The notes beneath the pieces were generated by a model that was not told where the DNA came from, did not search any database, and worked only from the letters and a program-made list of their open reading frames with translations. Below, in pieces: positions 1 to 64,000 of a stretch of 64,000 bases of DNA. The position numbers and the translations under genes were made by a program. This DNA is from Bacilli bacterium (lineage in GTDB: Bacteria > Bacillota_I > Bacilli_A > RFN20 > CAG-826), in the NCBI GenBank assembly GCA_017635465.1, contig JAGBLL010000036.1, positions 68,590 to 132,589 on the forward strand. The letters are read 5' to 3'. Position 1 is the first letter of the stretch. Every line of letters starts with the position of its first letter.

Positions 1-147
1 TATCGTGTCTCTTGCAGAGCTAGAATAACCACTTTTCTTCATGGCGAAATAAGTAAAAATAAAACAGACAATTAGACCAATGAGAACCATAATTGCGTAT
101 AAATCGATATCAACGCCAAAGATATTAAATAGTGGATTAGGATACAT
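1..147 (-). CDS. lgt: Prolipoprotein diacylglyceryl transferase, N-terminal 49 codons (partial)
   Basis: This reading frame starts at 147 on the minus strand and runs off the left edge. The protein begins MYPNPLFNIFGVDIDLYAIM and continues with a hydrophobic membrane segment of about 20 residues, then a basic turn. This is how Lgt proteins of Gram-positive bacteria begin: a short loop, then the first transmembrane helix of the enzyme that moves diacylglyceryl from phosphatidylglycerol onto lipobox cysteines. A good ribosome site (GGAGAG) lies 5 nt before the ATG. The start overlaps the end of the preceding CAAX-protease gene by 11 bp, so the two are probably translationally coupled. The window encodes at least five lipobox proteins that would be Lgt substrates. 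The catalytic motifs lie outside the window, so the name rests on the N-terminus only. Confidence 0.68.
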   Translation of the reverse strand, partial: MYPNPLFNIFGVDIDLYAIMVLIGLIVCFIFTYFAMKKSGYSSSARDTI

Positions 148-907
148 GTTTTCTCTCCATATTGAAGAGGCTATATATAATGTGGCCTGCACACAATATA
201 CCACATGATATTGTTAAAATCCAAAATATTACATCCCAAGGATCACCTGTGGCAATAGTGGTGGTCATTAATCCACCAAAATCAAATGCGGCATGGATAA
301 TAACGCCCATCCATATATTCTTAGTTTTAATAGCGACCACTGCGAGCATGCCACCAATTAAGAATGTATATACTGATTGAAGTAAAACGCTACCAATATC
401 CATACCGGCAAAGATATTTGTTAAATGGAATAAAGCAAATACACCTGAAGATATCAACGTGGATAAAAAATATTTAAGATTGTGATTTTTAAATATATCT
501 AAAAGAAGGAATAACAATACTCCTCTAAAAACAATTTCTTCTACAAGTGAGATTCCAATAACGTAAATGATATATAACCAAATTAAATCCGGTCTATTGA
601 TAGTGACTTGACCTTTAATTAACGCTCCAAAAGGGAAATTAGCGAGAATTACTAATAAACATGGTAAGCACCATAATGCGGTTTTACCGGTTAATGATTT
701 AATAGACATATATGGCGAATTACCTAATATGTACTGTAGCCAAATAAATAAACCAGCGATTAATAAATAATAAATAGAACGTCCAAGCATGGAATTCATC
801 GTGTCATCTTGGACCATTTTAAACTTAACAACTTCGAATAAAATAAAACCCGTCACCGCTAAAATGACGAGAATAACAGCAATAGCGTATTTTAAGGTTT
901 TATTCAT
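137..907 (-). CDS. CPBP (CAAX-type) intramembrane metalloprotease
   Basis: A 256-residue polytopic membrane protein. It carries the Abi/CPBP signature: SLVEEIVFRGVLL (EExxxR), then FALFHLTN (FxxxH), then HAAFDFGG (HxxxD). These are the zinc-binding and catalytic residues of the family. The remainder is about seven hydrophobic segments, starting with an N-terminal helix at residues 8-28. The family includes CAAX-prenyl-protease-like enzymes and bacteriocin self-immunity proteins; the substrate here is unknown. The gene sits between the Na/Pi cotransporter (10-nt gap) and lgt (11-bp overlap), so the three probably form one minus-strand transcript. Start chosen at MNKTLKYAIAV, preceded by a modest AGG-type ribosome site. 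Confidence 0.9.
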   Translation of the reverse strand: MNKTLKYAIAVILVILAVTGFILFEVVKFKMVQDDTMNSMLGRSIYYLLIAGLFIWLQYILGNSPYMSIKSLTGKTALWCLPCLLVILANFPFGALIKGQVTINRPDLIWLYIIYVIGISLVEEIVFRGVLLFLLLDIFKNHNLKYFLSTLISSGVFALFHLTNIFAGMDIGSVLLQSVYTFLIGGMLAVVAIKTKNIWMGVIIHAAFDFGGLMTTTIATGDPWDVIFWILTISCGILCAGHIIYSLFNMERKHVS

Positions 908-916
908 AGAGACCTA

Positions 917-2572
917 CTAGTTCTTTTCGTTAGGATCATCACCGATTGGGTTGACGATGGAGTAACCGATATTAACAAGGTGGTCTGCGACTCTTTCTAA
1001 TTCACTGACTAATGTTGTATAGAATGGAGAATTCTCCACATGACATGTTTTATTTTGAATACGTTCATAGTGGGCACTGCTTAATTGATTCTTTAATTCA
1101 TCAGTTTGATTTTCTAAATCGTGTAATTTCTTAAGGCTATCTTTACTACGATCGTGGAAGATAACTAAAGTTAATTCAAACATTTGTTCAATGACACTGA
1201 ACATGCTATCGAATTCTTTTTTTGCGGTATCGGAGAATGATAAATCATTATCAACCATCTTTAATGATGATTCATAGAAGTTATAAGCGTGGTCACCAAT
1301 ACGTTCAATATCGTTAACAACATGGAAATAACTACCTAAAACTTTTTCATCATTCAATGAAACGTTATGAGTTAAGTTGATTAAGAATTGAGTAATTTCA
1401 TTATTGATATAGTCAATCTTATCTTCTGTTTCGATAAGTTCTTTATCGTTAGTGTTATCTTGATTAACGATACGGTTATAACCAAGTTTTAAGTTATCTT
1501 TCGCTAATTGCATCATATTGATAATTTCTCTTTTGACCTGCATCATAGCGATGGTTGGGGTATTGAGTAAGTGGTTATCAATATATTTAAGAGATTGTTT
1601 CATCTTTTCTTGTTCTTTATCTTTGATAAGTTTCTCAACAAGTTTTTCTAATGGTTTAACAAATGGCAACGCTAATAACATGAAGATGATGTTATAAATA
1701 ACGTGGAAGACCGCAATTGCTAAAGCATTGTTGTCACCAAAGATAAAATGGAAACCATCAGTAATGAATGATGATAATGGCCAGCAGATGGCTAACGCCA
1801 CTAAAGCAGATACTACTCTAATAATAAGAACAATAATACCAGTACGTTTAACATTAACGTTACCACCAATCGTAGCAATTAAAAGAGTGATGACGGTACC
1901 GATTGTCGCGCCTAAAACAAGATACATAGCTTGTTCAAAATGTAACGCACCAGTACTAACCATCGCTACTGTAATACCAATAGAAGCGGAACTAGATTGA
2001 AGTAAAGCGGTAACTAACGCACCAATTAATAATAAGAGTAATGGGAAATTAGCTAGATCAAAGAAGTCTTCAATACCTTTAACTAAATCAGCATTGCCCA
2101 TGATTGCGCCGCTCATCGTGCTTAAACCAAAGAACAAGATACCTAAGCCCGCTAAAATTTCACCGATGTTCTTAACTAATTCTTTTTTGAAGAACATTAA
2201 GACAACGCCGATAACGGCTAATATAACAAAATATTTAGAAATAGAAATAGATGATAAAGAAGCAATTAAACCAGTAACGGTAGTACCAACATATGCACCT
2301 AAAATGATATTAACGCCTTGGAACACTGTCATTGCGCCAGCGGCAATAAAACCGATAGCCATAACACCAGTCGCAGCACTGCTTTGTACTAATGCCGTCA
2401 CAGTGGTACCAATACCAAAGCAAGCAAATCTGTTATTTCTAATCTTCTTTAATAATCTTTTTAATCCGCGTCCTGTGGATTTTTTTAAACCAGAGGACAT
2501 CATGTTCATACCGACGATAAATACCGCGGCACCAACGAATAATGTAATAATACTTAGAATCAATTCTTCCAT
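917..2572 (-). CDS. Na+/phosphate cotransporter (NptA/PNaS family) with C-terminal PhoU-like domain
   Basis: A 551-residue protein with two inverted Na_Pi_cotrans repeats. Each holds the family's QSSA/QSSS core (ALVQSSAATGVMAIG near residue 62 and ALLQSSSASIGITVA near residue 190). Roughly eight to nine membrane helices occupy residues 1-315. The cytoplasmic tail, about 340-545, is a helical PhoU-like domain. Bacterial members import phosphate with Na+. In this genome the Na+ gradient could come from the oxaloacetate decarboxylase encoded at 9.4-12.8 kb. It is the first gene of the minus-strand run that continues into the CPBP protease and lgt. I see no clear ribosome site before the ATG, and AT-rich -10-like sequence lies close to it, so the start could be leaderless. 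Family assignment is firm; transport of phosphate rather than another anion is inferred. Confidence 0.93.
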   Translation of the reverse strand: MEELILSIITLFVGAAVFIVGMNMMSSGLKKSTGRGLKRLLKKIRNNRFACFGIGTTVTALVQSSAATGVMAIGFIAAGAMTVFQGVNIILGAYVGTTVTGLIASLSSISISKYFVILAVIGVVLMFFKKELVKNIGEILAGLGILFFGLSTMSGAIMGNADLVKGIEDFFDLANFPLLLLLIGALVTALLQSSSASIGITVAMVSTGALHFEQAMYLVLGATIGTVITLLIATIGGNVNVKRTGIIVLIIRVVSALVALAICWPLSSFITDGFHFIFGDNNALAIAVFHVIYNIIFMLLALPFVKPLEKLVEKLIKDKEQEKMKQSLKYIDNHLLNTPTIAMMQVKREIINMMQLAKDNLKLGYNRIVNQDNTNDKELIETEDKIDYINNEITQFLINLTHNVSLNDEKVLGSYFHVVNDIERIGDHAYNFYESSLKMVDNDLSFSDTAKKEFDSMFSVIEQMFELTLVIFHDRSKDSLKKLHDLENQTDELKNQLSSAHYERIQNKTCHVENSPFYTTLVSELERVADHLVNIGYSIVNPIGDDPNEKN

Positions 2573-2685
2573 ACCATATTAATTTAATACTATTTATTGA
2601 TTTTATTCAATAATGCGATTGCTCACTTTTTAGTTTTGGACAAAAACCACATTTCTCTCCTACTTAAACATATAGGAGGTAAATT

Positions 2686-3072
2686 ATGGCTTTCAAGATT
2701 TATAAAAACAAAATTACTGGTCATGCATCTGTTTCTTTGAAACATAAAGATAAGAAACATTGGTATAACTTACCGATGTCGCATAAAAACCAAAAGATTC
2801 TTACATAAAAGTAAATGATCCTCATCCTAAAGCAAATAAAAAAGCGCATAGTTACGTTCGTAAATATGTGCGGAAGGATAAAAGAGGAGTTAGAGATCAT
2901 TTATATAAAAATTATAAGTTTAGTCCTAAATCTGTATCAGAGATTAAGAGCTATCTAAAAGTTAAGTTTAAAAAGAAAAGATGATGTCAAGCACAACAAG
3001 GTGCTTAATAAAGCTACATCATCTGGAGATATTAAACCATATTCCATCATTGATGTAAACACAGATGGTTAA
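2686..3072 (+). pseudogene. Small basic protein gene broken by two apparent frameshifts
   Basis: An excellent ribosome site (AGGAGGT) precedes an ATG at 2686. The first frame gives MAFKIYKNKITGHASVSLKH and further basic sequence, and stops at codon 41. Shifting frame at the A-run near 2793-2796, by adding one A, continues with SYIKVNDPHPKANKKAHSYV and a basic segment to a stop at 2984. Near the A-rich stretch at 2970-2980 the original frame is open again and reads KDDVKHNKVLNKATSSGDIK to a stop at 3072. The joined product would be about 128 residues and very Lys-rich, resembling the small basic NPHPK-type proteins seen in phage and mobile regions of Firmicutes. Both breaks fall at A-runs, so assembly or sequencing indels, true decay, or recoding are all possible. 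No function can be assigned. Confidence 0.55.
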
Positions 3073-3283
3073 AGTTAAATAAAAAGTCGGCTACGACACC
3101 ATCTAAGGTAAATCACCGACTAAAATCATTAAATCATGTTGCAATATCAATTTAAATAAAAACGTCAGTGATGAACTCAGCATTTCTGCAACGGTATATC
3201 TAACTGACATCTTTATTTAATCATATTCGCTGATATTTATAAATTATATGTAACGTCTTAAAAAATAGTTTTTTCTTTTCTCT
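3073..3283 (+). other. Non-coding interval with two inverted repeats
   Basis: No coding frame is convincing between the broken small gene and the gpmA promoter. Two inverted repeats are present. AGTCGG at 3085-3090 pairs with CCGACT at 3116-3121. A longer imperfect stem at 3154-3169 pairs with 3203-3218 (AAATAAA-AAC-GTCAGT against ACTGAC-ATC-TTTATTT), with a loop of 33 nt. The second could fold as a cruciform or a weak hairpin in RNA. Neither has a U-run typical of an intrinsic terminator. Function unknown. Confidence 0.5.
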
Positions 3284-3311
3284 TTGTTTGAACAAAGAAT
3301 GCAAGTATAAT
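3282..3311 (+). promoter_or_regulatory. gpmA promoter with palindrome over the -35
   Basis: TTGTTT (3284-3289), a 16-nt spacer and TATAAT (3306-3311) form a sigma-A-type promoter 30 nt before the gpmA ATG. A perfect inverted repeat, CTTTGTT-TG-AACAAAG (3282-3297), covers the -35 element. This is where a repressor site would sit, although a chance AT-rich palindrome is possible. Confidence 0.6.
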
Positions 3312-3341
3312 GATTCCGGTATAAAAAAGGAGAAAACACAC

Positions 3342-4088
3342 ATGCATAAATTAGTATTAATCAGACATGGTGAATCCGAATGGAACAAACTCAATCTCTT
3401 CACAGGTTGGACCGATGTCGAATTAAGTGAAAAGGGTGTTGAAGAAGCTCACCGCGCTGGTAGAACATTAAAAGAAAAAGGTTATGACTTTGATGTCGTT
3501 CATACCTCACTTTTAAAAAGAGCTATCCACACAATGAACAATGTCTTATTTGAATTAGACAGAGAATGGTTACCAGTTTACAAATCCTGGAGATTAAATG
3601 AACGTCATTATGGCGCTCTTCAAGGTTTAAACAAAGCTGAAACCGCTGCTAAATATGGCGAAGAACAAGTTAAGATTTGGAGAAGAAGTTATGATTGCCC
3701 ACCTCCAGCTCTTGAAAAAGACGATCCACGTAACCCAGCTTTACAAGCTCAATTCAGAGATGTTGATCCAAAAGATTTACCATTAAATGAATCATTAGAA
3801 TTAACAGTTAAGAGAGCGGTTCCATATTTCGAAGAAGTTATCAAACCAGAAATGGAAGCTGGCAAAAGAGTTCTTATCGTTGCCCATGGTAACTCCTTAA
3901 GAGCTTTAGTCAAATATTTCGATAATATGGCGGATTCTGAAATCGTTGGTGTTAACATCCCAACAGGTGTCCCACTAGTGTATGAATTTGATGACAACAT
4001 GAAAGCCGTCAACCATTACTACTTAATGGACGAAGAAGAACTCAAAAAACAAATGGAAGCCGTTGCCAACCAAGGCAAAGCAAAATAA
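3342..4088 (+). CDS. gpmA: 2,3-bisphosphoglycerate-dependent phosphoglycerate mutase
   Basis: A 248-residue cytoplasmic enzyme of glycolysis that interconverts 3- and 2-phosphoglycerate. The histidine phosphatase motif [12 protein letters not shown] lies at the N-terminus (catalytic His near residue 9), followed by [15 protein letters not shown]. The proton donor region is [16 protein letters not shown] and the second histidine lies in [13 protein letters not shown], all diagnostic of dPGM. Length matches the usual 230-250 residues. The start at [11 protein letters not shown] is fixed by AAGGAG 8 nt upstream; a longer in-frame extension upstream of this site is not supported. The gene is monocistronic, between its own promoter and a clear terminator at 4110. 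It provides the step just before PEP, the substrate of the PEPCK encoded at 7.8 kb. Confidence 0.97.
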
Positions 4089-4109
4089 TTAGTTATATTC
4101 AACTTTTAC

Positions 4110-4136
4110 AGGTCATGCGAAAGTGTGACCTTTTTT
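4110..4136 (+). terminator. Intrinsic terminator after gpmA
   Basis: AGGTCA (4110-4115) pairs with TGACCT (4126-4131) around a 10-nt loop and is followed by a run of T. Confidence 0.85.
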
Positions 4137-4212
4137 GTTTAAAAAACTATTTTACTTTTAAGTATAGATATATAAAATATAAACAATGTGTTTATAGAAG
4201 GATTTTAGAAAG

Positions 4213-4764
4213 ATGAACAAAAAATACGCAATACTCGTCGTCGACATGCTCAATGACTTCGTGACAGGTGTTATCGGTTGTGATAACGCTAGAGCCATTG
4301 TCAAACCAACTCAAGAATTATTAGAAGGTGCTAGAAAGAATAACGTCCCAGTTATTTTCTGCAACGATTGCCACTACAAAGGTATCGACAATGAATTAAA
4401 TTTATGGGGTGATCACGCCATTAAAGGCACATGGGGTGCTGAAATCATTCCTGAACTCCCAGTTAGTGAAAAAGACTACATCGTTCCAAAGAGAAGATAC
4501 TCTGGTTTCTTCCAAACAGACTTAGACTTATTACTCAAAGAATTAGGTGTTACCACAGTTGTTATCGCTGGTTTACACACCCATATGTGTTGCAGACATA
4601 CCGCTGCGGATGCATATCAAAATAACTACGAAGTTATCTTTGCTAACGAAGCCACAAATTCATTCACAAAAGAAGACTATGAATATGGCTTAAGATACGC
4701 TAAAGAAACATACGGCGCTCCTAACTACAATAATAAAGAATTGTTTGATTTATTCAGTAAATAA
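4213..4764 (+). CDS. Isochorismatase-family cysteine hydrolase (nicotinamidase-like)
   Basis: A 183-residue alpha/beta hydrolase of the isochorismatase/nicotinamidase superfamily. The likely catalytic triad is visible: Asp11 in ILVVDMLNDF, Lys93 in VPKRRYSGF, and Cys126 in GLHTHMCCRHTAADA. The conserved TD-x-C motif before the cysteine reads TH-M-C here, so the usual Asp is His. Family members hydrolyse nicotinamide, isochorismate or small amides. NAD salvage is the most likely role but the substrate cannot be set from sequence. AGAAGG stands about 10 nt before the ATG. A weak promoter (TTTACT at 4151, TAAAAT at 4173) fits upstream. The gene stands alone after the gpmA terminator. Confidence 0.85.
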   Translation: MNKKYAILVVDMLNDFVTGVIGCDNARAIVKPTQELLEGARKNNVPVIFCNDCHYKGIDNELNLWGDHAIKGTWGAEIIPELPVSEKDYIVPKRRYSGFFQTDLDLLLKELGVTTVVIAGLHTHMCCRHTAADAYQNNYEVIFANEATNSFTKEDYEYGLRYAKETYGAPNYNNKELFDLFSK

Positions 4765-4778
4765 TTACATAATATAAT
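4745..4778 (+). promoter_or_regulatory. Promoter for a leaderless transcript of the 85-residue membrane protein
   Basis: TTGATT (4745-4750), a 17-nt spacer and CATAAT (4768-4773) are followed by an ATG only 9 nt later at 4783. An overlapping TATAAT lies at 4773-4778. There is no ribosome site, so transcription would start at or within a few nt of the start codon. The promoter lies inside the end of the upstream gene. Confidence 0.5.
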
Positions 4779-4782
4779 CGTT

Positions 4783-5040
4783 ATGGATGACGATACATTT
4801 ACAAAATTGGCTAAAGCCGATTTCACGATGAGATTGGTGTGTGGCATGATAGCGGGAACTATCGGCCTAATAGTGGGAATTGTGCTCATTATTTTAGGCG
4901 CTGTTAAGAGCATGTCATTTATTGTTCCTATGGGTATCGCTCTCATACTTATTGGTCTCCTTGTCGGCTTAATCAATGGTTTCATCTTCTTTGGCAGAAG
5001 GAAAGAATCACTTGAAGCGAAAGACAAGAAATCTGAATAA
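4783..5040 (+). CDS. Small two-helix membrane protein, unknown function
   Basis: An 85-residue protein with a short acidic N-terminus, two long hydrophobic helices (about residues 18-40 and 45-70) and a charged, Lys/Glu-rich C-terminal tail. Both ends are probably cytoplasmic. No family is recognised. The start codon follows a -10 box by under 10 nt and has no ribosome site, which suggests a leaderless mRNA. A bidirectional terminator at 5058-5082 separates it from the convergent membrane-protein operon. That operon also encodes small glycine-rich multi-helix proteins of similar style, so a shared role is possible but unproven. Confidence 0.6.
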   Translation: MDDDTFTKLAKADFTMRLVCGMIAGTIGLIVGIVLIILGAVKSMSFIVPMGIALILIGLLVGLINGFIFFGRRKESLEAKDKKSE

Positions 5041-5057
5041 CAATTAATTAAAAATTA

Positions 5058-5085
5058 AAGATGGCTCATTATGGGCCATCTTTTG
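5058..5085. terminator. Bidirectional terminator between convergent genes
   Basis: AAGATGGCTC (5058-5067) pairs with GGGCCATCTT (5073-5082) around ATTAT. A T-run follows on plus and an A/T-rich tract precedes it, so it can serve both the 4783 gene and the minus-strand operon ending at 5103. Confidence 0.85.
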
Positions 5086-5102
5086 CTTTATTTATTTGAT
5101 GC

Positions 5103-5588
5103 TTAAGCAGGTATGAAACAGGCGACTAAAAATACAAATCCCGACAGTACTACGATGATGCCGAATGTTACTAATATATAACCAAACACCATAGTATCGA
5201 TGTCTTGTTGTTCACGCTTTATGGTATTGTATTTACCAGCACGCACGCAGTGGAAACCAAAAGCGAAATAGAAAGCAATAACGCCGCCTAGTACAAAAAC
5301 TATTAATGGCCAAATAAAGAATAATAGTAACAAACTTCCTCTTAGGAAATGATCTCCAGATTCCGCTTCTTCTCTAAAAGCATTATAAACACCGCTACAA
5401 AATGGTGGAGTTAATATCAAACCAAGAGTGAACAACACAAAACCACGTGTAATCTTGCCGCTATCTAAGTGACCGTCTTTATCTTTAAAAGCAAAACCAG
5501 TCACCACAAAGACGATGCCAAAGACCATGAATAAAATCGCGGTTAATGTGAGACAGAATATTGCTAAGTTAAATGATAATAAAAGCAT
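5103..5588 (-). CDS. Four-helix membrane protein, unknown function
   Basis: A 161-residue hydrophobic protein with four predicted membrane helices (about residues 8-33, 48-68, 82-108 and 133-158) and a short cytoplasmic loop with charged residues before the last helix. No recognisable domain. It is the last gene of a five-gene minus-strand run (7609 to 5103), 12 nt after the PstS-like gene, with a weak AGAAG ribosome site. Two other genes of the operon encode similar four-helix proteins, which suggests they arose by duplication or form one complex. Confidence 0.6.
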   Translation of the reverse strand: MLLLSFNLAIFCLTLTAILFMVFGIVFVVTGFAFKDKDGHLDSGKITRGFVLFTLGLILTPPFCSGVYNAFREEAESGDHFLRGSLLLLFFIWPLIVFVLGGVIAFYFAFGFHCVRAGKYNTIKREQQDIDTMVFGYILVTFGIIVVLSGFVFLVACFIPA

Positions 5589-5600
5589 AACTATCTTCTA

Positions 5601-6554
5601 TCATAATGAAACATAGCCGACTTCGTCTATGATTTCTTGTCCCGTTGGAGAAAGAACAAAATCTAAGACCTTTTGGACATTGGGATTTGTTTCTCCTTTT
5701 CTAGTGACTGCGAAGAAATTAGAAACGATAGGGTAGCTTTCGTTTTGGACATTTTCTCTATCTGGATAGACACCATTTAATTTGAGCATCTTGATATGAC
5801 CGTGCTTTGTTAATTCTTCAACATAATATCTAAATGAGAAACCTAAAGACGCTCCTAAAGGACCAAAGAAGTTACCTTTAATTTCATTACCAAATAGTTT
5901 TTCTAATGTGGTTTGAGAACCACTGCCTTGGTTTCTTTGCACGACATTGATAGGGCGGTTCGCGCCTCCAACGTCTTTCCAGTTAGTGATTTTGCCGTTA
6001 TAGATGTCTTTAAGTTGATCCATTGTGAGATTATCAACTGGATTGTTTTTATTAACGATAAAGACAAATGCTTCTCTACCAATAGGTGTTAGTTCAAGCT
6101 CAACACCTTTGTCTTTACCATATTGGACTTGGTCATTGCTTGGTTTGGCGCAGAAAGCGATATCACAGTCCCCATCAACGATACCTTTAAACGCTCCACG
6201 AGTGTTGTGATATTGTAAAGCGGAGTCTTTAGTGAAGTCTCCGTTTTCGTATTTAACAGATGATTCTGGATAAATAGAATACACAAATGAATTAAAGACA
6301 GGCACTAACGCAGCAGCGCCATCAATCTTTGGTAAATCACCTGTTAACTTTTCGCTATATTCTTTTTTAACAATCTTTGTTTCTTTAGCGAATGGTAAAT
6401 ATTGATCTACTTCGACAGACTTAGCCTGCATTTGTGAGGAACTATAGTTAATACATCTATTTGTAAATACAAAGAAGATAAAAATATCAGTGACCACCAT
6501 GAAGGTGACAACACCTAATATCGCTAATATTTGCTTAAACAATTTCTTTTTCAT
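5601..6554 (-). CDS. PstS-like phosphate-binding protein, membrane-anchored
   Basis: A 317-residue type-2 periplasmic-binding-fold protein. After an N-terminal membrane helix (about residues 10-32) it carries the PstS-type core: AFCAKPSNDQ, then PIGREAFVFIVNKNNPV, then LKDIYNGKITNWKDVGG and the ligand-binding RNQGSGSQTTLEKLFG. These are typical of phosphate-binding PstS proteins. No lipobox fits the helix end, so anchoring is by the uncleaved helix rather than lipid. PstC, PstA, PstB and PhoU are absent nearby; the neighbours are small membrane proteins. It may be a phosphate sensor or an orphan binding protein instead of part of a complete ABC importer. AAGGAG lies 10 nt before the ATG. Confidence 0.82.
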   Translation of the reverse strand: MKKKLFKQILAILGVVTFMVVTDIFIFFVFTNRCINYSSSQMQAKSVEVDQYLPFAKETKIVKKEYSEKLTGDLPKIDGAAALVPVFNSFVYSIYPESSVKYENGDFTKDSALQYHNTRGAFKGIVDGDCDIAFCAKPSNDQVQYGKDKGVELELTPIGREAFVFIVNKNNPVDNLTMDQLKDIYNGKITNWKDVGGANRPINVVQRNQGSGSQTTLEKLFGNEIKGNFFGPLGASLGFSFRYYVEELTKHGHIKMLKLNGVYPDRENVQNESYPIVSNFFAVTRKGETNPNVQKVLDFVLSPTGQEIIDEVGYVSL

Positions 6555-6555
6555 A

Positions 6556-6696
6556 TTACCAAAGCTCCTTTTCGAGGAAAGTAATCATCGAAGTTTGTCT
6601 ATAGAGAACAATGGTGACAATCAAAAGGGTAATAATGCTAATAACACCCACGATTGAGACTATAGCAATAAGCAATTTAAATAATTTATCGTTCAT
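6556..6696 (-). CDS. 46-residue single-helix membrane peptide
   Basis: A short reading frame nested between the 151-residue membrane protein and the PstS-like gene. It begins MNDKLFKLLIAIVSIVGVIS, has one hydrophobic helix (about residues 7-31) and ends with a basic/acidic tail (FLEKELW). Its start lies 1 nt after the stop of the upstream gene and its stop is 1 nt before the start of pstS-like, so all three are packed for coupled translation. The AAGGAG ribosome site of the PstS-like gene is coded inside its last codons. The tight packing supports a real gene; function unknown. Confidence 0.6.
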   Translation of the reverse strand: MNDKLFKLLIAIVSIVGVISIITLLIVTIVLYRQTSMITFLEKELW

Positions 6697-6697
6697 A

Positions 6698-7153
6698 TTA
6701 CATAAACCTCACTGGTTCTGCTTGACTGCTTTGTTGATTGAAGACAAATGATAAGGCGACAACAATCGTAAAAACTAATAATAAGGCTAAGATAAGTAAG
6801 GCCCAACCACTGATGATTTTGCCTTTATTTTGACTACCGTCTTCCCTCTTTTGATATCCTTTGACCAAATTAGCGACGCCAAGACCTAGCGCAAAAATGA
6901 AGCCAAAAAGAATCAAAACTGGTATGACGGCGGTTAGCAAGAATGTACCCGCACTCACTTCACTAGAATTAATACCAATTATCAAACCGACGATAGAAGC
7001 AATAGTGGTCACAACGATGATAACCCAACCACTGATAATCATTGGTAAGTTACCTTGACCGTTTACTTTTTTATTATTGCCTATGACCACAAGAACAATG
7101 CCTGTGGCAAGTGAAGCGGTCGCAATTATACTCCATATTATTTCATTAATCAT
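6698..7153 (-). CDS. Four-helix membrane protein, unknown function
   Basis: A 151-residue protein with four hydrophobic segments (about residues 5-25, 35-60, 75-100 and 118-140) and a basic loop (VKGYQKREDGSQNKGK) before the last helix. This layout, a glycine-rich helix pair, charged loop and final helix, is shared with the proteins at 5103-5588 and 7205-7609. AAGGGA stands before the ATG and the next small gene follows after 1 nt. No domain recognised. Position in the PstS-like operon is the only clue to its role. Confidence 0.62.
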   Translation of the reverse strand: MINEIIWSIIATASLATGIVLVVIGNNKKVNGQGNLPMIISGWVIIVVTTIASIVGLIIGINSSEVSAGTFLLTAVIPVLILFGFIFALGLGVANLVKGYQKREDGSQNKGKIISGWALLILALLLVFTIVVALSFVFNQQSSQAEPVRFM

Positions 7154-7204
7154 ATTTTTGTCCCTTGCTAATTTAGACGATTTAACATCGTGAAACTGCT
7201 AAAA

Positions 7205-7609
7205 CTACATCAAAGCGATTGGTAGTCCGAATATCGAAATTAGCACAATTGGAGTAACTATCACAGTTAATGTGCCAAACAAAAGAATAAAGCCCGCAGT
7301 GATTTTCTTAGGGCGGTGATCAGCAAAGCCATTAGCAATAAAAATGATTGAATAAGTAATTGCGACAATCGCACCTACTAAAATGGCAATTGGGGCTAAA
7401 AATATAAGTAGCAATACGCCAACAGACGATACTGAAGAATATAAGATAAAAGCCACAAGCAAAAACACCGGTCCAAGGGTTAGCATGATTATCCCTGCTG
7501 TTAATAAGCCTTGTTTTTTATTCCTTTTACTGATGTTTATTAAAATAATGCCAGCCACAATCAGGTGAATAACAATGATAATAAAGAACGTAAATAAATT
7601 AGATGACAT
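7205..7609 (-). CDS. Four-helix membrane protein, first gene of the PstS-like operon
   Basis: A 134-residue protein with four membrane helices and a basic segment (ADHRPKKIT) before the last one, resembling its two operon partners in layout. It opens the operon: TTGCTT and TATAAT on the minus strand sit so that the -10 ends 8 nt before the ATG. No ribosome site is present, which indicates a leaderless mRNA. The gene is divergent from pckA. Function unknown. Confidence 0.6.
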   Translation of the reverse strand: MSSNLFTFFIIIVIHLIVAGIILINISKRNKKQGLLTAGIIMLTLGPVFLLVAFILYSSVSSVGVLLLIFLAPIAILVGAIVAITYSIIFIANGFADHRPKKITAGFILLFGTLTVIVTPIVLISIFGLPIALM

Positions 7610-7617
7610 CGATAAAT

Positions 7618-7645
7618 ATTATAAACCAATGAAAATATAAAGCAA
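7618..7645 (-). promoter_or_regulatory. Leaderless promoter of the PstS-like operon
   Basis: On the minus strand TTGCTT (7645-7640), a 16-nt spacer and TATAAT (7623-7618) are followed 8 nt later by the ATG at 7609. Confidence 0.6.
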
Positions 7646-7728
7646 GTTGACTAGACGTTACACATTTTTCAAAAATATGTCCCCAAAAAATAAAATTATG
7701 TGTTTTTATTAATTTCTATTAATAGATG

Positions 7729-7769
7729 TGATACAATGTCTCCGATTTGGGCGTTTTTCGGGTAAACGC
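7729..7769 (+). promoter_or_regulatory. pckA extended -10 promoter and leader hairpin
   Basis: TGA-TACAAT (7729-7737) is an extended -10 without a good -35. The 5' leader of about 45 nt holds a perfect hairpin, GCGTTT (7751-7756) with AAACGC (7764-7769), just before the AGAGGAA ribosome site. It may stabilise the mRNA or be a protein-binding site. Confidence 0.5.
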
Positions 7770-7790
7770 TAGAAAGAGGAAACAAAACAT

Positions 7791-9398
7791 ATGTCAAATA
7801 TCGATTTGAACAAGTATGGAATCACTAATGTCAAAGAAGTGGTTTACAACCCATCTTATGACCTTCTCTTCAAAGAGGAAACAAAAGAAACATTAGAAGG
7901 CTATGAAAAAGGCCAAGTAACAGAATTAAATGCTGTCAACGTTATGACTGGCATTTACACAGGCAGATCCCCAAAGGATAAGTACATCGTTGTTGATGAA
8001 AACAGCAAAGATACCGTTTGGTGGACTTCCGAAGGTTATAAAAATGACAACCACCCAATGAGTGAAAAAGTTTGGGCAGAAGTCAAAGAATTAGCCAAGA
8101 AAGAATTATCTGGTAAGAGATTATTCGTTGTTGATGCCTATTGTGGCGCGAACAAGGATACCAGAATGGCGGTCCGCTTCATTATGGAAGTCGCCTGGCA
8201 AGCACATTTCGTTAGAAATATGTTCATTAAGCCAACAGAAGAAGAATTAAAGAACTTCGAACCAGACTTCGTCGTTTATACTGCTTCTAAAGCTAAAGTT
8301 GAAAATTATAAAGAATTAGGACTTAACTCTGAAACATGTGTTGCGTTCAACATCACAAGCAAAGAACAAGTCATCTTAAATACATGGTACGGCGGTGAAA
8401 TGAAGAAAGGTATGTTCTCCATGATGAACTACTACTTACCACTTAAAGGCATTGCCTCAATGCACTGCTCCGCGAACACTGATATGAATGGTGAAAATAC
8501 CGCCATCTTCTTCGGTTTATCCGGTACAGGTAAAACAACATTATCAACCGATCCAAAGAGATTATTAATCGGTGATGATGAACACGGCTGGGATGACAAT
8601 GGTGTCTTCAACCTCGAAGGTGGTTGCTACGCTAAAGTCATTAACTTAGATAAAGAAAGCGAACCAGATATTTATAGAGCTATCCGTAGAGATGCTTTAT
8701 TAGAAAACGTTACAGTTGACGCCAATGGCAAAATCGATTTCGCTGATAAGAGTGTGACCGAAAATACCCGTGTCAGTTATCCAATCAATCACATTGAAAA
8801 GATTGTTAAGCCAATTAGCCATGGCCCACACGCTAAGAACGTTATCTTCTTAAGTGCTGATGCCTTTGGTGTCTTACCACCAGTCAGCATCTTAACTCCA
8901 GAACAAACACAATATTACTTCTTAAGTGGTTTCACAGCGAAACTCGCTGGTACTGAAAGAGGTATTACAGAACCAACACCAACATTCTCCGCTTGCTTCG
9001 GTCAAGCTTTCTTGGAATTACATCCAACAAAATACGCTGAAGAATTAGTGAAGAAAATGAAAGTCAGTGGTGCTAAAGCTTACTTAGTCAACACTGGTTG
9101 GAATGGTACAGGCAAACGTATTTCCATTAAAGATACACGCGGTATCATCGATGCTATCTTAGATGGTTCTATCAACAAAGCCCCAACAAAGAAAATCCCA
9201 GTCTTCGACTTCGAAGTCCCAACTGAATTACCAGGTGTCGATCCAAAGATCTTAGACCCAAGAGATACATATGCTAACCCAGCTGATTGGGATGCTAAAG
9301 CCGCTGATTTAGCTTCTAGATTCGTTAAGAACTTTGTTAAATATGAATCCAATGAAGCTGGTAAAGCCTTAGTCAAAGCGGGCCCAAAAGCTAAATAA
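7791..9398 (+). CDS. pckA: Phosphoenolpyruvate carboxykinase (ATP)
   Basis: A 535-residue cytoplasmic enzyme interconverting oxaloacetate + ATP and PEP + CO2 + ADP. The PEPCK-specific substrate loop [14 protein letters not shown] is near residue 55. The P-loop kinase-1a motif [11 protein letters not shown] and the metal-binding kinase-2 stretch [19 protein letters not shown] follow around residues 240-285, and the adenine-binding TENTRVSYP region near 325. Length is typical of ATP-type PEPCK. The gene is first in a run with oxaloacetate decarboxylase genes, 13 nt before oadA and with no terminator between. That context suggests it works in the carboxylating, ATP-forming direction, making oxaloacetate for the Na+ pump. 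Start fixed by AGAGGAA before ATG. Confidence 0.97.
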
Positions 9399-9411
9399 GT
9401 AAGGAAAAATT

Positions 9412-10782
9412 ATGGGTGTTAAAATTGTTGAAACAGGCCTAAGAGATGGCCATCAATCATTATTCGCCACAAGAATGAACACCGAAGAAGTTCTTTGTGC
9501 TTTAAAGGAACTCGATCAAGTTGGTTACCACGCCATTGAAATTTGGGGTGGTGCCACATTCGATGCATGTTTAAGATTCTTAAATGAAGATCCATGGGAA
9601 AGACTTAGACTTGCTAAAAAAGTTTGTAAGAAAACAAAACTTCAAATGTTATTCCGTGGCCAAAACATTCTCGGTTATCGTCACTACGCTGATGATGTCG
9701 TTGAAAAATTCGTTGAAAAATCCATCAAGAATGGTATCGATATCATTCGTATTTTCGACGCTTTAAACGATATCCGTAACTTAGAATGTGCGGTTAAAGC
9801 CACTAAGAAATATGGTGGTGAATGCCAAATTGCTTTAAGCTATACAACTTCTCCAGTTCACACTGTTGAATACTATGTTAACTTAGCTAAAGAAATTGAA
9901 AAATTAGGTGCTGATAGTATTTGTATTAAAGATATGGCGGGTGTCATGATGCCAACCGCTGCTTATGAATTAATCAGTGCTTTAAAGAAAAACACCAAAT
10001 TACCAATTGAGTTACATTCTCACTGCACTGGTGGTTTGTGTGAAATGACATATTTAAAAGCCATTGAAGCGGGTGTTGATATTGTCGACTGCGCAATCAG
10101 CCCATTAAGTGGTGGCACATCACAACCATGTACAGAATCACTTAACTTTGCTCTTCAAGGCACAGAATATGATCCAAAACTTAACGTTGCAATGTTAAAC
10201 GCTGCCGCTGCTAAATTGGCACCAGTCAAAGCTAAATACATTGCTAACGGTTTATTAAATCCAAAAGTTTTATCCGTCAATGCGAACATTATTAAATACC
10301 AAGTTCCTGGCGGTATGTTATCTAACTTAATCAATCAACTTAAGCAACAAGATGCTTCTGATAGATTAGATGAAGTTTTAGCGGAAGTTCCAAATGTTCG
10401 TAAGGATATGGGCTATCCTCCACTTGTTACTCCATTATCACAAATGGTTGGTACGCAAGCAGTTTTAAATGTTCTTTCTGGTGAAAGATACAAAATTGTT
10501 CCAAAGGAAATCAACGATTATTTACATGGTAGATATGGTAGATCTCCAGCACCAGTTGATGAAGATATCCGTAGAAAGATTATCGGTGATGACCAAGTCA
10601 TTACATATCGTCCAGCGGATGATTTAAAACCAGAATTTGAAGAACTTAAGAAACAATACAAAGGCATTGCAAAAAGTGATGAAGACGTCTTATCCATCGC
10701 TTTATTCGGTGATGTCGCTATTAAATTTATTGAGCAAAGAAACGAAGATGCAATTCCTACGCTCATTCACGTTGAGGCATAA
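9412..10782 (+). CDS. oadA: Oxaloacetate decarboxylase alpha subunit (carboxyltransferase, no biotin domain)
   Basis: A 456-residue carboxyltransferase. ETGLRDGHQSLFATRM supplies the catalytic Asp and metal ligand. MLFRGQNILGYRHYADDVV and the IKDMAGVMMP lysine follow, and ELHSHCTGG gives the HxH metal site. The C-terminal part (about 330-456) is the conserved OadA/pyruvate-carboxylase region. Unlike Klebsiella OadA there is no fused biotinyl domain; a separate carrier is encoded two genes downstream. It transfers the C4 carboxyl of oxaloacetate to biotin, giving pyruvate. AAGGA lies before the ATG. Methylmalonyl-CoA or glutaconyl-CoA decarboxylase is less likely, because this is the OadA-type transferase and not a CoA-type one. 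Confidence 0.93.
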   Translation: MGVKIVETGLRDGHQSLFATRMNTEEVLCALKELDQVGYHAIEIWGGATFDACLRFLNEDPWERLRLAKKVCKKTKLQMLFRGQNILGYRHYADDVVEKFVEKSIKNGIDIIRIFDALNDIRNLECAVKATKKYGGECQIALSYTTSPVHTVEYYVNLAKEIEKLGADSICIKDMAGVMMPTAAYELISALKKNTKLPIELHSHCTGGLCEMTYLKAIEAGVDIVDCAISPLSGGTSQPCTESLNFALQGTEYDPKLNVAMLNAAAAKLAPVKAKYIANGLLNPKVLSVNANIIKYQVPGGMLSNLINQLKQQDASDRLDEVLAEVPNVRKDMGYPPLVTPLSQMVGTQAVLNVLSGERYKIVPKEINDYLHGRYGRSPAPVDEDIRRKIIGDDQVITYRPADDLKPEFEELKKQYKGIAKSDEDVLSIALFGDVAIKFIEQRNEDAIPTLIHVEA

Positions 10783-10785
10783 TTT

Positions 10786-11085
10786 ATGTTTTTAGCGGTT
10801 TGGACAAATTGGGAATCAATGAACGTTGCTGAGGCACTCTTAGTCGCGGTCATTGCTATATTCATCGTCTTCCTTGTCCTCGCTATTATCATTTTCATTA
10901 CTTGGTCAATGCAAAAAGGCATGGAGAAAATCGATGCCAGCACAAACATTCTTCCACGTGATGAAAATAAGATTTTAAGCGAAGATGAAAACGCTGTAGT
11001 GGCCGCTTTAGTGGCTTCTATGGAGTTCTATCGTGAGACAGGCAAAGAAGTACGTATTGTTTCTATTAAAAGAATTGAGGACTAG
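10786..11085 (+). CDS. oadG: OadG-like gamma subunit of the Na+-pumping decarboxylase
   Basis: A 99-residue protein with one N-terminal membrane helix (about residues 15-40), a linker, and a C-terminal segment DENAVVAALVASMEFYRETG that matches the soluble part of OadG/MmdD-type subunits. In known complexes this small subunit anchors and assembles alpha with beta. It starts 4 nt after oadA, with the ribosome site (GAGG) inside the oadA end, and is followed 3 nt later by the carrier gene. The family is short and divergent, but position and architecture agree. Confidence 0.82.
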   Translation: MFLAVWTNWESMNVAEALLVAVIAIFIVFLVLAIIIFITWSMQKGMEKIDASTNILPRDENKILSEDENAVVAALVASMEFYRETGKEVRIVSIKRIED

Positions 11086-11088
11086 TTT

Positions 11089-11433
11089 ATGAAGATTTAT
11101 AAAATCAAAGTGAACGGTAAATCATACCGTGTGGAACTTGAAGCTATTGAACAAATCGATACTGTTCCATTAGAAGAAAAGAAAAAACAAGAATCTAAAA
11201 AGATTATTAATAACGATGGTGCTAAAGAAGTGGTTTCCCCAATCCAAGGCCAAGTTGTTAATATCAAAGTCAAACCAGGTGACAAAGTGCAAAAAGGTGA
11301 TGTCTTATTAATCATCGAAGCTATGAAACTTGAAAATGAAGTCGTTTCTCCATTTGAAGGTCAAGTAGCACAAATCTTAGTCACTAAAGGTCAAAACGTG
11401 AAAGCTAAGGAAGCAATCATCACTATTGAATAA
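11089..11433 (+). CDS. Biotin carboxyl carrier subunit of oxaloacetate decarboxylase
   Basis: A 114-residue protein. Residues 1-45 are a charged leader and linker (Lys/Glu-rich). Residues 46-114 form a biotinyl/lipoyl domain: SPIQGQVVNIKVKPGDKV, then IIEAMKLENEV. Lys80 in EAMK is the predicted biotinylation site. It carries CO2 from the OadA active site to the membrane subunit OadB, taking the place of the fused C-terminal domain of enterobacterial OadA. The biotin ligase is encoded 1.4 kb downstream. Confidence 0.93.
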   Translation: MKIYKIKVNGKSYRVELEAIEQIDTVPLEEKKKQESKKIINNDGAKEVVSPIQGQVVNIKVKPGDKVQKGDVLLIIEAMKLENEVVSPFEGQVAQILVTKGQNVKAKEAIITIE

Positions 11434-11445
11434 CGGATTACTAAT

Positions 11446-12828
11446 ATGGAAAAATTTTGGAATACAATTGTAGCGTTTTTCCAACAATCCGGTATTGCGG
11501 GCTTTTTTGCCAACGGAGGATGGCTCAATCTCATCATGATTGTCGTGGCGTGTGTGCTCTTGTTCCTCGCCATCAAGAAAGACTTTGAACCATACCTACT
11601 CTTACCAATTGCGTTTGGTATGTTACTCGTTAACTTACCATATGTTGGTCAAGAAATATTTAATAAAGGCGCGACGGAATATAACGCCATTTCCTTAGCC
11701 GCCCAAGTTGGTTTATCACAAGCCCAGAGTCAATATATATTTACTCAACTAGGTGTTGATACAGCGACTACAAAACAATTACATGAATTAGTGATGAAGT
11801 CGGACTTCTTATCTGGAGAAGCCTTAACATTAGGTTTCAACAGCACGATTGTTTCGAACATTGATCACTTATACAACTATGACTATAGTGGTATCTTCGG
11901 ATTCCTCTACTATGGTGTTAAATGGGGTATCTACCCATGTTTAATCTTCTTATGTATTGGTGCGACCACTGACTTTGGTCCATTAATCGCTAATAAGAAG
12001 ACTATGTTATTAGGTGCTGCTGCTCAAATTGGTATCTTTATTACCTTTATCGGTGCAATTGCCTTAGGTAAAAACGGCTTAGGTTGGACACAATTTGATG
12101 CACGTATCGCTTCTTCCATCGGTATCATCGGTGGTGCTGATGGCCCAACCGCTATCTTGGTTACAACTAAGTTAGCTCCTGAATATCTATCATCTATTGC
12201 CATTGTTGCTTACTCATACATGGCTTTAGTGCCAGTTATTCAACCTCCAATTATTAGACTCTTAACCACCAAAAAGGAAAGAGCTATCAGAATGGATACT
12301 CCTAGAGAAGTTTCTAAAACTGAAAAGATCTTATTCCCAATCGTGGTTACTGCAATTACAGTCTTAATCGTTCCAAGTGCGGCACCATTAATCGGTTGCT
12401 TAATGCTTGGTAACTTAATTAAAGAATCTGGTGTTGTACCAAAGATTAGAGATACATTAGCAAATAGCTTAATGTACATCGTCACTATCTTATTAGGTGT
12501 CTGTGTTGGTATGACCGCTGATGCACAAACATTCTTAACCTTAGATACAATTCTTATCTTCGTCTTAGGTATCGTCGCCTTCGCTGTTGCGACTGCTGCT
12601 GGTGTCTTGGGTGGTAAGTTAATGTGTGTCTTAACTAAAGGCAAAGTTAACCCAATGATTGGTGCTGCTGGTGTCTCTGCTGTCCCAATGGCGGCTCGTG
12701 TCGTCCATAAAGAAGGACTTAGAGAAGATCCAACAAACTTCTTGTTAATGCACGCGATGGGTCCAAACGTTGCCGGTGTTATCGGCTCCGCTGTCGCGGC
12801 AGGTGTCTTACTCCTCTTATTCGCGTAA
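11446..12828 (+). CDS. oadB: Na+-pumping oxaloacetate decarboxylase beta subunit
   Basis: A 460-residue polytopic membrane protein of the OadB/MmdB/GcdB family. The hallmark SIGIIGGADGPTAILV, which holds the Asp that couples carboxybiotin decarboxylation to Na+ translocation, lies near residue 230. VIQPPIIRLLTTKKERAIRM and the C-terminal GVSAVPMAARVVHKEG and MHAMGPNVAG signatures follow. An insert of about 60 residues after the second helix (residues 60-125) is normal for the family. It decarboxylates carboxybiotin and exports Na+. The gene is last of the operon, ending at the terminator at 12851. Confidence 0.96.
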   Translation: MEKFWNTIVAFFQQSGIAGFFANGGWLNLIMIVVACVLLFLAIKKDFEPYLLLPIAFGMLLVNLPYVGQEIFNKGATEYNAISLAAQVGLSQAQSQYIFTQLGVDTATTKQLHELVMKSDFLSGEALTLGFNSTIVSNIDHLYNYDYSGIFGFLYYGVKWGIYPCLIFLCIGATTDFGPLIANKKTMLLGAAAQIGIFITFIGAIALGKNGLGWTQFDARIASSIGIIGGADGPTAILVTTKLAPEYLSSIAIVAYSYMALVPVIQPPIIRLLTTKKERAIRMDTPREVSKTEKILFPIVVTAITVLIVPSAAPLIGCLMLGNLIKESGVVPKIRDTLANSLMYIVTILLGVCVGMTADAQTFLTLDTILIFVLGIVAFAVATAAGVLGGKLMCVLTKGKVNPMIGAAGVSAVPMAARVVHKEGLREDPTNFLLMHAMGPNVAGVIGSAVAAGVLLLLFA

Positions 12829-12850
12829 TAAGAAAACCCGAAAAAAGCAA

Positions 12851-12879
12851 AAGTCTTCGCTTAAAGCGGAGGCTTTTTT
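12851..12879 (+). terminator. Intrinsic terminator of the pckA-oad operon
   Basis: AAGTCTTCGCT (12851-12861) pairs with AGCGGAGGCTT (12865-12875) including G-U pairs, loop TAA, then a T-run. The birA promoter lies immediately after it. Confidence 0.9.
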
Positions 12880-12895
12880 GATTTACAATTATTAT

Positions 12896-13600
12896 ATGCA
12901 ATATAAAGAAATTCATTTTGATGAAATAGATTCCACGAATACATATCTAAAAAATGCTTATCGCTTATTAGATAACTTTACTTTTGCTTCCACTGATTAC
13001 CAAAGCCATGGTAAAGGCAGAAATGATAGAATTTGGAATAGTAACAAAGGTGAGAATTTAATGTTTTCATTTTTGATTAAAGATGAATCATTATTAAAAC
13101 TAGCGCCTATTATTTCTCTTTTAAGCGCTGTAGAAATCGCTAAAGCGTTAGAGACATATAAAATCAAAGATGTCAGCATAAAATGGCCTAATGACGTCAT
13201 TATTGGCGATAAAAAGGTATGTGGTATTTTAGCGGAAGGTGAATTACCTAATTATCTAGTAGTGGGCATAGGTGTAAACGTTAATCAAAAGGTTTTTCCT
13301 GAAGGATTAAGAAGACCCGCAACATCTATTTATAATGTTTTAAATAAAGAGACTAATATTAATGAATTAAAGGAAAAACTGTTCCCATCAATAGTGAATA
13401 ACTTGATTAATTTAGATTCTAATAATTATTTGGAATACTTTAGAAATCATAATTATTTACTAAATAAAAGAGTACGTGTATTAGTTAATAACGAAATCTT
13501 TATTGGCGAAGTAAAAGGTATTGACGATAACTTTTGCTTACAGATACTAAGTCATGATATTCTTTTACACATCGATAGTGGTGAAATAGAAATCTTATGA
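12896..13600 (+). CDS. birA: Biotin--[acetyl-CoA-carboxylase] ligase, no DNA-binding domain
   Basis: A 234-residue class-I biotin protein ligase lacking the N-terminal helix-turn-helix, so not a repressor. Diagnostic parts are FDEIDSTNTYLK at the N-terminus, SHGKGRNDRIW (the GRGRxxR biotinyl-AMP loop, here GKGR), VSIKWPNDVII, GILAEGE and VVGIGVNVNQ. The C-terminal SH3-like domain is residues 190-234. It would attach biotin to Lys80 of the carrier encoded upstream. The true start is the ATG at 12896: TACAAT lies 6 nt before it with no ribosome site, indicating a leaderless mRNA. The longer frame reaching back into oadB is not supported. Its stop overlaps the HAD gene by 4 bp. Confidence 0.93.
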   Translation: MQYKEIHFDEIDSTNTYLKNAYRLLDNFTFASTDYQSHGKGRNDRIWNSNKGENLMFSFLIKDESLLKLAPIISLLSAVEIAKALETYKIKDVSIKWPNDVIIGDKKVCGILAEGELPNYLVVGIGVNVNQKVFPEGLRRPATSIYNVLNKETNINELKEKLFPSIVNNLINLDSNNYLEYFRNHNYLLNKRVRVLVNNEIFIGEVKGIDDNFCLQILSHDILLHIDSGEIEIL

Positions 13601-14262
13601 AATTATTAGGTAAAGAAATAAAAGCAGTGATTCTCGATATGGATGGAACATTAATTGATTCCACCTCTTTATGGCAAGATATTGACCGTAAATTCTTCGA
13701 AAAAAGAGGAATGAAAGTTCCTGAAGAATACGCTCAACATATTGTTCATCTCGGCTTAGAACAAGCTGCAGAATACACTAAAAAGGCATATGGTTTCAAA
13801 GAATCACCAAAAGAAATCATTGAAGAATGGCATCAAATGTCACTCAATATTTATCAAAATGATGTGGAATTAAAAGAGGGCGCAATCGCCTTATTAGAAT
13901 ATTTAAGAACTACTGATGTTAAAACAGCAATTGCCACCGCAAACGATGAAGCATTATATCGACCATGCGTTGAAAGATTAGATATTGAAAAATATTTTGA
14001 TTTTATCGCGGACGTGAGTGTGGTTAAAGAAGGTAAACATAGCGCGAAGATTTATCAATATCTCGCTGATAAGATGGGTGCTTTACCAGAAAATACTTTA
14101 GTCGTGGAAGATATGCCAACATGTATTAAAACCGCACATGATGCTGGTTTTGTAACTGTAGCAATCTATGATAAGAATTCCAGCAAATACGATAATGAAA
14201 AGAGATCCAATTCGGACCTCTTCATCAATAATTTAAATGAATTAATCGCCGCCTTAAAGTAG
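13597..14262 (+). CDS. HAD-superfamily phosphatase (beta-phosphoglucomutase-like)
   Basis: A 221-residue HAD subfamily I hydrolase. Motif I is VILDMDGTLIDS (nucleophile Asp14, acid/base Asp16), motif II TAIATAND, motif III the Lys in VVKEGKHSAKIY, and motif IV NTLVVEDMPTCI. A helical cap (about residues 25-85) follows motif I, as in beta-phosphoglucomutase and phosphoglycolate phosphatases. The substrate cannot be read from sequence. It overlaps birA by 4 bp (ATGA), so it is in that operon, and its last 9 bp overlap the convergent asnA gene; no terminator separates them. Confidence 0.9.
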   Translation: MKLLGKEIKAVILDMDGTLIDSTSLWQDIDRKFFEKRGMKVPEEYAQHIVHLGLEQAAEYTKKAYGFKESPKEIIEEWHQMSLNIYQNDVELKEGAIALLEYLRTTDVKTAIATANDEALYRPCVERLDIEKYFDFIADVSVVKEGKHSAKIYQYLADKMGALPENTLVVEDMPTCIKTAHDAGFVTVAIYDKNSSKYDNEKRSNSDLFINNLNELIAALK

Positions 14263-15252
14263 GTCGACGTTGTGCTTTTTAAATTCTTTAATATCTTCTT
14301 CTGGCCAATAGGAGGACTGCACTTCTCCGATGTGGATCTTTTTCAATAAATACATACAAAGTCTAGATTGACCAATACCACCGCCTATAGAAAGTGGTAA
14401 ATCATCGTTTAAGATTGATTTGTGATATGGAAGATTAACTTTACTCATTTCACCCTTGGCTTTTAATTGTCTAATTAAAGAATCTTTATTAACTCTGATA
14501 CCCATGCTGGATATTTCAAAAGCGATTTGTAATGGTTCATACCAAAGTAAGATATCCCCATTTAATTTCCAATCATCATAGTCAGCGGCACGCCCATCAT
14601 GTGGCTTGCCGTCTTTTAGATTAGCGCCGATTTGCATTAAGAAGACGACACCATATTCCTTAGCGATAGCGTTTTCTCTTTCTTTTCTAGAGAGGTTTGG
14701 ATATTTAGCTTCTAACTGTTTAGTGGTCACAAAAGTAATATCTTTTGGGAAATCATTAGCTAGTTCTGGATATTTTTTAATTAATAAGCGGTATGTTTTT
14801 AAGAAAGCTTTATAAATCTTTTTAACAATGCGCTTTAAAGTTTTAACATTCCTTTCTTCTGGCAAAAGTCTTCTTTCCCAGTCCCATTGGTCAACATATA
14901 AGGAATGCATATTATCAAGATCTTCAAATCTTCTAATCGCATTCATATCGGTATATAAGCCGTCGATATCATATTTCTTTAAAGCATATCTTTTCCATTT
15001 CGCTAAAGATTGGACGATTTCTAAATCTTGTCCGTTTTCATTGACAATAAAATCAACAGGTTTTTCATAACCATTCAAGTTATCGTTTAAACCAGTATTT
15101 GGCTCTACGAAAAGTGGGGCACTGACTCTCATTAAATCGAGCTCTTTAGCGAGCTCTCTTTCAAATGTATCTTTAATTAATTTAATGGCAATTTGTGTAT
15201 CCACTAAGTTGAGAATACTTTGATAGTTTTTTGGATAGATGTTGTTTTTCAT
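14254..15252 (-). CDS. asnA: Aspartate--ammonia ligase (asparagine synthetase A)
   Basis: A 332-residue class-II-aaRS-like enzyme making asparagine from aspartate, ammonia and ATP. It shows the AsnA layout: SILNLVDTQIAIKLIKDTFE, MRVSAPLFVEPNTGLNDNL, SLYVDQWDWE, FLMQIGANLKDGKPHDGRA and the C-terminal SIGGGIGQSRLCMYLLKK. Length is typical (about 330). It lies 1 nt downstream of folA in a thyA-folA-asnA run on minus. The 3' end overlaps the convergent HAD gene by 9 bp. Confidence 0.96.
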   Translation of the reverse strand: MKNNIYPKNYQSILNLVDTQIAIKLIKDTFERELAKELDLMRVSAPLFVEPNTGLNDNLNGYEKPVDFIVNENGQDLEIVQSLAKWKRYALKKYDIDGLYTDMNAIRRFEDLDNMHSLYVDQWDWERRLLPEERNVKTLKRIVKKIYKAFLKTYRLLIKKYPELANDFPKDITFVTTKQLEAKYPNLSRKERENAIAKEYGVVFLMQIGANLKDGKPHDGRAADYDDWKLNGDILLWYEPLQIAFEISSMGIRVNKDSLIRQLKAKGEMSKVNLPYHKSILNDDLPLSIGGGIGQSRLCMYLLKKIHIGEVQSSYWPEEDIKEFKKHNVDLL

Positions 15253-15253
15253 G

Positions 15254-15766
15254 CTAGATAATATCTTTCTTGTTTTTATTTTTATATGTTGTAAATCTGA
15301 TTTCTAAATCACCATCCATGATAGGGGTGCCTTCATCGATGCATTCAAAATCTGGATTCTCATCCAAATTCACAAAGAATACTTCCGCTCCTCCATCAGC
15401 GTTGACTTTAGTTAAATATACTTCATCAACATATGGTAATGTTTGTCTATAGATAGAAGCGCCACCAATAACGAATACCGTGTCGCTTGTTTCATATTCT
15501 TTCATTTTTCTTAAGAAGTCTTCGAAACTATGAACATTAATAACATCATCATAGTTATGAGTGGGATCTTGAGATAAGACAATATTTGTTCTATTTTTAA
15601 GTGGTTTACTACCTGGGAAAGATAATAAAGTATTTTCACCCATACAAACCACATGCCCTTTAGTGGTTTCTCTAAAAAACTTCATGTCTAAAGGTAAAGA
15701 GAATAATAAACCATTTCTCTTACCGATACCATATTTTTTATCGCAGTTAAGAATTGAAATAATCAT
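15254..15766 (-). CDS. folA: Dihydrofolate reductase
   Basis: A 170-residue DHFR, reducing dihydrofolate with NADPH. ISILNCDKKYGIGKRNGLLF opens the fold; the common Trp after the Met20-type loop is Leu-Phe here. It continues with KFFRETTKGHVVCMGENTLL, RTNIVLSQDP, and the NADP site VFVIGGASIYRQTLPYVDEVYLT. It is packed between thyA (1 nt) and asnA (1 nt). Pairing with thyA is classic, because thymidylate synthase produces the dihydrofolate that DHFR recycles. Confidence 0.95.
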   Translation of the reverse strand: MIISILNCDKKYGIGKRNGLLFSLPLDMKFFRETTKGHVVCMGENTLLSFPGSKPLKNRTNIVLSQDPTHNYDDVINVHSFEDFLRKMKEYETSDTVFVIGGASIYRQTLPYVDEVYLTKVNADGGAEVFFVNLDENPDFECIDEGTPIMDGDLEIRFTTYKNKNKKDII

Positions 15767-15767
15767 A

Positions 15768-16598
15768 TTAGATGGCCACTGGAATCTTCTTATCTAAAGG
15801 TTCGTATTCGTAATCAATGAGTTCGAAGTCTTCCACTTTGAAATCATAGAAGTTTTTAACGTTTGGATTCATTTTTAATTTAGGCGCCTTATGTTGAGGT
15901 TTAGCAATAACTTCTTTAACGATATCAACATGTCTATCATAGATATGCGCATCAGCGATAACGTGAACAAGTTCGCCCGCTTTTAAGCCAGATACTTGGG
16001 CAAACATCATTAATAATAAGGCGTATTGTAAAACGTTCCAGTTATTCGCGGTTAACATATCGTTACTTCTTTGATTTAAGATACCGTTTAATGTATCGCC
16101 ACTGACATTAAATGTCATAGAGTAAGCACATGGATAAAGATTCATTTCGTGTAAATCTTCAAAGTTATAAATATTAGTCATAATTCTTCTTGATTGAGGA
16201 TTATGCTTTAAGTCATATAAAACTCTATCGACTTGATCGAATTCACCTTCTGGATAGATAGATTTCTTTGCTAATTGATAGCCATAGGCTTTACCAATTG
16301 AACCATTTTCATCAGCCCAGGAATCCCAAATGTGAGATTTTAAATCGTGGATATTATTGGATTTCTTTTGCCAAATCCAAAGGAGTTCATCTAAACAGCT
16401 TTTGAACGCTGTTCTTCTAATAGTTAAGATTGGTAACTCTTCTTGAAGATTGTATCTATTAACAATACAAAACTTTTTGACTGTATGCGCGGGAGTACCA
16501 TCTTCCCAATGTGGTCTGACTTTTAAATCAGTATCCCAAAATCCATTCTCAAGAATGTCTTTCATATTGTTAACAAAAATTTCATCTGCTTTAGACAT
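15768..16598 (-). CDS. thyA: Thymidylate synthase
   Basis: A 276-residue ThyA that methylates dUMP with methylenetetrahydrofolate. The catalytic Cys lies in NLYPCAYSMTFNVSGD, preceded by the arginine-rich PQSRRIMTNIYN. LNQRSNDMLTANNWNVLQYA and HVIADAHIYDRHVDIVKE follow. The start is MSKADEIFVN at 16598, after GAGG; the alternative Met eight codons upstream has no ribosome site. It is the first gene of the thyA-folA-asnA operon, with TATAAT at 16626-16621 on minus. Confidence 0.96.
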   Translation of the reverse strand: MSKADEIFVNNMKDILENGFWDTDLKVRPHWEDGTPAHTVKKFCIVNRYNLQEELPILTIRRTAFKSCLDELLWIWQKKSNNIHDLKSHIWDSWADENGSIGKAYGYQLAKKSIYPEGEFDQVDRVLYDLKHNPQSRRIMTNIYNFEDLHEMNLYPCAYSMTFNVSGDTLNGILNQRSNDMLTANNWNVLQYALLLMMFAQVSGLKAGELVHVIADAHIYDRHVDIVKEVIAKPQHKAPKLKMNPNVKNFYDFKVEDFELIDYEYEPLDKKIPVAI

Positions 16599-16620
16599 AT
16601 CGTTACCTCGCAATGTAAAC

Positions 16621-16662
16621 ATTATATGAAAAAATCCCTTATTCTTAAAGGAAAAGAATAAG
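16621..16662 (-). promoter_or_regulatory. thyA promoter with adjacent 9-bp palindrome
   Basis: The -10 TATAAT reads on minus at 16626-16621. Just upstream, CTTATTCTT (16638-16646) and AAGAATAAG (16654-16662) form a perfect inverted repeat with a 7-nt centre, overlapping the expected -35. The divergent addB promoter is 95 bp away. The palindrome could be an operator. Confidence 0.5.
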
Positions 16663-16755
16663 AAATATAGACTGCGTATAAAAAAGTCAGATAAAAACTG
16701 AATAATAGAAATGTAAAAACTTTTTCTATTATTTAAAATAATATTAAAAGTATTT

Positions 16756-16769
16756 TATAATATATACAC
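16756..16769 (+). promoter_or_regulatory. -10 box of a leaderless addB transcript
   Basis: TATAAT (16756-16761) ends 8 nt before the addB ATG and no ribosome site is present. Confidence 0.5.
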
Positions 16770-19208
16770 ATGTGCGAGAAATTTTATCAAAACAAGAATA
16801 TCATCGTCGCGGACTTTGATTATCAATCCGCGCTTTTCCTATTTAAAAATGCTCATCCAGAATTAGATATCAAAATCATTTCTCGAAATGACTTAATTAA
16901 TAAGATTTCTTATTCATTTTTAAAAGATCCTATTCCTTATTTAATTAATAAAGGTATTGGTTATAAAAAGGCTAAAAAATATTTAGACATCCTTTTAACC
17001 GCTGACCACACCAAAAATGAGGAACTTAATAAACTATTTAATGAATTAAATGAAGCGGGATATTTAGTTAAAGATGAATATGGTGCTTACGAATTAAAAG
17101 ATAGCCATATCTATCTATTTGAGATGGAACAAGATACCGCTATCATGGAATTATTAAAAAGAAATAATCTTGAATTCCAATCACTAAGACTCGAAGGTTT
17201 AGAATTAGTTAAAAATAATGCCTACATTAGCCCAAATATCATTTATTTTGAAAATAAGTTTACACAGTTCTTTTATATTTTCTCTTGGATTAGAGATAAG
17301 ACTATAGATAACGTTAGCCAAAAGCATCGCATTATCATAAATGGCGATGAAGATATCTTCTATGTCAAAATCATGTCTGATATTTTTAATCTTCCAATAT
17401 GCTATGTTGAAGAAAGACCATTGCTATCTGTTAAAAGCGTTAAAGCAAAGATTAATGAAATATATCGAAATAAATCTTTTAACTTCAACGAAGAAGAACT
17501 AGTGGATCAAGACATCAAAGTCTTAAAAGAATTGATTGAATATTACGAATTGGATAAAAAAGATGACTTCGCTTTTAGCTACGCCAATCTATTAGAAATA
17601 GTGGCTTCTAAAAATACACGCATACCTAATGGTAATGGGGGCGTTGTCATTACTAATAAATTTGTTTTTGATCCAACGTTCTATACATATGTCACTAATT
17701 TTAATTCCGATGCTTTTTATAAGGTGTTTTCAGATGATAATGTTTTACCAGATGCCATATTAAAAGAGATTGGTTATAACACTTCATATAACAAAACAGC
17801 GATGGATAGAAGAAAGAAGAAAAACTTCTTAAGACACAATAATGTCGCAGTTATTTCACGTGTTAAAAAACATCTAAACGATAAAATCTTTGATTCTCCT
17901 TTAATTGATGATTTAGGCTGGAAAGATAAGATTAGAGATGAAGAAAAATTAGAATTACCAACATATACTTCTGAAGCGGCTTATTTACGTAGTTCAATGG
18001 AACTTGATAGGTCTGGATTAAAATTTGATTCTAATGTTTTTAATGCTTATGATCCTTCTTTTAAAGGCATTAATAATGGTAAAGATTTTAGAAAAAAGAC
18101 TTGGTCAGTGACAGGTTTAGAAACATATGTTAACTGTCCTTTCAAATATTATTTAAGTAATCTTATTCCTTTAAAAAGAAATGATTATTCAAGAAGATTT
18201 ATTGGTACTTCTATTCATAAAGTATTTGAGAAATTTAATCATGTTGATTTTAATGTTGATCAAGCTTTAAAAGAAGGTGAACTAGCTTATTATGAGCAAT
18301 TTAAAAAAGCTGATATCATTCCTACTCCTAAAGATAAGGCCTATTTAGAAATAGCGCAGTATTGGCTAAGAAAATTTATTAAAGCTTATAGAAAAAATAT
18401 TGAAGGTATTTCTTTTGATGAACCCCCTAAAGATGACTATGAAAAAGATATCTATTTCTCTTTAGAAGATGATAAAAAAGAAACATATAACTTCAGAGGC
18501 ACTATTGATAAGGTTATTATTTCTGAAGCAAATGGACACAAATATTACTCAATCGTCGATTATAAAACAGGCATCGAAGAATTTAATCCTCAAGAAGTGT
18601 TCTTGGGTAAATCAATTCAAATACCACTTTATTACTATGCGATAGACACTAATATTCAACCAGATTATTACACCAAAGGAGCGGAATTCGGTGGCTTTTA
18701 TATCCAGCATATTTTCTTCACCACAATTAAGTCTGCTTTAAAGGACGCTAACAAGCCAACAATATCTGAAAAAAGATTAATAAATCAATCACGTCTCGGT
18801 GGAATTAGCAAAAATGATGTTTCCTATATTGCTTCTATTGACCCATCAGCATTTAAAAAAGATGGCTCATTAAAAAGTAATGGCGGCTCTCTTTTACAAA
18901 TCAAACACCAATTTAACGAAGTCGATGGTAAAGAAGAACAAATTATCGACGATTCTTCAATTGGCTTAAATAAATATAACTTTAATGATTTAGTGGAAGA
19001 CGCTAAAAAGGCAGCTATCCAAACAATTAACAAAATATGTGATGGTGACTTTTCCATTGCCCCAACATCATATTCATTAAATGAATTTAATATTGAAAGA
19101 ATTGCATGCAATAACTGTCCATATCGTCCAGTTTGCTATCGTCATATTAGCGATGCAGTTGATTATAGAAAGTTAATTGCTAAGCGTTTTCATAAAGGAG
19201 GTAAATAA
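16770..19208 (+). CDS. addB: AddB/RexB-like nuclease subunit of the AddAB recombination complex
   Basis: An 812-residue protein, shorter than the usual 1,100-1,200. The first 380 residues look like a decayed helicase fold with no Walker A motif. The C-terminal half carries the AddB nuclease: TGLETYVNCPFKYYLSNLIP, GTSIHKVFEKF, SIVDYKTGIEEFNPQ (the catalytic D-xK), and CNNCPYRPVC. The early Cys plus these three would bind a 4Fe-4S cluster, as in AddB. It starts 8 nt after a -10 box without a ribosome site and is followed 2 nt later by addA. The pair degrades and processes double-strand ends for recombinational repair. The reduced N-terminus fits RexB-type subunits. Confidence 0.87.
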   Translation: MCEKFYQNKNIIVADFDYQSALFLFKNAHPELDIKIISRNDLINKISYSFLKDPIPYLINKGIGYKKAKKYLDILLTADHTKNEELNKLFNELNEAGYLVKDEYGAYELKDSHIYLFEMEQDTAIMELLKRNNLEFQSLRLEGLELVKNNAYISPNIIYFENKFTQFFYIFSWIRDKTIDNVSQKHRIIINGDEDIFYVKIMSDIFNLPICYVEERPLLSVKSVKAKINEIYRNKSFNFNEEELVDQDIKVLKELIEYYELDKKDDFAFSYANLLEIVASKNTRIPNGNGGVVITNKFVFDPTFYTYVTNFNSDAFYKVFSDDNVLPDAILKEIGYNTSYNKTAMDRRKKKNFLRHNNVAVISRVKKHLNDKIFDSPLIDDLGWKDKIRDEEKLELPTYTSEAAYLRSSMELDRSGLKFDSNVFNAYDPSFKGINNGKDFRKKTWSVTGLETYVNCPFKYYLSNLIPLKRNDYSRRFIGTSIHKVFEKFNHVDFNVDQALKEGELAYYEQFKKADIIPTPKDKAYLEIAQYWLRKFIKAYRKNIEGISFDEPPKDDYEKDIYFSLEDDKKETYNFRGTIDKVIISEANGHKYYSIVDYKTGIEEFNPQEVFLGKSIQIPLYYYAIDTNIQPDYYTKGAEFGGFYIQHIFFTTIKSALKDANKPTISEKRLINQSRLGGISKNDVSYIASIDPSAFKKDGSLKSNGGSLLQIKHQFNEVDGKEEQIIDDSSIGLNKYNFNDLVEDAKKAAIQTINKICDGDFSIAPTSYSLNEFNIERIACNNCPYRPVCYRHISDAVDYRKLIAKRFHKGGK

Positions 19209-19210
19209 TT

Positions 19211-22200
19211 ATGGGTTTTAACAAAGAACAACAATCCGCAATTGATGCTTCAATTTATGAAGATGTTTTAGTGGCGGCTGGTGCCGGTAGTGGTAAAACC
19301 AGAACTCTTTCTGAAAAAGTTTACACAGTCGTTGATAGTGGACAAGTCAAACCAAGCGAATTATTAGTGCTCACTTTTACTGATAATGCCGCTCATGAAA
19401 TGCATGAAAGAATTATCAATACATTTAAAGAAAGAAATAAAAATGATATTGCTGAACAAATGGCGTCAGCCCATATTCAAACATTTGACTCTTTTGCGAG
19501 ATTCTTAGTTGCTTCTTATGCCGATGTTTTAGGCATTTCTTCAAATATTAATTCCGCTAATGAGGATGTGATATCTGCTAAAAAGAGTGTTTATCTTGAT
19601 GAGATATTTGATGAATATTATCAAGATGAAAACAAATGTCAAAGACTAGTTAAAACATTACGTAAATTCAATATCGCTGGTGATAGAAACACTAAGAAAG
19701 TAATTTTAGATTTATATAAACAATTAGAAAAACTCACTCTAGAAAGAAAAGAAGAAATATTAAATCATTACGAAGAGCAATTCTTAAGCGAACAATATTT
19801 CAATAAGATTATTGATGAATTAGTGACTTCTAGTAAAAACATCATCGTAGACACAATTAAAGAAGCTTATTTCTACGAAAAGAATTATGAAGTTTTAGAA
19901 AATGATGACGCCGAAGCTTTCGCTAAATTATTTAATGATAAATCCGCTTTCAATATTGATGTTAAACTGTGTAATTTCTCTAATAGTGAAATCAATCAAG
20001 AAACATATCAAAGATTAAAGGCCGCTTTAAATCTAACTGGTAATGACTTTATTAAAAAGATACATGATACCGCAAACGATAAATCATTAGCGTTCTCTAA
20101 ATCTAAAAAGAACCCATCAGGTGACGAAAAAGACAAAGCTGTTAACGATATCTTAAAGAGTGTTTTCAAGAAGCTTGATATTGTTTTAACTATTGATGAC
20201 TTAGATTTAGAAATCAAAAAATTGCTCAGCTTTAAAGATGATATTGCTTTATTACTTGATATTGTTAAGGAATTAAATAAACGTATTGATGATCATAAAC
20301 GTATCACTAATTCATTTGAATTTAATGACATCCTTTTAATGGCGGTCTCTTTATTAAGCAATCCAAAATACATTGAAGTTACTAAAAAGATTCGTAATCA
20401 ATTTAAATTCATCATGGTGGATGAATATCAAGACACTAATGATTTCCAAGAAATAATTATCAATAGTTTAATTGAGTCTAAAGAAGATGGCGCTCGCGCT
20501 CATCTGTTCTGTGTTGGCGATGCTAAACAAGCTATCTACGCATTTAGAAATTCTAAAGTCGAATTATTTACTAAAAGACAAGATGAATATAGTAAAGGCC
20601 CTGGCCATCAAGTTATCTTAATGCACAAGAATTATCGTTCTGGTAAAGGACTATTAAGTGAAATTAATCATATATTTAAGTTCTATATGACACTAAGCCA
20701 TGGTGGTATTAATTACGCTTTCGCCAATGAAGGATTGTTATATGATGACCAATTTGGTCCATATAGCAAATTACCATATAAGCATTTTGGTGTTTCTCGT
20801 ATTACTTCAGTATCTGGTAAAAATGATGATGCTTTTGGCGACAATAAAAAATGGGAAGCAATGGCTATTGCTAATGATATTCAAAATAAAATTGATAACC
20901 ATTTCAAAATATATAAAAGAACACCTGATGGTGGCAAATTAGAAGATGTTACTTATGATGACTTTGTAATCATCATGAGAACTGGTAAAGGCTTTGAAGA
21001 TTATCAAGAAATATTTAAAGACGCTCATATACCTTTAAATAATAAATTAAAAACAGACTTAAAAGAGATTAACGCTATATTGCTATTACAATCTCTTGTC
21101 GAATTAATCGTTAATGAAAAATGTCATTTAGGTAGTGAAAAAGCATTCTTATTTGCCTCAGTAGCTCGTAGTTATATTTATCAATATGATGACCAAACTA
21201 TTTACGACATTTTAAAAGATCACGATGAATCTAAGATTGATGATAATCCAATTATGCAAGACGTGCATGATTTTATCGCTGAAAATCAAGATGTCAGTGC
21301 GTATGAATTCTTCATTAACATGATTAATTATTTCGGTGTTATTGAGAAATTATTTTATGTTGGTGATGTTGATGACAATATTAGCAAAATTGAATCATTA
21401 GGCGCTATCTTATCTTCACAAGAAAAGATGGGTGACTCATTAGAGGAATTCGTTAAATTCCTAAAAGATATTACTGATTATTCATTAAAACTTGATAATG
21501 ATACTGTTGTGAAGACAGGTAACGCTGTTGATATGATGACAATTCATGCTTCTAAGGGCTTAGAAGAAAAGATTGTTTATTTACCAGTGAGCTTTAATCA
21601 AATTACACAAGGTAATACCGCTGATAAGGCAGACTATTTGTTTGATGAAAAATACGGCATCATTCTTCCTTATTATGATTATGATGAAAATGATGTTGAT
21701 GATGATGGAAACGTCAAAGACGTTGTTATCGACACTTTACCTAGCGCTTTAATTAAAAACAGCGATAAAGATCCAGAAAGAGATGAACACGTTAGATTAT
21801 TCTATGTTGCTTTAACTCGAGCGGAAAATATTGTCTATATCGTTGGGGATAAACCTGATGGAGATAATAAAAAGAAAGAAAACCTTTATGGTATGCTTTC
21901 ATATCTTCCACATTATCAAAGAATCGATGAATCATATATCGCTAAAAAGATTAATGAAAAACAAGTTGATTCTAATAAATATAGCCGCTACTTAAAAACA
22001 GTGGATGTTATTAAAAATATTGATTTAATGTCCGGCGATGATTTTGATAATGATTTATATAGCAAATTATTTAATAAATATTACACCGATAAATTAACTA
22101 ATATCCTTCAACAAGAAATAGAAGATTTATTTAAGCCATTATTTAGAGAATATTATTTAAGATTCGTAAATATGACAAGAGATCCATCGATGGATGCACT

Positions 22201-23098
22201 CGTATATTCGTTATTTAAATATAAAGAAGAAATAAACAGTGTTGAAGAACTAGAAGAACTAGTTAAGAAAGATTCTGATGCTTTAATTGATTTACAAGCT
22301 ATGCTCAACGAATTCATTAACGCTGTTAAGACAGGTAACTGCGCATATTTTGCTAATAGCCAAGCAGTAGCGAAAGCATTAGAAAAAAAGAGCGAAGAAA
22401 ATATACCTTATGGCCTATTTGATTATTTAATGCCAGTATTCGTCAGAGTGTTCGATGGTGAAAAACGCTTCATTTATGAATCATATGAAAACAAAGATTA
22501 TAAAGATGAAGTATTAACTTTTGATTATCGCGACTTTAAATATGATATTACTGATGAAGATGCTGAAGAAATCATTGGTAAAATTGATCAATTCCCACTT
22601 AATGATTCAATTATTAAATTCCCAACAATCATTAAAGAAAGAGCGTCTAAGCAACATCATTATGATGAATCTTTAGAAGATAAGGTTCCTGATTTAGTGT
22701 TAACTCGTGGTATTTATCTCCATAGATTAATGGAACTCGTAGATTTCGTTAATAAAGATACTTCTTTCATCAAAAATGAAAAAGATAGAAAACTCATCGA
22801 TAATGTCTTATCTAATAAAGTATTTGATGATTTAGGCTCCGCGAAAGTCTATAAAGAATATGGTTATTATGATGAACTATTACAAACAACAGGTTTTGTG
22901 GATTTGCTTTATTTCAAAGGTGATGAATGCTATATCGTTGACTATAAGAGTCGATCAATAGATGATGAAGCTTATGAAAGACAGTTACACGTCTATCAAA
23001 GAAATATCCAATCTTTATTTAATATTAATAAGGAACACGTGCACTTGTATTTATTATCATTAAGTGAAAACCGTATTAAAGAGGTGCAACCAGAATGA
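19211..23098 (+). CDS. addA: AddA/RexA helicase-nuclease
   Basis: A 1,295-residue UvrD-like superfamily-1 helicase with a C-terminal nuclease. It contains the Q-motif FNKEQQSAID, Walker A VAAGAGSGKTRTLSEKV, LTFTDNAAHEMHERI, Walker B MVDEYQDTNDFQ, FCVGDAKQAIYAFRNS, MTIHASKGLEEKIVYLP, RLFYVALTRAENIVYIVG, and nuclease motif CYIVDYKSR near the C-terminus. GGAGGT precedes the ATG by about 8 nt. With AddB it unwinds and resects DNA ends. The last 4 bp overlap the pseudouridine synthase gene. Confidence 0.96.
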   Translation: MGFNKEQQSAIDASIYEDVLVAAGAGSGKTRTLSEKVYTVVDSGQVKPSELLVLTFTDNAAHEMHERIINTFKERNKNDIAEQMASAHIQTFDSFARFLVASYADVLGISSNINSANEDVISAKKSVYLDEIFDEYYQDENKCQRLVKTLRKFNIAGDRNTKKVILDLYKQLEKLTLERKEEILNHYEEQFLSEQYFNKIIDELVTSSKNIIVDTIKEAYFYEKNYEVLENDDAEAFAKLFNDKSAFNIDVKLCNFSNSEINQETYQRLKAALNLTGNDFIKKIHDTANDKSLAFSKSKKNPSGDEKDKAVNDILKSVFKKLDIVLTIDDLDLEIKKLLSFKDDIALLLDIVKELNKRIDDHKRITNSFEFNDILLMAVSLLSNPKYIEVTKKIRNQFKFIMVDEYQDTNDFQEIIINSLIESKEDGARAHLFCVGDAKQAIYAFRNSKVELFTKRQDEYSKGPGHQVILMHKNYRSGKGLLSEINHIFKFYMTLSHGGINYAFANEGLLYDDQFGPYSKLPYKHFGVSRITSVSGKNDDAFGDNKKWEAMAIANDIQNKIDNHFKIYKRTPDGGKLEDVTYDDFVIIMRTGKGFEDYQEIFKDAHIPLNNKLKTDLKEINAILLLQSLVELIVNEKCHLGSEKAFLFASVARSYIYQYDDQTIYDILKDHDESKIDDNPIMQDVHDFIAENQDVSAYEFFINMINYFGVIEKLFYVGDVDDNISKIESLGAILSSQEKMGDSLEEFVKFLKDITDYSLKLDNDTVVKTGNAVDMMTIHASKGLEEKIVYLPVSFNQITQGNTADKADYLFDEKYGIILPYYDYDENDVDDDGNVKDVVIDTLPSALIKNSDKDPERDEHVRLFYVALTRAENIVYIVGDKPDGDNKKKENLYGMLSYLPHYQRIDESYIAKKINEKQVDSNKYSRYLKTVDVIKNIDLMSGDDFDNDLYSKLFNKYYTDKLTNILQQEIEDLFKPLFREYYLRFVNMTRDPSMDALVYSLFKYKEEINSVEELEELVKKDSDALIDLQAMLNEFINAVKTGNCAYFANSQAVAKALEKKSEENIPYGLFDYLMPVFVRVFDGEKRFIYESYENKDYKDEVLTFDYRDFKYDITDEDAEEIIGKIDQFPLNDSIIKFPTIIKERASKQHHYDESLEDKVPDLVLTRGIYLHRLMELVDFVNKDTSFIKNEKDRKLIDNVLSNKVFDDLGSAKVYKEYGYYDELLQTTGFVDLLYFKGDECYIVDYKSRSIDDEAYERQLHVYQRNIQSLFNINKEHVHLYLLSLSENRIKEVQPE

Positions 23099-23790
23099 AC
23101 GTTAAAGATTTAATTGTTTACGAAGATAAATATCTCGTGATCATTAATAAACCACGTCATCTTTTATCGCAGTTTGATGGTAACAAAGACAATGAATCAT
23201 TGGATGTCTTATTAAGCAAATATTTAGGTAAACAAGCGATGCTCATTAATAGATTAGATAAAGACACATCTGGTTTAATCGTGTTCGCTAAAGACAATAA
23301 GAGCGCCACTGAGCTCGCTAATATCATTAACGATCACTCGATAGTGGAGAAACATTATTTAACTTTGGTAAATGGCGTTGTTAGTGAAGACGGGGTAGTG
23401 GACGCCCCGCTTAGAAAAAGCTATGAGCGTAAAAAGATGATCGTGGCCCCACTCAAAAGTGGTGCGAAAACCGCCATCACCAAATATTTTGTTAAAGAAA
23501 AATATCAAAACTATACATTATTAGATGTGCAATTAGTGACTGGTCGCACACACCAAATACGTGCGCACATGTCATATGTGCGCCATCACGTTGTGGGCGA
23601 TATTAAATATGGAGATTATAAAGTTAATAACTATTTTAAGAAGGAATTTAACTTCGAAAATCAGTTTTTACACTCCTATAAATTAGTGTTTTCCGACATA
23701 AAATGCACATTTAATTACCTCTCAAATAAAGAGTTTATCGCGGAATTACCTACTGAATTACAAAATATTTTAGAAAATTTAGATAAATGA
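23095..23790 (+). CDS. RluA-family RNA pseudouridine synthase
   Basis: A 231-residue enzyme without an S4 domain. The catalytic motif LINRLDKDTSGLIVFAKDN holds the active Asp; VTGRTHQIRAHMSYVRHHVVGD is the second family signature. It isomerises uridine in rRNA or tRNA; the exact position cannot be told. It begins inside the last codons of addA (ATGA overlap), so it belongs to the addBA operon. Confidence 0.93.
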   Translation: MNVKDLIVYEDKYLVIINKPRHLLSQFDGNKDNESLDVLLSKYLGKQAMLINRLDKDTSGLIVFAKDNKSATELANIINDHSIVEKHYLTLVNGVVSEDGVVDAPLRKSYERKKMIVAPLKSGAKTAITKYFVKEKYQNYTLLDVQLVTGRTHQIRAHMSYVRHHVVGDIKYGDYKVNNYFKKEFNFENQFLHSYKLVFSDIKCTFNYLSNKEFIAELPTELQNILENLDK

Positions 23791-23821
23791 GTTTATCTAA
23801 CAAAAATAATTTAAAAAATAT

Positions 23822-23848
23822 TTAGCAGTCCTATTGACAGAGTGCTAA
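23822..23848 (+). promoter_or_regulatory. CIRCE operator 1 (HrcA site)
   Basis: TTAGCAGTC, 9 nt, GAGTGCTAA. The CIRCE consensus left arm is TTAGCACTC; only one base differs. The -35 TTGACA of the hsp20 promoter lies in its centre. Confidence 0.93.
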
Positions 23849-23861
23849 TTTTGGTTATAAT
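23834..23861 (+). promoter_or_regulatory. hsp20 promoter
   Basis: A strong sigma-A promoter: TTGACA (23834-23839), 16-nt spacer, TATAAT (23856-23861). It is sandwiched between two CIRCE operators. Confidence 0.88.
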
Positions 23862-23868
23862 GTAGGTG

Positions 23869-23895
23869 TTAGCAGTCAAAGAGGTTGAGTGCTAA
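23869..23895 (+). promoter_or_regulatory. CIRCE operator 2 (HrcA site)
   Basis: TTAGCAGTC, 9 nt, GAGTGCTAA, placed in the 5' leader after the -10. It has the same single-base departure from consensus as operator 1. Confidence 0.93.
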
Positions 23896-23921
23896 AGAAG
23901 GTAATATAGGAGGTTGAAATT

Positions 23922-24323
23922 ATGAGAAATTATATTACTACTTATGATCCATTTTTCGACAGATTTTTCCTTAGAGCAAACAACTGTTCCGCATCACACA
24001 TGATGAAGACCGATATCAAAGAAAACAAGAATGACTATCAAATGTTCATCGAACTTCCTGAAGTGAAGAAAGAAGACACAAGAATCGCTCTTGAAAACGG
24101 TTATCTTAAAGTCACTGCTACCTTAAATAAGGAAGATGAAAATGACGAAGATTACATCTATAGAGAAAGAAGCTATGGTGAATTCTCTCGTTCATATTAC
24201 GTTGGTGATACAGTGAAACTTGAAGATGTATCCGCGAAATTAGAAAACGGTATCTTAAAAGTTAACATCAAGAAACACAGCGAAAAAGAAATTGAGAAAG
24301 AACACTTAGTGCAAATCGCATAA
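23922..24323 (+). CDS. Small heat-shock protein, Hsp20 family
   Basis: A 133-residue alpha-crystallin-domain chaperone. The domain spans about residues 25-125: MKTDIKENKNDYQMFIELPE, VKKEDTRIALENGYLKVTA, RSYGEFSRSYYVGDTV, and the closing LENGILKVNIKK with the conserved G-x-L. It binds unfolding proteins without ATP. AGGAGG precedes the ATG. Two CIRCE elements show HrcA-type heat-shock control. This is unusual in that no groESL or dnaK is next to it. A terminator follows. Confidence 0.94.
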   Translation: MRNYITTYDPFFDRFFLRANNCSASHMMKTDIKENKNDYQMFIELPEVKKEDTRIALENGYLKVTATLNKEDENDEDYIYRERSYGEFSRSYYVGDTVKLEDVSAKLENGILKVNIKKHSEKEIEKEHLVQIA

Positions 24324-24370
24324 AGTTTCCAACAAAAACACTCCTTTCGCAAAAGCCTAATCAGCTTTTC

Positions 24371-24401
24371 AAGCCGCGACTTATGGGGTCGTGGCTTTTT
24401 T
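24371..24401 (+). terminator. Intrinsic terminator after hsp20
   Basis: AAGCCGCGAC (24371-24380) pairs with GTCGTGGCTT (24388-24397), followed by Ts. Confidence 0.92.
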
Positions 24402-24472
24402 GAAGAAATTAGCAGATAGTGATAAACTATCAGTGCATAAAAATTGTCATTAAGACAAAGGTAGGACACAAC

Positions 24473-26389
24473 ATGAAAGAAACAAAGCAGTTTCAAACTG
24501 AATCAAAAGAATTATTAAACTTAATGATTAATTCTATTTACAGCAATAACGAAATATTCTTAAGAGAATTAATCAGTAACGCTTCAGATGCGATTGATAA
24601 ATATCGTTTCCAAGCATTATCTAGCAATGGCAAAATCCCACTTAATGATTTTGAAATTAATATCAAAGTCGATAAAAAGAAAAGAACAATTACCATTACC
24701 GATAATGGTATTGGTATGAATAAAGAAGATCTTGTTAATAACTTAGGCACTATTGCCAAAAGTGGTAGTAAAGACTTCGCTTCCAAATTAAAAGAAGCTA
24801 AAGAAAAACAAGATTTAAATATCATTGGTCAATTCGGTGTTGGCTTCTATAGTGCTTTTATGGTCGCTAATAAGATTGAAGTTTTAACTAAGACATATGA
24901 TGGTCAAGGTTATTTGTTCACTAGTGACGGCCAAGAATCATATACCATCGAAGAAAAAGAAAAAGAAACAACCGGTACAGAGATTACTCTTTATTTAAAG
25001 AAGTCTTCTAAGGAAGTCGATTATGATGGTTACTTAGAAGAATATAAGATTAAAAACTTAGTAAAGAAATATAGCGACTATATCCGTTATCCAATTAAGA
25101 TGATGGTCACTAAGAGTGAACAAGTCTTAGATAAAGATGGTAAACCTATCGAAGGTAAATACGAAGATAAGCAAGTCTTAGAAACACTTAACTCTATGAT
25201 TCCTTTATGGAAAAAGAATAAGAGTGAAGTGACCGATGACGAATTAAATGAATTCTATAAGAACAAATTTAGTGATTATGAAAATCCATTAGCCTCATTA
25301 TTCGTGAGAGTGGATGGCAAGATCACTTATGATGCCTTATTATTCATCCCAAGCCATGTCCCATATAACCTTTATAGTGATTCTTATGAAAGAGGCTTAC
25401 AGCTTTATAGCAAAGGCATCTTTATCAAAGATAAGTGCCAAGAATTAATTCCTGATTACTTAAAGTTTGTTAAAGGTCTTGTGGACTCTGGTGATTTCTC
25501 ACTTAACATCTCTAGAGAAATGCTTCAACAATCACCAATCATGCAAAAGATTAGTGAAAACGTTGAAAAGAAAATCGTTGATAAATTAAAAGACATCAAG
25601 AAAACTGACTTCGATAAATATGTTACCTTCTGGAAGAGCTTTGGCGAATTAATCAAATACGGTATCTATTCTACCTATGGTGCGAAGAAAGAACTTCTTG
25701 AAGATACATTAATCTTCCATTCATTAAATAACGAAGACAAATACATCTCTTTAGCGGAATATAAAGAGAAGATGGACAAGAAACAAAAATACATCTACTT
25801 CGTTTCTGGTGAAAACCTTGATGCGATTAAGTTATTACCACAGTTAGAAAAATATCGTAAAGATAACATCGATGTCTTATTACTCGATCAAAAGATTGAT
25901 GAATTCTGCATCATGATGTTACGTGAATACGATAAGGTTGAATTCAAATCAATTAGTGATGAATCCGCTTCTGAAGTGAGTAAAGAAGAACAAGAAAAAC
26001 TCGATAACATTACCGCGGATAATAAGAGACTCCTTGATACATTAAAAGAAGCTTTAAGCGATAAAGTTAACGATGTTGTGATCTCTTCTAAACTCGTGGA
26101 TGCGCCAGTATGTGTCTCCACAAAAGATGGTTTATCTCTTGAAATGGAAAAGACACTTAATGAACAACCAGGCGCTGAAGAAAGCGTTAAGGCTCAAAAG
26201 ATTTTGGAACTCAATCCAAACCATGCTTTGTTCGAAGTCTTCACCAAGATTCAAAACGATGATGAATTAGTGAAGAATTACGCTTCTGTTCTTTATGAAG
26301 AAGCAATGCTTCTCGAAGGCAGAGAAATCGTTGATAAGAAAGCATTCGTCGATAAGATTAACGAATTGTTTGTTAAAGCGATGAAATAA
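24473..26389 (+). CDS. htpG: Chaperone HtpG (Hsp90)
   Basis: A 638-residue Hsp90. The ATP-binding GHKL domain is N-terminal: LRELISNASDAIDKYRF (Glu/Asn pair), ITDNGIGMNKEDL (Asp ligand, glycines), IGQFGVGFYSAFMVA. The middle domain contains DSGDFSLNISREMLQQSP with the catalytic-loop Arg, and the C-terminal dimerisation domain ends without an MEEVD tail, as in bacteria. The start MKETKQFQTES at 24473 follows a GGTAGGA site; an 18-codon upstream extension lacks family similarity. A TGATA-AAC-TATCA palindrome lies in the leader region but no true CIRCE, so control may differ from hsp20. Confidence 0.97.
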   Translation: MKETKQFQTESKELLNLMINSIYSNNEIFLRELISNASDAIDKYRFQALSSNGKIPLNDFEINIKVDKKKRTITITDNGIGMNKEDLVNNLGTIAKSGSKDFASKLKEAKEKQDLNIIGQFGVGFYSAFMVANKIEVLTKTYDGQGYLFTSDGQESYTIEEKEKETTGTEITLYLKKSSKEVDYDGYLEEYKIKNLVKKYSDYIRYPIKMMVTKSEQVLDKDGKPIEGKYEDKQVLETLNSMIPLWKKNKSEVTDDELNEFYKNKFSDYENPLASLFVRVDGKITYDALLFIPSHVPYNLYSDSYERGLQLYSKGIFIKDKCQELIPDYLKFVKGLVDSGDFSLNISREMLQQSPIMQKISENVEKKIVDKLKDIKKTDFDKYVTFWKSFGELIKYGIYSTYGAKKELLEDTLIFHSLNNEDKYISLAEYKEKMDKKQKYIYFVSGENLDAIKLLPQLEKYRKDNIDVLLLDQKIDEFCIMMLREYDKVEFKSISDESASEVSKEEQEKLDNITADNKRLLDTLKEALSDKVNDVVISSKLVDAPVCVSTKDGLSLEMEKTLNEQPGAEESVKAQKILELNPNHALFEVFTKIQNDDELVKNYASVLYEEAMLLEGREIVDKKAFVDKINELFVKAMK

Positions 26390-26410
26390 CTTATAAACAT
26401 AAGTCAAAAT

Positions 26411-26435
26411 AGTCTGCATTTATGCAGGCTTTTTT
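26411..26435 (+). terminator. Intrinsic terminator after htpG
   Basis: AGTCTGCAT (26411-26419) pairs with ATGCAGGCT (26422-26430), then TTTTT. Confidence 0.92.
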
Positions 26436-26467
26436 GTTATTTTTCTTCTTGTAATGCCAACTTATTT

Positions 26468-26538
26468 GCTATAATTATTATGATTGTTGCGGGCAAATAA
26501 TAATTAAAAAATGCTCAAGGGAAGAAAGGGGCATTTTT
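26468..26538 (+). promoter_or_regulatory. GH3-1 promoter and start-abutting leader hairpin
   Basis: TGC-TATAAT (26467-26475) is an extended -10. In the leader, AAAAATGCTC (26507-26516) can pair with GGGCATTTTT (26529-26538), which ends at the base before the ATG. The purine-rich ribosome site lies in the loop and 3' arm, so folding could limit translation. Confidence 0.5.
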
Positions 26539-29500
26539 ATGCATTATTTATTAATCCTAGATTCTTTCTGGGATAAAGAAATTGCCGCAGGCTATACCCT
26601 TAGGTCAATATTCGAATATTGGTGGATTGGGTTAATTATTATCATTGTTGCGGCGATAGCGCTAGTGGGTACATATTTCTTACTCAACTGGCTTTTTGGT
26701 CGTATGAAATTTAAAAGTGGCGATCAAGAAGCAGTTGATAATTATGTCAAAGCGCCTAAACAAGAAAAGAAAGAGATTGCTAAAAACACAACTGGTGCCG
26801 CTAAAAACGTCATCACTTGGAAAAGAATGAGAGTCTGGCTTATCCCAGTAGTGTGTGTTGTGGCGTTATTATCTTCCGCGGCTGCATCATTCTTACCTTC
26901 CGCTGCTTTTGCTAACTTGATCTTTACTCTTCGTGGTAGTCATGTTGACATCATCGATACAGAAACATCAAGGCAAGCTGCTGCTGAAGCTGAAAAGAAT
27001 GTTGTTACTGTGCAAGAAGAAGGTACTGTCTTACTTAAAAATAAAGACAATGCCTTACCACTAGATGTGAACACAAATAAGAAAATTAATATCTTTGGTT
27101 CATGTGCTTATGGCCTTTTCTTCAATAATGGTGGCTCTGGTGCGTTCCAAACTGATGGTAGAGTTAAGAATTTTCCAAGAACCGCGGTTAAATTAGAAGA
27201 AGCACTTGTGGAAGAAGGCTTTGAAATTAACAATAATTTATTTAACTTGGTTAAAAATTACTATAACGGCAAGAAAGTTTCTGTCGCGGAAAGTGATTAT
27301 AAGATTTTCTGTGGCATTAATACATTTGGTTATCCAGAAATCGTTCCTTCTGGTAATGGCGCAAAACTTGATCCAATTGATTATGAACTTCCAGTCAGTG
27401 CTTATGAAACCGCTTTTAATGAATTAGGTGGTAAGACCGCTCTTGAAGATGCAAAAGCATTCTCAGATACCGCAATATTTGCAATTACGCGACACGGTAC
27501 TGAAAGTGCGGATATGAAATATTCAGAATTAAAGCTTACTAATGCTGAATCCGCCGCTATTGAAATGCTTAAAGCGAATTTTGGTAAAGTTATTATCTTA
27601 TTCAATGTTCCAACAGTCGTGGAATCAGAATTCTTAGATGATCCAGAAATAAGCGCTGCTTTATTTATTGGTCATCCAGGTTTAACTGGCACAAAAGCTA
27701 TCGCCGAAATCATTTCTGGTAAAGTTAATCCTTCTGGCAAATTAGTGGATACATGGCCATACGATGTTAAAAGCGCACCATCTTACCAATGCTTTGGTAA
27801 CGATACCACATTAACTTATAATTCTGGTGCCGCTAATAGAGCGAAATTCCTTAATTATATTGAAGGTATTTATGTTGGTTATAGATATTATGTGACTCGT
27901 GCGATGGTTGATGCTGATTATAAATATGAAGATGCAGTCCAATATTCGTTCGGTCATGGCTTAAGCTATACAACATTTGATAAATCTATCGCTGAATATA
28001 AAGTTGATACAAAAGAACAAAAAGTATCTGTCACTGTTGAAGTGGAAAACACTGGTGCAGTCGCAGGTAAAGATGTCATTGAACTTTATACTCACGCTCC
28101 ATATACACCAGGTGGTATTGAAAAATCATGGTACTCATTAACTGCCTTCCAAAAGACAAATATCATCGAACCAGGTGAAACCAAGGCCTACAAACTAGAA
28201 TTTAGTTTTAGAGATATTGCTTCTTGGTCAACTGAAAAAGGCTATTACGTTTTAGAAAAAGGCGATTATGAATTCTCCATTAGAGACAATGTTTGGGATA
28301 TCGCCAAAACAAACAAAAATAATCGTGAAAACGCTAAAACAATGAACCTTGAAGAAGATGTTGAATTCAAAACTTCTTACCAAACTGGTAAAGCTTATGA
28401 AAATATCTTCCAAGAAGTTGAATTTGGTGGTGGTACTGAAAAGAATAAATACTTATCTAGAAATGACTTTGCGGGCACATGGCAAAATAAAGCTGACATC
28501 CCATTAGCGTCAAACGCTGAAAAGAGTCATTTCCCAGGTGGTCCAAGTAACTCTACATCTTCAAGTTCATTTACATTTCAAGACAATCAAATTGATGAAG
28601 AAACTAAACCACAAGATGTTCCTGCTGGCTTAACTTTAAGAGATTTAAAAGATGCAGCATGGGATGATCCACGTTGGGAAGACTTACTTAGTCAAATGTC
28701 TTTATCAGATATGGATAAATTAGTCGAATATGGTGGTTTCCAAACTGCAGCGATTGATAGTATCGGTAAAACCGCGACCGTTGACTACGATGGTCCAAGC
28801 GCGGCTTTCCATTCAGGCACAGGTCACCCAAGTGAAGTTATCGTTGCCTGTTCATGGTCAACTGACGTCGCTAGAGTTATGGGTGAATCAATTGGTAGAG
28901 AAGGCGCCGCTAGAGGCTTAACTGGCTGGTATGCTCCTGGTATCAATACCCATCGTTCACCATTTGGTGGCAGAAACTTTGAATATTATTCAGAAGATCC
29001 ATTAATTTCAGGTCTTATGGCGGGATATACTGCGCAAGGCACAATGAAATATGGTGTTTATACATACGCTAAGCACTTTATGTGCAACGACCAAGAATAT
29101 AACCGTGCTGGTGTCTTTGTTTGGGCAACCGAACAAGCACTTAGAGAAATCTATGCCCGTGGCTTTGAACTTTATAGTGATTTAGGCGGCATGGGTATGA
29201 TGTCTGCTTACAATAGCATCGGTTCTTGGTGGTGTGGTGGTAGTGAAGCCTTATTAACAAAATTATTAAGAGAAGAATGGGGCTTCCATGGTGTTGTCGT
29301 TACTGACTACGCTGGTAGTGATTACATGGCAACGCACATCGGCTTAAGAGCAGGTAATGACATGTGGTTAACTCCTAGCCAATTACCAGCCGCTATTAAA
29401 CCTTCAAGAGTGCGTTCGGCTTGCCCACATGATGGCGCAATCCTTGTGAGAAGAGCGGCGAAAAATATCCTCTTTGCCTGCGCTCATAGCAACAATGTCT

Positions 29501-29565
29501 GGAATGAGGAAGATTATGCTGCTGTTGACATTCCAGAAATCGTCAAGGCCGGCGATGGTCATTAA
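26539..29565 (+). CDS. Membrane-anchored circularly permuted GH3 glycosidase (GH3-1)
   Basis: A 1,008-residue protein with two N-terminal membrane helices (about 29-53 and 100-119) joined by a Lys-rich, hence cytoplasmic, loop; the rest is outside. Domain order is permuted. The GH3 C-terminal alpha/beta domain comes first (EEGTVLLKNKDNALPL at 160, GHPGLTGTKAIAEI), then an FnIII-like domain (SFGHGLSYTTF, then VENTGAVAGKDVIELY), then the TIM barrel (from about residue 705). The barrel holds GWYAPGINTHRSPFGGRN, YAKHFMCNDQEYNRAG and the nucleophile Asp923 in GFHGVVVTDYAG. Permuted GH3 beta-glucosidases are known from Butyrivibrio and Ruminococcus. The sugar specificity cannot be set. It is a close full-length paralogue of the next gene. 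Confidence 0.92.
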   Translation: MHYLLILDSFWDKEIAAGYTLRSIFEYWWIGLIIIIVAAIALVGTYFLLNWLFGRMKFKSGDQEAVDNYVKAPKQEKKEIAKNTTGAAKNVITWKRMRVWLIPVVCVVALLSSAAASFLPSAAFANLIFTLRGSHVDIIDTETSRQAAAEAEKNVVTVQEEGTVLLKNKDNALPLDVNTNKKINIFGSCAYGLFFNNGGSGAFQTDGRVKNFPRTAVKLEEALVEEGFEINNNLFNLVKNYYNGKKVSVAESDYKIFCGINTFGYPEIVPSGNGAKLDPIDYELPVSAYETAFNELGGKTALEDAKAFSDTAIFAITRHGTESADMKYSELKLTNAESAAIEMLKANFGKVIILFNVPTVVESEFLDDPEISAALFIGHPGLTGTKAIAEIISGKVNPSGKLVDTWPYDVKSAPSYQCFGNDTTLTYNSGAANRAKFLNYIEGIYVGYRYYVTRAMVDADYKYEDAVQYSFGHGLSYTTFDKSIAEYKVDTKEQKVSVTVEVENTGAVAGKDVIELYTHAPYTPGGIEKSWYSLTAFQKTNIIEPGETKAYKLEFSFRDIASWSTEKGYYVLEKGDYEFSIRDNVWDIAKTNKNNRENAKTMNLEEDVEFKTSYQTGKAYENIFQEVEFGGGTEKNKYLSRNDFAGTWQNKADIPLASNAEKSHFPGGPSNSTSSSSFTFQDNQIDEETKPQDVPAGLTLRDLKDAAWDDPRWEDLLSQMSLSDMDKLVEYGGFQTAAIDSIGKTATVDYDGPSAAFHSGTGHPSEVIVACSWSTDVARVMGESIGREGAARGLTGWYAPGINTHRSPFGGRNFEYYSEDPLISGLMAGYTAQGTMKYGVYTYAKHFMCNDQEYNRAGVFVWATEQALREIYARGFELYSDLGGMGMMSAYNSIGSWWCGGSEALLTKLLREEWGFHGVVVTDYAGSDYMATHIGLRAGNDMWLTPSQLPAAIKPSRVRSACPHDGAILVRRAAKNILFACAHSNNVWNEEDYAAVDIPEIVKAGDGH

Positions 29566-29576
29566 TTAATAAAAAT

Positions 29577-29616
29577 CCTTTCTCGGGGAGGGGCGTGTAC
29601 GCGCCTCTCTTTTTTA
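29577..29616 (+). terminator. Terminator after GH3-1 with competing upstream hairpin
   Basis: GAGGGGCG (29588-29595) pairs with CGCCTCTC (29602-29609) and is followed by Ts. CCTTTC (29577-29582) can instead pair with GGGAGG (29586-29591), which shares bases with the terminator arm. This is one of four such elements in the locus. Confidence 0.85.
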
Positions 29617-29626
29617 CATTATGAGT

Positions 29627-29696
29627 GTAAGGTTATGCACAATAATCGCAATGTTATGCATTTAGATTGCGTAAAATTGTCATTAATTGTTATAGT
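29627..29696 (+). promoter_or_regulatory. Putative LytTR operator (class 1) and promoter of GH3-2
   Basis: Direct repeats GTAAGGTTATGCA (29627-29639) and GCAATGTTATGCA (29648-29660) have a 21-bp period. TATAGT (29691-29696) is the likely -10, starting 43 nt after the second repeat starts. No good -35 is present, as expected for an activated promoter. The same arrangement occurs before the gene at 35243. Confidence 0.65.
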
Positions 29697-29787
29697 ATTA
29701 GCGAACTTGTTAAAACATGGATTTTGTCGAAATTCGACTTTTCTATGCTTTAACGCACATAAATATAAGAAGAAAAGGAGAATATTT

Positions 29788-32781
29788 ATGAATTTACCTA
29801 TCTTAGAGTCTTTCTTTGATAAGCCATTAATTGCTGGTTATTCCCTTGCCTCCATTTTCCAATATTGGTGGGTCGGCTTAATCATCATTATCGTGGCTGC
29901 GGTAGCTCTCGTTGGTGTCTATTTCCTTCTCAACTGGCTCTTTGGCCGTATGAGATTCAAAGAAGGCGACAAAGAAGCTTTAAAAGCTTATGACCAAGCT
30001 CCACGCGCTGAAAAGAAAGAAGCTGCTAAGTCAGCAAAAGGTCCAGTGAAAAATGTTATCACTTGGAAGAGAATGAGGGGTTGGTTAATTCCAGTAGTGT
30101 GTGTTGTCGCATTATTATCATCCGCGGCGGCATCATTCTTACCATCCAACGCATTCCAAAACTTATTAACAACATTAAAAGGTAGTGCTGTTGAAATTAT
30201 TGATACACCTACCTCAAAAGAAGCTGCTGCTCAAGCAGAAAAGAACGTCGTGTCCATTCAAGAAGAAGGCACAGTTCTCTTAAAGAACAAAAACAAATCC
30301 TTACCACTCAACTTAGAAACCAATAAGAAAGTTAACATCTTTGGTTCATGTGCTTTCGGTTTATTCTATGGTAATGGTGGTTCTGGTTCCTTCCAAACTG
30401 ATGGTCGTGTTAAATCCTTCCCAAGAACTGCTTTAAAACTTGAACAAGCAATGAAAGATGAAGGCTTCGAAATTAACGAAAACATCTTCAACATGATCAA
30501 GAATTACTATTCTAGTAATAAGAGAACAATCTCTGTTGCCCCATCAGATTACGATATTCAATGTGGTTTCAACAAATACAACTACTCTGAAATCGTTTCT
30601 AGTAAGGCTCCATATGATTATGAACCTCCAGTTTCTGCTTATGAAACACCATTTGATGAATTAGGTGGTAAAACATTATTAGAAGATGCTTTAGACTTCT
30701 CTGATACCGCTATCTTCTGTATCACAAGACGTGGTTCCGAAGACGAAGATATGAACCTCAGAGATTTACAACTCAAATCTAACGAAATCGCTGCTATCGA
30801 AATGCTCGAAGAGAACTTTGAAAAAGTCATTATCTTATTAAACGTTCCAACAGTTATCGAATCCGAATTCTTAGATGACACAGAAATCGACGCCGCTGTT
30901 TATATGGGTCACCCAGGTTTAACTGGTACCAAAGCAGTTGCCGAAATTCTCGCCGGTAAAGTCAACCCATCCGGTCACTTAGTTGACACATGGCCATATG
31001 ATGTTAAGAGTGCTCCATCTTACCAAAACTTTGGTAATGACACCACATTAACATATACTTCTGGTGCGGCTAATAGAGCTAAATTCACCAACTACCAAGA
31101 AGGTATCTATGTTGGTTACAGATACTATGTTACCGCCGCTAAAGCTGGCTATATCGATTACAATGATGAAGTTCAATTCTCATTCGGTCACGGCTTAAGT
31201 TATACAACATTTGATAAATCCATCGCTGAATTCAAAGTGGATGAAGCAAATCAAAAAGTTGAAGTCACAGTCGAAGTTAAGAATACTGGTGAAGTCGCTG
31301 GTAAAGATGTTATCCAACTCTATACCCACGCTCCATATATCCCAGGTGGTATTGAAAAATCATATTATTCCTTAACTGCTTTCCAAAAGACAAACGTCAT
31401 CGAACCAGGTGAAACAAAAGCTTACAAATTAGAATTCTCATTCAGAGACATCGCTTCTTGGAGCACCGCTAAAGGTTACTATGTCTTAGAAAAAGGCGAA
31501 TACGAATTCTCCGTTAGAGAAAACGTTTGGGATCTTGCTAAGACAGACGTTAAAGGTAGAGAAAACGCTAAGATTTTCGATCTAAAAGAAGAAGTCGAAT
31601 TCAAGAAATCTTACCAAACAGGTAAAGAATACGCCAACATCTTCCAAGATGTCGAATTCGGTGGTACAGATACAAAGAACGTCTACGTTTCTAGAAACGA
31701 TTTCGCAGGTACAATTCAAAAAACCGCTGATATCAATAGAGCATCTGCCGCTGACGCAAGTCATTTCCCAGGTGGTGCCTCTAACCAAACAGCTGGTCGT
31801 TCATTCTCATATCAAGACAACCAAATCGAAGGTGAATTAAGAGAACAAGGTAAAGACAATGGTCTCAAATTCAATGATTTCAAGAATGCAGCATGGGATG
31901 ATCCACGCTGGGAAAATTTAATTGACCAAATGTCCATTAAAGATTTACAAGATATCGTTGACCAAGGTTCCTTCAAAACCGCTAAGATTGATAGCATCGG
32001 CAAAGCCGGTACAACTGACTACGATGGTCCTGGTGCGGCCTTCCACTCTGGTACAGGTCACCCAAGTGAAGTTGTCGTTGCCTGTTCATGGGATTTAGAA
32101 ACCGCTAAAGTTATGGGCGAATCCATCGGTAGAGAAGGTGCTTCCCGTGGCTTAACAGGTTGGTATGCTCCTGGTATCAATACTCACCGTTCACCATTCG
32201 GTGGTAGAAACTTCGAATATTATTCAGAAGATCCACTCATCGCTGGTTTAATGGCTGGTTACACCTCTCAAGGTGCTGCTAAATACGGTGTCTATTGTTA
32301 TGCCAAACACTTCTTATGTAACGAACAAGAAAATAGCCGTGCTGGTGTCTTCGTTTGGGCAAGCGAACAAGCATTAAGAGAAATCTATGCTCGTGGCTTC
32401 GAAATCTACGTTGACTTAGGTGGTTTAGGCCTCATGTCCTCCTTCAACTGTGTCGGTTCCTGGTGGGCTGGTGGTAATGAAGCTTTATTAACAACTCTCT
32501 TAAGAGAAGAATGGGGCTTCCACGGTGTCGTCGTTACAGACTATGCTGGTCCAGACTACATGGCCACAAATATCGGCTTAAGAGCTGGTAATGACTTATG
32601 GTTAAATAAAGCTGGTTATGCTGCTAGCAATACATATAGCGCTACTCCACATGATGCTACAATCCTCATGAGAAGAGCTGCTAAGAACATCCTCTACGCC
32701 TGCGCTCACTCCAACAACGTTTGGACAGCAGAAGACTACAAGGCTGTCGGTATTGACGAAGTTGTCAAAACAAATAGCTAA
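29788..32781 (+). CDS. Membrane-anchored circularly permuted GH3 glycosidase (GH3-2)
   Basis: A 997-residue paralogue of GH3-1, alike over its whole length including two N-terminal membrane helices (about 27-52 and 98-117) and the Lys-rich loop. Order: GH3 alpha/beta domain, FnIII-like domain, TIM barrel with GWYAPGINTHRSPFGGRN, YAKHFLCNEQENSRAG and nucleophile Asp918 in GFHGVVVTDYAG. The start MNLPILESFFDKP is set by AAAAGGAG and by alignment with GH3-1; the 51-codon upstream extension is rejected. Codons such as AAC, TTC and GGT are used more than in GH3-1, which suggests higher expression. A class-1 LytTR-type repeat lies upstream and the RR/kinase pair follows downstream. Confidence 0.92.
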   Translation: MNLPILESFFDKPLIAGYSLASIFQYWWVGLIIIIVAAVALVGVYFLLNWLFGRMRFKEGDKEALKAYDQAPRAEKKEAAKSAKGPVKNVITWKRMRGWLIPVVCVVALLSSAAASFLPSNAFQNLLTTLKGSAVEIIDTPTSKEAAAQAEKNVVSIQEEGTVLLKNKNKSLPLNLETNKKVNIFGSCAFGLFYGNGGSGSFQTDGRVKSFPRTALKLEQAMKDEGFEINENIFNMIKNYYSSNKRTISVAPSDYDIQCGFNKYNYSEIVSSKAPYDYEPPVSAYETPFDELGGKTLLEDALDFSDTAIFCITRRGSEDEDMNLRDLQLKSNEIAAIEMLEENFEKVIILLNVPTVIESEFLDDTEIDAAVYMGHPGLTGTKAVAEILAGKVNPSGHLVDTWPYDVKSAPSYQNFGNDTTLTYTSGAANRAKFTNYQEGIYVGYRYYVTAAKAGYIDYNDEVQFSFGHGLSYTTFDKSIAEFKVDEANQKVEVTVEVKNTGEVAGKDVIQLYTHAPYIPGGIEKSYYSLTAFQKTNVIEPGETKAYKLEFSFRDIASWSTAKGYYVLEKGEYEFSVRENVWDLAKTDVKGRENAKIFDLKEEVEFKKSYQTGKEYANIFQDVEFGGTDTKNVYVSRNDFAGTIQKTADINRASAADASHFPGGASNQTAGRSFSYQDNQIEGELREQGKDNGLKFNDFKNAAWDDPRWENLIDQMSIKDLQDIVDQGSFKTAKIDSIGKAGTTDYDGPGAAFHSGTGHPSEVVVACSWDLETAKVMGESIGREGASRGLTGWYAPGINTHRSPFGGRNFEYYSEDPLIAGLMAGYTSQGAAKYGVYCYAKHFLCNEQENSRAGVFVWASEQALREIYARGFEIYVDLGGLGLMSSFNCVGSWWAGGNEALLTTLLREEWGFHGVVVTDYAGPDYMATNIGLRAGNDLWLNKAGYAASNTYSATPHDATILMRRAAKNILYACAHSNNVWTAEDYKAVGIDEVVKTNS

Positions 32782-32801
32782 TTCAATCAACATCTAATAG
32801 A

Positions 32802-32838
32802 AACAAACCCCAAATCCTGCTGGGAGGCGGGGTTTGTT
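32802..32838 (+). terminator. Hairpin terminator after GH3-2
   Basis: AACAAACCCC (32802-32811) pairs perfectly with GGGGTTTGTT (32829-32838) around a 17-nt loop. The following U-tract is weak. Confidence 0.7.
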
Positions 32839-32849
32839 CTATCTTTATG

Positions 32850-32868
32850 CCAATTTAATTGGTATAAT
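32850..32868 (+). promoter_or_regulatory. Leaderless promoter of the first response regulator with palindrome
   Basis: The extended -10 TGG-TATAAT (32860-32868) ends 8 nt before the ATG, with no ribosome site. CCAAT-TTA-ATTGG (32850-32862) overlaps its upstream edge. Confidence 0.6.
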
Positions 32869-32876
32869 AAAAAACA

Positions 32877-33605
32877 ATGAGCGAAACATACATCAATATT
32901 GCTGTCGTGGAAGATTCCGCTGACGATTTAAACAATTGCTTGGCTTTACTAGATCGCTATAGTAATGAAAAGCATCTAAAATTTGACATCCAAACATTCA
33001 ATAGTGGCGATGCGTTTTTAATGCGTTTCAAAAGCCAATATGACTTCATCATTTTAGACATCAACTTGTCCTCACTTAATGGCATTGATGTGGCAAGAAC
33101 GATTAGAGAAAAAGATGAAGAAGTAATTATTATGTTCGCTACCAATTTAGCAAAATATGCGACTTCTGGTTATGAAGTCGACGCTATAGACTTTGTATTA
33201 AAGCCCTTATCCTATGCTTCTTTCTATTTGAGACTAGAAAGAGTGATGAAAAAGTTAAAGAAGAAAGATGACTTCTTCATCGTTGTACCATTCGAAGGTG
33301 GCTTTAACAAAATTAATATTAATGATGTCCTCTATGTTGAAGTTATATCTCATGACATAATCTTCCATCTAGTGGATGGTAATGAGATTACAACCTCAGG
33401 CACATTGAAGAAATACGAAGAGGAATTAAAAAAGCATTGGTTCATTAGATGCAATTCCTGCTATCTAGTTAACGCTCATAAAATTAAACGCGTTGAAAAA
33501 CTTGATATCCAATTAACTAATGACGAAACCATTGCGATCTCTCACCCAAAAAGAAAAGGTTTTATGGAAGCCTTTAAGAAATACATTATTGAAGAAGGCA
33601 AATAG
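32877..33605 (+). CDS. LytTR-family response regulator 1
   Basis: A 242-residue AgrA/LytR-type regulator. The receiver domain (about 1-125) has the acidic pair in VVEDSADD, phospho-acceptor Asp61 in FIILDINLSSLNG and the Lys in FVLKPLSYASF. The LytTR DNA-binding domain (about 140-240) includes NDVLYVEVISHD and FIRCNSCYLVNAHKI. It is 2 nt upstream of its kinase. LytTR domains bind paired direct repeats two helical turns apart; such repeats (21-bp period) lie before the genes on both sides of this pair, at 29627 and 35014, and before GH3-6. Confidence 0.94.
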   Translation: MSETYINIAVVEDSADDLNNCLALLDRYSNEKHLKFDIQTFNSGDAFLMRFKSQYDFIILDINLSSLNGIDVARTIREKDEEVIIMFATNLAKYATSGYEVDAIDFVLKPLSYASFYLRLERVMKKLKKKDDFFIVVPFEGGFNKININDVLYVEVISHDIIFHLVDGNEITTSGTLKKYEEELKKHWFIRCNSCYLVNAHKIKRVEKLDIQLTNDETIAISHPKRKGFMEAFKKYIIEEGK

Positions 33606-33607
33606 AC

Positions 33608-34942
33608 ATGTTTACACTTGATACATTGCTCACAATGTTTATCTCGTTCACAATCGAGATCATTGTGGCTGGTGTGATGTTAATTAAGCATCCTCTAACA
33701 TTTAGGTTTAAACCATACATTTCTATCCCTGTTGGCCTTTTGATTGCCTGCAGTGGTGGTGCTTTTAGTATTGTCTTTGTCTACTCGATTCTTAAACATT
33801 GGAATGAAGTGCTTAATGTCGTTTTTTATACTATTCCAATTTTGACCATTTTCTGTGGTTTCTTATTTGCCTATAAAATTAGTCCATTAAACTTAATGCT
33901 ACTTCTTTCTGTAGCATATACTTTCCAACACATGGCTTATCAATCAGGTGTTATTGTTTTAGACACTGGTTTAAGCACACAGATATTCTATGGAGTTGGT
34001 GGCGATATCAACCTCTATAATTTCTTCTATAATTTAATTCTTTACACGATTAAAGCGGGTGTCTATGTTGCTTGCTATTTCTCAATCGCTAGAACATATG
34101 TTAAATATTCAAAATACATTTTAGGAAGATGGTTTGTCATCACTCTTGGTGTAATGGTGTTCTTAGTTGTTAATGTTGTTAACGTTTATGTCGCACAACA
34201 TTTATATACCTTTGCGTTATTAAGAGGCATCTTATCAGGCACAATTATCTTATTCTGTATCTTATTTGATCTTGTTGTTGTTGGTGGCTTCAGAGTGGTT
34301 GAACATCGTCAAGAATCCACAATTATCAAAGCTACACTTAACGCTAAAGTGAGACAACAAGAAATGATGGAGAGCAATATCAACTTCATCAACATGAAAT
34401 GTCATGACTTAAGAAAAGAATTAAAAAGATTAAAAGCTAAGAAAGGCGATTTAAAAGATGAAGACTTCTGCATGCTTGAAGAATCACTTAACTTCTATGA
34501 TAGTTCTGTTAAAACAGGTAACGTTAATATCGACGCTTTAATCCAAGATAAACTTATTTATTGTAACGCCGTTGGTATTGAATTCACTTCCTTAGTGGAT
34601 GGTGATGCCTTTAAAGATTTAGCGACATCTGATATCTATTTCATGCTCACTAATATTATCGATAACGCTATTGAAGCGACAGAAAATATTGAAGAAAAAG
34701 AACATCGTGTCATCTCTTTGACCGCTTCAAGAAAACAAGGTGTCTTAGTCATTGAAGAAACAAATTATTACCGTGGCAAATTAGTGTTCAATAGTGATGG
34801 ATCAATTAAGACCACTAAAGAAGACAATCAGAAATACCATGGTTATGGTACAAAATCGATTGCCTATGTCGTTAAAAAATATCATGGTACGATGTACTAT
34901 GACACTAAAGATGAAATCTTTAAACTTAAGATTGTTATCTGA
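33608..34942 (+). CDS. GHKL sensor histidine kinase 1 (AgrC-like)
   Basis: A 444-residue membrane kinase. Six or seven helices occupy residues 1-215, then a coiled segment with the phospho-acceptor His266 in NMKCHDLRKELKRLK. The ATPase of the HATPase_c_5 type has its N box in LTNIIDNAIEATENI and its G box in YHGYGTKSIAYVVKKYHG. No AgrB or AgrD-like peptide gene is nearby. Given the locus, the signal is more likely a glycan breakdown product or cell-surface cue than a peptide pheromone, but that is inference. Confidence 0.92.
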   Translation: MFTLDTLLTMFISFTIEIIVAGVMLIKHPLTFRFKPYISIPVGLLIACSGGAFSIVFVYSILKHWNEVLNVVFYTIPILTIFCGFLFAYKISPLNLMLLLSVAYTFQHMAYQSGVIVLDTGLSTQIFYGVGGDINLYNFFYNLILYTIKAGVYVACYFSIARTYVKYSKYILGRWFVITLGVMVFLVVNVVNVYVAQHLYTFALLRGILSGTIILFCILFDLVVVGGFRVVEHRQESTIIKATLNAKVRQQEMMESNINFINMKCHDLRKELKRLKAKKGDLKDEDFCMLEESLNFYDSSVKTGNVNIDALIQDKLIYCNAVGIEFTSLVDGDAFKDLATSDIYFMLTNIIDNAIEATENIEEKEHRVISLTASRKQGVLVIEETNYYRGKLVFNSDGSIKTTKEDNQKYHGYGTKSIAYVVKKYHGTMYYDTKDEIFKLKIVI

Positions 34943-34965
34943 TTATTCTTAAAAAGAGATAAAAT

Positions 34966-35001
34966 AAGCACGATGCAAAATATGATTATCGTGCTTTTTT
35001 T
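34966..35001 (+). terminator. Intrinsic terminator after kinase 1
   Basis: AAGCACGAT (34966-34974) pairs with ATCGTGCTT (34988-34996), then a T-run. Confidence 0.9.
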
Positions 35002-35013
35002 ACATGCACAAAT

Positions 35014-35083
35014 GTAAGATTATGCATAAATGATGTAAACTTACGCAAGATATATTTTTTATTGTTTTATTCTGCTTTATGAT
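35014..35083 (+). promoter_or_regulatory. Putative LytTR operator (class 1) and promoter of the lipoprotein operon
   Basis: GTAAGATTATGCA (35014-35026) and GTAAACTTACGCA (35035-35047) repeat with a 21-bp period. TATGAT (35078-35083) starts 43 nt after the second repeat starts, exactly as before GH3-2. A leader of about 150 nt follows; apart from short imperfect hairpins nothing is recognised in it. Confidence 0.65.
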
Positions 35084-35242
35084 GTTCTCGAATCAAAAAT
35101 ACTTGGCAAATCTTTTTATTCGCGGTTTTATTCTTGTGATTTGAAGACTTGTTAAAGTATGACACATAAAATGCTTATTTATTAAGAAGGAATAGTTCTA
35201 TCCTCTTAGTAAAACTCATTTTTTGAGAAAGGAAAAAACATA

Positions 35243-36832
35243 ATGAAAACAAAAAAAGCATTACTTCCAATCTTAGCGAGTGCCTTAATGCTCACAATGG
35301 GTCTTGCTGCTTGTAACAAACCAGCAGAAGGCTCAAAACCAGGTGAAAGCAGCACTCCAGTAGAAACTTCTACAGGTACAGAAGAAAAAATCGTTGTCAC
35401 CTCTGCCGGTGATAAAAAAGAAATCCAAGTTGGTGAAACATTACAACTCTCCGCTAGTGTTGAAGGTGTTGAATGGTCAACAAAGAGCACTGATATCGTC
35501 AGTGTTGACGCTAAAGGTTTAGTTACAGCATTAAGCGCTGGTTCAGCAAGAATCACCGCTAAGAAAGATGGCTATGCCAATGGTAGTATCACAATTACAG
35601 TTACCAAAGCTCCAGATAGAGCCGCTAAATATGCAATCGGTTTAGAAGATGCTGATCACTATTCACCAACAGATTCTTGGGGCGCATCATACGGCAAAGC
35701 CGATCCAGATACTCCAGTCGAAAACAATAGTGGCGCAACAGCCGACAGCACCAACCTTGGTTGGTTCTCAAATGGTTGTAAAGAAACATTAACTTTCACA
35801 TCCAATAAAGAATTCAATGCCGAAATTGGTGTCACAATGGCTTACAGTTCTGCGATGGATTTAAGTGGTTTATTAAAAGTTACATTCAACGATGCTGAAA
35901 TCAGCATGGATGGTAAATCCACAGAAGCTCCTGACACAGAAGGTAGCTACTATGAATTCAAAACCGTTTCATTCGGTCAACAAAAGATTAAAAACGGCAA
36001 TAACGTTTTAGTTATCGAAGTTATTGGTAACCAAGCTCCAAATATGGACGAATTCAGAATCTTCACAGAAGAAACCGCTGAAATCAAAGTTGTTAAACCA
36101 GTAGTCTTAGAAAAGATCGTTGTTACTCCAGCTTCCGCTACTATCGATGTCGGTAAATCACAACAATTAACAACCACAACAGAAGGCGTTACTTATACAT
36201 CTTCTGATGCTACAGTTGCTTCTGTTAGTAATACTGGTTTAGTCTCAGGTCTTAAAGCTGGTACAGCTGAAATCACCGTTTCTAAAGAAGGCATGAGAGA
36301 CGCTAAGGTCTCTATTAGAGTTAAAGAAGTTCGTACATCAGTCGTTCACCAATTAGTGGCTGGTCAAGTCGTCCGTATGGAAGCTGAAACAGCTGACTTC
36401 TACAACGAAGCTGGTAAATGGGGTCAAGACATTAGTGGTCAATGGAGTGGTCCAAACCACGACCAAGGCGATACACCAATCGAAGATCAAGAAACCGCAT
36501 CTGGTGGTATGTCCTTAGGTTACTTCAACCAAACAAGTAAGATGACATTACATATGAACTCACCAAAAGCTGGTACAATCTCTCTCAAGTTATGTGGCGC
36601 TAACGCTGCTGACTTCGATTTAGCTGCTGGTGCAACAATCAAAGTTAATGATGTCGCAATCGATTTAACAGGTAAAGTTGTTACCGGTGGTGGTGAAAAT
36701 ACTTACTACGACTGGAAAGTTGTCGATTTAGGTAATGCTGCTGTTGTTAGTGGTGATACAAACACATTCGTTCTCGAAATCACTGCTTCACAAGGCTTCA
36801 ATATCGACTACGTCGAAGCTACATTAGCCTAA
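35243..36832 (+). CDS. Lipoprotein with two Ig-like (Big_2) and two CBM6/35-like domains
   Basis: A 529-residue surface lipoprotein with lipobox LAAC (Cys24) and a Ser/Thr-rich linker. The two halves are alike. Big_2 domain about 45-122 (LQLSASVEGVEWSTKSTDIV) is followed by a beta-sandwich about 125-285 (GLEDADHYSPTDSWG). A second Big_2 domain about 292-372 (QQLTTTTEGVTYTSSDATV) is followed by a second beta-sandwich (MEAETADFYNEAG, GGMSLGYF). The sandwiches resemble carbohydrate-binding modules of families 6/35. No catalytic domain is present, so it probably binds glycan for the neighbouring GH3 enzymes. A class-1 LytTR-type site lies upstream and an esterase lipoprotein follows. Confidence 0.82.
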   Translation: MKTKKALLPILASALMLTMGLAACNKPAEGSKPGESSTPVETSTGTEEKIVVTSAGDKKEIQVGETLQLSASVEGVEWSTKSTDIVSVDAKGLVTALSAGSARITAKKDGYANGSITITVTKAPDRAAKYAIGLEDADHYSPTDSWGASYGKADPDTPVENNSGATADSTNLGWFSNGCKETLTFTSNKEFNAEIGVTMAYSSAMDLSGLLKVTFNDAEISMDGKSTEAPDTEGSYYEFKTVSFGQQKIKNGNNVLVIEVIGNQAPNMDEFRIFTEETAEIKVVKPVVLEKIVVTPASATIDVGKSQQLTTTTEGVTYTSSDATVASVSNTGLVSGLKAGTAEITVSKEGMRDAKVSIRVKEVRTSVVHQLVAGQVVRMEAETADFYNEAGKWGQDISGQWSGPNHDQGDTPIEDQETASGGMSLGYFNQTSKMTLHMNSPKAGTISLKLCGANAADFDLAAGATIKVNDVAIDLTGKVVTGGGENTYYDWKVVDLGNAAVVSGDTNTFVLEITASQGFNIDYVEATLA

Positions 36833-36858
36833 TCCGTAATTATTAAGTGAAAGGAAAT

Positions 36859-36884
36859 AGAGGGTTTGGGCAACCAAGCCCTCT
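36859..36884 (+). other. GNRA-capped hairpin between two lipoprotein genes
   Basis: AGAGGGTTTGG (36859-36869), loop GCAA, CCAAGCCCTCT (36874-36884). There is no U-run. It lies between a good ribosome-like sequence (AAAGGA, 36850) and the ATG at 36898, which lacks its own. It may be an RNA processing or stability element, or a weak terminator. Confidence 0.6.
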
Positions 36885-36897
36885 TAATTAGTAAACT

Positions 36898-38505
36898 ATG
36901 AAAAAGAAATTATTATTTCCTTTAGTAGCGGCTTCCTTATTAGTCCTTGGTGCTTGTAATAAACCTGCTGATGCATCTACACCTGCGGGATCAAGCGAGC
37001 CAACTCAAGAAACTGCTAGAAAAATATTAAAAGCCTCCTTATCAAAAGAAGTTGTTGAAGCGGGTGTTAAATCCCAAGTCGTTACTGATGTTGAAGGCGT
37101 GACCTATCGCAGCAGTAATGAAGATATCGCCACAGTTGATAAAGATGGTGTTATCAGAACAGATGAGCCAGGCATGGCTTATATTACAGTCAGCAAAGAA
37201 GGCTATTTTGATAGAGTGCTCAAAATATTCGTTGATGAATATGAAACACTCGACTACTTAGTGGAAGGTTTCGAATTCGGCCCTGCTATTACTGGTATCA
37301 AATTAAACTTCCCAGAAAAAGTTAAAGCTTCTGATTTACAAGGCAAACAATTTGTTGTCAAAACAAATAGAAGCAATCGTACAGTTACCGCTGTTAATTT
37401 ATGTGACCAAGAAGGTCAAATCATCGACGCTACTGAATCACATTATGTCCGCCTTTCATTAGAAATGCGTTACAGTGGTTGGGGTCCAGCGGATGGTGCT
37501 TCTCCATTCACATATGCTAATAATGTTAATAACTGGACACCTAATATGACATTTGAAGCCGCTTTAGCTAGTGGTCAAACACTTACAGTTGGCTCAGAAA
37601 CATATGATAGTTCATTCAAATTCAATGTTGTGAGATCAAGAATCTCCTTATCCACAAGAGATTGGGGCGAAGCTAAATCACATACCGCTGAAGGATATAC
37701 CTTAACTTATAAGGAATATCAAACAGATGCATTAAGAGAAGACGGTGTCTTAAATCCATTGGTCATCTGGTTGCATGGTATGGGTGAAGGTGGTACAGAT
37801 CCAGATATCGCTTTATTAGGTAATGATGTTACTGCTTTAGGCGAGCAAAAGATTCAATCCCACTTCATTAAAGGCCAACAAAAAGGCGCTTATGTACTTG
37901 CCGCTCAAACACCAACAATGTGGATGAATAGTGGTACAGGTGGTAATAATGGTGGCGTTGGTCACTCCATCTACACAAAAACATTAAAGTCATTAATTGA
38001 TAACTACATTAAAGAAAACGGTGATATCGATACAAAGCGTATTTATGTCGGTGGCTGTTCCAATGGTGGATATATGACTATGGAAATGGCAGTGACATAT
38101 GGTAACTTCTTCAGAGCGTTCTATCCATGCTGCGAAGCATATAGTGATTCATTCGTTACTGATGAAGATATCCAAAAATTAAAAGATTTACCAATTTGGT
38201 TTATCCACGCTGCTAACGATACGACAGTTAATCCAAAGAACTTCGTTATCCCAACATATCAAAGATTAGCTGATGCTGGTGCTAAAGACTTACACTTCTC
38301 ATATTTCACAGACGTGAGAGGCACTGATGGCAATCCACAAGGCAATAACTATCAAGGTCACTATTCATGGATTTATATCTTCCGTGATGAAGTTGCCTTA
38401 GATCAAAAAGACCCAGCCAATGTTGCCGCACCTTCAACAGAAGTTGTTAAAGATGCTCAAGGCAATACAGTCAATTTATTTGACTGGATGGAGTCAATGA
38501 AATAG
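36898..38505 (+). CDS. Esterase lipoprotein with N-terminal Ig-like domain
   Basis: A 535-residue lipoprotein with lipobox LGAC (Cys20). A Big_2-like domain (about 45-110) is followed by a second beta domain (110-255) and an alpha/beta hydrolase (from about 265). The hydrolase has the oxyanion region LVIWLHGMGEGG, the nucleophile Ser in YVGGCSNGGYM (GxSxG-like), an acid in WFIHAANDTTV, and a His in YQGHYSWIY. This resembles Est1E/feruloyl- and acetyl-esterase-type enzymes with an Ig-like N-terminus and the PHB-depolymerase-like family. It probably removes ester groups from glycans before the GH3 enzymes act. The start lacks a normal ribosome site. Confidence 0.82.
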   Translation: MKKKLLFPLVAASLLVLGACNKPADASTPAGSSEPTQETARKILKASLSKEVVEAGVKSQVVTDVEGVTYRSSNEDIATVDKDGVIRTDEPGMAYITVSKEGYFDRVLKIFVDEYETLDYLVEGFEFGPAITGIKLNFPEKVKASDLQGKQFVVKTNRSNRTVTAVNLCDQEGQIIDATESHYVRLSLEMRYSGWGPADGASPFTYANNVNNWTPNMTFEAALASGQTLTVGSETYDSSFKFNVVRSRISLSTRDWGEAKSHTAEGYTLTYKEYQTDALREDGVLNPLVIWLHGMGEGGTDPDIALLGNDVTALGEQKIQSHFIKGQQKGAYVLAAQTPTMWMNSGTGGNNGGVGHSIYTKTLKSLIDNYIKENGDIDTKRIYVGGCSNGGYMTMEMAVTYGNFFRAFYPCCEAYSDSFVTDEDIQKLKDLPIWFIHAANDTTVNPKNFVIPTYQRLADAGAKDLHFSYFTDVRGTDGNPQGNNYQGHYSWIYIFRDEVALDQKDPANVAAPSTEVVKDAQGNTVNLFDWMESMK

Positions 38506-38541
38506 GTACCTAGATTTTTCAAAAAATCTTTGTATAAAATT

Positions 38542-38585
38542 CCTTTCTGTAGAAGGGGCGCAGCGCTTGAGCGCCCCTTTTATTT
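38542..38585 (+). terminator. Terminator after the esterase with competing upstream hairpin
   Basis: AAGGGGCGC (38553-38561) pairs with GCGCCCCTT (38571-38579), then T-rich. CCTTTC (38542-38547) can pair with GAAGGG (38552-38557) instead. Confidence 0.88.
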
Positions 38586-38645
38586 TGTCCCAGCAATTGT
38601 AGTTTTTATCCCAAGCGTGTAGGTTTTAATAATATTTTGTATAAT
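38583..38645 (+). promoter_or_regulatory. Putative LytTR operator (class 2) and promoter of kinase 2
   Basis: TTTTGTCCCA (38583-38592) and TTTTATCCCA (38604-38613) repeat with a 21-bp period, followed by TATAAT (38640-38645). The motif differs from the class-1 repeats, so it likely serves the second regulator (autoregulation). Confidence 0.55.
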
Positions 38646-38663
38646 ATAAGAGCATAAAGAAAT

Positions 38664-40034
38664 ATGGGCCCTTTAGATTTTGGACAAGCATTTAGCTTTT
38701 ACTATCAACGCGTATTAGATTTAACAGTGTATTTAGCGTTTTTCTTTTTAAGTGTTGGTTTGTGCATTTTGATTTGGCCTAAAGAATGGAATAAGAAAAG
38801 TATTATCAAACTTATTTGCGTGTTTGTTGGTAGTTATATCACATGCATCTTGTTCTCGTCTTTGATATTCGCTGCAGTTAGACAAATACCTGATCAGCAT
38901 ATTTCTCAAATTGCATACGCTTTTACATTACCGCTTATCATCTTGGCATTCACTTTGATATTTATGCGTAAAGGAAGAGCGATTCATAGAACAATTAAGG
39001 CTATTATCTTGATTTCTTCTATTGCGGTTGTGGAAGTTCTTTCTAAAAACACTGGTTTCTTCTTTGGAATCATCGCTAATGATGTTTTCATTATTGTTGC
39101 TTTAGCTAGATCGCTTCCGTTTGTGCTATTCACATGCGTTTGTTTCTTGCTTCATAAAATTGATATTAATAGATACCGTAACTTATCTAATGAAATGGTT
39201 ATAATCATTTCCGTTTTATCCGCTTTATTAGTAACTGCGAGTATCTACGAACAAGCTATTACTACACAAGAAACCGCTACTGTGGCGCTTCTTTCCTTGT
39301 TAGATATTGTTTTGCTATTTGTTCTTAACTTCTCATATTATGCAACATATAAGAATATTGAACATCGTCATAAAATTACTAATCTTGAAGTTCAAAAGAC
39401 TTTAGAGGATGCAGAGCGAATGTCTATCGCTATTGACCAAACAAATAGAGAAGAATTGGAAAAACTAAGACATGATATTAAGAACCAATTCTCCTATGTT
39501 GATATTATGCTTCAACAAGGGCAAAACGAAGAAGCAAAGAAATATATTGAAGATTATATAAACAACAATAATCCTATTCTTCATTCATTCTCCTGCTCTA
39601 ATAACGTTATTAACTCAATCATTAATTTGGAGTTAACTAAGGCTAAGATTAAAAATATTAAGATTGATGTTAAAGTAGTGGTACCACCTGCTCTACCATT
39701 TAAAGATATTGATTTAGTTAGTTTACTAACCAACATGATTGATAATGCTTTAGAAAACTATTATTCAGAAGATAAAGACACAATTACTGTGCGTATTATG
39801 AAGCAAAACGATTTTATTCGTTTCATTGTTTCTAATCCAATCAATATTGAGAAAATTAATCTCCGTAGTCTCACTAAAACAAGTAAGGCTGGCAGAGGTC
39901 ATGGTTATGGCACAAAAATCATTAAAAATATTGCGGACGCATATAAAGGATATGTTGATTTCAGTGTCGAGAATAATAGATTTGTCTGCGACGCTGTTTT
40001 AAATTTAAATGTTAAGGAGCAAATGGATGATTAA
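38664..40034 (+). CDS. GHKL sensor histidine kinase 2
   Basis: A 456-residue membrane kinase with about seven or eight helices (residues 1-225), a helical linker, phospho-acceptor His270 in EKLRHDIKNQFSYVD, N box in LLTNMIDNALENYYS and G box in GHGYGTKIIKNIADAYKG. It is related in plan to kinase 1 but only distantly in sequence, and the gene order is kinase first, regulator second. The regulator start overlaps its end by 8 bp. Ligand unknown. Confidence 0.92.
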   Translation: MGPLDFGQAFSFYYQRVLDLTVYLAFFFLSVGLCILIWPKEWNKKSIIKLICVFVGSYITCILFSSLIFAAVRQIPDQHISQIAYAFTLPLIILAFTLIFMRKGRAIHRTIKAIILISSIAVVEVLSKNTGFFFGIIANDVFIIVALARSLPFVLFTCVCFLLHKIDINRYRNLSNEMVIIISVLSALLVTASIYEQAITTQETATVALLSLLDIVLLFVLNFSYYATYKNIEHRHKITNLEVQKTLEDAERMSIAIDQTNREELEKLRHDIKNQFSYVDIMLQQGQNEEAKKYIEDYINNNNPILHSFSCSNNVINSIINLELTKAKIKNIKIDVKVVVPPALPFKDIDLVSLLTNMIDNALENYYSEDKDTITVRIMKQNDFIRFIVSNPINIEKINLRSLTKTSKAGRGHGYGTKIIKNIADAYKGYVDFSVENNRFVCDAVLNLNVKEQMDD

Positions 40035-40761
40035 GATTGCAATTCTTGATGACGATAAGACAGCGCTAATGATCTCCACAAGTGCAGTGGAAGCTTTCTT
40101 GAAAGAAAAGAATGCGGAATATCGTTTGTTTTCTTTTTCTAATCCTTTAAACTTCCTTGCCAGTGCGAAAGAAGAAAAGTTTGATTTATCATTTCTGGAC
40201 ATTGATATGCCTGAAATGAATGGTTTGAGCGTCGCTAATGAGTTAACAACTATTTCTAAAGATGGACAGATTATTTTCTTATCGCAAAGAGAGGATTTGG
40301 TCTTTGAATGCCTTAAGTTCCATCCATTTGGCTTTATTCGTAAATCAAAACTCATTGATGACTTCTCGTTAATGATGAATCAATATTTCCAAACCATTTC
40401 TAATAATGAAAGCAACGAAGCAAAAATTGACTTCTTCGATAAGACAAAGACATTCTCATTCAAGATTAAGGAAATTGTTTATATTGAGGGCGATAGAAAC
40501 TATCAAAAAGTTGTACTTAAAGACAAGACCTCACAAAACGTACGCGTGCCTCTGGTTACATTAGAAGATAAGTTACGCGAGTACGGATTCTTAAGAATAC
40601 ATAAAGGATATCTAGTTAATTATTTATATATACGTAGTATTGAGAGTGAAGAAGTTTATTTGACCACTGGTATTTCTTTACCAATGGCCAAGAAAAGAAA
40701 AGAAGAAATAATGAAACAATACCTCGCAATTTCTCGTAAAAACAGTGCGGTTATTATCTAG
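40027..40761 (+). CDS. LytTR-family response regulator 2
   Basis: A 244-residue regulator. The receiver domain has KIAILDDDKTALM, phospho-acceptor Asp58 in FLDIDMPEMNGL and IIFLSQRED. The LytTR domain begins near residue 140 and includes EIVYIEGDRNYQKVVLKDK and FLRIHKGYLVNYLYI. The start at 40027 (MIKIAILDDD) is set by AAGGAG 6-7 nt upstream; an earlier in-frame Met is not spaced for it. In the receiver, the Lys usually in a KP pair lies in GFIRKSKLIDD without Pro. It probably controls the lipoprotein/GH3-3 operon that follows. Confidence 0.93.
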   Translation: MIKIAILDDDKTALMISTSAVEAFLKEKNAEYRLFSFSNPLNFLASAKEEKFDLSFLDIDMPEMNGLSVANELTTISKDGQIIFLSQREDLVFECLKFHPFGFIRKSKLIDDFSLMMNQYFQTISNNESNEAKIDFFDKTKTFSFKIKEIVYIEGDRNYQKVVLKDKTSQNVRVPLVTLEDKLREYGFLRIHKGYLVNYLYIRSIESEEVYLTTGISLPMAKKRKEEIMKQYLAISRKNSAVII

Positions 40762-40786
40762 AATTTCATCACAAAAATAAACCATT

Positions 40787-40809
40787 ATGTCCCTCGCAGG
40801 CATTTTTTT
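40787..40809 (+). terminator. Weak terminator after regulator 2
   Basis: ATGTC (40787-40791) pairs with GGCAT (40799-40803) and is followed by seven Ts. The stem is short. Confidence 0.45.
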
Positions 40810-40870
40810 ATCTCTTTTTTCATGCTTTGTGACCCTTACAAATTTTCTTTCTTAGTAATTCTTCTATATT
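40806..40870 (+). promoter_or_regulatory. Tentative class-2 LytTR site and promoter of the GFPGGG lipoprotein operon
   Basis: TTTTATCTCT (40806-40815) and TTGTGACCCT (40827-40836) lie 21 bp apart and resemble TTTTRTCCCA; TATATT (40865-40870) may be the -10. The match is weaker than at 38583. Confidence 0.3.
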
Positions 40871-40912
40871 GCTTACGACTGAAGTTCAAACTTCAAAAAT
40901 AGGAGGAAATCT

Positions 40913-42538
40913 ATGAAAGTTTCTAACAAACTAGCTTTACTTGCTTTAACCGTTGTCGGTTCATTCGGCATGGGCGGTTGTAAGAGTAACGCTAAAATGC
41001 CAGTGAACTTCGTTGCCGTTACTTCCAGTACATATAATGCGGAAGTCCAATTTGGTGACTATGATTACAAGTTCCAAGGCAAAATCAATCAAGGTAACAA
41101 CAAATTCACCCTTGCTGGTACAGCAGTCGCTCGTCACGCAACTTCAAGTGGTGGTCAAGGTGGTGGCTTCCCAGGTGGTGGCTTCCCAGGTGGTGGCCCA
41201 GGAGGAAGTTCCAGCGGTCCAACTTTTGAAGGTTGGGGTGTTGAAGAACAACAAGGTGGCCAAGAACAACAAGGTGGCGGTGGCTTCCCAGGTGGAGGCG
41301 AACAAGGCGGTCAACAAGGTGGCCAAGAACAACCCGGTGGAGGTGGTTTCCCAGGTGGAGGCGGTTTCCCAGGTGGCGGAGAACAACAAGGCGGTCAAGG
41401 TGGTGAACAGCAACAAGAAGTTGCTCCAACAGCCTTAACACTCACTCTCAGTGCGGAACAAGCATTTATTAATCAATCTGTCACTGCGACAGTCGGTGTT
41501 GAACCAGAAAACGCTTCTAAAAATGTTAAATGGACATCTTCTGATGAAAAAGTTGCTACAGTTAACAATGGTACAATCTCTCCATTAGCCGAAGGCGAAG
41601 TAACAATCACTGCTGCAAGCACAGTGGATGAAAGCAAAACAGCTTCCGCAAAATTAAAAGTCGTTAAAGAAAACCTCGAACAATACAATTGGGCCGTTTC
41701 TGGCACATACGTATATGAAAAAGGCTATGGATACAAAATAACATTCGATGATGAAAACAAGACAGTCGTTCACACCGACTTCGATAAAACAGAAGGTCGT
41801 CATAGTTTCTTCTATGATGTCAAGATCGGTGAAACATCATCCACAATTCAATTCCAAGCTAAAGATCCAACATTCAAAGATTCCTTAGCGAAAGATTATA
41901 AGAAATGGGATGAAAGAGACTCCAAGTACATCTTCTATGCAAAGGCTACTGGTAATAACAACAGTGTCGCTACTGCATATATGTACCTACATGATTCCGA
42001 TAAATCGGTCGTTCTCAATACACCAAGCGGTGCGAATAGAAATATCTCGTTTGGTATGACTTGGGAAGAAAAAGACGGTGTTATTACCGTTCATGATGGT
42101 GATAAAGACTATGTCGCTGATAAATCAGTCAATACAGAACATCCAGGTTATAGACTTGTCTATAGTGGCAATACTTACTACTGCTCACTCAATCCTGACT
42201 TCAAATGGAAGAAATTTGTAACCGCTGACTTCGAAGGTGCAAATACTCACGAATTCGTCGGTTCCTATACAACATCTGGCCCAGATGGTGGCACAAAAGA
42301 AGTCAACCTCAACTTAGTCGAAGATGGCAAAGCCAAATTATATCTTGGTAGTTCCACAGCTTCCTTTGTTGGTAGTTGGACAAAAGATTCTGCTAATAAG
42401 TTATCTATCACATTAGATGACAAGAAAGCAGAATTTACACCAAATGCTGAAGGCAAATACGATATTACTATTAGAGTTTCTGTTTCTAGCTTCTTTGGTA
42501 GTTCAACACAAGTAATTGTGTTCTCACAAGTTAAATAA
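40913..42538 (+). CDS. Lipoprotein with GFPGGG/Gln repeat and Ig-like domain
   Basis: A 541-residue lipoprotein with lipobox MGGC (Cys23). A short beta segment (30-75) is followed by a low-complexity stretch (80-168) of Gly, Gln, Pro and Phe with five FPGGG motifs. A Big_2 domain (about 173-252, VKWTSSDEKVATV) comes next, then a beta-rich region with at least two similar units (WAVSGTYVYEKGYGYKITFD and EFVGSYTTSGPDGGTKE) of unknown family. It may be a flexible surface spacer or adhesin. It is 11 nt upstream of GH3-3, so the two are co-transcribed and likely work together at the surface. AGGAGG precedes the ATG. Confidence 0.8.
   Translation: MKVSNKLALLALTVVGSFGMGGCKSNAKMPVNFVAVTSSTYNAEVQFGDYDYKFQGKINQGNNKFTLAGTAVARHATSSGGQGGGFPGGGFPGGGPGGSSSGPTFEGWGVEEQQGGQEQQGGGGFPGGGEQGGQQGGQEQPGGGGFPGGGGFPGGGEQQGGQGGEQQQEVAPTALTLTLSAEQAFINQSVTATVGVEPENASKNVKWTSSDEKVATVNNGTISPLAEGEVTITAASTVDESKTASAKLKVVKENLEQYNWAVSGTYVYEKGYGYKITFDDENKTVVHTDFDKTEGRHSFFYDVKIGETSSTIQFQAKDPTFKDSLAKDYKKWDERDSKYIFYAKATGNNNSVATAYMYLHDSDKSVVLNTPSGANRNISFGMTWEEKDGVITVHDGDKDYVADKSVNTEHPGYRLVYSGNTYYCSLNPDFKWKKFVTADFEGANTHEFVGSYTTSGPDGGTKEVNLNLVEDGKAKLYLGSSTASFVGSWTKDSANKLSITLDDKKAEFTPNAEGKYDITIRVSVSSFFGSSTQVIVFSQVK
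41150..41416 (+). repeat. Low-complexity tandem repeat coding GFPGGG and Gln/Gly blocks
   Basis: Imperfect repeats of units such as GGTGGCTTCCCA and CAACAAGGTGGC. They lie wholly inside the lipoprotein gene and keep its frame, and they create long open frames in other phases that are not genes. Confidence 0.85.
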
Positions 42539-42549
42539 GGAGAATAAAC

Positions 42550-45500
42550 ATGGAAAACGAAAATAAAGTCTTAAAAGTCTTAAAACCAACAGTACGTGTT
42601 TTAACTCTTATCTCTATTGCCTTAGGTTTAGTGGCTATTGCTGTCTTAGTGTTATTCAACTTCTCAGACGTCTTTACCATCTATACCGATGATGGCACAA
42701 AATACGCAGATGGCTTTTCTTATCCAGGCTATCAAGCTATCTTCTCTGGTTTCGGTAACATGATTATTCAAGGTTACACAGAAGCTACATTCAACATTTG
42801 GACATTCTTAGGATGTTTCTTACCATTAATTGGTTGCATCGTTGCTTGTATTATACTCTCAACAAACTTCTTAAGAAGAGGCACAAATAAAAAGAAAGCA
42901 ATCGTAGAAGGCGTTGTCGCAGTTTGCTTAATCTTCGGTGCATTTATCCTCTTGAACGTTGATAAATTATGGATCGAAAATGCTAAACACGTGACTGGTT
43001 CTTACACTAATTATTACGAAGCATACTTATTACCTGCAATTAATGGTGAATTATACTTCGGTAGAGATTACTTCCCAGTCGTCACATTCGTCGTCTGCTT
43101 AGTGGTCGGTATCATCAAAGCTATTAACTGTGGCTTACTCTTGTTCCAAAAGTACTACGCTAGAAAAGTTAATAAACAAAACGTCGAAATCAGCAAACAG
43201 GAGGAGACGGACATGAAAGCAAAAAACAGAAGAATTACATATTTAGCCGTTACAGGCATAGCGGTCCTTGCCATCTTAGGTGGCGCGACAATCGCCGCAA
43301 ACATGCAAGCTAATAACTTAGACTTATTGCTTGGTCGTGGTAAACAACACACAAACGACAACAGTGCTTTAAGTGGTAATTACATTGATTTCAAATTTGA
43401 TAATCAAGATGATGCCTTAAAGAATGCTCAGAGAATGACACAATTAACCGCGGAAGAAGGTATGACGTTATTAAAGAATAAAGATAATGCTCTTCCACTT
43501 GCCGCTAATGAAGGTGTTACTGTCTTAGGCTATTACTCCTGGCACAACAATATGTCTGGTGGTGAAGATCCAGCTACCACAAGTGGTGCAGTCTCTCTCG
43601 CCAACGGCATTGAACAAGATGCAGCTATCCCATTCAATGCCGCGACAAAACAAGCATACGCTAATGCAAGTGGTGACTTCTCTGAACCAGCCACAGCTTT
43701 AGCCAGTGTGGAATCAACATTCGCTCAATACCCAACCGCAGTTATCACATTAAAGAGAAATTCCGGTGAAGGTAATGATCAATCTTTAAATCAAGGTGCT
43801 TCTGAACAAAATAGAAGTGGTCTTGTCATCACAAACGCTGAATTAAAACTCATCGATTACGCTTGTAAGAAATTCAACAAAGTTATCATCGTTATCAACT
43901 CTGCTAATGCGATGGAATTAGGTTGGTTACAAGAAAACGATCCACATATGAACAATGGTATCTATACTGATCCATATACCAATCAACAATATGACTTCAG
44001 CAAAGTTAAAGCCGCTATTTGGGCAGGCTGCTGTGGTTCACAAGGTGGTGTGGCATTAGCCAATATCTTAAAAGGTTCTGTTAACCCATCCGGTCACCTC
44101 GTTGATACATATGTTCGTGATTTAAGAAACGATCCAACATATAAGAATTTTGGTTCCTATGTCTATAGCAACTCTGACGAACTCAATTCATACCAAGACG
44201 AAACATTCTTCGTTGAATATGAAGAAGGTATCTATGTCGGTTATAGATATTACGAAACAGCGTATAAAGAAGCAAAAGATGGCAACTATGCTGGCTTTGA
44301 TTACGCTAGAGAAGTTGTTTATCCATTCGGTTATGGTTTAAGTTACACAACATTCTCACAAAAATACGTCGGTACACCAAGTTTTGATGCTAAGACAAAC
44401 GAATACACATTCCAAGTCAAAGTGACAAATACTGGTACAGTTGCTGGTAAAGGTGTTGCTCAGATTTATGTGAACGCTCCATATACCGCTGAAAACAAAA
44501 CAAACCATGTTGAAAAAGCACATGTCGTCTTAGCAGGCTTTGGCAAAACTGAAGTTTTAGCCGCTGGTGCTTCTGAAACATTGACAATCAAAGTTAATAG
44601 AGACTATTTCACAAGTTACGATTATCAAGTTGAAAAAGCTTATTTATTAGACGCTGATGAATACAAGTTCTACTTATCCGATAACTCCCATTCTTGGGCG
44701 GAAATCGATGAATTAACAACTGGTAAAGAAAAAGTCTTATGGACTGATACACTTGCTAAGAAAGTTGTCTTTAAAGAAGGCAAAGATGGTAAGCGTCCAA
44801 CCGACTTATCAGTCGCTGTTAATAAAGAAGATGATGAATTAAATTATCACTTCAAGAATTATGGTGGCGAACACGATCATGGTGAAGGCTTTGCCATCAA
44901 CTTTACAAGAACAGATTTTGCTAAATCATTCCCACAATCTCCACGTGATGAAGATATGGAATTAACTGATGCAAGAGCATTAGAACAAGTTGCAAAATAT
45001 GATGTTTGGGCGGAAAAGAACAACCCAATTACTGAAATGCCAACAGTTAATACTGACCCAACAAGTTACACGCTCGCTTCTATGAGAGGTGTTGATTGGG
45101 ATGATCCAAAATGGGATGACTATATGAATCAATTCACCAAAGCCAAAATGGTGGAAATGGTCACCAATGGTGGTTGGAATGAAAAAGCCGATCCTGAAAA
45201 TGGTGTCCCAGAATCATATGATGCTGACTCCCCATATGGATACTACGCTGCTGCGTTATCAATCAAGAACATTAATAAGTGGTATTGTGGCGACCCAATG
45301 GTTGCAGCTACATTCAATGAAAAACTCGCTAGAGAATTAGGCGAAGCCTTCGGTGAAGAAGCTCATGCTAACTACTTAGCCGGTGGTTCCTTAATTACAG
45401 GTATCTACGGTTATGGTCTCAATATGCATAGATCAGCCTTCTGTGGTAGAAATTATGAATATTATTCAGAAGATGGCATTTTAGCCGGTAAGATGGCCGC

Positions 45501-46218
45501 TGCTGAAGCAGGTGGCGCTTCCGAAAAAGGCTTAATCGTCTTCATGAAACACTATGCCTTAAACGATCAAGAAACAAACCGTCAAAAGAATGGTTACTGT
45601 GCCTGGGTTAATGAACAAGCTTTCCGTGAAGTCTACCTCAAAGGTTGGGAACTTTATATGAAAGAAGCCAAGATGACAGTTAGATACTATGCTCAAGAAG
45701 GCGAAGTTCTTGCTTCCAAATTATCTGAAAAGACAATGTCTGCTGCTACAGGCATCATGACTTGCTATAACAGAATTGGTGCTACATGGGGTGGTGCTTC
45801 CGTCTCCTTACATGGTATCTTACGTGACGAATTCGGTTTCACAGGTACTGCTATTACAGATGCTGGTGGTCAAAAGAATACATATATGACTTCTGACTTC
45901 ATGCTTAGAAGAGGTGGCCACTTAACATTAACAAATAATGGTACTGATGGCTTATATGACACATCCTCTCCAACTGCAGTCTATTACCTTAAAGATGCAA
46001 CAAAGCATATCTTATTCAACAAGGCTAATAGTAACTGTGTCCAAGGTATTTCACCAAGTGCTTCCATTTGGTACGAAATGAGTCCATGGAAAGGTGGCTT
46101 CATCGCTGCTTGGATTATCGTTGGTGTTCTTGCCTTAGCTGATGCAGCCGTCATTACACTCATTGCCCTTAACAAGATTAGTGTTAAGGAAAGAAAAGAA
46201 CCAGAAGAAGAATATTGA
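42550..46218 (+). CDS. Permuted GH3 glycosidase fused to a 4-TM domain, anchored at both ends (GH3-3)
   Basis: A 1,222-residue protein. Residues 1-221 form a four-helix membrane domain (about 14-37, 83-106, 118-137 and 174-200) of unknown function. A fifth helix (229-250) leads to a permuted GH3: alpha/beta domain (EEGMTLLKNKDNALPL), FnIII-like domain (PFGYGLSYTTF, VTNTGTVAGKGVAQIY), then the barrel (GLNMHRSAFCGRNYEYYSED, MKHYALNDQETNRQ, nucleophile Asp1104 in GFTGTAITDAGG). A last helix (about 1182-1205) anchors the C-terminus. Inside the gene AGGAGGAG stands 6 nt before the in-frame ATG of Met222, so a shorter 1,001-residue form could also be made. Confidence 0.9.
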   Translation: MENENKVLKVLKPTVRVLTLISIALGLVAIAVLVLFNFSDVFTIYTDDGTKYADGFSYPGYQAIFSGFGNMIIQGYTEATFNIWTFLGCFLPLIGCIVACIILSTNFLRRGTNKKKAIVEGVVAVCLIFGAFILLNVDKLWIENAKHVTGSYTNYYEAYLLPAINGELYFGRDYFPVVTFVVCLVVGIIKAINCGLLLFQKYYARKVNKQNVEISKQEETDMKAKNRRITYLAVTGIAVLAILGGATIAANMQANNLDLLLGRGKQHTNDNSALSGNYIDFKFDNQDDALKNAQRMTQLTAEEGMTLLKNKDNALPLAANEGVTVLGYYSWHNNMSGGEDPATTSGAVSLANGIEQDAAIPFNAATKQAYANASGDFSEPATALASVESTFAQYPTAVITLKRNSGEGNDQSLNQGASEQNRSGLVITNAELKLIDYACKKFNKVIIVINSANAMELGWLQENDPHMNNGIYTDPYTNQQYDFSKVKAAIWAGCCGSQGGVALANILKGSVNPSGHLVDTYVRDLRNDPTYKNFGSYVYSNSDELNSYQDETFFVEYEEGIYVGYRYYETAYKEAKDGNYAGFDYAREVVYPFGYGLSYTTFSQKYVGTPSFDAKTNEYTFQVKVTNTGTVAGKGVAQIYVNAPYTAENKTNHVEKAHVVLAGFGKTEVLAAGASETLTIKVNRDYFTSYDYQVEKAYLLDADEYKFYLSDNSHSWAEIDELTTGKEKVLWTDTLAKKVVFKEGKDGKRPTDLSVAVNKEDDELNYHFKNYGGEHDHGEGFAINFTRTDFAKSFPQSPRDEDMELTDARALEQVAKYDVWAEKNNPITEMPTVNTDPTSYTLASMRGVDWDDPKWDDYMNQFTKAKMVEMVTNGGWNEKADPENGVPESYDADSPYGYYAAALSIKNINKWYCGDPMVAATFNEKLARELGEAFGEEAHANYLAGGSLITGIYGYGLNMHRSAFCGRNYEYYSEDGILAGKMAAAEAGGASEKGLIVFMKHYALNDQETNRQKNGYCAWVNEQAFREVYLKGWELYMKEAKMTVRYYAQEGEVLASKLSEKTMSAATGIMTCYNRIGATWGGASVSLHGILRDEFGFTGTAITDAGGQKNTYMTSDFMLRRGGHLTLTNNGTDGLYDTSSPTAVYYLKDATKHILFNKANSNCVQGISPSASIWYEMSPWKGGFIAAWIIVGVLALADAAVITLIALNKISVKERKEPEEEY
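43199..43215 (+). promoter_or_regulatory. Internal ribosome site and in-frame ATG within GH3-3
   Basis: AGGAGGAG (43199-43206), 6-nt spacer, ATG (43213-43215). The frame is that of the GH3-3 gene and the residues that follow (MKAKNRRITYLAVTGIAVLA) look like a normal signal-anchor start. Confidence 0.6.
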
Positions 46219-46237
46219 TAGAAAACTTCATAAAATT

Positions 46238-46273
46238 CCTTTCTCGTGAAAGGGGCGCTCAATGCGCCCTTTT
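46238..46273 (+). terminator. Terminator after GH3-3 with competing upstream hairpin
   Basis: AAAGGGGCGC (46249-46258) pairs with GCGCCCTTTT (46264-46273). CCTTTC (46238-46243) pairs perfectly with GAAAGG (46248-46253), which overlaps the terminator arm. Confidence 0.88.
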
Positions 46274-46309
46274 CATTAAGAAAAACTTCTCAGCCATATA
46301 AACGAGAAG

Positions 46310-46891
46310 TTAATCATGATATTCATTATTTTTAAGAGAACTAACACCGTTTTTAATTAAATTAGTTATTAACTGTATCATATCTTCTTTTGGCATTGCT
46401 CTTTTTGTTTTAATCCAGCTACCATACATTGAACTAACACTCATATGATAGTGTTTGAAGACGATACTTTGTACCATTGGATCTAAATGAGAAAAAGTGT
46501 GAAGCATTTCTTTTTCTTTTAAAAGGATTAACGCGCGTTTTCTTGATAACTCCTTAGTATAGAAATAAGTATCCGTGGAGTTTATTTTTTGATAAACAGG
46601 ATTACTTTCGTTTAAATCAAAAAACGCCCTTACAACTGTCTCTACATCTTCCAACAGATTAATACCTCTAACGCGTTGATAAAAGCCTTTTATCGCTTCT
46701 TCTTGTAACTCAACAAAGATATCATCAAGTTGCTTATAATGTAAATAAAAGGTTCTTCTATTAAAACCGGCGGTATCACATAATTCTTTAACAGTGATTT
46801 TTAAATAGTCATCGTAATCAAGTATTAACTTTTTAAAAGCTTCTTTAAAATGTTTTTTTGTTTTTTGGACGCGTGGATCTAGTTCGTTCAT
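46310..46891 (-). CDS. TetR/AcrR-family transcriptional regulator
   Basis: A 193-residue regulator. The N-terminal helix-turn-helix is DDYLKITVKELCDTAGFNRR followed by TFYLHYKQLDDIF, the TetR signature. The C-terminal part is helical and resembles the TetR C-terminal dimerisation domain of Gram-positive DhaS-like members. It is divergent from GH3-4, with a 330-bp shared intergenic region holding a 9-bp perfect inverted repeat. It may repress itself and GH3-4. No clear ribosome site is visible. Confidence 0.88.
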   Translation of the reverse strand: MNELDPRVQKTKKHFKEAFKKLILDYDDYLKITVKELCDTAGFNRRTFYLHYKQLDDIFVELQEEAIKGFYQRVRGINLLEDVETVVRAFFDLNESNPVYQKINSTDTYFYTKELSRKRALILLKEKEMLHTFSHLDPMVQSIVFKHYHMSVSSMYGSWIKTKRAMPKEDMIQLITNLIKNGVSSLKNNEYHD

Positions 46892-46967
46892 TATTTTTTA
46901 CACACTTTTCGTGCTTTTGCGAATTAAGTTTACTAGAAAGATATGCGTATTACTACATAAATATATG

Positions 46968-46990
46968 TAATATTTTCAACTAAAATATTA
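46968..46990. promoter_or_regulatory. Perfect 9-bp inverted repeat, candidate TetR operator
   Basis: TAATATTTT (46968-46976), 5-nt centre, AAAATATTA (46982-46990). It lies about 80 bp from the tetR-like start and 70 bp upstream of the GH3-4 -35. Confidence 0.5.
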
Positions 46991-47059
46991 TAAAAATGCG
47001 ACTAGCCACAATAGGCAACAATAATTAATGCACATGTTCCTTAAATGTGTGTACTTTCA

Positions 47060-47088
47060 TTTACCAATAGCAAGATTGTCAATATAAT
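47060..47088 (+). promoter_or_regulatory. GH3-4 promoter
   Basis: TTTACC (47060-47065), 17-nt spacer, TATAAT (47083-47088). Confidence 0.6.
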
Positions 47089-47221
47089 AACGATAGGAAT
47101 GTCATATTTTTGATTTCGCAAAGTTATCTATTTTCTATGGAGATTTTTTGTGGCTGATATTCTGACTAATTTGGTACTTACGCGTATCGCGTATTTATAA
47201 GCTTTTTTAAAGGAGACTCGT

Positions 47222-50200
47222 ATGGACAAAAAGCAAAAAAAGAACGTAAAAGTTCTGACTGGCGTTTTGGCTCTTGCAGCAGGCATGGCAATTGCCTCTG
47301 CTACATCCGCTGCTCCAAGTTATGCTTCTTTTGCTGGTGAACAAAAGGGTAAATTCTATCCTGATTTTTCCACATATGCAGAAGAACAAGAATTTGCGGG
47401 CAATTTAAACGTCAAACTTATGCAGGAGAGTATTACTCTATTAAAGAATAAAGATGATGCTCTTCCATTAGCAAAAGGTTCTAATATCTCATTATTAGGA
47501 ACCCACTCTTATAGACCATTCTTAGGTGGTACCGGTTCTGGTTCTATCGGTGGCAGTTTCGCTACATTACCAGATAGCTTAACCGAAGCTGGATTAAACC
47601 TAAATGCTGCTATTGCTGATTACTATGAAGCACATGACTACAAATCAAATGTTTGTGTACAAGGTATGTTTACCTCTGCTTCTCAATCAGTTGATGGCCC
47701 TGCTGAAGAAGTTGCACAATTAAAAAACACATTCCAATTATATGGTGATGCAGCAGTTATCACACTTGGCCGTATCGGTGGTGAAGGTGATGATTTATTA
47801 AGAAATCAAGTTGGTACATCTGGCAATATTAAAGTCAATCAAGATGTTACTAAACACAGTCTTGAATTATTTGATACAGAAAAAGACCTTATTGAACTCG
47901 CTAAACAACATTGCGATAAAGTGATTATCTTAATCAACTCCGCTAACGCAATGGAAATTCCTGAATTGGAAGATGATCCTGATATTGACGCTATCGTTTG
48001 GATTGGTCAACCAGGTGAAACAGGCTTAAAGGGTGTTGGTCCAGTTTTAGTTGGTGATGTCGCTCCATCTGGCAAATTAGCGGATGTTTGGCCAGCTGAT
48101 TTCAAAAAAGATCCAACATGGTTCAACTTTGGTAATAACCAACAAAACAATGCATATGATGCTGAAAGCCAACAATTCGCCAGTGAATATGCAAATACTG
48201 TTACTAAGAAAGAAGGCAGCACTGTTGCCAACGGCACAAGATATGCTCTTGAAGAAGAAGAAGGCATTTATTTAGGTTACAAATGGTATGAAACCGCTGC
48301 AGCTGATGATGTTTTAGATAAGATTGCTATTTATGAAGCTGAAAAAGGTGTTATTCCAGAAGATAAAGATGGTGACAAATATTACAATCGTTCAACTGGC
48401 GTTGTCTATCCATTTGGTTTTGGCTTATCTTACACACAATTCACAAAGCAATTTGTCTCAACAGCTGAACAAATTAAAGCCGCTGTCAACGCCTCTTCTT
48501 CATTAGAAAGCAGTATCCCAGTTAAAGTTAAAGTTACTAACACTGGTACAGTTGCTGGTAAAGAAGTCGTTCAACTTTATAACCATGCTCCATATACATT
48601 AAACGGCATTGAAAAAGCCGAAGTCTCTTTAGCGGGCTTTGCTAAAACAGATCTTTTAAGACCTGGTAAATCACAAGTCGTTACAGTGGATGTTAGAGTC
48701 GGTGATTTAGCTTCATTCGACTATAATGACGCTAACGCAAACGGCTTCTCCGGTTGGGAAATCGAAGCAGGTAATTATGGATTAAGATTACAAGACAACT
48801 CTCACGATTGTCTTGCTGAATTAGAATTAGCATTAAACGCAAAAGAATTTAAGAAAGATGGTTCTGCTGCCACTGGTTTAACAGAATCTGAAAATTATAA
48901 TGTTTTATCTAAAGGTGATGATTACGATACATTATTACCAATCAAGAAACACGAAGCTGATAAAGATGGTGTCACATTCAAATTAATGACACGTTCTAAC
49001 CTTGTCAGTTCATTCCCAACAGCGCCAAAGGCTGAGGAACGTGTTTATCCAGATGTCGTTCTCGCTTTATTAACAAACTCCAATCAAAGATCTGGTGTTT
49101 CTAGCTATAGTGAAGGTGATGAAGGCTATGACCAATGGGCTAAATATTATCGTTACACTGGTTATTTCAATGGTTCTGATGACTTACCAACAGACCCATG
49201 GTATAAGACCAATGCTGATATCCCAGCTTCTTGGACACAATTAGCAACCGCTAGACAAAGTGGTACACAAACTGAAGTCCTCATCCAACAAATGTCTGGT
49301 TTAGATTTCAATTCTGATAGAATCGTTCCAGAAGGTCATCCATATGCTGGTTCAACTGAAGCCGAAGCTTGGAACAAATTCATGAACCAATTAACATATG
49401 CTGAATTAGCAGCATTTGTCCAAAACGGTGGTTATAGAACACCAGGCTTAAACGCTATTGGTAAAAAACAATCCGGTGACCAAGATGGTCCTGCCCAATT
49501 AAAAGGTACTCGAAATGGTGGCGACTTTGTTACAAACTTCAACCAAGCTGGTACACCATGGTGCTGCGAAGTCAACATTGCTTCTTCTTGGAACGTTGAT
49601 TTAGCTCACAAACAAGGTCTCTGTGTTGGTAATGAATCCTTATTCAATGGCAGTAATGGTTGGTATGGTCCTGCTATGAACATTCATAGATCTCCATTCT
49701 CTGGCCGTAACTTCGAATATTATTCACAAGATGGTGTCCATAGTGGTATCATCGCTGGCGCAGTTGTCTCTGGTGCACAATCCAAAGGTTGTAACGTCTT
49801 CATGAAGCACTATGCTTTAAACGATCAAGAAACAAACCGTATGGATGGTATTGCCACTTACAATTCCGAACAAGCTATTAGAGAAAATATTTTAAAACCA
49901 TTCGAATATGCAACAAAAGTTGGTCACGCTACTGCTGTTATGACAGCCTTCAATAGATCTGGTTCTATTCCTGCATTCGCTAACTATATGTTCAATGAAG
50001 AAATCCTCCGTCAAGAATGGGGCTTCATGGGCGAATCCGTTACAGACTACTACTCAGCTTCTATGGGTAAAGGTAACTACTTACAACGTGGTGGCTGCCA
50101 TATGGCCTTAAACGGTAACTTAAATTACAACACAAACGTCACAGGTACATCCACAAACACAAATGCTATCACTGGTATTTGGGATGCAACATTACGTGAT

Positions 50201-51370
50201 GGTAAAGGTGGTGTCCGTGATGGTCTTAAAGCAGAAGATGTCATTCCAGAATCTCCAACTCAATACTACGCTATCCGTATGGCCGCTACATATATCTGCT
50301 GGGTTGGCGCAAACTCCAACGCCATTCAAAATGGTGTCACAACAGTTGGTGCTACAGGCAATACAACAACAGCCGCTAACATCTTCTCATTTGATAATGA
50401 ACAAACAATTAGATATGGTAATCAAGTTGAAATCGATGTCAACGCTGATGCTAAACACATTCCATCAGATTGCTCTGTGAGATATGAAATCGCCGGTAAC
50501 TTACCAGAAGGCTTATCTTTCAATGCTTCCACAGGAAAAATCGTTGGTAGTGCTACAGCTCTTGGTACATACAATGTGACAGTTAGAGCAATTATTGATA
50601 ATTACATTTTAAGAACAGCTTCATTAAGAGTTAATGTTGGCCCAACAGCCCAAGTTAACGAAACTGTTTACTTAACACCAACCATTTATAAAGTCGGTGA
50701 TCACTATCAAAATAACCCAACATATGAAATTACTGTTGCTAATGAACCAACAGTCAGTGGCTTCGAAGGCGCTGAAATCGTTACTTTAGATGCAGAAGCC
50801 GCTACTGCTTTAGGATTAGAAGCTGGTACATATATCAAATTATCTTCTGCTGAAGCTGGTTTATTTAACATCCGAGTCAGTCAAGCAATCACATATAAAA
50901 GAAACGCTTGGCAAACAAGAAATGCTACTGTTACTACAGACTATAGCATCATGATCGGTACTCCAGAAGTTACTCCAGATCCAGTTGTCCATGGTGGTAT
51001 TGTTACTTCCGTTATCAACGATCAAGGTCACTTAGTTATTACTTACGAAGATGGCACAGTCGCTGATTTAGGCTTAGTAGTTGGTGCAAACGGTCAAGAC
51101 GGCGCACAAGGTCCTGCTGGCCCAGCCGGTGAAAAGGGTGATACAGGCGCACAAGGTCCTGCTGGCCCAGCCGGTGCTGACGGTAAAGATGGTGCACAAG
51201 GTCCTGCTGGCCCAGCCGGTGCTGACGGTAAAGATGGCGTTGACGGTAAAGATGGTACTTCCGCAAAAGGTTGTGGTGGCTCTATCGTTGCTACATCAGG
51301 CGTCATGGCATTATTCGCCGGTTTAGGCATTGCCATTATCTCTCTCAAGAGATCCAAAAAAGATAACTAA
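47222..51370 (+). CDS. Exported permuted GH3 with Ig-like, collagen-like and C-terminal anchor (GH3-4)
   Basis: A 1,382-residue protein. The N-terminal signal sequence (helix about 9-28, Ala-rich cleavage region) is followed by a permuted GH3: alpha/beta domain (MQESITLLKNKDDALPL), FnIII-like domain (PFGFGLSYTQF), then the barrel (GWYGPAMNIHRSPFSGRN, MKHYALNDQETNRMDG, nucleophile Asp942 in GFMGESVTDYYS). A putative Ig domain (about 1075-1140, IAGNLPEGLSFNASTGKIVG) and another beta domain follow, then 20 collagen-like Gly-X-Y triplets (1288-1347). The tail is KGCGGSIV, a hydrophobic helix and SLKRSKKDN. This tail has the motif-helix-basic layout of a sorting signal but is not LPxTG. AAAGGAG precedes the ATG. 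Confidence 0.9.
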   Translation: MDKKQKKNVKVLTGVLALAAGMAIASATSAAPSYASFAGEQKGKFYPDFSTYAEEQEFAGNLNVKLMQESITLLKNKDDALPLAKGSNISLLGTHSYRPFLGGTGSGSIGGSFATLPDSLTEAGLNLNAAIADYYEAHDYKSNVCVQGMFTSASQSVDGPAEEVAQLKNTFQLYGDAAVITLGRIGGEGDDLLRNQVGTSGNIKVNQDVTKHSLELFDTEKDLIELAKQHCDKVIILINSANAMEIPELEDDPDIDAIVWIGQPGETGLKGVGPVLVGDVAPSGKLADVWPADFKKDPTWFNFGNNQQNNAYDAESQQFASEYANTVTKKEGSTVANGTRYALEEEEGIYLGYKWYETAAADDVLDKIAIYEAEKGVIPEDKDGDKYYNRSTGVVYPFGFGLSYTQFTKQFVSTAEQIKAAVNASSSLESSIPVKVKVTNTGTVAGKEVVQLYNHAPYTLNGIEKAEVSLAGFAKTDLLRPGKSQVVTVDVRVGDLASFDYNDANANGFSGWEIEAGNYGLRLQDNSHDCLAELELALNAKEFKKDGSAATGLTESENYNVLSKGDDYDTLLPIKKHEADKDGVTFKLMTRSNLVSSFPTAPKAEERVYPDVVLALLTNSNQRSGVSSYSEGDEGYDQWAKYYRYTGYFNGSDDLPTDPWYKTNADIPASWTQLATARQSGTQTEVLIQQMSGLDFNSDRIVPEGHPYAGSTEAEAWNKFMNQLTYAELAAFVQNGGYRTPGLNAIGKKQSGDQDGPAQLKGTRNGGDFVTNFNQAGTPWCCEVNIASSWNVDLAHKQGLCVGNESLFNGSNGWYGPAMNIHRSPFSGRNFEYYSQDGVHSGIIAGAVVSGAQSKGCNVFMKHYALNDQETNRMDGIATYNSEQAIRENILKPFEYATKVGHATAVMTAFNRSGSIPAFANYMFNEEILRQEWGFMGESVTDYYSASMGKGNYLQRGGCHMALNGNLNYNTNVTGTSTNTNAITGIWDATLRDGKGGVRDGLKAEDVIPESPTQYYAIRMAATYICWVGANSNAIQNGVTTVGATGNTTTAANIFSFDNEQTIRYGNQVEIDVNADAKHIPSDCSVRYEIAGNLPEGLSFNASTGKIVGSATALGTYNVTVRAIIDNYILRTASLRVNVGPTAQVNETVYLTPTIYKVGDHYQNNPTYEITVANEPTVSGFEGAEIVTLDAEAATALGLEAGTYIKLSSAEAGLFNIRVSQAITYKRNAWQTRNATVTTDYSIMIGTPEVTPDPVVHGGIVTSVINDQGHLVITYEDGTVADLGLVVGANGQDGAQGPAGPAGEKGDTGAQGPAGPAGADGKDGAQGPAGPAGADGKDGVDGKDGTSAKGCGGSIVATSGVMALFAGLGIAIISLKRSKKDN
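51101..51235 (+). repeat. Three tandem 45-bp repeats coding collagen-like GAQGPAGPAG units
   Basis: Units at 51101-51145, 51146-51190 and 51191-51235 each code 15 residues beginning GAQGPAGPAG; the second and third are identical in protein. They lie in the collagen-like stalk (51083-51262) of GH3-4 and could vary in copy number between strains. Confidence 0.9.
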
Positions 51371-51410
51371 TTGCTAATTTGCAGTTAAGTTGTTAATTAC
51401 AAACGAATAT

Positions 51411-51441
51411 GGCTCCCGTGAACACTATGCTCACGGGGGCC
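51411..51441 (+). terminator. GC-rich hairpin after GH3-4
   Basis: GGCTCCCGTGA (51411-51421) pairs with TCACGGGGGCC (51431-51441). It lacks a U-run, so it may be a partial terminator or 3'-end stabiliser between GH3-4 and the next lipoprotein gene. Confidence 0.6.
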
Positions 51442-51492
51442 TTATCAAGCATTAAAATGCATGCATATGCACGCATAGAAAAGAGGGTATTT

Positions 51493-52527
51493 ATGAAAAT
51501 CAACAAATTATTAGGTTTGACTTTGCTCTTGAGTTCCATGACAATCTCTGCTTGTAGTGGTAAAGCTTCCTCTAACGAAGAAAAGAAACCATCAAGTGCT
51601 ACACCTAGCGTTGTTGAACCAAGTTCGAATACATCGTCAAGTTCAGTTGTTCAACCAAGTTCAAACAGCGCTCCTAAATCAAGCTCAAGCAGCACTCCTA
51701 AATCAAGTTCTAGCGCTCAACCAAGTTCAAACAGTGCTCCTAAATCAAGCTCAAGCGCTCAACCAAGTTCAAATTCTCAACAAAGTTCACAAAGCAGTAG
51801 TGGCTCTAATGTCGATCAATATCTTTTGAAACACGCTGAAGGTCAAACTGCTAATTATATTTTTGAAGCTGAATGTACAGACTTAAGAGGTAAAAGTGGC
51901 TCTGGATATTCTGGTGGTGCAACCGGTTCAGGTTTAGCTACTCATAATGCTTCAGACATTTCATTTGTCACTTTCTTATATACAGAAGGAATCTCTGTTA
52001 ATTTCTTCGTCGCATGTGATAGAGATGTCAGCGACGCTAAATTAAGAGCGAGATTCGGTGGCGAATTTATTCATGTCTTACTAAGTCCAGATAATTACAC
52101 AATTCGTGTTGACCAAGCCATTGATTCTGCTTTCCTTACAGACTATGACCCTGATAATTTAGATTCTGATGGTTCATTAGGAAACTGGGATTCATTCTTC
52201 CTTAACTATTACAGTGTTGAAGAAACAAATGGCTATTTCCTTAGCGAATGGGAATGCGAAAGTATCGATATTGATGCTTCTAATCAAAGCGATGTTGTCG
52301 GATGGAATACTTTCGATATCACATTTGCTCTTTCTCTTAAACAAGGCATCAATTGCATCTCATTAATTACTGATAATGAAGAAATTACAGGCGATGCTCC
52401 TCATGGCACAATGACCGCAACAGCACCTGTTATTGACTATATTTCCATTGAAACAAGTGCTCAATTAGGTGTTTTTAACGCAAAAGATAATGGCGAAGGT
52501 GAAAATGCTGTTCACTTCGCTGCCTAA
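51493..52527 (+). CDS. Ser-rich lipoprotein with CBM-like domain
   Basis: A 344-residue lipoprotein with lipobox ISAC (Cys21) and a Ser/Pro/Asn-rich linker (about 23-110, repeats of PSSNSAPKSSSS) that could span the cell wall. A beta-sandwich domain (about 118-335) follows, beginning YIFEAECTDLRGKSGSGYSG and ending with VIDYISIE, the pattern of family 6/35 carbohydrate-binding modules. It starts at 51493 after AGAGGG; a frame reaching back to 51409 has no ribosome site and would hide the signal peptide. GH3-5 follows after 19 nt, so it probably delivers substrate to that enzyme. Confidence 0.82.
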   Translation: MKINKLLGLTLLLSSMTISACSGKASSNEEKKPSSATPSVVEPSSNTSSSSVVQPSSNSAPKSSSSSTPKSSSSAQPSSNSAPKSSSSAQPSSNSQQSSQSSSGSNVDQYLLKHAEGQTANYIFEAECTDLRGKSGSGYSGGATGSGLATHNASDISFVTFLYTEGISVNFFVACDRDVSDAKLRARFGGEFIHVLLSPDNYTIRVDQAIDSAFLTDYDPDNLDSDGSLGNWDSFFLNYYSVEETNGYFLSEWECESIDIDASNQSDVVGWNTFDITFALSLKQGINCISLITDNEEITGDAPHGTMTATAPVIDYISIETSAQLGVFNAKDNGEGENAVHFAA

Positions 52528-52546
52528 TAGTAAGGAGCTTTAATCT

Positions 52547-55528
52547 ATGGGTATTAGAAAAAGTGGATTAATTCCATGGGCAATTACTACAGCTGTTTTA
52601 ACTGGTGTATTAATTACCGCTAACGTTCTTTTAACAGGACCTTTAAAAGGTATTGTTTCTACCGCTTTAAGTGATAGAGGCAGAATGGAACTCATTAATG
52701 AAGATGGTTCTAGATTTAAACTAGATGAAGGTATTACTGATAAAGCATCTGCTAAAGAAAATGGTAATAAAACAAACATTAATATTGTTCGTGAAGGTAT
52801 TACACTTCTTAAAAACAAGGATAATAACGCTCTTCCATTAGCAAAAGGAGCTAAATTATCTATCTTTGGTAAGAATTCGTCTAATGTCGCTATTGGTGGA
52901 TCTGGCTCTGGTAGTGCTTCTACTGATGGTATGATTGATTTCTTCTCTTCACTAGAAAAAGCAGGTTTTACATACAATCCTACGTTAAAAGCTTTCTATG
53001 ATGATAATACAAAATCTGGGGCAGGTAGAGATAAAAACAACAAAGACTTAGATAGTGGTAAACCTATCGAATTAGTGGAATCTTATGTTGGTGAAACCGA
53101 AATCACTGCTTATACAGATGATATTTGGAATAGCTGTAATGAATATAAAGACGCTGCTTTAATTATGATTACACGTATCGGTGGTGAAGGTGCTGATTTA
53201 CCAAGAACACCAACTGATCATATTTTAAAATTACGTCCAGCGGAAAAAGACTTAATTAACAAAGTCAAGACAATGGGTTTTGGTAAAGTAGTATTAATGC
53301 TCAATACCGCGACATCATTAGAACTTGGCGATGTGCAAAAAGATGAAGGTGTTGATGCCATTTTATGGATTGGCTATGACGGTACAGCTGGTTTGACCGC
53401 TGTGGGTGAAGTCTTAAAAGGCGAAACTAATGATGGCGTTAAATTTTCTCCTTCTGGTAAAACAGTTGATATTTATCCAGCAGATTTTACAAAAGATCCA
53501 ACATGGAATAACTTTGGTGGTAACATCGGTGTTGTTTCTCAAGGTGAAGGTAGCAAGTACGTTGGTGTTTCTGGCGATTGTTATTACACAATGGCCAAAA
53601 GAGGACCAGTTGATTCCCAAATCTATTTTGCCGACTATGAAGAAGGCATTTACTACGGTTATAGATATTATGAAACCGCCGCAGCGGATGGCTATATCAA
53701 CTATGATGAAGCCATTGTTTATCCGTTTGGTTATGGTTTGAGCTATACAAACTTCTCTTGGGAATTAAAGAATAAGGCTAGTATTCCTACTACTTTAACA
53801 AAAGACACAAAGATGACTTTTGAAGTTGAAGTTACTAATACTGGTACATATCCAGGTAGAGATGTTGTTGAACTCTATGTCACACCACACTATAACGTTG
53901 GTGGTTTAGATAAAGCCGCTAAGATTCTTGTTGGCTTTGATAAAACAGAATTATTACAACCAGGTGAAAAAGAAACATTAAAGATTACAATTGATTCACC
54001 ATATTCATATGCTTCTTATGATTATAAAGGTGTTACTGGTCAAAAAGGCTATGTTGTTGAAGCAGGTAATTATTCTTTCACATTAGGTACAGATAGCCAT
54101 CACGCAAAAGAAATGTCTGATGCTGTTATAACCGCTAATGTTGCAGATAACATCCGCTATGAAAAAGATCCTATTACAGATAATGAGATTAAAAATCTTT
54201 TCTCTGATAACGAAGATCCATATTTAAACGGGGACGCTCAACTTGGCTCAATTATGCACCGTAATGACTTTGCGGGAACATGGCCTCAAACAAGAAGTGA
54301 AAACGAAAAGAAAATCGGTGGTGAAAAGATTAAAGAAGGATGGGAAATCTCTTCTGATTGGATTAGCAAGATGAAGGATTATACTCCAAAGCCAAATAAT
54401 CCTATCAATATTACTGAAATGCCAGTTACTGGTGCAGATAATGGCATTAAATTTACTGACTTAGTAATGTTAGATTACAATGACAAAAAATGGGACGAAT
54501 TCATTGATCAATTAACTAAAGAAGAAATGAAGACATTGATTAATGAAGGTGCCTTTATCACTAGCGCAATTGCTAGATTAGGCGTTCCTCCAACCGATAA
54601 TACCGATGGTCCAGTTGGTTGGGTCAACTTTATTGACCAGAAAACATTCACAGGCACATGTTCTTATTGCTGTGAAGTCGTTATCGCTTCCACATGGAAT
54701 GTAGACCGTGTTTATGATATGGGTAGAGCAGTTGGTAACGAAGGTCTTGTTGGTAATACACAAAATTCGATCAATAGACCATATACTGGCTGGTACGCTC
54801 CAGGTCTTAATATTCACCGTTCTCCATTTGGTGGTAGAAACTTCGAATACTATTCAGAAGATCCATTCTTAAGTGGTATTTTAGCGGCTTCTATTTCTAA
54901 AGGTACTTGGTCAAAAGGCTGCTATACAACATTAAAGCACTTCGCGGTTAATGAAACCGAGACACATAGAATGGGCTTATTAACATGGCTTGATGAACAA
55001 AACTTAAGAGAAAACTATCTTAAAGGCTTTGAAATCGCTGTTAAAGGTGGAAATAGTGACTTGAATAATCACGAATACTTTGGCGAAGATAAAGCCACAA
55101 AACCAGTTTCTGTTATGACTTCATTTAACAGAATTGGTGAAAGATGGACAGGTGGCGACTATCGCGTTAACACCCTCATCTTAAGAGAAGAATGGGGCTT
55201 TGAAGGATTTACAATCTGTGACTTCAACACCAATGAATTCATGGTGGAAAAAGATATGTTCTATTCCGGTGGTGACCTTAATTTACAAGGCGCCGGTAAC
55301 GTATGGAATCCAGACTTTAGTAGTCCTAATGATGTTGAAGTTATGAAGAAATGTTCTAAAAACATCCTCTATGTTGTAGCAAATAGTAATGCAGTTAGAG
55401 GTGAATTTAAAGTCCATATGCCAAATTGGCAAATCGGCTTATATATTGGAACAGGTGTAGTGGCCGCTGGATTATTAACTTGGGGCTTCTTCGTCTTCTT
55501 TAAAATCTTTAGACGCAAAACGAAGTAA
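52547..55528 (+). CDS. Permuted GH3 glycosidase anchored at both ends (GH3-5)
   Basis: A 993-residue protein with an N-terminal anchor helix (about 8-30) and a C-terminal helix (about 962-985) followed by RRKTK. The domain between is extracellular: alpha/beta GH3 domain (REGITLLKNKDNNALPL, GYDGTAGLTAVGEVL), FnIII-like domain (PFGYGLSYTNF, VTNTGTYPGRDVVELY), then the barrel (GWYAPGLNIHRSPFGGRN, LKHFAVNETETHRMG, nucleophile Asp892 in GFEGFTICDFN). The usual NDQE motif reads NETE and TD reads CD, so the pocket may differ from the others. AAGGAG precedes the ATG. It is co-transcribed with the Ser-rich lipoprotein. Confidence 0.9.
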   Translation: MGIRKSGLIPWAITTAVLTGVLITANVLLTGPLKGIVSTALSDRGRMELINEDGSRFKLDEGITDKASAKENGNKTNINIVREGITLLKNKDNNALPLAKGAKLSIFGKNSSNVAIGGSGSGSASTDGMIDFFSSLEKAGFTYNPTLKAFYDDNTKSGAGRDKNNKDLDSGKPIELVESYVGETEITAYTDDIWNSCNEYKDAALIMITRIGGEGADLPRTPTDHILKLRPAEKDLINKVKTMGFGKVVLMLNTATSLELGDVQKDEGVDAILWIGYDGTAGLTAVGEVLKGETNDGVKFSPSGKTVDIYPADFTKDPTWNNFGGNIGVVSQGEGSKYVGVSGDCYYTMAKRGPVDSQIYFADYEEGIYYGYRYYETAAADGYINYDEAIVYPFGYGLSYTNFSWELKNKASIPTTLTKDTKMTFEVEVTNTGTYPGRDVVELYVTPHYNVGGLDKAAKILVGFDKTELLQPGEKETLKITIDSPYSYASYDYKGVTGQKGYVVEAGNYSFTLGTDSHHAKEMSDAVITANVADNIRYEKDPITDNEIKNLFSDNEDPYLNGDAQLGSIMHRNDFAGTWPQTRSENEKKIGGEKIKEGWEISSDWISKMKDYTPKPNNPINITEMPVTGADNGIKFTDLVMLDYNDKKWDEFIDQLTKEEMKTLINEGAFITSAIARLGVPPTDNTDGPVGWVNFIDQKTFTGTCSYCCEVVIASTWNVDRVYDMGRAVGNEGLVGNTQNSINRPYTGWYAPGLNIHRSPFGGRNFEYYSEDPFLSGILAASISKGTWSKGCYTTLKHFAVNETETHRMGLLTWLDEQNLRENYLKGFEIAVKGGNSDLNNHEYFGEDKATKPVSVMTSFNRIGERWTGGDYRVNTLILREEWGFEGFTICDFNTNEFMVEKDMFYSGGDLNLQGAGNVWNPDFSSPNDVEVMKKCSKNILYVVANSNAVRGEFKVHMPNWQIGLYIGTGVVAAGLLTWGFFVFFKIFRRKTK

Positions 55529-55578
55529 AAGTATCTCAATAATTAAATAATTTAGATTACTTATTCACTTCATAAATT

Positions 55579-55610
55579 CCTTTTTATAGAGGGGCGCTCT
55601 GGCGCCCTTC
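55579..55610 (+). terminator. Terminator after GH3-5 with competing upstream hairpin
   Basis: GAGGGGCGC (55589-55597) pairs with GCGCCCTTC (55602-55610). CCTTTT (55579-55584) can pair with GAGGGG (55589-55594) using G-U pairs. The U-tract is broken by C. Confidence 0.78.
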
Positions 55611-55622
55611 TTCCTTAAAAAG

Positions 55623-55694
55623 GTCAGATTATGTTAAAAAATAGACATTTTATGTAACATTGTTTCAATGTTATTAACGATATGTTAATATAAT
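55623..55694 (+). promoter_or_regulatory. Putative LytTR operator (class 1), palindrome and promoter of GH3-6
   Basis: GTCAGATTATGTT (55623-55635) and GACATTTTATGTA (55644-55656) repeat with a 21-bp period and resemble the class-1 sites. TAACATTG-TTT-CAATGTTA (55655-55673) is a perfect palindrome next to them. TATAAT is at 55689-55694, 45 nt after the second repeat starts (43 at the other two sites). Confidence 0.45.
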
Positions 55695-55744
55695 AATGCA
55701 ATTATTAAATATCAACGATAATACCTCAGGTTAAGGAGTTTTTT

Positions 55745-58216
55745 ATGGCTAGAAAACATCAAGATATAATTGATCAATTAACTTTAAAAGAAAAGGCAAG
55801 TCTCGTTAGTGGTAAAGATTTCTGGCAAACTGTCAACATTGACAGAGTTGGTATTCCAAGTGCTTTCCTTAGCGATGGCCCTCATGGCGTCAGAAGACAA
55901 GCCGCTGCTGCGGACCATTTAGGTTTAAACGCTTCCATTCCAGCGACATGTTATCCAACTGCTGCGACAATGGCCAATTCCTGGGACCCAGAATTAGGTG
56001 AAGGTTTAGGCCAAAGATTAGGTCAAGAAGCCGCTGTTCAAAAAGTTAACGTCTTATTAGGCCCTGGTATGAATATGAAGAGAAATCCACTTTGTGGACG
56101 TAACTTCGAATACTTCTCAGAGGATCCTTATTTAGCAGGTAAAATGGCTGCAGGTTATGTTAGAGGTATCCAATCAAATGGTATCTCCGCTTGCGTTAAG
56201 CACTTTGCTTGTAATGACCAAGAAGAAAACAGAATGACATTAGATAGTGTTCTTGATGAAAGAACATTTAGAGAAATATATTTAACCGCTTTTGAAATTG
56301 CTGTTAAAGAAGGCAAGACAAAATCAATCATGTCTGCCTATAACTTAATCAACGGTGTTTACGCTAATGAAAATGAACACTTATTATGCGATATCCTTCG
56401 TAAAGAATGGGGCTTTGGTGGTTTAGTGGTCACTGACTGGGGTGGCAATAATGATGGTGTTTTATCACTTAAATGTGGTAACCAATTAGAAATGCCAGGT
56501 ACACCAGATAGACCAGAAGAAGTTATTAAAGCGATTGAAAATGGTGAATTAGAAGAATCAGTTTTAGACGATAATCTTGATGTCTTATTAGATACCATCT
56601 TCGATACAATGGAAAATGGTGTTAAGAAAGCACCTGAAAAATTCGATGTTGAAGAACATCATGCTTTCGCTGAAAAATGCGCGGAAGAAAGTGCTGTTCT
56701 TTTAAAGAATGATGGTGTCCTTCCATTAAAGAAAGAAGAAAAAGTAGCCTTTATTGGTGACTTCTTATATTTACCAAGATATCAAGGTGCGGGTTCATCT
56801 ATCGTTAACCCAACAAAACTTGATAACACAGTTGATTTATTAAAGAATTTAGAACTCGATATCGTCGGTTCCGCACGTGGTTTTAATAGATATGGTAAGA
56901 AGAACAAAAAGCTCTTAAAAGAAGCCTTAGAATTAGCCGCAAAAGCGGATACAGTCGTCTTATATCTCGGTTTAGATGAAGTTACTGAAGCCGAAGGCTT
57001 AGATAGAAGTAACGCCAAGATTGAAAATAATCAAATCGAATTGGTTAAACAAGTTAAAGCTTTAGGTAAGAAAATCGTCGTTGTTCTCTCTTGTGGCTCC
57101 GCTGTTGAATTACCATTCGTTGATGATGTTGATGGTTTATTACATTGCTATTTAAACGGTCAAGCTGGTGCGCAAGCGACATTAAATATCTTAGAAGGTA
57201 AAGTAAATCCTTCTGGTAAATTATCTGAAACATATCCAATCGTTTATGAAGATGTTGCTAGTAGTGATAATTTCCCAAGCCACACAAGAACAATCGAATA
57301 TAGAGAAGCTTATGGTATCGGCTATAGATATTTTGAAAAAGCCAATGTGGAGACAAGATTCCCATTCGGCTTCGGTCTTAGCTATACAAAATTTGAATAT
57401 TCAAATATCAAAATAAGCGATAAGGGTGTCAATTTCGAAATCAAAAACGTCGGTGATGTCGATGGTAAAGAAATTGCTCAATTATATGTTGGCTTAAAGA
57501 ACAGCGTTGTTATTAGACCAGTCAAAGAATTAAAAGGCTTCATTAAAGTCTTCTTAAAGGCTGGTGAATCTAAACGCGTTGAAATTCCATTTGATGATAA
57601 GACATTTAGATACTTCAATACCAAAACAAATAAATGGGAAATCGAAAAAGGTATCTATGATATCTATGTCGGCGCTGCCGTCAATGATATCCGCTTAAGT
57701 GGTTATTTTGAACAAGAAGGCACAGGCGCTGAAGCACCATATAATATTGATGAATTACCAAATTATGCTTCTGGTAGATTAAGAAATGTTCCAGATGAAG
57801 AATTTGCGAAATTATTAGGTCATGAAATTCCTAATGGTGCACTTCCATTCTATAAGAAGAACAGAATGGTCATCGACTATAACACCACATTCAGTGAATT
57901 ACGTTATTCTAAACGCTGGATTGGCCGTTTAGTGGGTAAAGCTATTCCTTGGTTCACAAGAGTGCTCCGCAAAATGGGTAATCGTGTCTTAGCGAATACA
58001 TTAGTCATGGGTGTTGTCCATCAACCAATGAGAGGTATGTCAAGATTCTCTGGTGGTGGCCTCCGCATGAGCCAATTAGATGGCTTAATCATGATTTTCA
58101 ATGGCCACTTCTGGAAAGGTTTACATCACTTCAACAAAGAAGGGCGTAAATACAAGAAGATTGCTAAAGCCGAAAAGAAAGCACAAAAAGAAGCAGAAGC
58201 AGCTCAAAACAAATAG
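55745..58216 (+). CDS. Canonical, apparently cytoplasmic GH3 glycosidase (GH3-6)
   Basis: An 823-residue GH3 with the usual order and no signal or anchor helix. The TIM barrel comes first: FLSDGPHGVR, GPGMNMKRNPLCGRN, VKHFACNDQEENRM and nucleophile Asp231 in GFGGLVVTDWGG. The alpha/beta domain (EESAVLLKNDGVLPL, LNGQAGAQATLNILEG) and FnIII domain (PFGFGLSYTKF, VGDVDGKEIAQLY) follow. A basic C-terminal extension (about 705-823) seen in other Firmicutes GH3 proteins ends in a Lys/Ala/Glu-rich helix. It would hydrolyse imported oligosaccharides or glycosides left by the surface enzymes. AAGGAG precedes the ATG. Confidence 0.93.
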   Translation: MARKHQDIIDQLTLKEKASLVSGKDFWQTVNIDRVGIPSAFLSDGPHGVRRQAAAADHLGLNASIPATCYPTAATMANSWDPELGEGLGQRLGQEAAVQKVNVLLGPGMNMKRNPLCGRNFEYFSEDPYLAGKMAAGYVRGIQSNGISACVKHFACNDQEENRMTLDSVLDERTFREIYLTAFEIAVKEGKTKSIMSAYNLINGVYANENEHLLCDILRKEWGFGGLVVTDWGGNNDGVLSLKCGNQLEMPGTPDRPEEVIKAIENGELEESVLDDNLDVLLDTIFDTMENGVKKAPEKFDVEEHHAFAEKCAEESAVLLKNDGVLPLKKEEKVAFIGDFLYLPRYQGAGSSIVNPTKLDNTVDLLKNLELDIVGSARGFNRYGKKNKKLLKEALELAAKADTVVLYLGLDEVTEAEGLDRSNAKIENNQIELVKQVKALGKKIVVVLSCGSAVELPFVDDVDGLLHCYLNGQAGAQATLNILEGKVNPSGKLSETYPIVYEDVASSDNFPSHTRTIEYREAYGIGYRYFEKANVETRFPFGFGLSYTKFEYSNIKISDKGVNFEIKNVGDVDGKEIAQLYVGLKNSVVIRPVKELKGFIKVFLKAGESKRVEIPFDDKTFRYFNTKTNKWEIEKGIYDIYVGAAVNDIRLSGYFEQEGTGAEAPYNIDELPNYASGRLRNVPDEEFAKLLGHEIPNGALPFYKKNRMVIDYNTTFSELRYSKRWIGRLVGKAIPWFTRVLRKMGNRVLANTLVMGVVHQPMRGMSRFSGGGLRMSQLDGLIMIFNGHFWKGLHHFNKEGRKYKKIAKAEKKAQKEAEAAQNK

Positions 58217-58225
58217 TGATATAAT
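58217..58225 (+). promoter_or_regulatory. Leaderless extended -10 promoter of the acylation operon
   Basis: TGA-TATAAT (58217-58225) ends 8 nt before the ATG at 58234, with no ribosome site. It overlaps the stop of GH3-6. Confidence 0.6.
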
Positions 58226-58233
58226 CCTATTAA

Positions 58234-59709
58234 ATGGAACAAGTATCAAATAAGTCGTGTTTTTTAAGAATGAAAGAAAGCCTTGCTGGGAACAGCAAGG
58301 TTTTGCTCATTGACAAAGAAGGAAAATATACGGCAAATGAAGTGTTTGAGGTTTACTGTGGCTTACTTAACCAGCTACGCCCAATTATCAAAACCGGCGA
58401 TGTATGTCTTGTTGCTCCGCTTGTGAAAAAAGAAACGATAATCATCATGGCGGCAATTATTTCGTTGGGTGGTGTTGTGCTTTTCGGTGACTTATATATT
58501 AAACCGCTAGATTATTTAGAATTATTGCATGGTCTGACAGATGTTAATCATGTTTTCGCCTTCGAAGACAATAAATGGCTTGTGAAAAACGGGAATTCCG
58601 AACGCGAATTATTATTCAAAAGAGAAATTCTTAATTGCGATGTTAATCTTGTTGCTAGCAAGAGTTTACCATCATTTTATTTCTTAACATCTGGATCGAC
58701 TGACTCAAGAAATTTAGTTGCATTATCTGAATACTCTTTTATCAATCATATCGTCCGTGAATTATCTGATATTGGTAACGAAGAAAAGATTAGCTATGGA
58801 TGTGTACCTATAAACCATGTCTTGGGCACTTGCATTTATTTACAACATTTACTTACTGGCCATACTATCTATCTTTCCGAATCTCGCAATGCTGATTTGG
58901 CATTAGATGTTATCGAAAAATATCATTGCACCGCTATTGCGAATGTTCCAACATTTTTTTACATGTTAATTGAAAAGCAAAAAAAGCATCCTCGCGACAT
59001 AAATTCATTAAAATATGGAATTATTGCCGGGGGTGGTTATTCCAAAGAACAATTCCTTAATATCGAAAAAGAATTAGGAATTTCGTTATGCTCTTCATAT
59101 GGTATGACTGAAGCGAGTACAGTAATTACTAATTCTCCTGCCTCAAGACCAGTTGAAGAAAGATGCACGGGCGTTGGAAAGCCTTTCCCAGGCGTTGAAG
59201 TCGTTTTTAAAGATGATGATGGTAATATTGTTCATAATAAAGGTGAAATATGTTTCAAAGGCTATAATTTGATGCTTGGCTATGTAGAAAAAGGAAAACT
59301 TGTTTTACCAGTTGATAATGAAGGCTATTTCCATACTGGCGATATTGGTATGAAAGATGACAAAGGTGTCTATCATATTGTTGGCCGTAAAAAGAATATC
59401 ATTATTAGAGGTGGAGAAAACCTTTCTCCATACACGATTGAAAAGAAGATTCTTTTAATCGACGGCATTAAAGATGTTGTCGTGGTTGGTATACCTAATG
59501 AAAAATATGGCGAAGTAGTCGCAGCGTATATTGCTAGTGACGTTTATAAAAATACTGAAGAAGTTGAAGAATTATTAAAGAAAGTCTTACCAAAAAATGA
59601 AGTTCCTTATATCTTGATAATAGATGATAATATCCCTCTATTATCAAACGGAAAACATGATAGAATGAGAATAAGGAATATTTTCATTAGCAAAGATGCA
59701 CATAAATAA
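58234..59709 (+). CDS. AMP-forming acyl/aminoacyl ligase (ANL superfamily)
   Basis: A 491-residue adenylate-forming enzyme. The P-loop motif is degenerate (FLTSGSTDSRNLVALSE rather than SGTTGxPK). It also shows CSSYGMTEAS, GEICFKGYNLMLGYV, GYFHTGDIGMKDDKG, GRKKNIIIRGGENLSP and the C-terminal catalytic Lys in SNGKHDRM. It activates a carboxylic acid as an acyl-AMP for transfer to CoA or a carrier. The downstream MBOAT and SGNH genes suggest it feeds acyl groups into surface-glycan O-acylation, like DltA in the dlt operon, but no carrier-protein gene is visible here. The next gene overlaps its end by 14 bp. Confidence 0.87.
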   Translation: MEQVSNKSCFLRMKESLAGNSKVLLIDKEGKYTANEVFEVYCGLLNQLRPIIKTGDVCLVAPLVKKETIIIMAAIISLGGVVLFGDLYIKPLDYLELLHGLTDVNHVFAFEDNKWLVKNGNSERELLFKREILNCDVNLVASKSLPSFYFLTSGSTDSRNLVALSEYSFINHIVRELSDIGNEEKISYGCVPINHVLGTCIYLQHLLTGHTIYLSESRNADLALDVIEKYHCTAIANVPTFFYMLIEKQKKHPRDINSLKYGIIAGGGYSKEQFLNIEKELGISLCSSYGMTEASTVITNSPASRPVEERCTGVGKPFPGVEVVFKDDDGNIVHNKGEICFKGYNLMLGYVEKGKLVLPVDNEGYFHTGDIGMKDDKGVYHIVGRKKNIIIRGGENLSPYTIEKKILLIDGIKDVVVVGIPNEKYGEVVAAYIASDVYKNTEEVEELLKKVLPKNEVPYILIIDDNIPLLSNGKHDRMRIRNIFISKDAHK

Positions 59710-61612
59710 GATATTTATCTTTTTACTAATCACACCAATCCTTGCTTCTTGTAGCAATGATTCTTTTCATTATAGGGAGCAAAAAGAAATCGATGTTGTT
59801 TTAGTATCTGGGGAGCATTATCAAGTAGTGGACCATGACCAGAAAAAAGACGACACAAATATCAATATTGCCCATTTAGTTTCATCTAACACTGTTAAGT
59901 ACACAATTGGTGTAGAAAAGAATTACTATGTCAGTGGTATCTCTTACGAAGATAGCAAAGTATTCTTTATTGGTAACAGCCAATATTCAGTAGTGCTAAA
60001 TAACGTGAAATATTCGACACGTGTTACTGTTTATGTTGATCAAATAAGTGGTGATCCTTCAGAAGAAGGTGAACCAGGCGATGAAAGCAATAACGAAATC
60101 ACATACGACGCTAACGGTGGTGAATACATCTTAGTGGATGGTTTACCAATGAATAAGACTATTTATTCCACAATCCATCATCCACGTCCGAATACATCAA
60201 TCGGCACAGATATTATGTATCGCGATGGTTATAACTTAATTGGTTGGAATACTAAAAGTGATTTAAGTGGTGAACATATCGGTCTAGGTAGTAGATATCT
60301 AGATTTAAATAATCACACATTCACTCTCTATGCTGAATGGTCTAAATACACTGATAAATCTAACTTCACATATCACGAAGTACATGAAGATGAGGAAGAT
60401 TATGTTGTTATTGATAAATATATCGGTACCTCTATAGATGTATCAATTCCAGAATTTATTGATGGATTACCAATTAAAGTCATTGGGGATGAGGCTTTCC
60501 GTCATTCAATTGTAGAAAAGATTGTTTTACCAAAATCAATCACTAATTTAGGCATTCTCTGCTTTGGTCAAAGCAAACTTAAAGAGCTTTATTTCTTCGA
60601 CAATTTGAGAAATATATCTGACGGATGCTTTATGGAAAATAATGACTTTTCAACAGTCCATATTAACGCTATATTGCCTCCAAGATTTCCAAGTTTTGAT
60701 CGTCATTCTACATACGCTGATAAGATCGATAACCTTATCGTCAATAAAGACAAGAAAAAGATTATTATCTTAGGTGGAAGTGGAGCTTATTATAACGTTG
60801 ATGCTTGTACATTAAAGAAACTATATCCAGATTATGAGCCATTCAATGTTGCGATAAACGGCTGGTTTAATAATTACATTCAACTCGATATCATTGATAA
60901 ATTCGTTGGTGAAAACGATGTCTTTTTACATGTTGTTGAAAGCTGTGGACAATACCAATTTTTGACTGTCAATAATATGGGATACTTTAGTTCGAAAAAC
61001 GGTTATGATTCACGCTTTTTCAACGCTTTAGAATTAAATTATGATTTGATTTCATACGCTGATATAAGAAAAGTTAGTAACTTCTTTGATGTTTTTATGA
61101 CATTCAATAATTCTAGAGCAAGTAGAGAGCCTAAGAAATATACCGATTATACTGATTATGCGGATAAAAGAGGCGATTATTCTAACGATCCCACAATAAG
61201 AAAAAATGAAGATCCAAAAACTATTTATAGTAAGGAAGATAAAACAAAAATCGAAAGAAATGCTTCAATTACCCAAGAAGGTTCAGTTGATACAAAATGC
61301 TATTCTAGTCAAGGGATGAACAAACTACTTGGTTATTATCAACAGTTCATCGATAAAGGGGCAAAAATATATTTTGCTTTTGCTTGTGTGGCTGAGCAGT
61401 CTTTATTGCTAGAAGAAGCAACAGAAGAAAACATTCATAGATACGAAGTTGAAGTTCGTGCTTATCTTTCTAAAAAAGTCACATTTCTTAATACTATGGC
61501 TGATGCTTTAACTAGTGTGCAATATTTTGCTGATAGTGATTGGCATTTGAAATATGAAAAAGCAGTTGAAGAAACTATCAAATTAGCGGATAGCATAGGA
61601 GCGTTGAATTAA
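59696..61612 (+). CDS. SGNH-type lipoprotein with Listeria-Bacteroides repeat and LRR domain
   Basis: A 638-residue lipoprotein with lipobox LASC (Cys19). A beta region (25-115) is followed by a Listeria-Bacteroides (Flg_new) repeat (about 133-218, ITYDANGGEY ending LYAEWSKY) and a BspA-like LRR_5 segment (about 225-335, IGDEAFRHSIVEKIVLPKSI). The SGNH-hydrolase-like domain (about 355-638) has block I IIILGGSGAYYN with the Ser, a block-III-like Asn in INGWFNN, and DSDWHL with the Asp-x-His pair at the end. SGNH proteins beside MBOAT enzymes (AlgJ/AlgX, DltD, PatB) perform or assist O-acyl transfer. The three-part fusion is unusual. Start codon lies inside the ligase gene. Confidence 0.8.
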   Translation: MHINKIFIFLLITPILASCSNDSFHYREQKEIDVVLVSGEHYQVVDHDQKKDDTNINIAHLVSSNTVKYTIGVEKNYYVSGISYEDSKVFFIGNSQYSVVLNNVKYSTRVTVYVDQISGDPSEEGEPGDESNNEITYDANGGEYILVDGLPMNKTIYSTIHHPRPNTSIGTDIMYRDGYNLIGWNTKSDLSGEHIGLGSRYLDLNNHTFTLYAEWSKYTDKSNFTYHEVHEDEEDYVVIDKYIGTSIDVSIPEFIDGLPIKVIGDEAFRHSIVEKIVLPKSITNLGILCFGQSKLKELYFFDNLRNISDGCFMENNDFSTVHINAILPPRFPSFDRHSTYADKIDNLIVNKDKKKIIILGGSGAYYNVDACTLKKLYPDYEPFNVAINGWFNNYIQLDIIDKFVGENDVFLHVVESCGQYQFLTVNNMGYFSSKNGYDSRFFNALELNYDLISYADIRKVSNFFDVFMTFNNSRASREPKKYTDYTDYADKRGDYSNDPTIRKNEDPKTIYSKEDKTKIERNASITQEGSVDTKCYSSQGMNKLLGYYQQFIDKGAKIYFAFACVAEQSLLLEEATEENIHRYEVEVRAYLSKKVTFLNTMADALTSVQYFADSDWHLKYEKAVEETIKLADSIGALN

Positions 61613-61863
61613 TGGGTGAATATTTAATATTTAACGTGACACCTATCGTCTTATTCTCACTCGCTCTAGTGGCGCTTATTTTAGATATTATTTTTAAAAA
61701 AGTATTCCTTAAGATTATCTTTGCTTTATTTGCTACTGGTTTTATTATTGCTTCCTTATTATTAGGAGCATCATTTCAAGAAATATTAATCGCAGTGCTT
61801 ATTCTCATAGTCATTGCGTTATTTAGTTATTATCCAAAAAGGAAGAAGGAAGAAAAAGTATGA
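61612..61863 (+). CDS. Small three-helix membrane protein of the acylation operon
   Basis: An 83-residue hydrophobic protein with three closely spaced helices (about 8-27, 31-51 and 54-73) and a basic tail (PKRKKEEKV). It overlaps the previous stop by 1 bp (TAATG) and the MBOAT start by 4 bp, so it is translated with them. It has no family I recognise. It may be an assembly partner of the MBOAT enzyme, comparable in position to DltX-like peptides, but the similarity is only positional. Confidence 0.7.
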   Translation: MGEYLIFNVTPIVLFSLALVALILDIIFKKVFLKIIFALFATGFIIASLLLGASFQEILIAVLILIVIALFSYYPKRKKEEKV

Positions 61864-63353
61864 CGTTTAATTCATTACAATTTCTTATCTTCTTGCCAGT
61901 AGTTATCATCCTTTATTTTATCGTGCCTCATAAGTTTAGATGGGTAGTTTTATTAGTGGCGTCTTATTATGCCTATATGAGTTGGAACCCATGGCTAGTT
62001 TTCTTAATTTTAGCCACGACGGTAGTGAGTTATCTCGCTGGATTATTAATGCCAAAGGCTAAAAATCAAAAGGTTAAGAAACTATTACTAGTAATAACTA
62101 TCATTGTTTGTCTAGGCATTTTGATATTCTTTAAATATGTCAATTTCTTATTATCTTCCGTTATTAATTTCCTCAACTTATTCTCAATGAATATCCATAG
62201 TGTAGCGTTAGATATTATTTTGCCTATTGGTATTTCATTCTATACGTTCCAAACGCTTTCATATGTCATCGATGTTTATAGAGGTAAATTTGAGCCAGAA
62301 AAGCATTTCGGTTATTACGCTTTATATGTTTCATTTTTCCCTCAATTAGTCGCAGGACCAATTGAAAGACCAGAAAATCTTCTTCCTCAACTTAAAGAGA
62401 AACATAAAGTTAATAAAGAAGATTTATTAGCAGGTCTGCAATTACTAGTGGTTGGTTTCTTTAGAAAATGTGTCGTCGCAGACTTTACTGGTTTGTTTGT
62501 TAATAATGTTTTTGCGGATTTAGCTAACGCGAATGCATTGTCATTATTAGCCGCTGGCGCTTTATTCATGGTGCAACTTTATTGTGACTTTGGTGGTTAT
62601 TCAGAAATAGCCGCAGGTAGTGCGAGGATGATGGGCATTAAATTATCTAAGAACTTTGACAAACCATTCAGCGAGGTCACAATTTCTAAGCTTATGCGTA
62701 AATGGCATATGACTTTAACTAGCTGGCTTACTGATTATGTTTACATTCCTTTAGGTGGAAATAGGAAAGGTAAATTTAGACGAATTATCAATGTCTTTAT
62801 CGTTTATATATTATGTGGTTTATGGCATGGTGCAAACTGGACATTTGTCTTATGGGGTTTATTCGCTGGTGTAATTATGGTCATCGAAGGATTGATTAAA
62901 AATCCAGTTCGTAATTTCGCTAAAAAGCACAATATCAATTACCATCGCCCATTGATTAATGTTATTAGACGTGTATTTGTTTACATGATATTAGTGTTCT
63001 CCGCTTTCTTCTTCCGCGCTCAAAGCATCCAACAAATCGGTGTTATCTACGCGAAATTATTTACATCATTTGGCTTTGGAGTGAATTACTTCAACGTGGC
63101 ATTATCTTCATTAGGTATGAAGGTCATCGATATTATAGAAATAGCACTTATTTTAGGTGTGATGTATAAACTTTATGACTTAGCATATGATACTTCGTTT
63201 ATGCAAGTTGACGCTGATGGCAATGCAGTTATTGCTAAGAACAAGTACTTCAAAAACATCATCATTTGCTTGATGGTAGTAGCTATTGCTTTAGGCTGGT
63301 TTATGCTTATTTCTAGCGACGCTGTTAGCGCATTTGTGTATTTCCAATTCTAG
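61860..63353 (+). CDS. MBOAT-family O-acyltransferase (AlgI/DltB-like)
   Basis: A 497-residue polytopic membrane protein. It opens with MTFNSLQFLIFLPVVIILYF and contains the AlgI-type marks FFPQLVAGPIERPENLLPQL, FGGYSEIAAGSARMMGIKL, FDKPF, LTDYVYIPLGGNRKG and the catalytic histidine in LCGLWHGANWTFVLWG. These enzymes pass acyl groups, usually acetyl, across the membrane to glycans such as alginate, peptidoglycan or teichoic acid. The neighbouring SGNH proteins would complete transfer to the polymer. The acceptor glycan cannot be named from sequence. Confidence 0.95.
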   Translation: MTFNSLQFLIFLPVVIILYFIVPHKFRWVVLLVASYYAYMSWNPWLVFLILATTVVSYLAGLLMPKAKNQKVKKLLLVITIIVCLGILIFFKYVNFLLSSVINFLNLFSMNIHSVALDIILPIGISFYTFQTLSYVIDVYRGKFEPEKHFGYYALYVSFFPQLVAGPIERPENLLPQLKEKHKVNKEDLLAGLQLLVVGFFRKCVVADFTGLFVNNVFADLANANALSLLAAGALFMVQLYCDFGGYSEIAAGSARMMGIKLSKNFDKPFSEVTISKLMRKWHMTLTSWLTDYVYIPLGGNRKGKFRRIINVFIVYILCGLWHGANWTFVLWGLFAGVIMVIEGLIKNPVRNFAKKHNINYHRPLINVIRRVFVYMILVFSAFFFRAQSIQQIGVIYAKLFTSFGFGVNYFNVALSSLGMKVIDIIEIALILGVMYKLYDLAYDTSFMQVDADGNAVIAKNKYFKNIIICLMVVAIALGWFMLISSDAVSAFVYFQF

Positions 63354-63356
63354 TTA

Positions 63357-64000
63357 TGAAAAAAGGTACAGTGATTTCCATTATTATTTCTTCTCTTTGC
63401 TTACTAGCAATACCTTTAACTGTGCTTTCATTTGGATTAGCTATACCAACGCAATTTGATGAAACATATTACGGTGAATTACCTTATTTATTTAAGCGTT
63501 TGAAAAATGGTAAAGAAGGTAAGATTATCTTTGTTGGTAATAGCGCAATTGCTTTTGGCAATAGAAAAGACTTAATAGAAAAAGAACTTAATAAAGAAGT
63601 AGTAACGTTTGGTCTCTATGGTGCGATAGGCACTAAAGCGATGATGGATCTTTCTAAAGCGGGTATTAAGAAAGGCGATATCGTTGTTTTATCTCCTGAA
63701 ATAAGTGAACAAGGTTTATCTTTATATTTCTCTAGTGAAAACATGTGGATGGCGATTGACGGTCATTACGATATGCTTAATTACCTCGCTAAAGATAATA
63801 AAGAATCCATGGTGGGTAATTTCGCTTCTTTCGCCGCGAAGAAATTTGATTATATGGTGAAAGGTAAAAAACCTAAAGTCGATGGTGTTTATCAACAGTC
63901 TTCATTTAATAAAGATAACCAAGAAGTTGGCTATATGACCTATAACAGAGAATACAACTACATGGTTAATGGTTATGACGCTAACTCGATGGTGAAATTC
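63357..64000 (+). CDS. SGNH/DltD-like membrane-anchored protein (partial)
   Basis: An open frame of 214 codons starting 3 nt after the MBOAT stop and running off the window. The N-terminal signal-anchor helix (about residues 4-28) is followed by an SGNH-like block I, IIFVGNSAIAFGNRKDL, with the candidate nucleophile Ser, and GLYGAIGTKAMMDLSKAGIK and KGDIVVLSPEISEQG after it. This is the pattern of the AlgJ/DltD-like partners found after MBOAT genes. The catalytic Asp-His pair would lie beyond the window edge. Confidence 0.78.

Follow-up and report, generated by a model that had tools for sequence, protein, structure and literature searches.

GH3 modules and their LytTR regulators at one variable chromosomal site in a gut Bacilli genome

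Among described systems, those closest to the locus considered here are three polysaccharide utilisation loci of Butyrivibrio proteoclasticus B316 (PUL7, 21 and 33), in which three LytTR regulators all have a secreted GH3 enzyme with a C-terminal transmembrane (TM) helix nearby (Kelly et al. 2010, PMC2914790); the LytTR–GH3 link is given there in two sentences covering the three cases, with no box, cognate module or evolution. RR[LytTR] is also listed among the regulators of gpPULs, the definition of which requires a transporter (Sheridan et al. 2016, PMC5320581). The view taken in a first-pass annotation of the present DNA, that LytTR control would be unlike described Gram-positive loci, was thus mistaken, since both papers already have it. 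As to the enzymes, the permuted rumen GH3 enzyme GlyA1 is a beta-glucosidase/xylosidase (PMC5104943, PMC11233000), and for enzymes of its type cello- and xylo-oligosaccharides and lichenan are substrates too. Described LytTR sites comprise two repeats of 9–11 nt with a spacer of 11–13 nt (PMC4847170).

The stretch of DNA analysed (the window) comprises 64,000 nucleotides, positions 68590–132589 of contig C14 in a genome of 1.83 Mb in 137 contigs (G000). The closest named relatives of this genome, MAGs from rumen and gut, carry the labels Erysipelotrichaceae, Bacillales or Bacilli, so that it is itself probably a MAG, as are probably all of the genomes compared. The gene content that the first-pass annotation listed for the block at 26539–58216 is confirmed, with six GH3 proteins, four lipoproteins (one of them an esterase), two GHKL/LytTR pairs and a TetR-like gene; within these limits Pfam finds neither a transporter family nor any GH family besides GH3. 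Five of the GH3 proteins (26539, 29635, 42550, 47222 and 52547) have the permuted order GH3_C, Fn3-like, GH3_N, and only that at 55745 has the canonical order; response regulator and LytTR domains occur at 32877 and 40009 and those of GHKL kinases at 33608 and 38664, the lipoproteins contain Big_2 and CBM-like domains, and 36898 has an EstA-type Ig domain with an alpha/beta-hydrolase. Of the membrane anchors or export signals claimed for the five permuted enzymes, anchors were found, as N-terminal pairs of TM helices in GH3a and GH3b and as N- and C-terminal TM helices in GH3c–e, anchors and lipoboxes alike being called from hydropathy and motif only. Lipoboxes are present at 35243, 36898 and 40913; at 51409 the lipobox SMTISAC comes after an internal Met, so that the listed start is too far upstream. 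Scanning the whole 64-kb window with Rfam and for tRNA genes returned nothing.

The genome has 16 GH3s in all (counted as GH3_C matches), and nine of these lie within about 71 kb of contig C14, a clustering that exceeds chance in 1.83 Mb. Upstream of the window, the same contig carries a GH3–GH3–lipoprotein–GH3 array without LytTR (L010, 6452–17620), and similar arrays occur in other genomes of the genus. Directly downstream of the block lies a dlt-like AMP-binding/MBOAT operon, the AMP-binding gene of which (58234–59709) has 73% identity to its counterpart in the closest relative, G010, against 94–99% for the flanking genes; this suggests that an allele was replaced locally, next to the MBOAT gene (61860).

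Comparison of synteny across 16 genomes of the genus, taken up below, divides the block into modules, all genes being on the forward strand unless stated otherwise. Module A begins with GH3a (26539–29565; Pfam, hydropathy), a permuted GH3 with two N-terminal TM helices, and its tandem duplicate GH3b (29788–32781; Pfam, orthologs), also permuted and 73% identical; the listed GH3b start at 29635 is probably wrong and 29788 the likely one, because orthologs are ~998 aa long and a regulator box (described below) lies on the listed start. There follow the LytTR response regulator RR1 (32877–33605; Pfam) and HK1 (33608–34942; Pfam, hydropathy), a multi-TM GHKL kinase with no recognised sensor domain, in which Pfam finds HATPase_c_5 alone. 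Next come a lipoprotein in which Big_2 and CBM6/35-like domains occur twice each (35243–36832; Pfam, fold) and an esterase lipoprotein made up of an EstA Ig-like domain and an alpha/beta hydrolase (36898–38505), with 3doh as its PDB relative. The ortholog of the CBM lipoprotein in locus L031 matches CBM_6 weakly; for the window's CBM lipoprotein itself the predicted fold is usable, and the PDB matches are generic beta-sandwich and Big_2/CBM proteins that indicate no ligand. CBM part and esterase form one lipoprotein in four loci from other genera, and the permuted GH3s of three fused loci (L053, L070 and L082) form a well-supported clade of their own.

Module B consists of the GHKL kinase HK2 (38664–40034; Pfam, which gives HATPase and a weak SPOB_a match), the LytTR response regulator RR2 (40009–40761; Pfam), a lipoprotein with Gly-rich, Big_2 and C-terminal regions (40913–42538; Pfam), the fold model of the last of these being poor (mean pLDDT 41), and GH3c (42550–46218), an in-frame fusion of a 4-TM protein of about 217 aa with a permuted GH3. 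The junction of the two parts of GH3c reads CAG in the window as against a stop, TAG, in three relatives. Small proteins with 4–5 TM helices (about 140–220 aa) adjoin membrane-anchored permuted GH3 genes at several loci (L012, L048, L052, L057, L062, L077, L083, L092 and others); they fall into several groups unrelated by BLAST, and Pfam gave no reliable match for the 4-TM partners.

Module C comprises a TetR-like gene on the reverse strand (46310–46891), the lipoprotein at 51409–52527, with a Ser-rich linker and a further domain, and two permuted GH3s: GH3d (47222–51370), with Ig and collagen-like parts and a C-terminal TM helix, and GH3e (52547–55528; Pfam, hydropathy), with TM helices at both ends. 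The TetR regulator of the first-pass annotation has weak support at 46310 from a TetR-type model, DhaS, the match of which is far below cut-off, and there is no Pfam match. Its divergent intergenic region with GH3d contains a near-perfect palindrome (46966–46992), a candidate TetR operator. GH3e is 41% identical to the third GH3 of the L010 trio; the idea that module C is a copy of that genus-wide trio was nevertheless set aside, as the grouping of GH3d is weak and the lipoproteins are unmatched by BLAST. The block is closed by the cytosolic canonical GH3 (55745–58216; Pfam), which is syntenic in the genus.

In all six GH3 proteins the catalytic pair could be recognised, the nucleophile Asp lying in VTD, ITD or ICD motifs and the acid/base Glu in an R-x-G-x-E-x-x-D region, as could the KH...N-x-x-E...R glycone motif; these calls rest on reading by eye, a pattern search having missed or misplaced several of the residues. 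The residue after the nucleophile is Tyr, Tyr, Ala, Tyr and Phe in GH3a–e, respectively, and Trp in the cytosolic enzyme. In GlyA1 a Trp in this position stacks on the glycone (a property of that enzyme, and not necessarily one that defines the subfamily), and because it is replaced in the surface enzymes their specificity may differ from that of GlyA1.

The exo-acting GH3s present are candidate polysaccharide degraders. With so many of them, and no endo-acting GH in the block, it is also conceivable that what they do is to free the outer sugar from plant secondary-metabolite glycosides such as saponins and flavonoid glycosides, rather than to serve polysaccharide use; the cytosolic GH3, for which the nearest NCBIfam model is an exo-alpha-(1->6)-L-arabinopyranosidase (below cut-off), and a GH78 rhamnosidase in a sister locus would fit such a role. 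However, the presence of a CBM lipoprotein hints at a polymer or the cell wall as ligand, and the oligosaccharides and lichenan accepted by GlyA1-type enzymes also speak against it, so that we consider this alternative unlikely, if worth keeping in mind. Nothing in the evidence points to mucin as the target.

The history of the modules is best followed at the hotspot, by which is meant the stretch that runs from htpG/hsp20 to the cytosolic GH3 and whose contents differ by genome. In two genomes (G006 and G002) the cytosolic GH3 is present but no surface GH3 separates it from the heat-shock genes; in three (G011, G014 and G008) a single surface GH3 does; G009 (split over two contigs), G010 and G012 have module A, the common form; G005 and G007 have A and B; and G000, the window's own assembly and the only one with module C, has all three. 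Module B stands alone in G004 and G003, and its components (HK2, RR2, lipoprotein, 4-TM protein and GH3c) are kept together in at least two other genera. The closest relative, G010, has mostly 96–99% protein identity in the block and lacks modules B and C, a stretch of ~17 kb (approximately 38586–55666), near both edges of which there are similar terminator hairpins (38540 and 55577). Thus the single 32-kb locus originally proposed resolves in the sister genomes into at least three modules at one hotspot which have independent histories. The genes of modules A and B each stay together across the genus and are not scattered in the way that would have refuted the first-pass view. This distribution suggests that whole cassettes were added stepwise at one chromosomal spot, module B probably later than A, though losses may have occurred instead of additions, and since the genomes are probably MAGs and module C is present in one assembly, module C may stem from a chimeric assembly. 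The series G010, G007 and G000 offers stepwise differences of a glycan locus among close relatives.

Upstream alignments revealed conserved 9-bp direct repeats, 21 bp apart, and each response regulator has its own direct-repeat box of this kind at the promoters of its module. The RR1 box, AAGGTTATG-N12-AATGTTATG, occurs on the forward strand at 29630–29658, ~157 bp before the likely start of GH3b (at the same distance in L027 and L031, and present also in L032, L044 and L008); at 35017–35045, before the CBM lipoprotein (perfect in G012, G005, G007, G009 and L008, at a distance of 226–237 bp across relatives); and at 55626–55654, before the cytosolic GH3. It also precedes a GH3 in L053, from another genus. 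The RR2 box, TTTGTCCCA-N12-TTTATCCCA, lies on the same strand 79 bp before HK2 (38585–38612), the corresponding distances in L032, L033 and L091 being 79, 80 and 72 bp, and is found in L042 too; a weaker copy with 1–2 mismatches precedes the Big_2 lipoprotein (40787–40814), as it does in L033. These boxes fit the LytTR-promoter pattern in repeat length, spacing and conservation in orthologs.

Before the cytosolic GH3, the RR1 box is present (0–2 mismatches) in 6 of 6 genomes with a linked RR1, as against a degraded or absent box with 3–5 mismatches in four genomes without any LytTR and one with 4 mismatches in G004, which is without RR1. A motif-free test, in which distinct repeats at 21 bp were counted against those at other spacings, gave 14 against a mean of 1.4 (maximum 5) for loci of the genus and 20 against a mean of 4.1 (maximum 10) for loci of the family, compared with 2 against 1.6 for loci without LytTR; LytTR loci without GHKL gave 7 against 1.0, so that the 21-bp signal reflects LytTR binding in general. 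That this is a block of surface glycosidases under GHKL/LytTR regulation of its own is thus supported by conserved boxes at its promoters as well as by genus synteny. Matches to the RR1 pattern at 48892 and 52140 (module C) and at 44340 (module B) were rejected as boxes, being intracoding and with 2 mismatches, and module C was assigned neither an RR1 nor an RR2 box. Outside the block, an RR1-like 21-bp pair (1 mismatch) at 7672, which could be chance, lies upstream of the gene at 7791, which by eye looks like a PEP carboxykinase. RR1 and RR2 are paralogues that lie a few kb apart and have boxes that differ, which would make them a clean system for studying LytTR specificity.

Counted over the genus, all 20 LytTR regulators found share their contig with a GH3 no more than about 7 kb away, and in other genera of the family (inspected as +/-8-kb stretches) a GH3 accompanies 30 of 35 GHKL/LytTR loci, nearly always permuted and TM-anchored, as against 0 of 10 LytTR loci without a GHKL kinase; in reading these counts it should be borne in mind that orthologs are not independent and that contig ends truncate several of the family loci. 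Even so, the pairing looks like a family-wide rule. The third LytTR/GHKL pair of the genome (L012 and L013, contig C26), with a box of the TTTGGCATA type, has GH2, GH78, GH43-like, two permuted GH3, UxuA, UxaC, KDPG aldolase and a pfkB kinase as neighbours, and no transporter was seen at this locus.

The first-pass annotation had called the two systems AgrCA-like, which is apt for the GHKL-LytTR domain make-up. That make-up could also mean that these are Agr-like loci for peptide quorum sensing which happen to control surface enzymes, but no AgrB exceeded the cut-off in the 16 genus genomes and no small propeptide gene was noticed beside the kinases (small ORFs having been viewed unsystematically), so that the quorum-sensing sense of the term is not supported and this explanation seems very improbable.

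Somewhat less remote, but still improbable, is remodelling of the cell's own surface glycans (e.g. glucosylated teichoic acid or S-layer sugars), with the GH3s trimming self-made glycosides and the GHKL kinases sensing the state of the envelope. A block without a transporter, membrane-tethered GH3 enzymes and the dlt-like operon directly downstream would all suit it; against this, foraging on plant glycans is where an esterase and CBM modules are typically met, the third LytTR pair has GH2, GH78, GH43-like and uronate-catabolism genes around it, and GH3 copy number and content vary among related genomes.

We therefore read the hotspot as probably holding two or three stacked cassettes for surface-glycoside foraging, each with its own regulator. 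The module structure, the domain and catalytic make-up, the conserved boxes and the co-occurrence of RR1 box and RR1 can be read directly from the sequences; activation as the direction of regulation, the sensed ligand, the substrate and the uptake route we infer. In module A, HK1 would sense a cue and RR1 would bind its own 21-bp direct repeats and so activate GH3b, the CBM lipoprotein–esterase pair and the cytosolic GH3. A plant glycan or glycoside might then be held at the cell surface by the CBM lipoprotein and relieved of ester groups by the esterase, and the membrane-anchored GH3s would take single beta-linked sugars off its non-reducing end. Module B would follow the same plan with HK2/RR2 and GH3c, and module C is probably TetR-controlled. 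Released sugars would be imported by transporters encoded elsewhere, and uptake via another locus is plausible: the genome has no PTS EIIC (PTS_EIIC), but at other places it encodes two sets of ABC importer genes, with binding proteins of SBP_bac type, which, going by these protein families, may import sugars.

More broadly, and here we would put the case for and against at about even, the GHKL/LytTR pairs may represent a dedicated class of glycoside-sensing switch in this gut Bacilli family, with its own 21-bp box, exchanged as cassettes, needing no local transporter, and in each case tied to a permuted GH3 with a membrane anchor, which a 4-TM partner and CBM lipoproteins often accompany. If right, a LytTR box next to a permuted GH3 would be a simple way to read regulons and to deorphan GHKL kinases in gut Bacilli that are uncultured and of whose carbohydrate sensing little is known.

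Set against known systems, LytTR regulators beside TM-anchored GH3s, LytTR in Gram-positive PULs and permuted rumen GH3s are already known; what is added is the generality of the LytTR–GH3 link, the cognate boxes and the modular history. The block shares with the B316 loci a LytTR near a TM-anchored GH3 in a rumen Firmicute, but here the link extends over 20 genus LytTRs and 35 family GHKL loci, with 21-bp boxes and gain or loss of modules. With gpPULs it shares clustered enzymes and regulators, LytTR among those listed, and it has transcriptional regulators in RR1, RR2 and the TetR-like gene, together with boxes; however, because the definition of Sheridan et al. requires a transporter and 26539–58216 has none, it is not a gpPUL in that sense. 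Its permuted enzymes resemble GlyA1 and BrGH3A (PMC5104943, PMC11233000) in sandwich-FnIII-barrel order, rumen origin and catalytic pair, but are TM-anchored, several being beside or fused with 4-TM proteins. BtsSR and PyrSR (LytS/LytTR; PMC10653868) likewise combine a membrane kinase with a LytTR regulator and respond to an extracellular metabolite; the 5TMR_LYT domain was not detected by Pfam in HK1 or HK2, and the putative targets here are glycosidases, not transporters. The putative switch class would have a role comparable to that of the hybrid two-component PUL regulators of Bacteroidetes.
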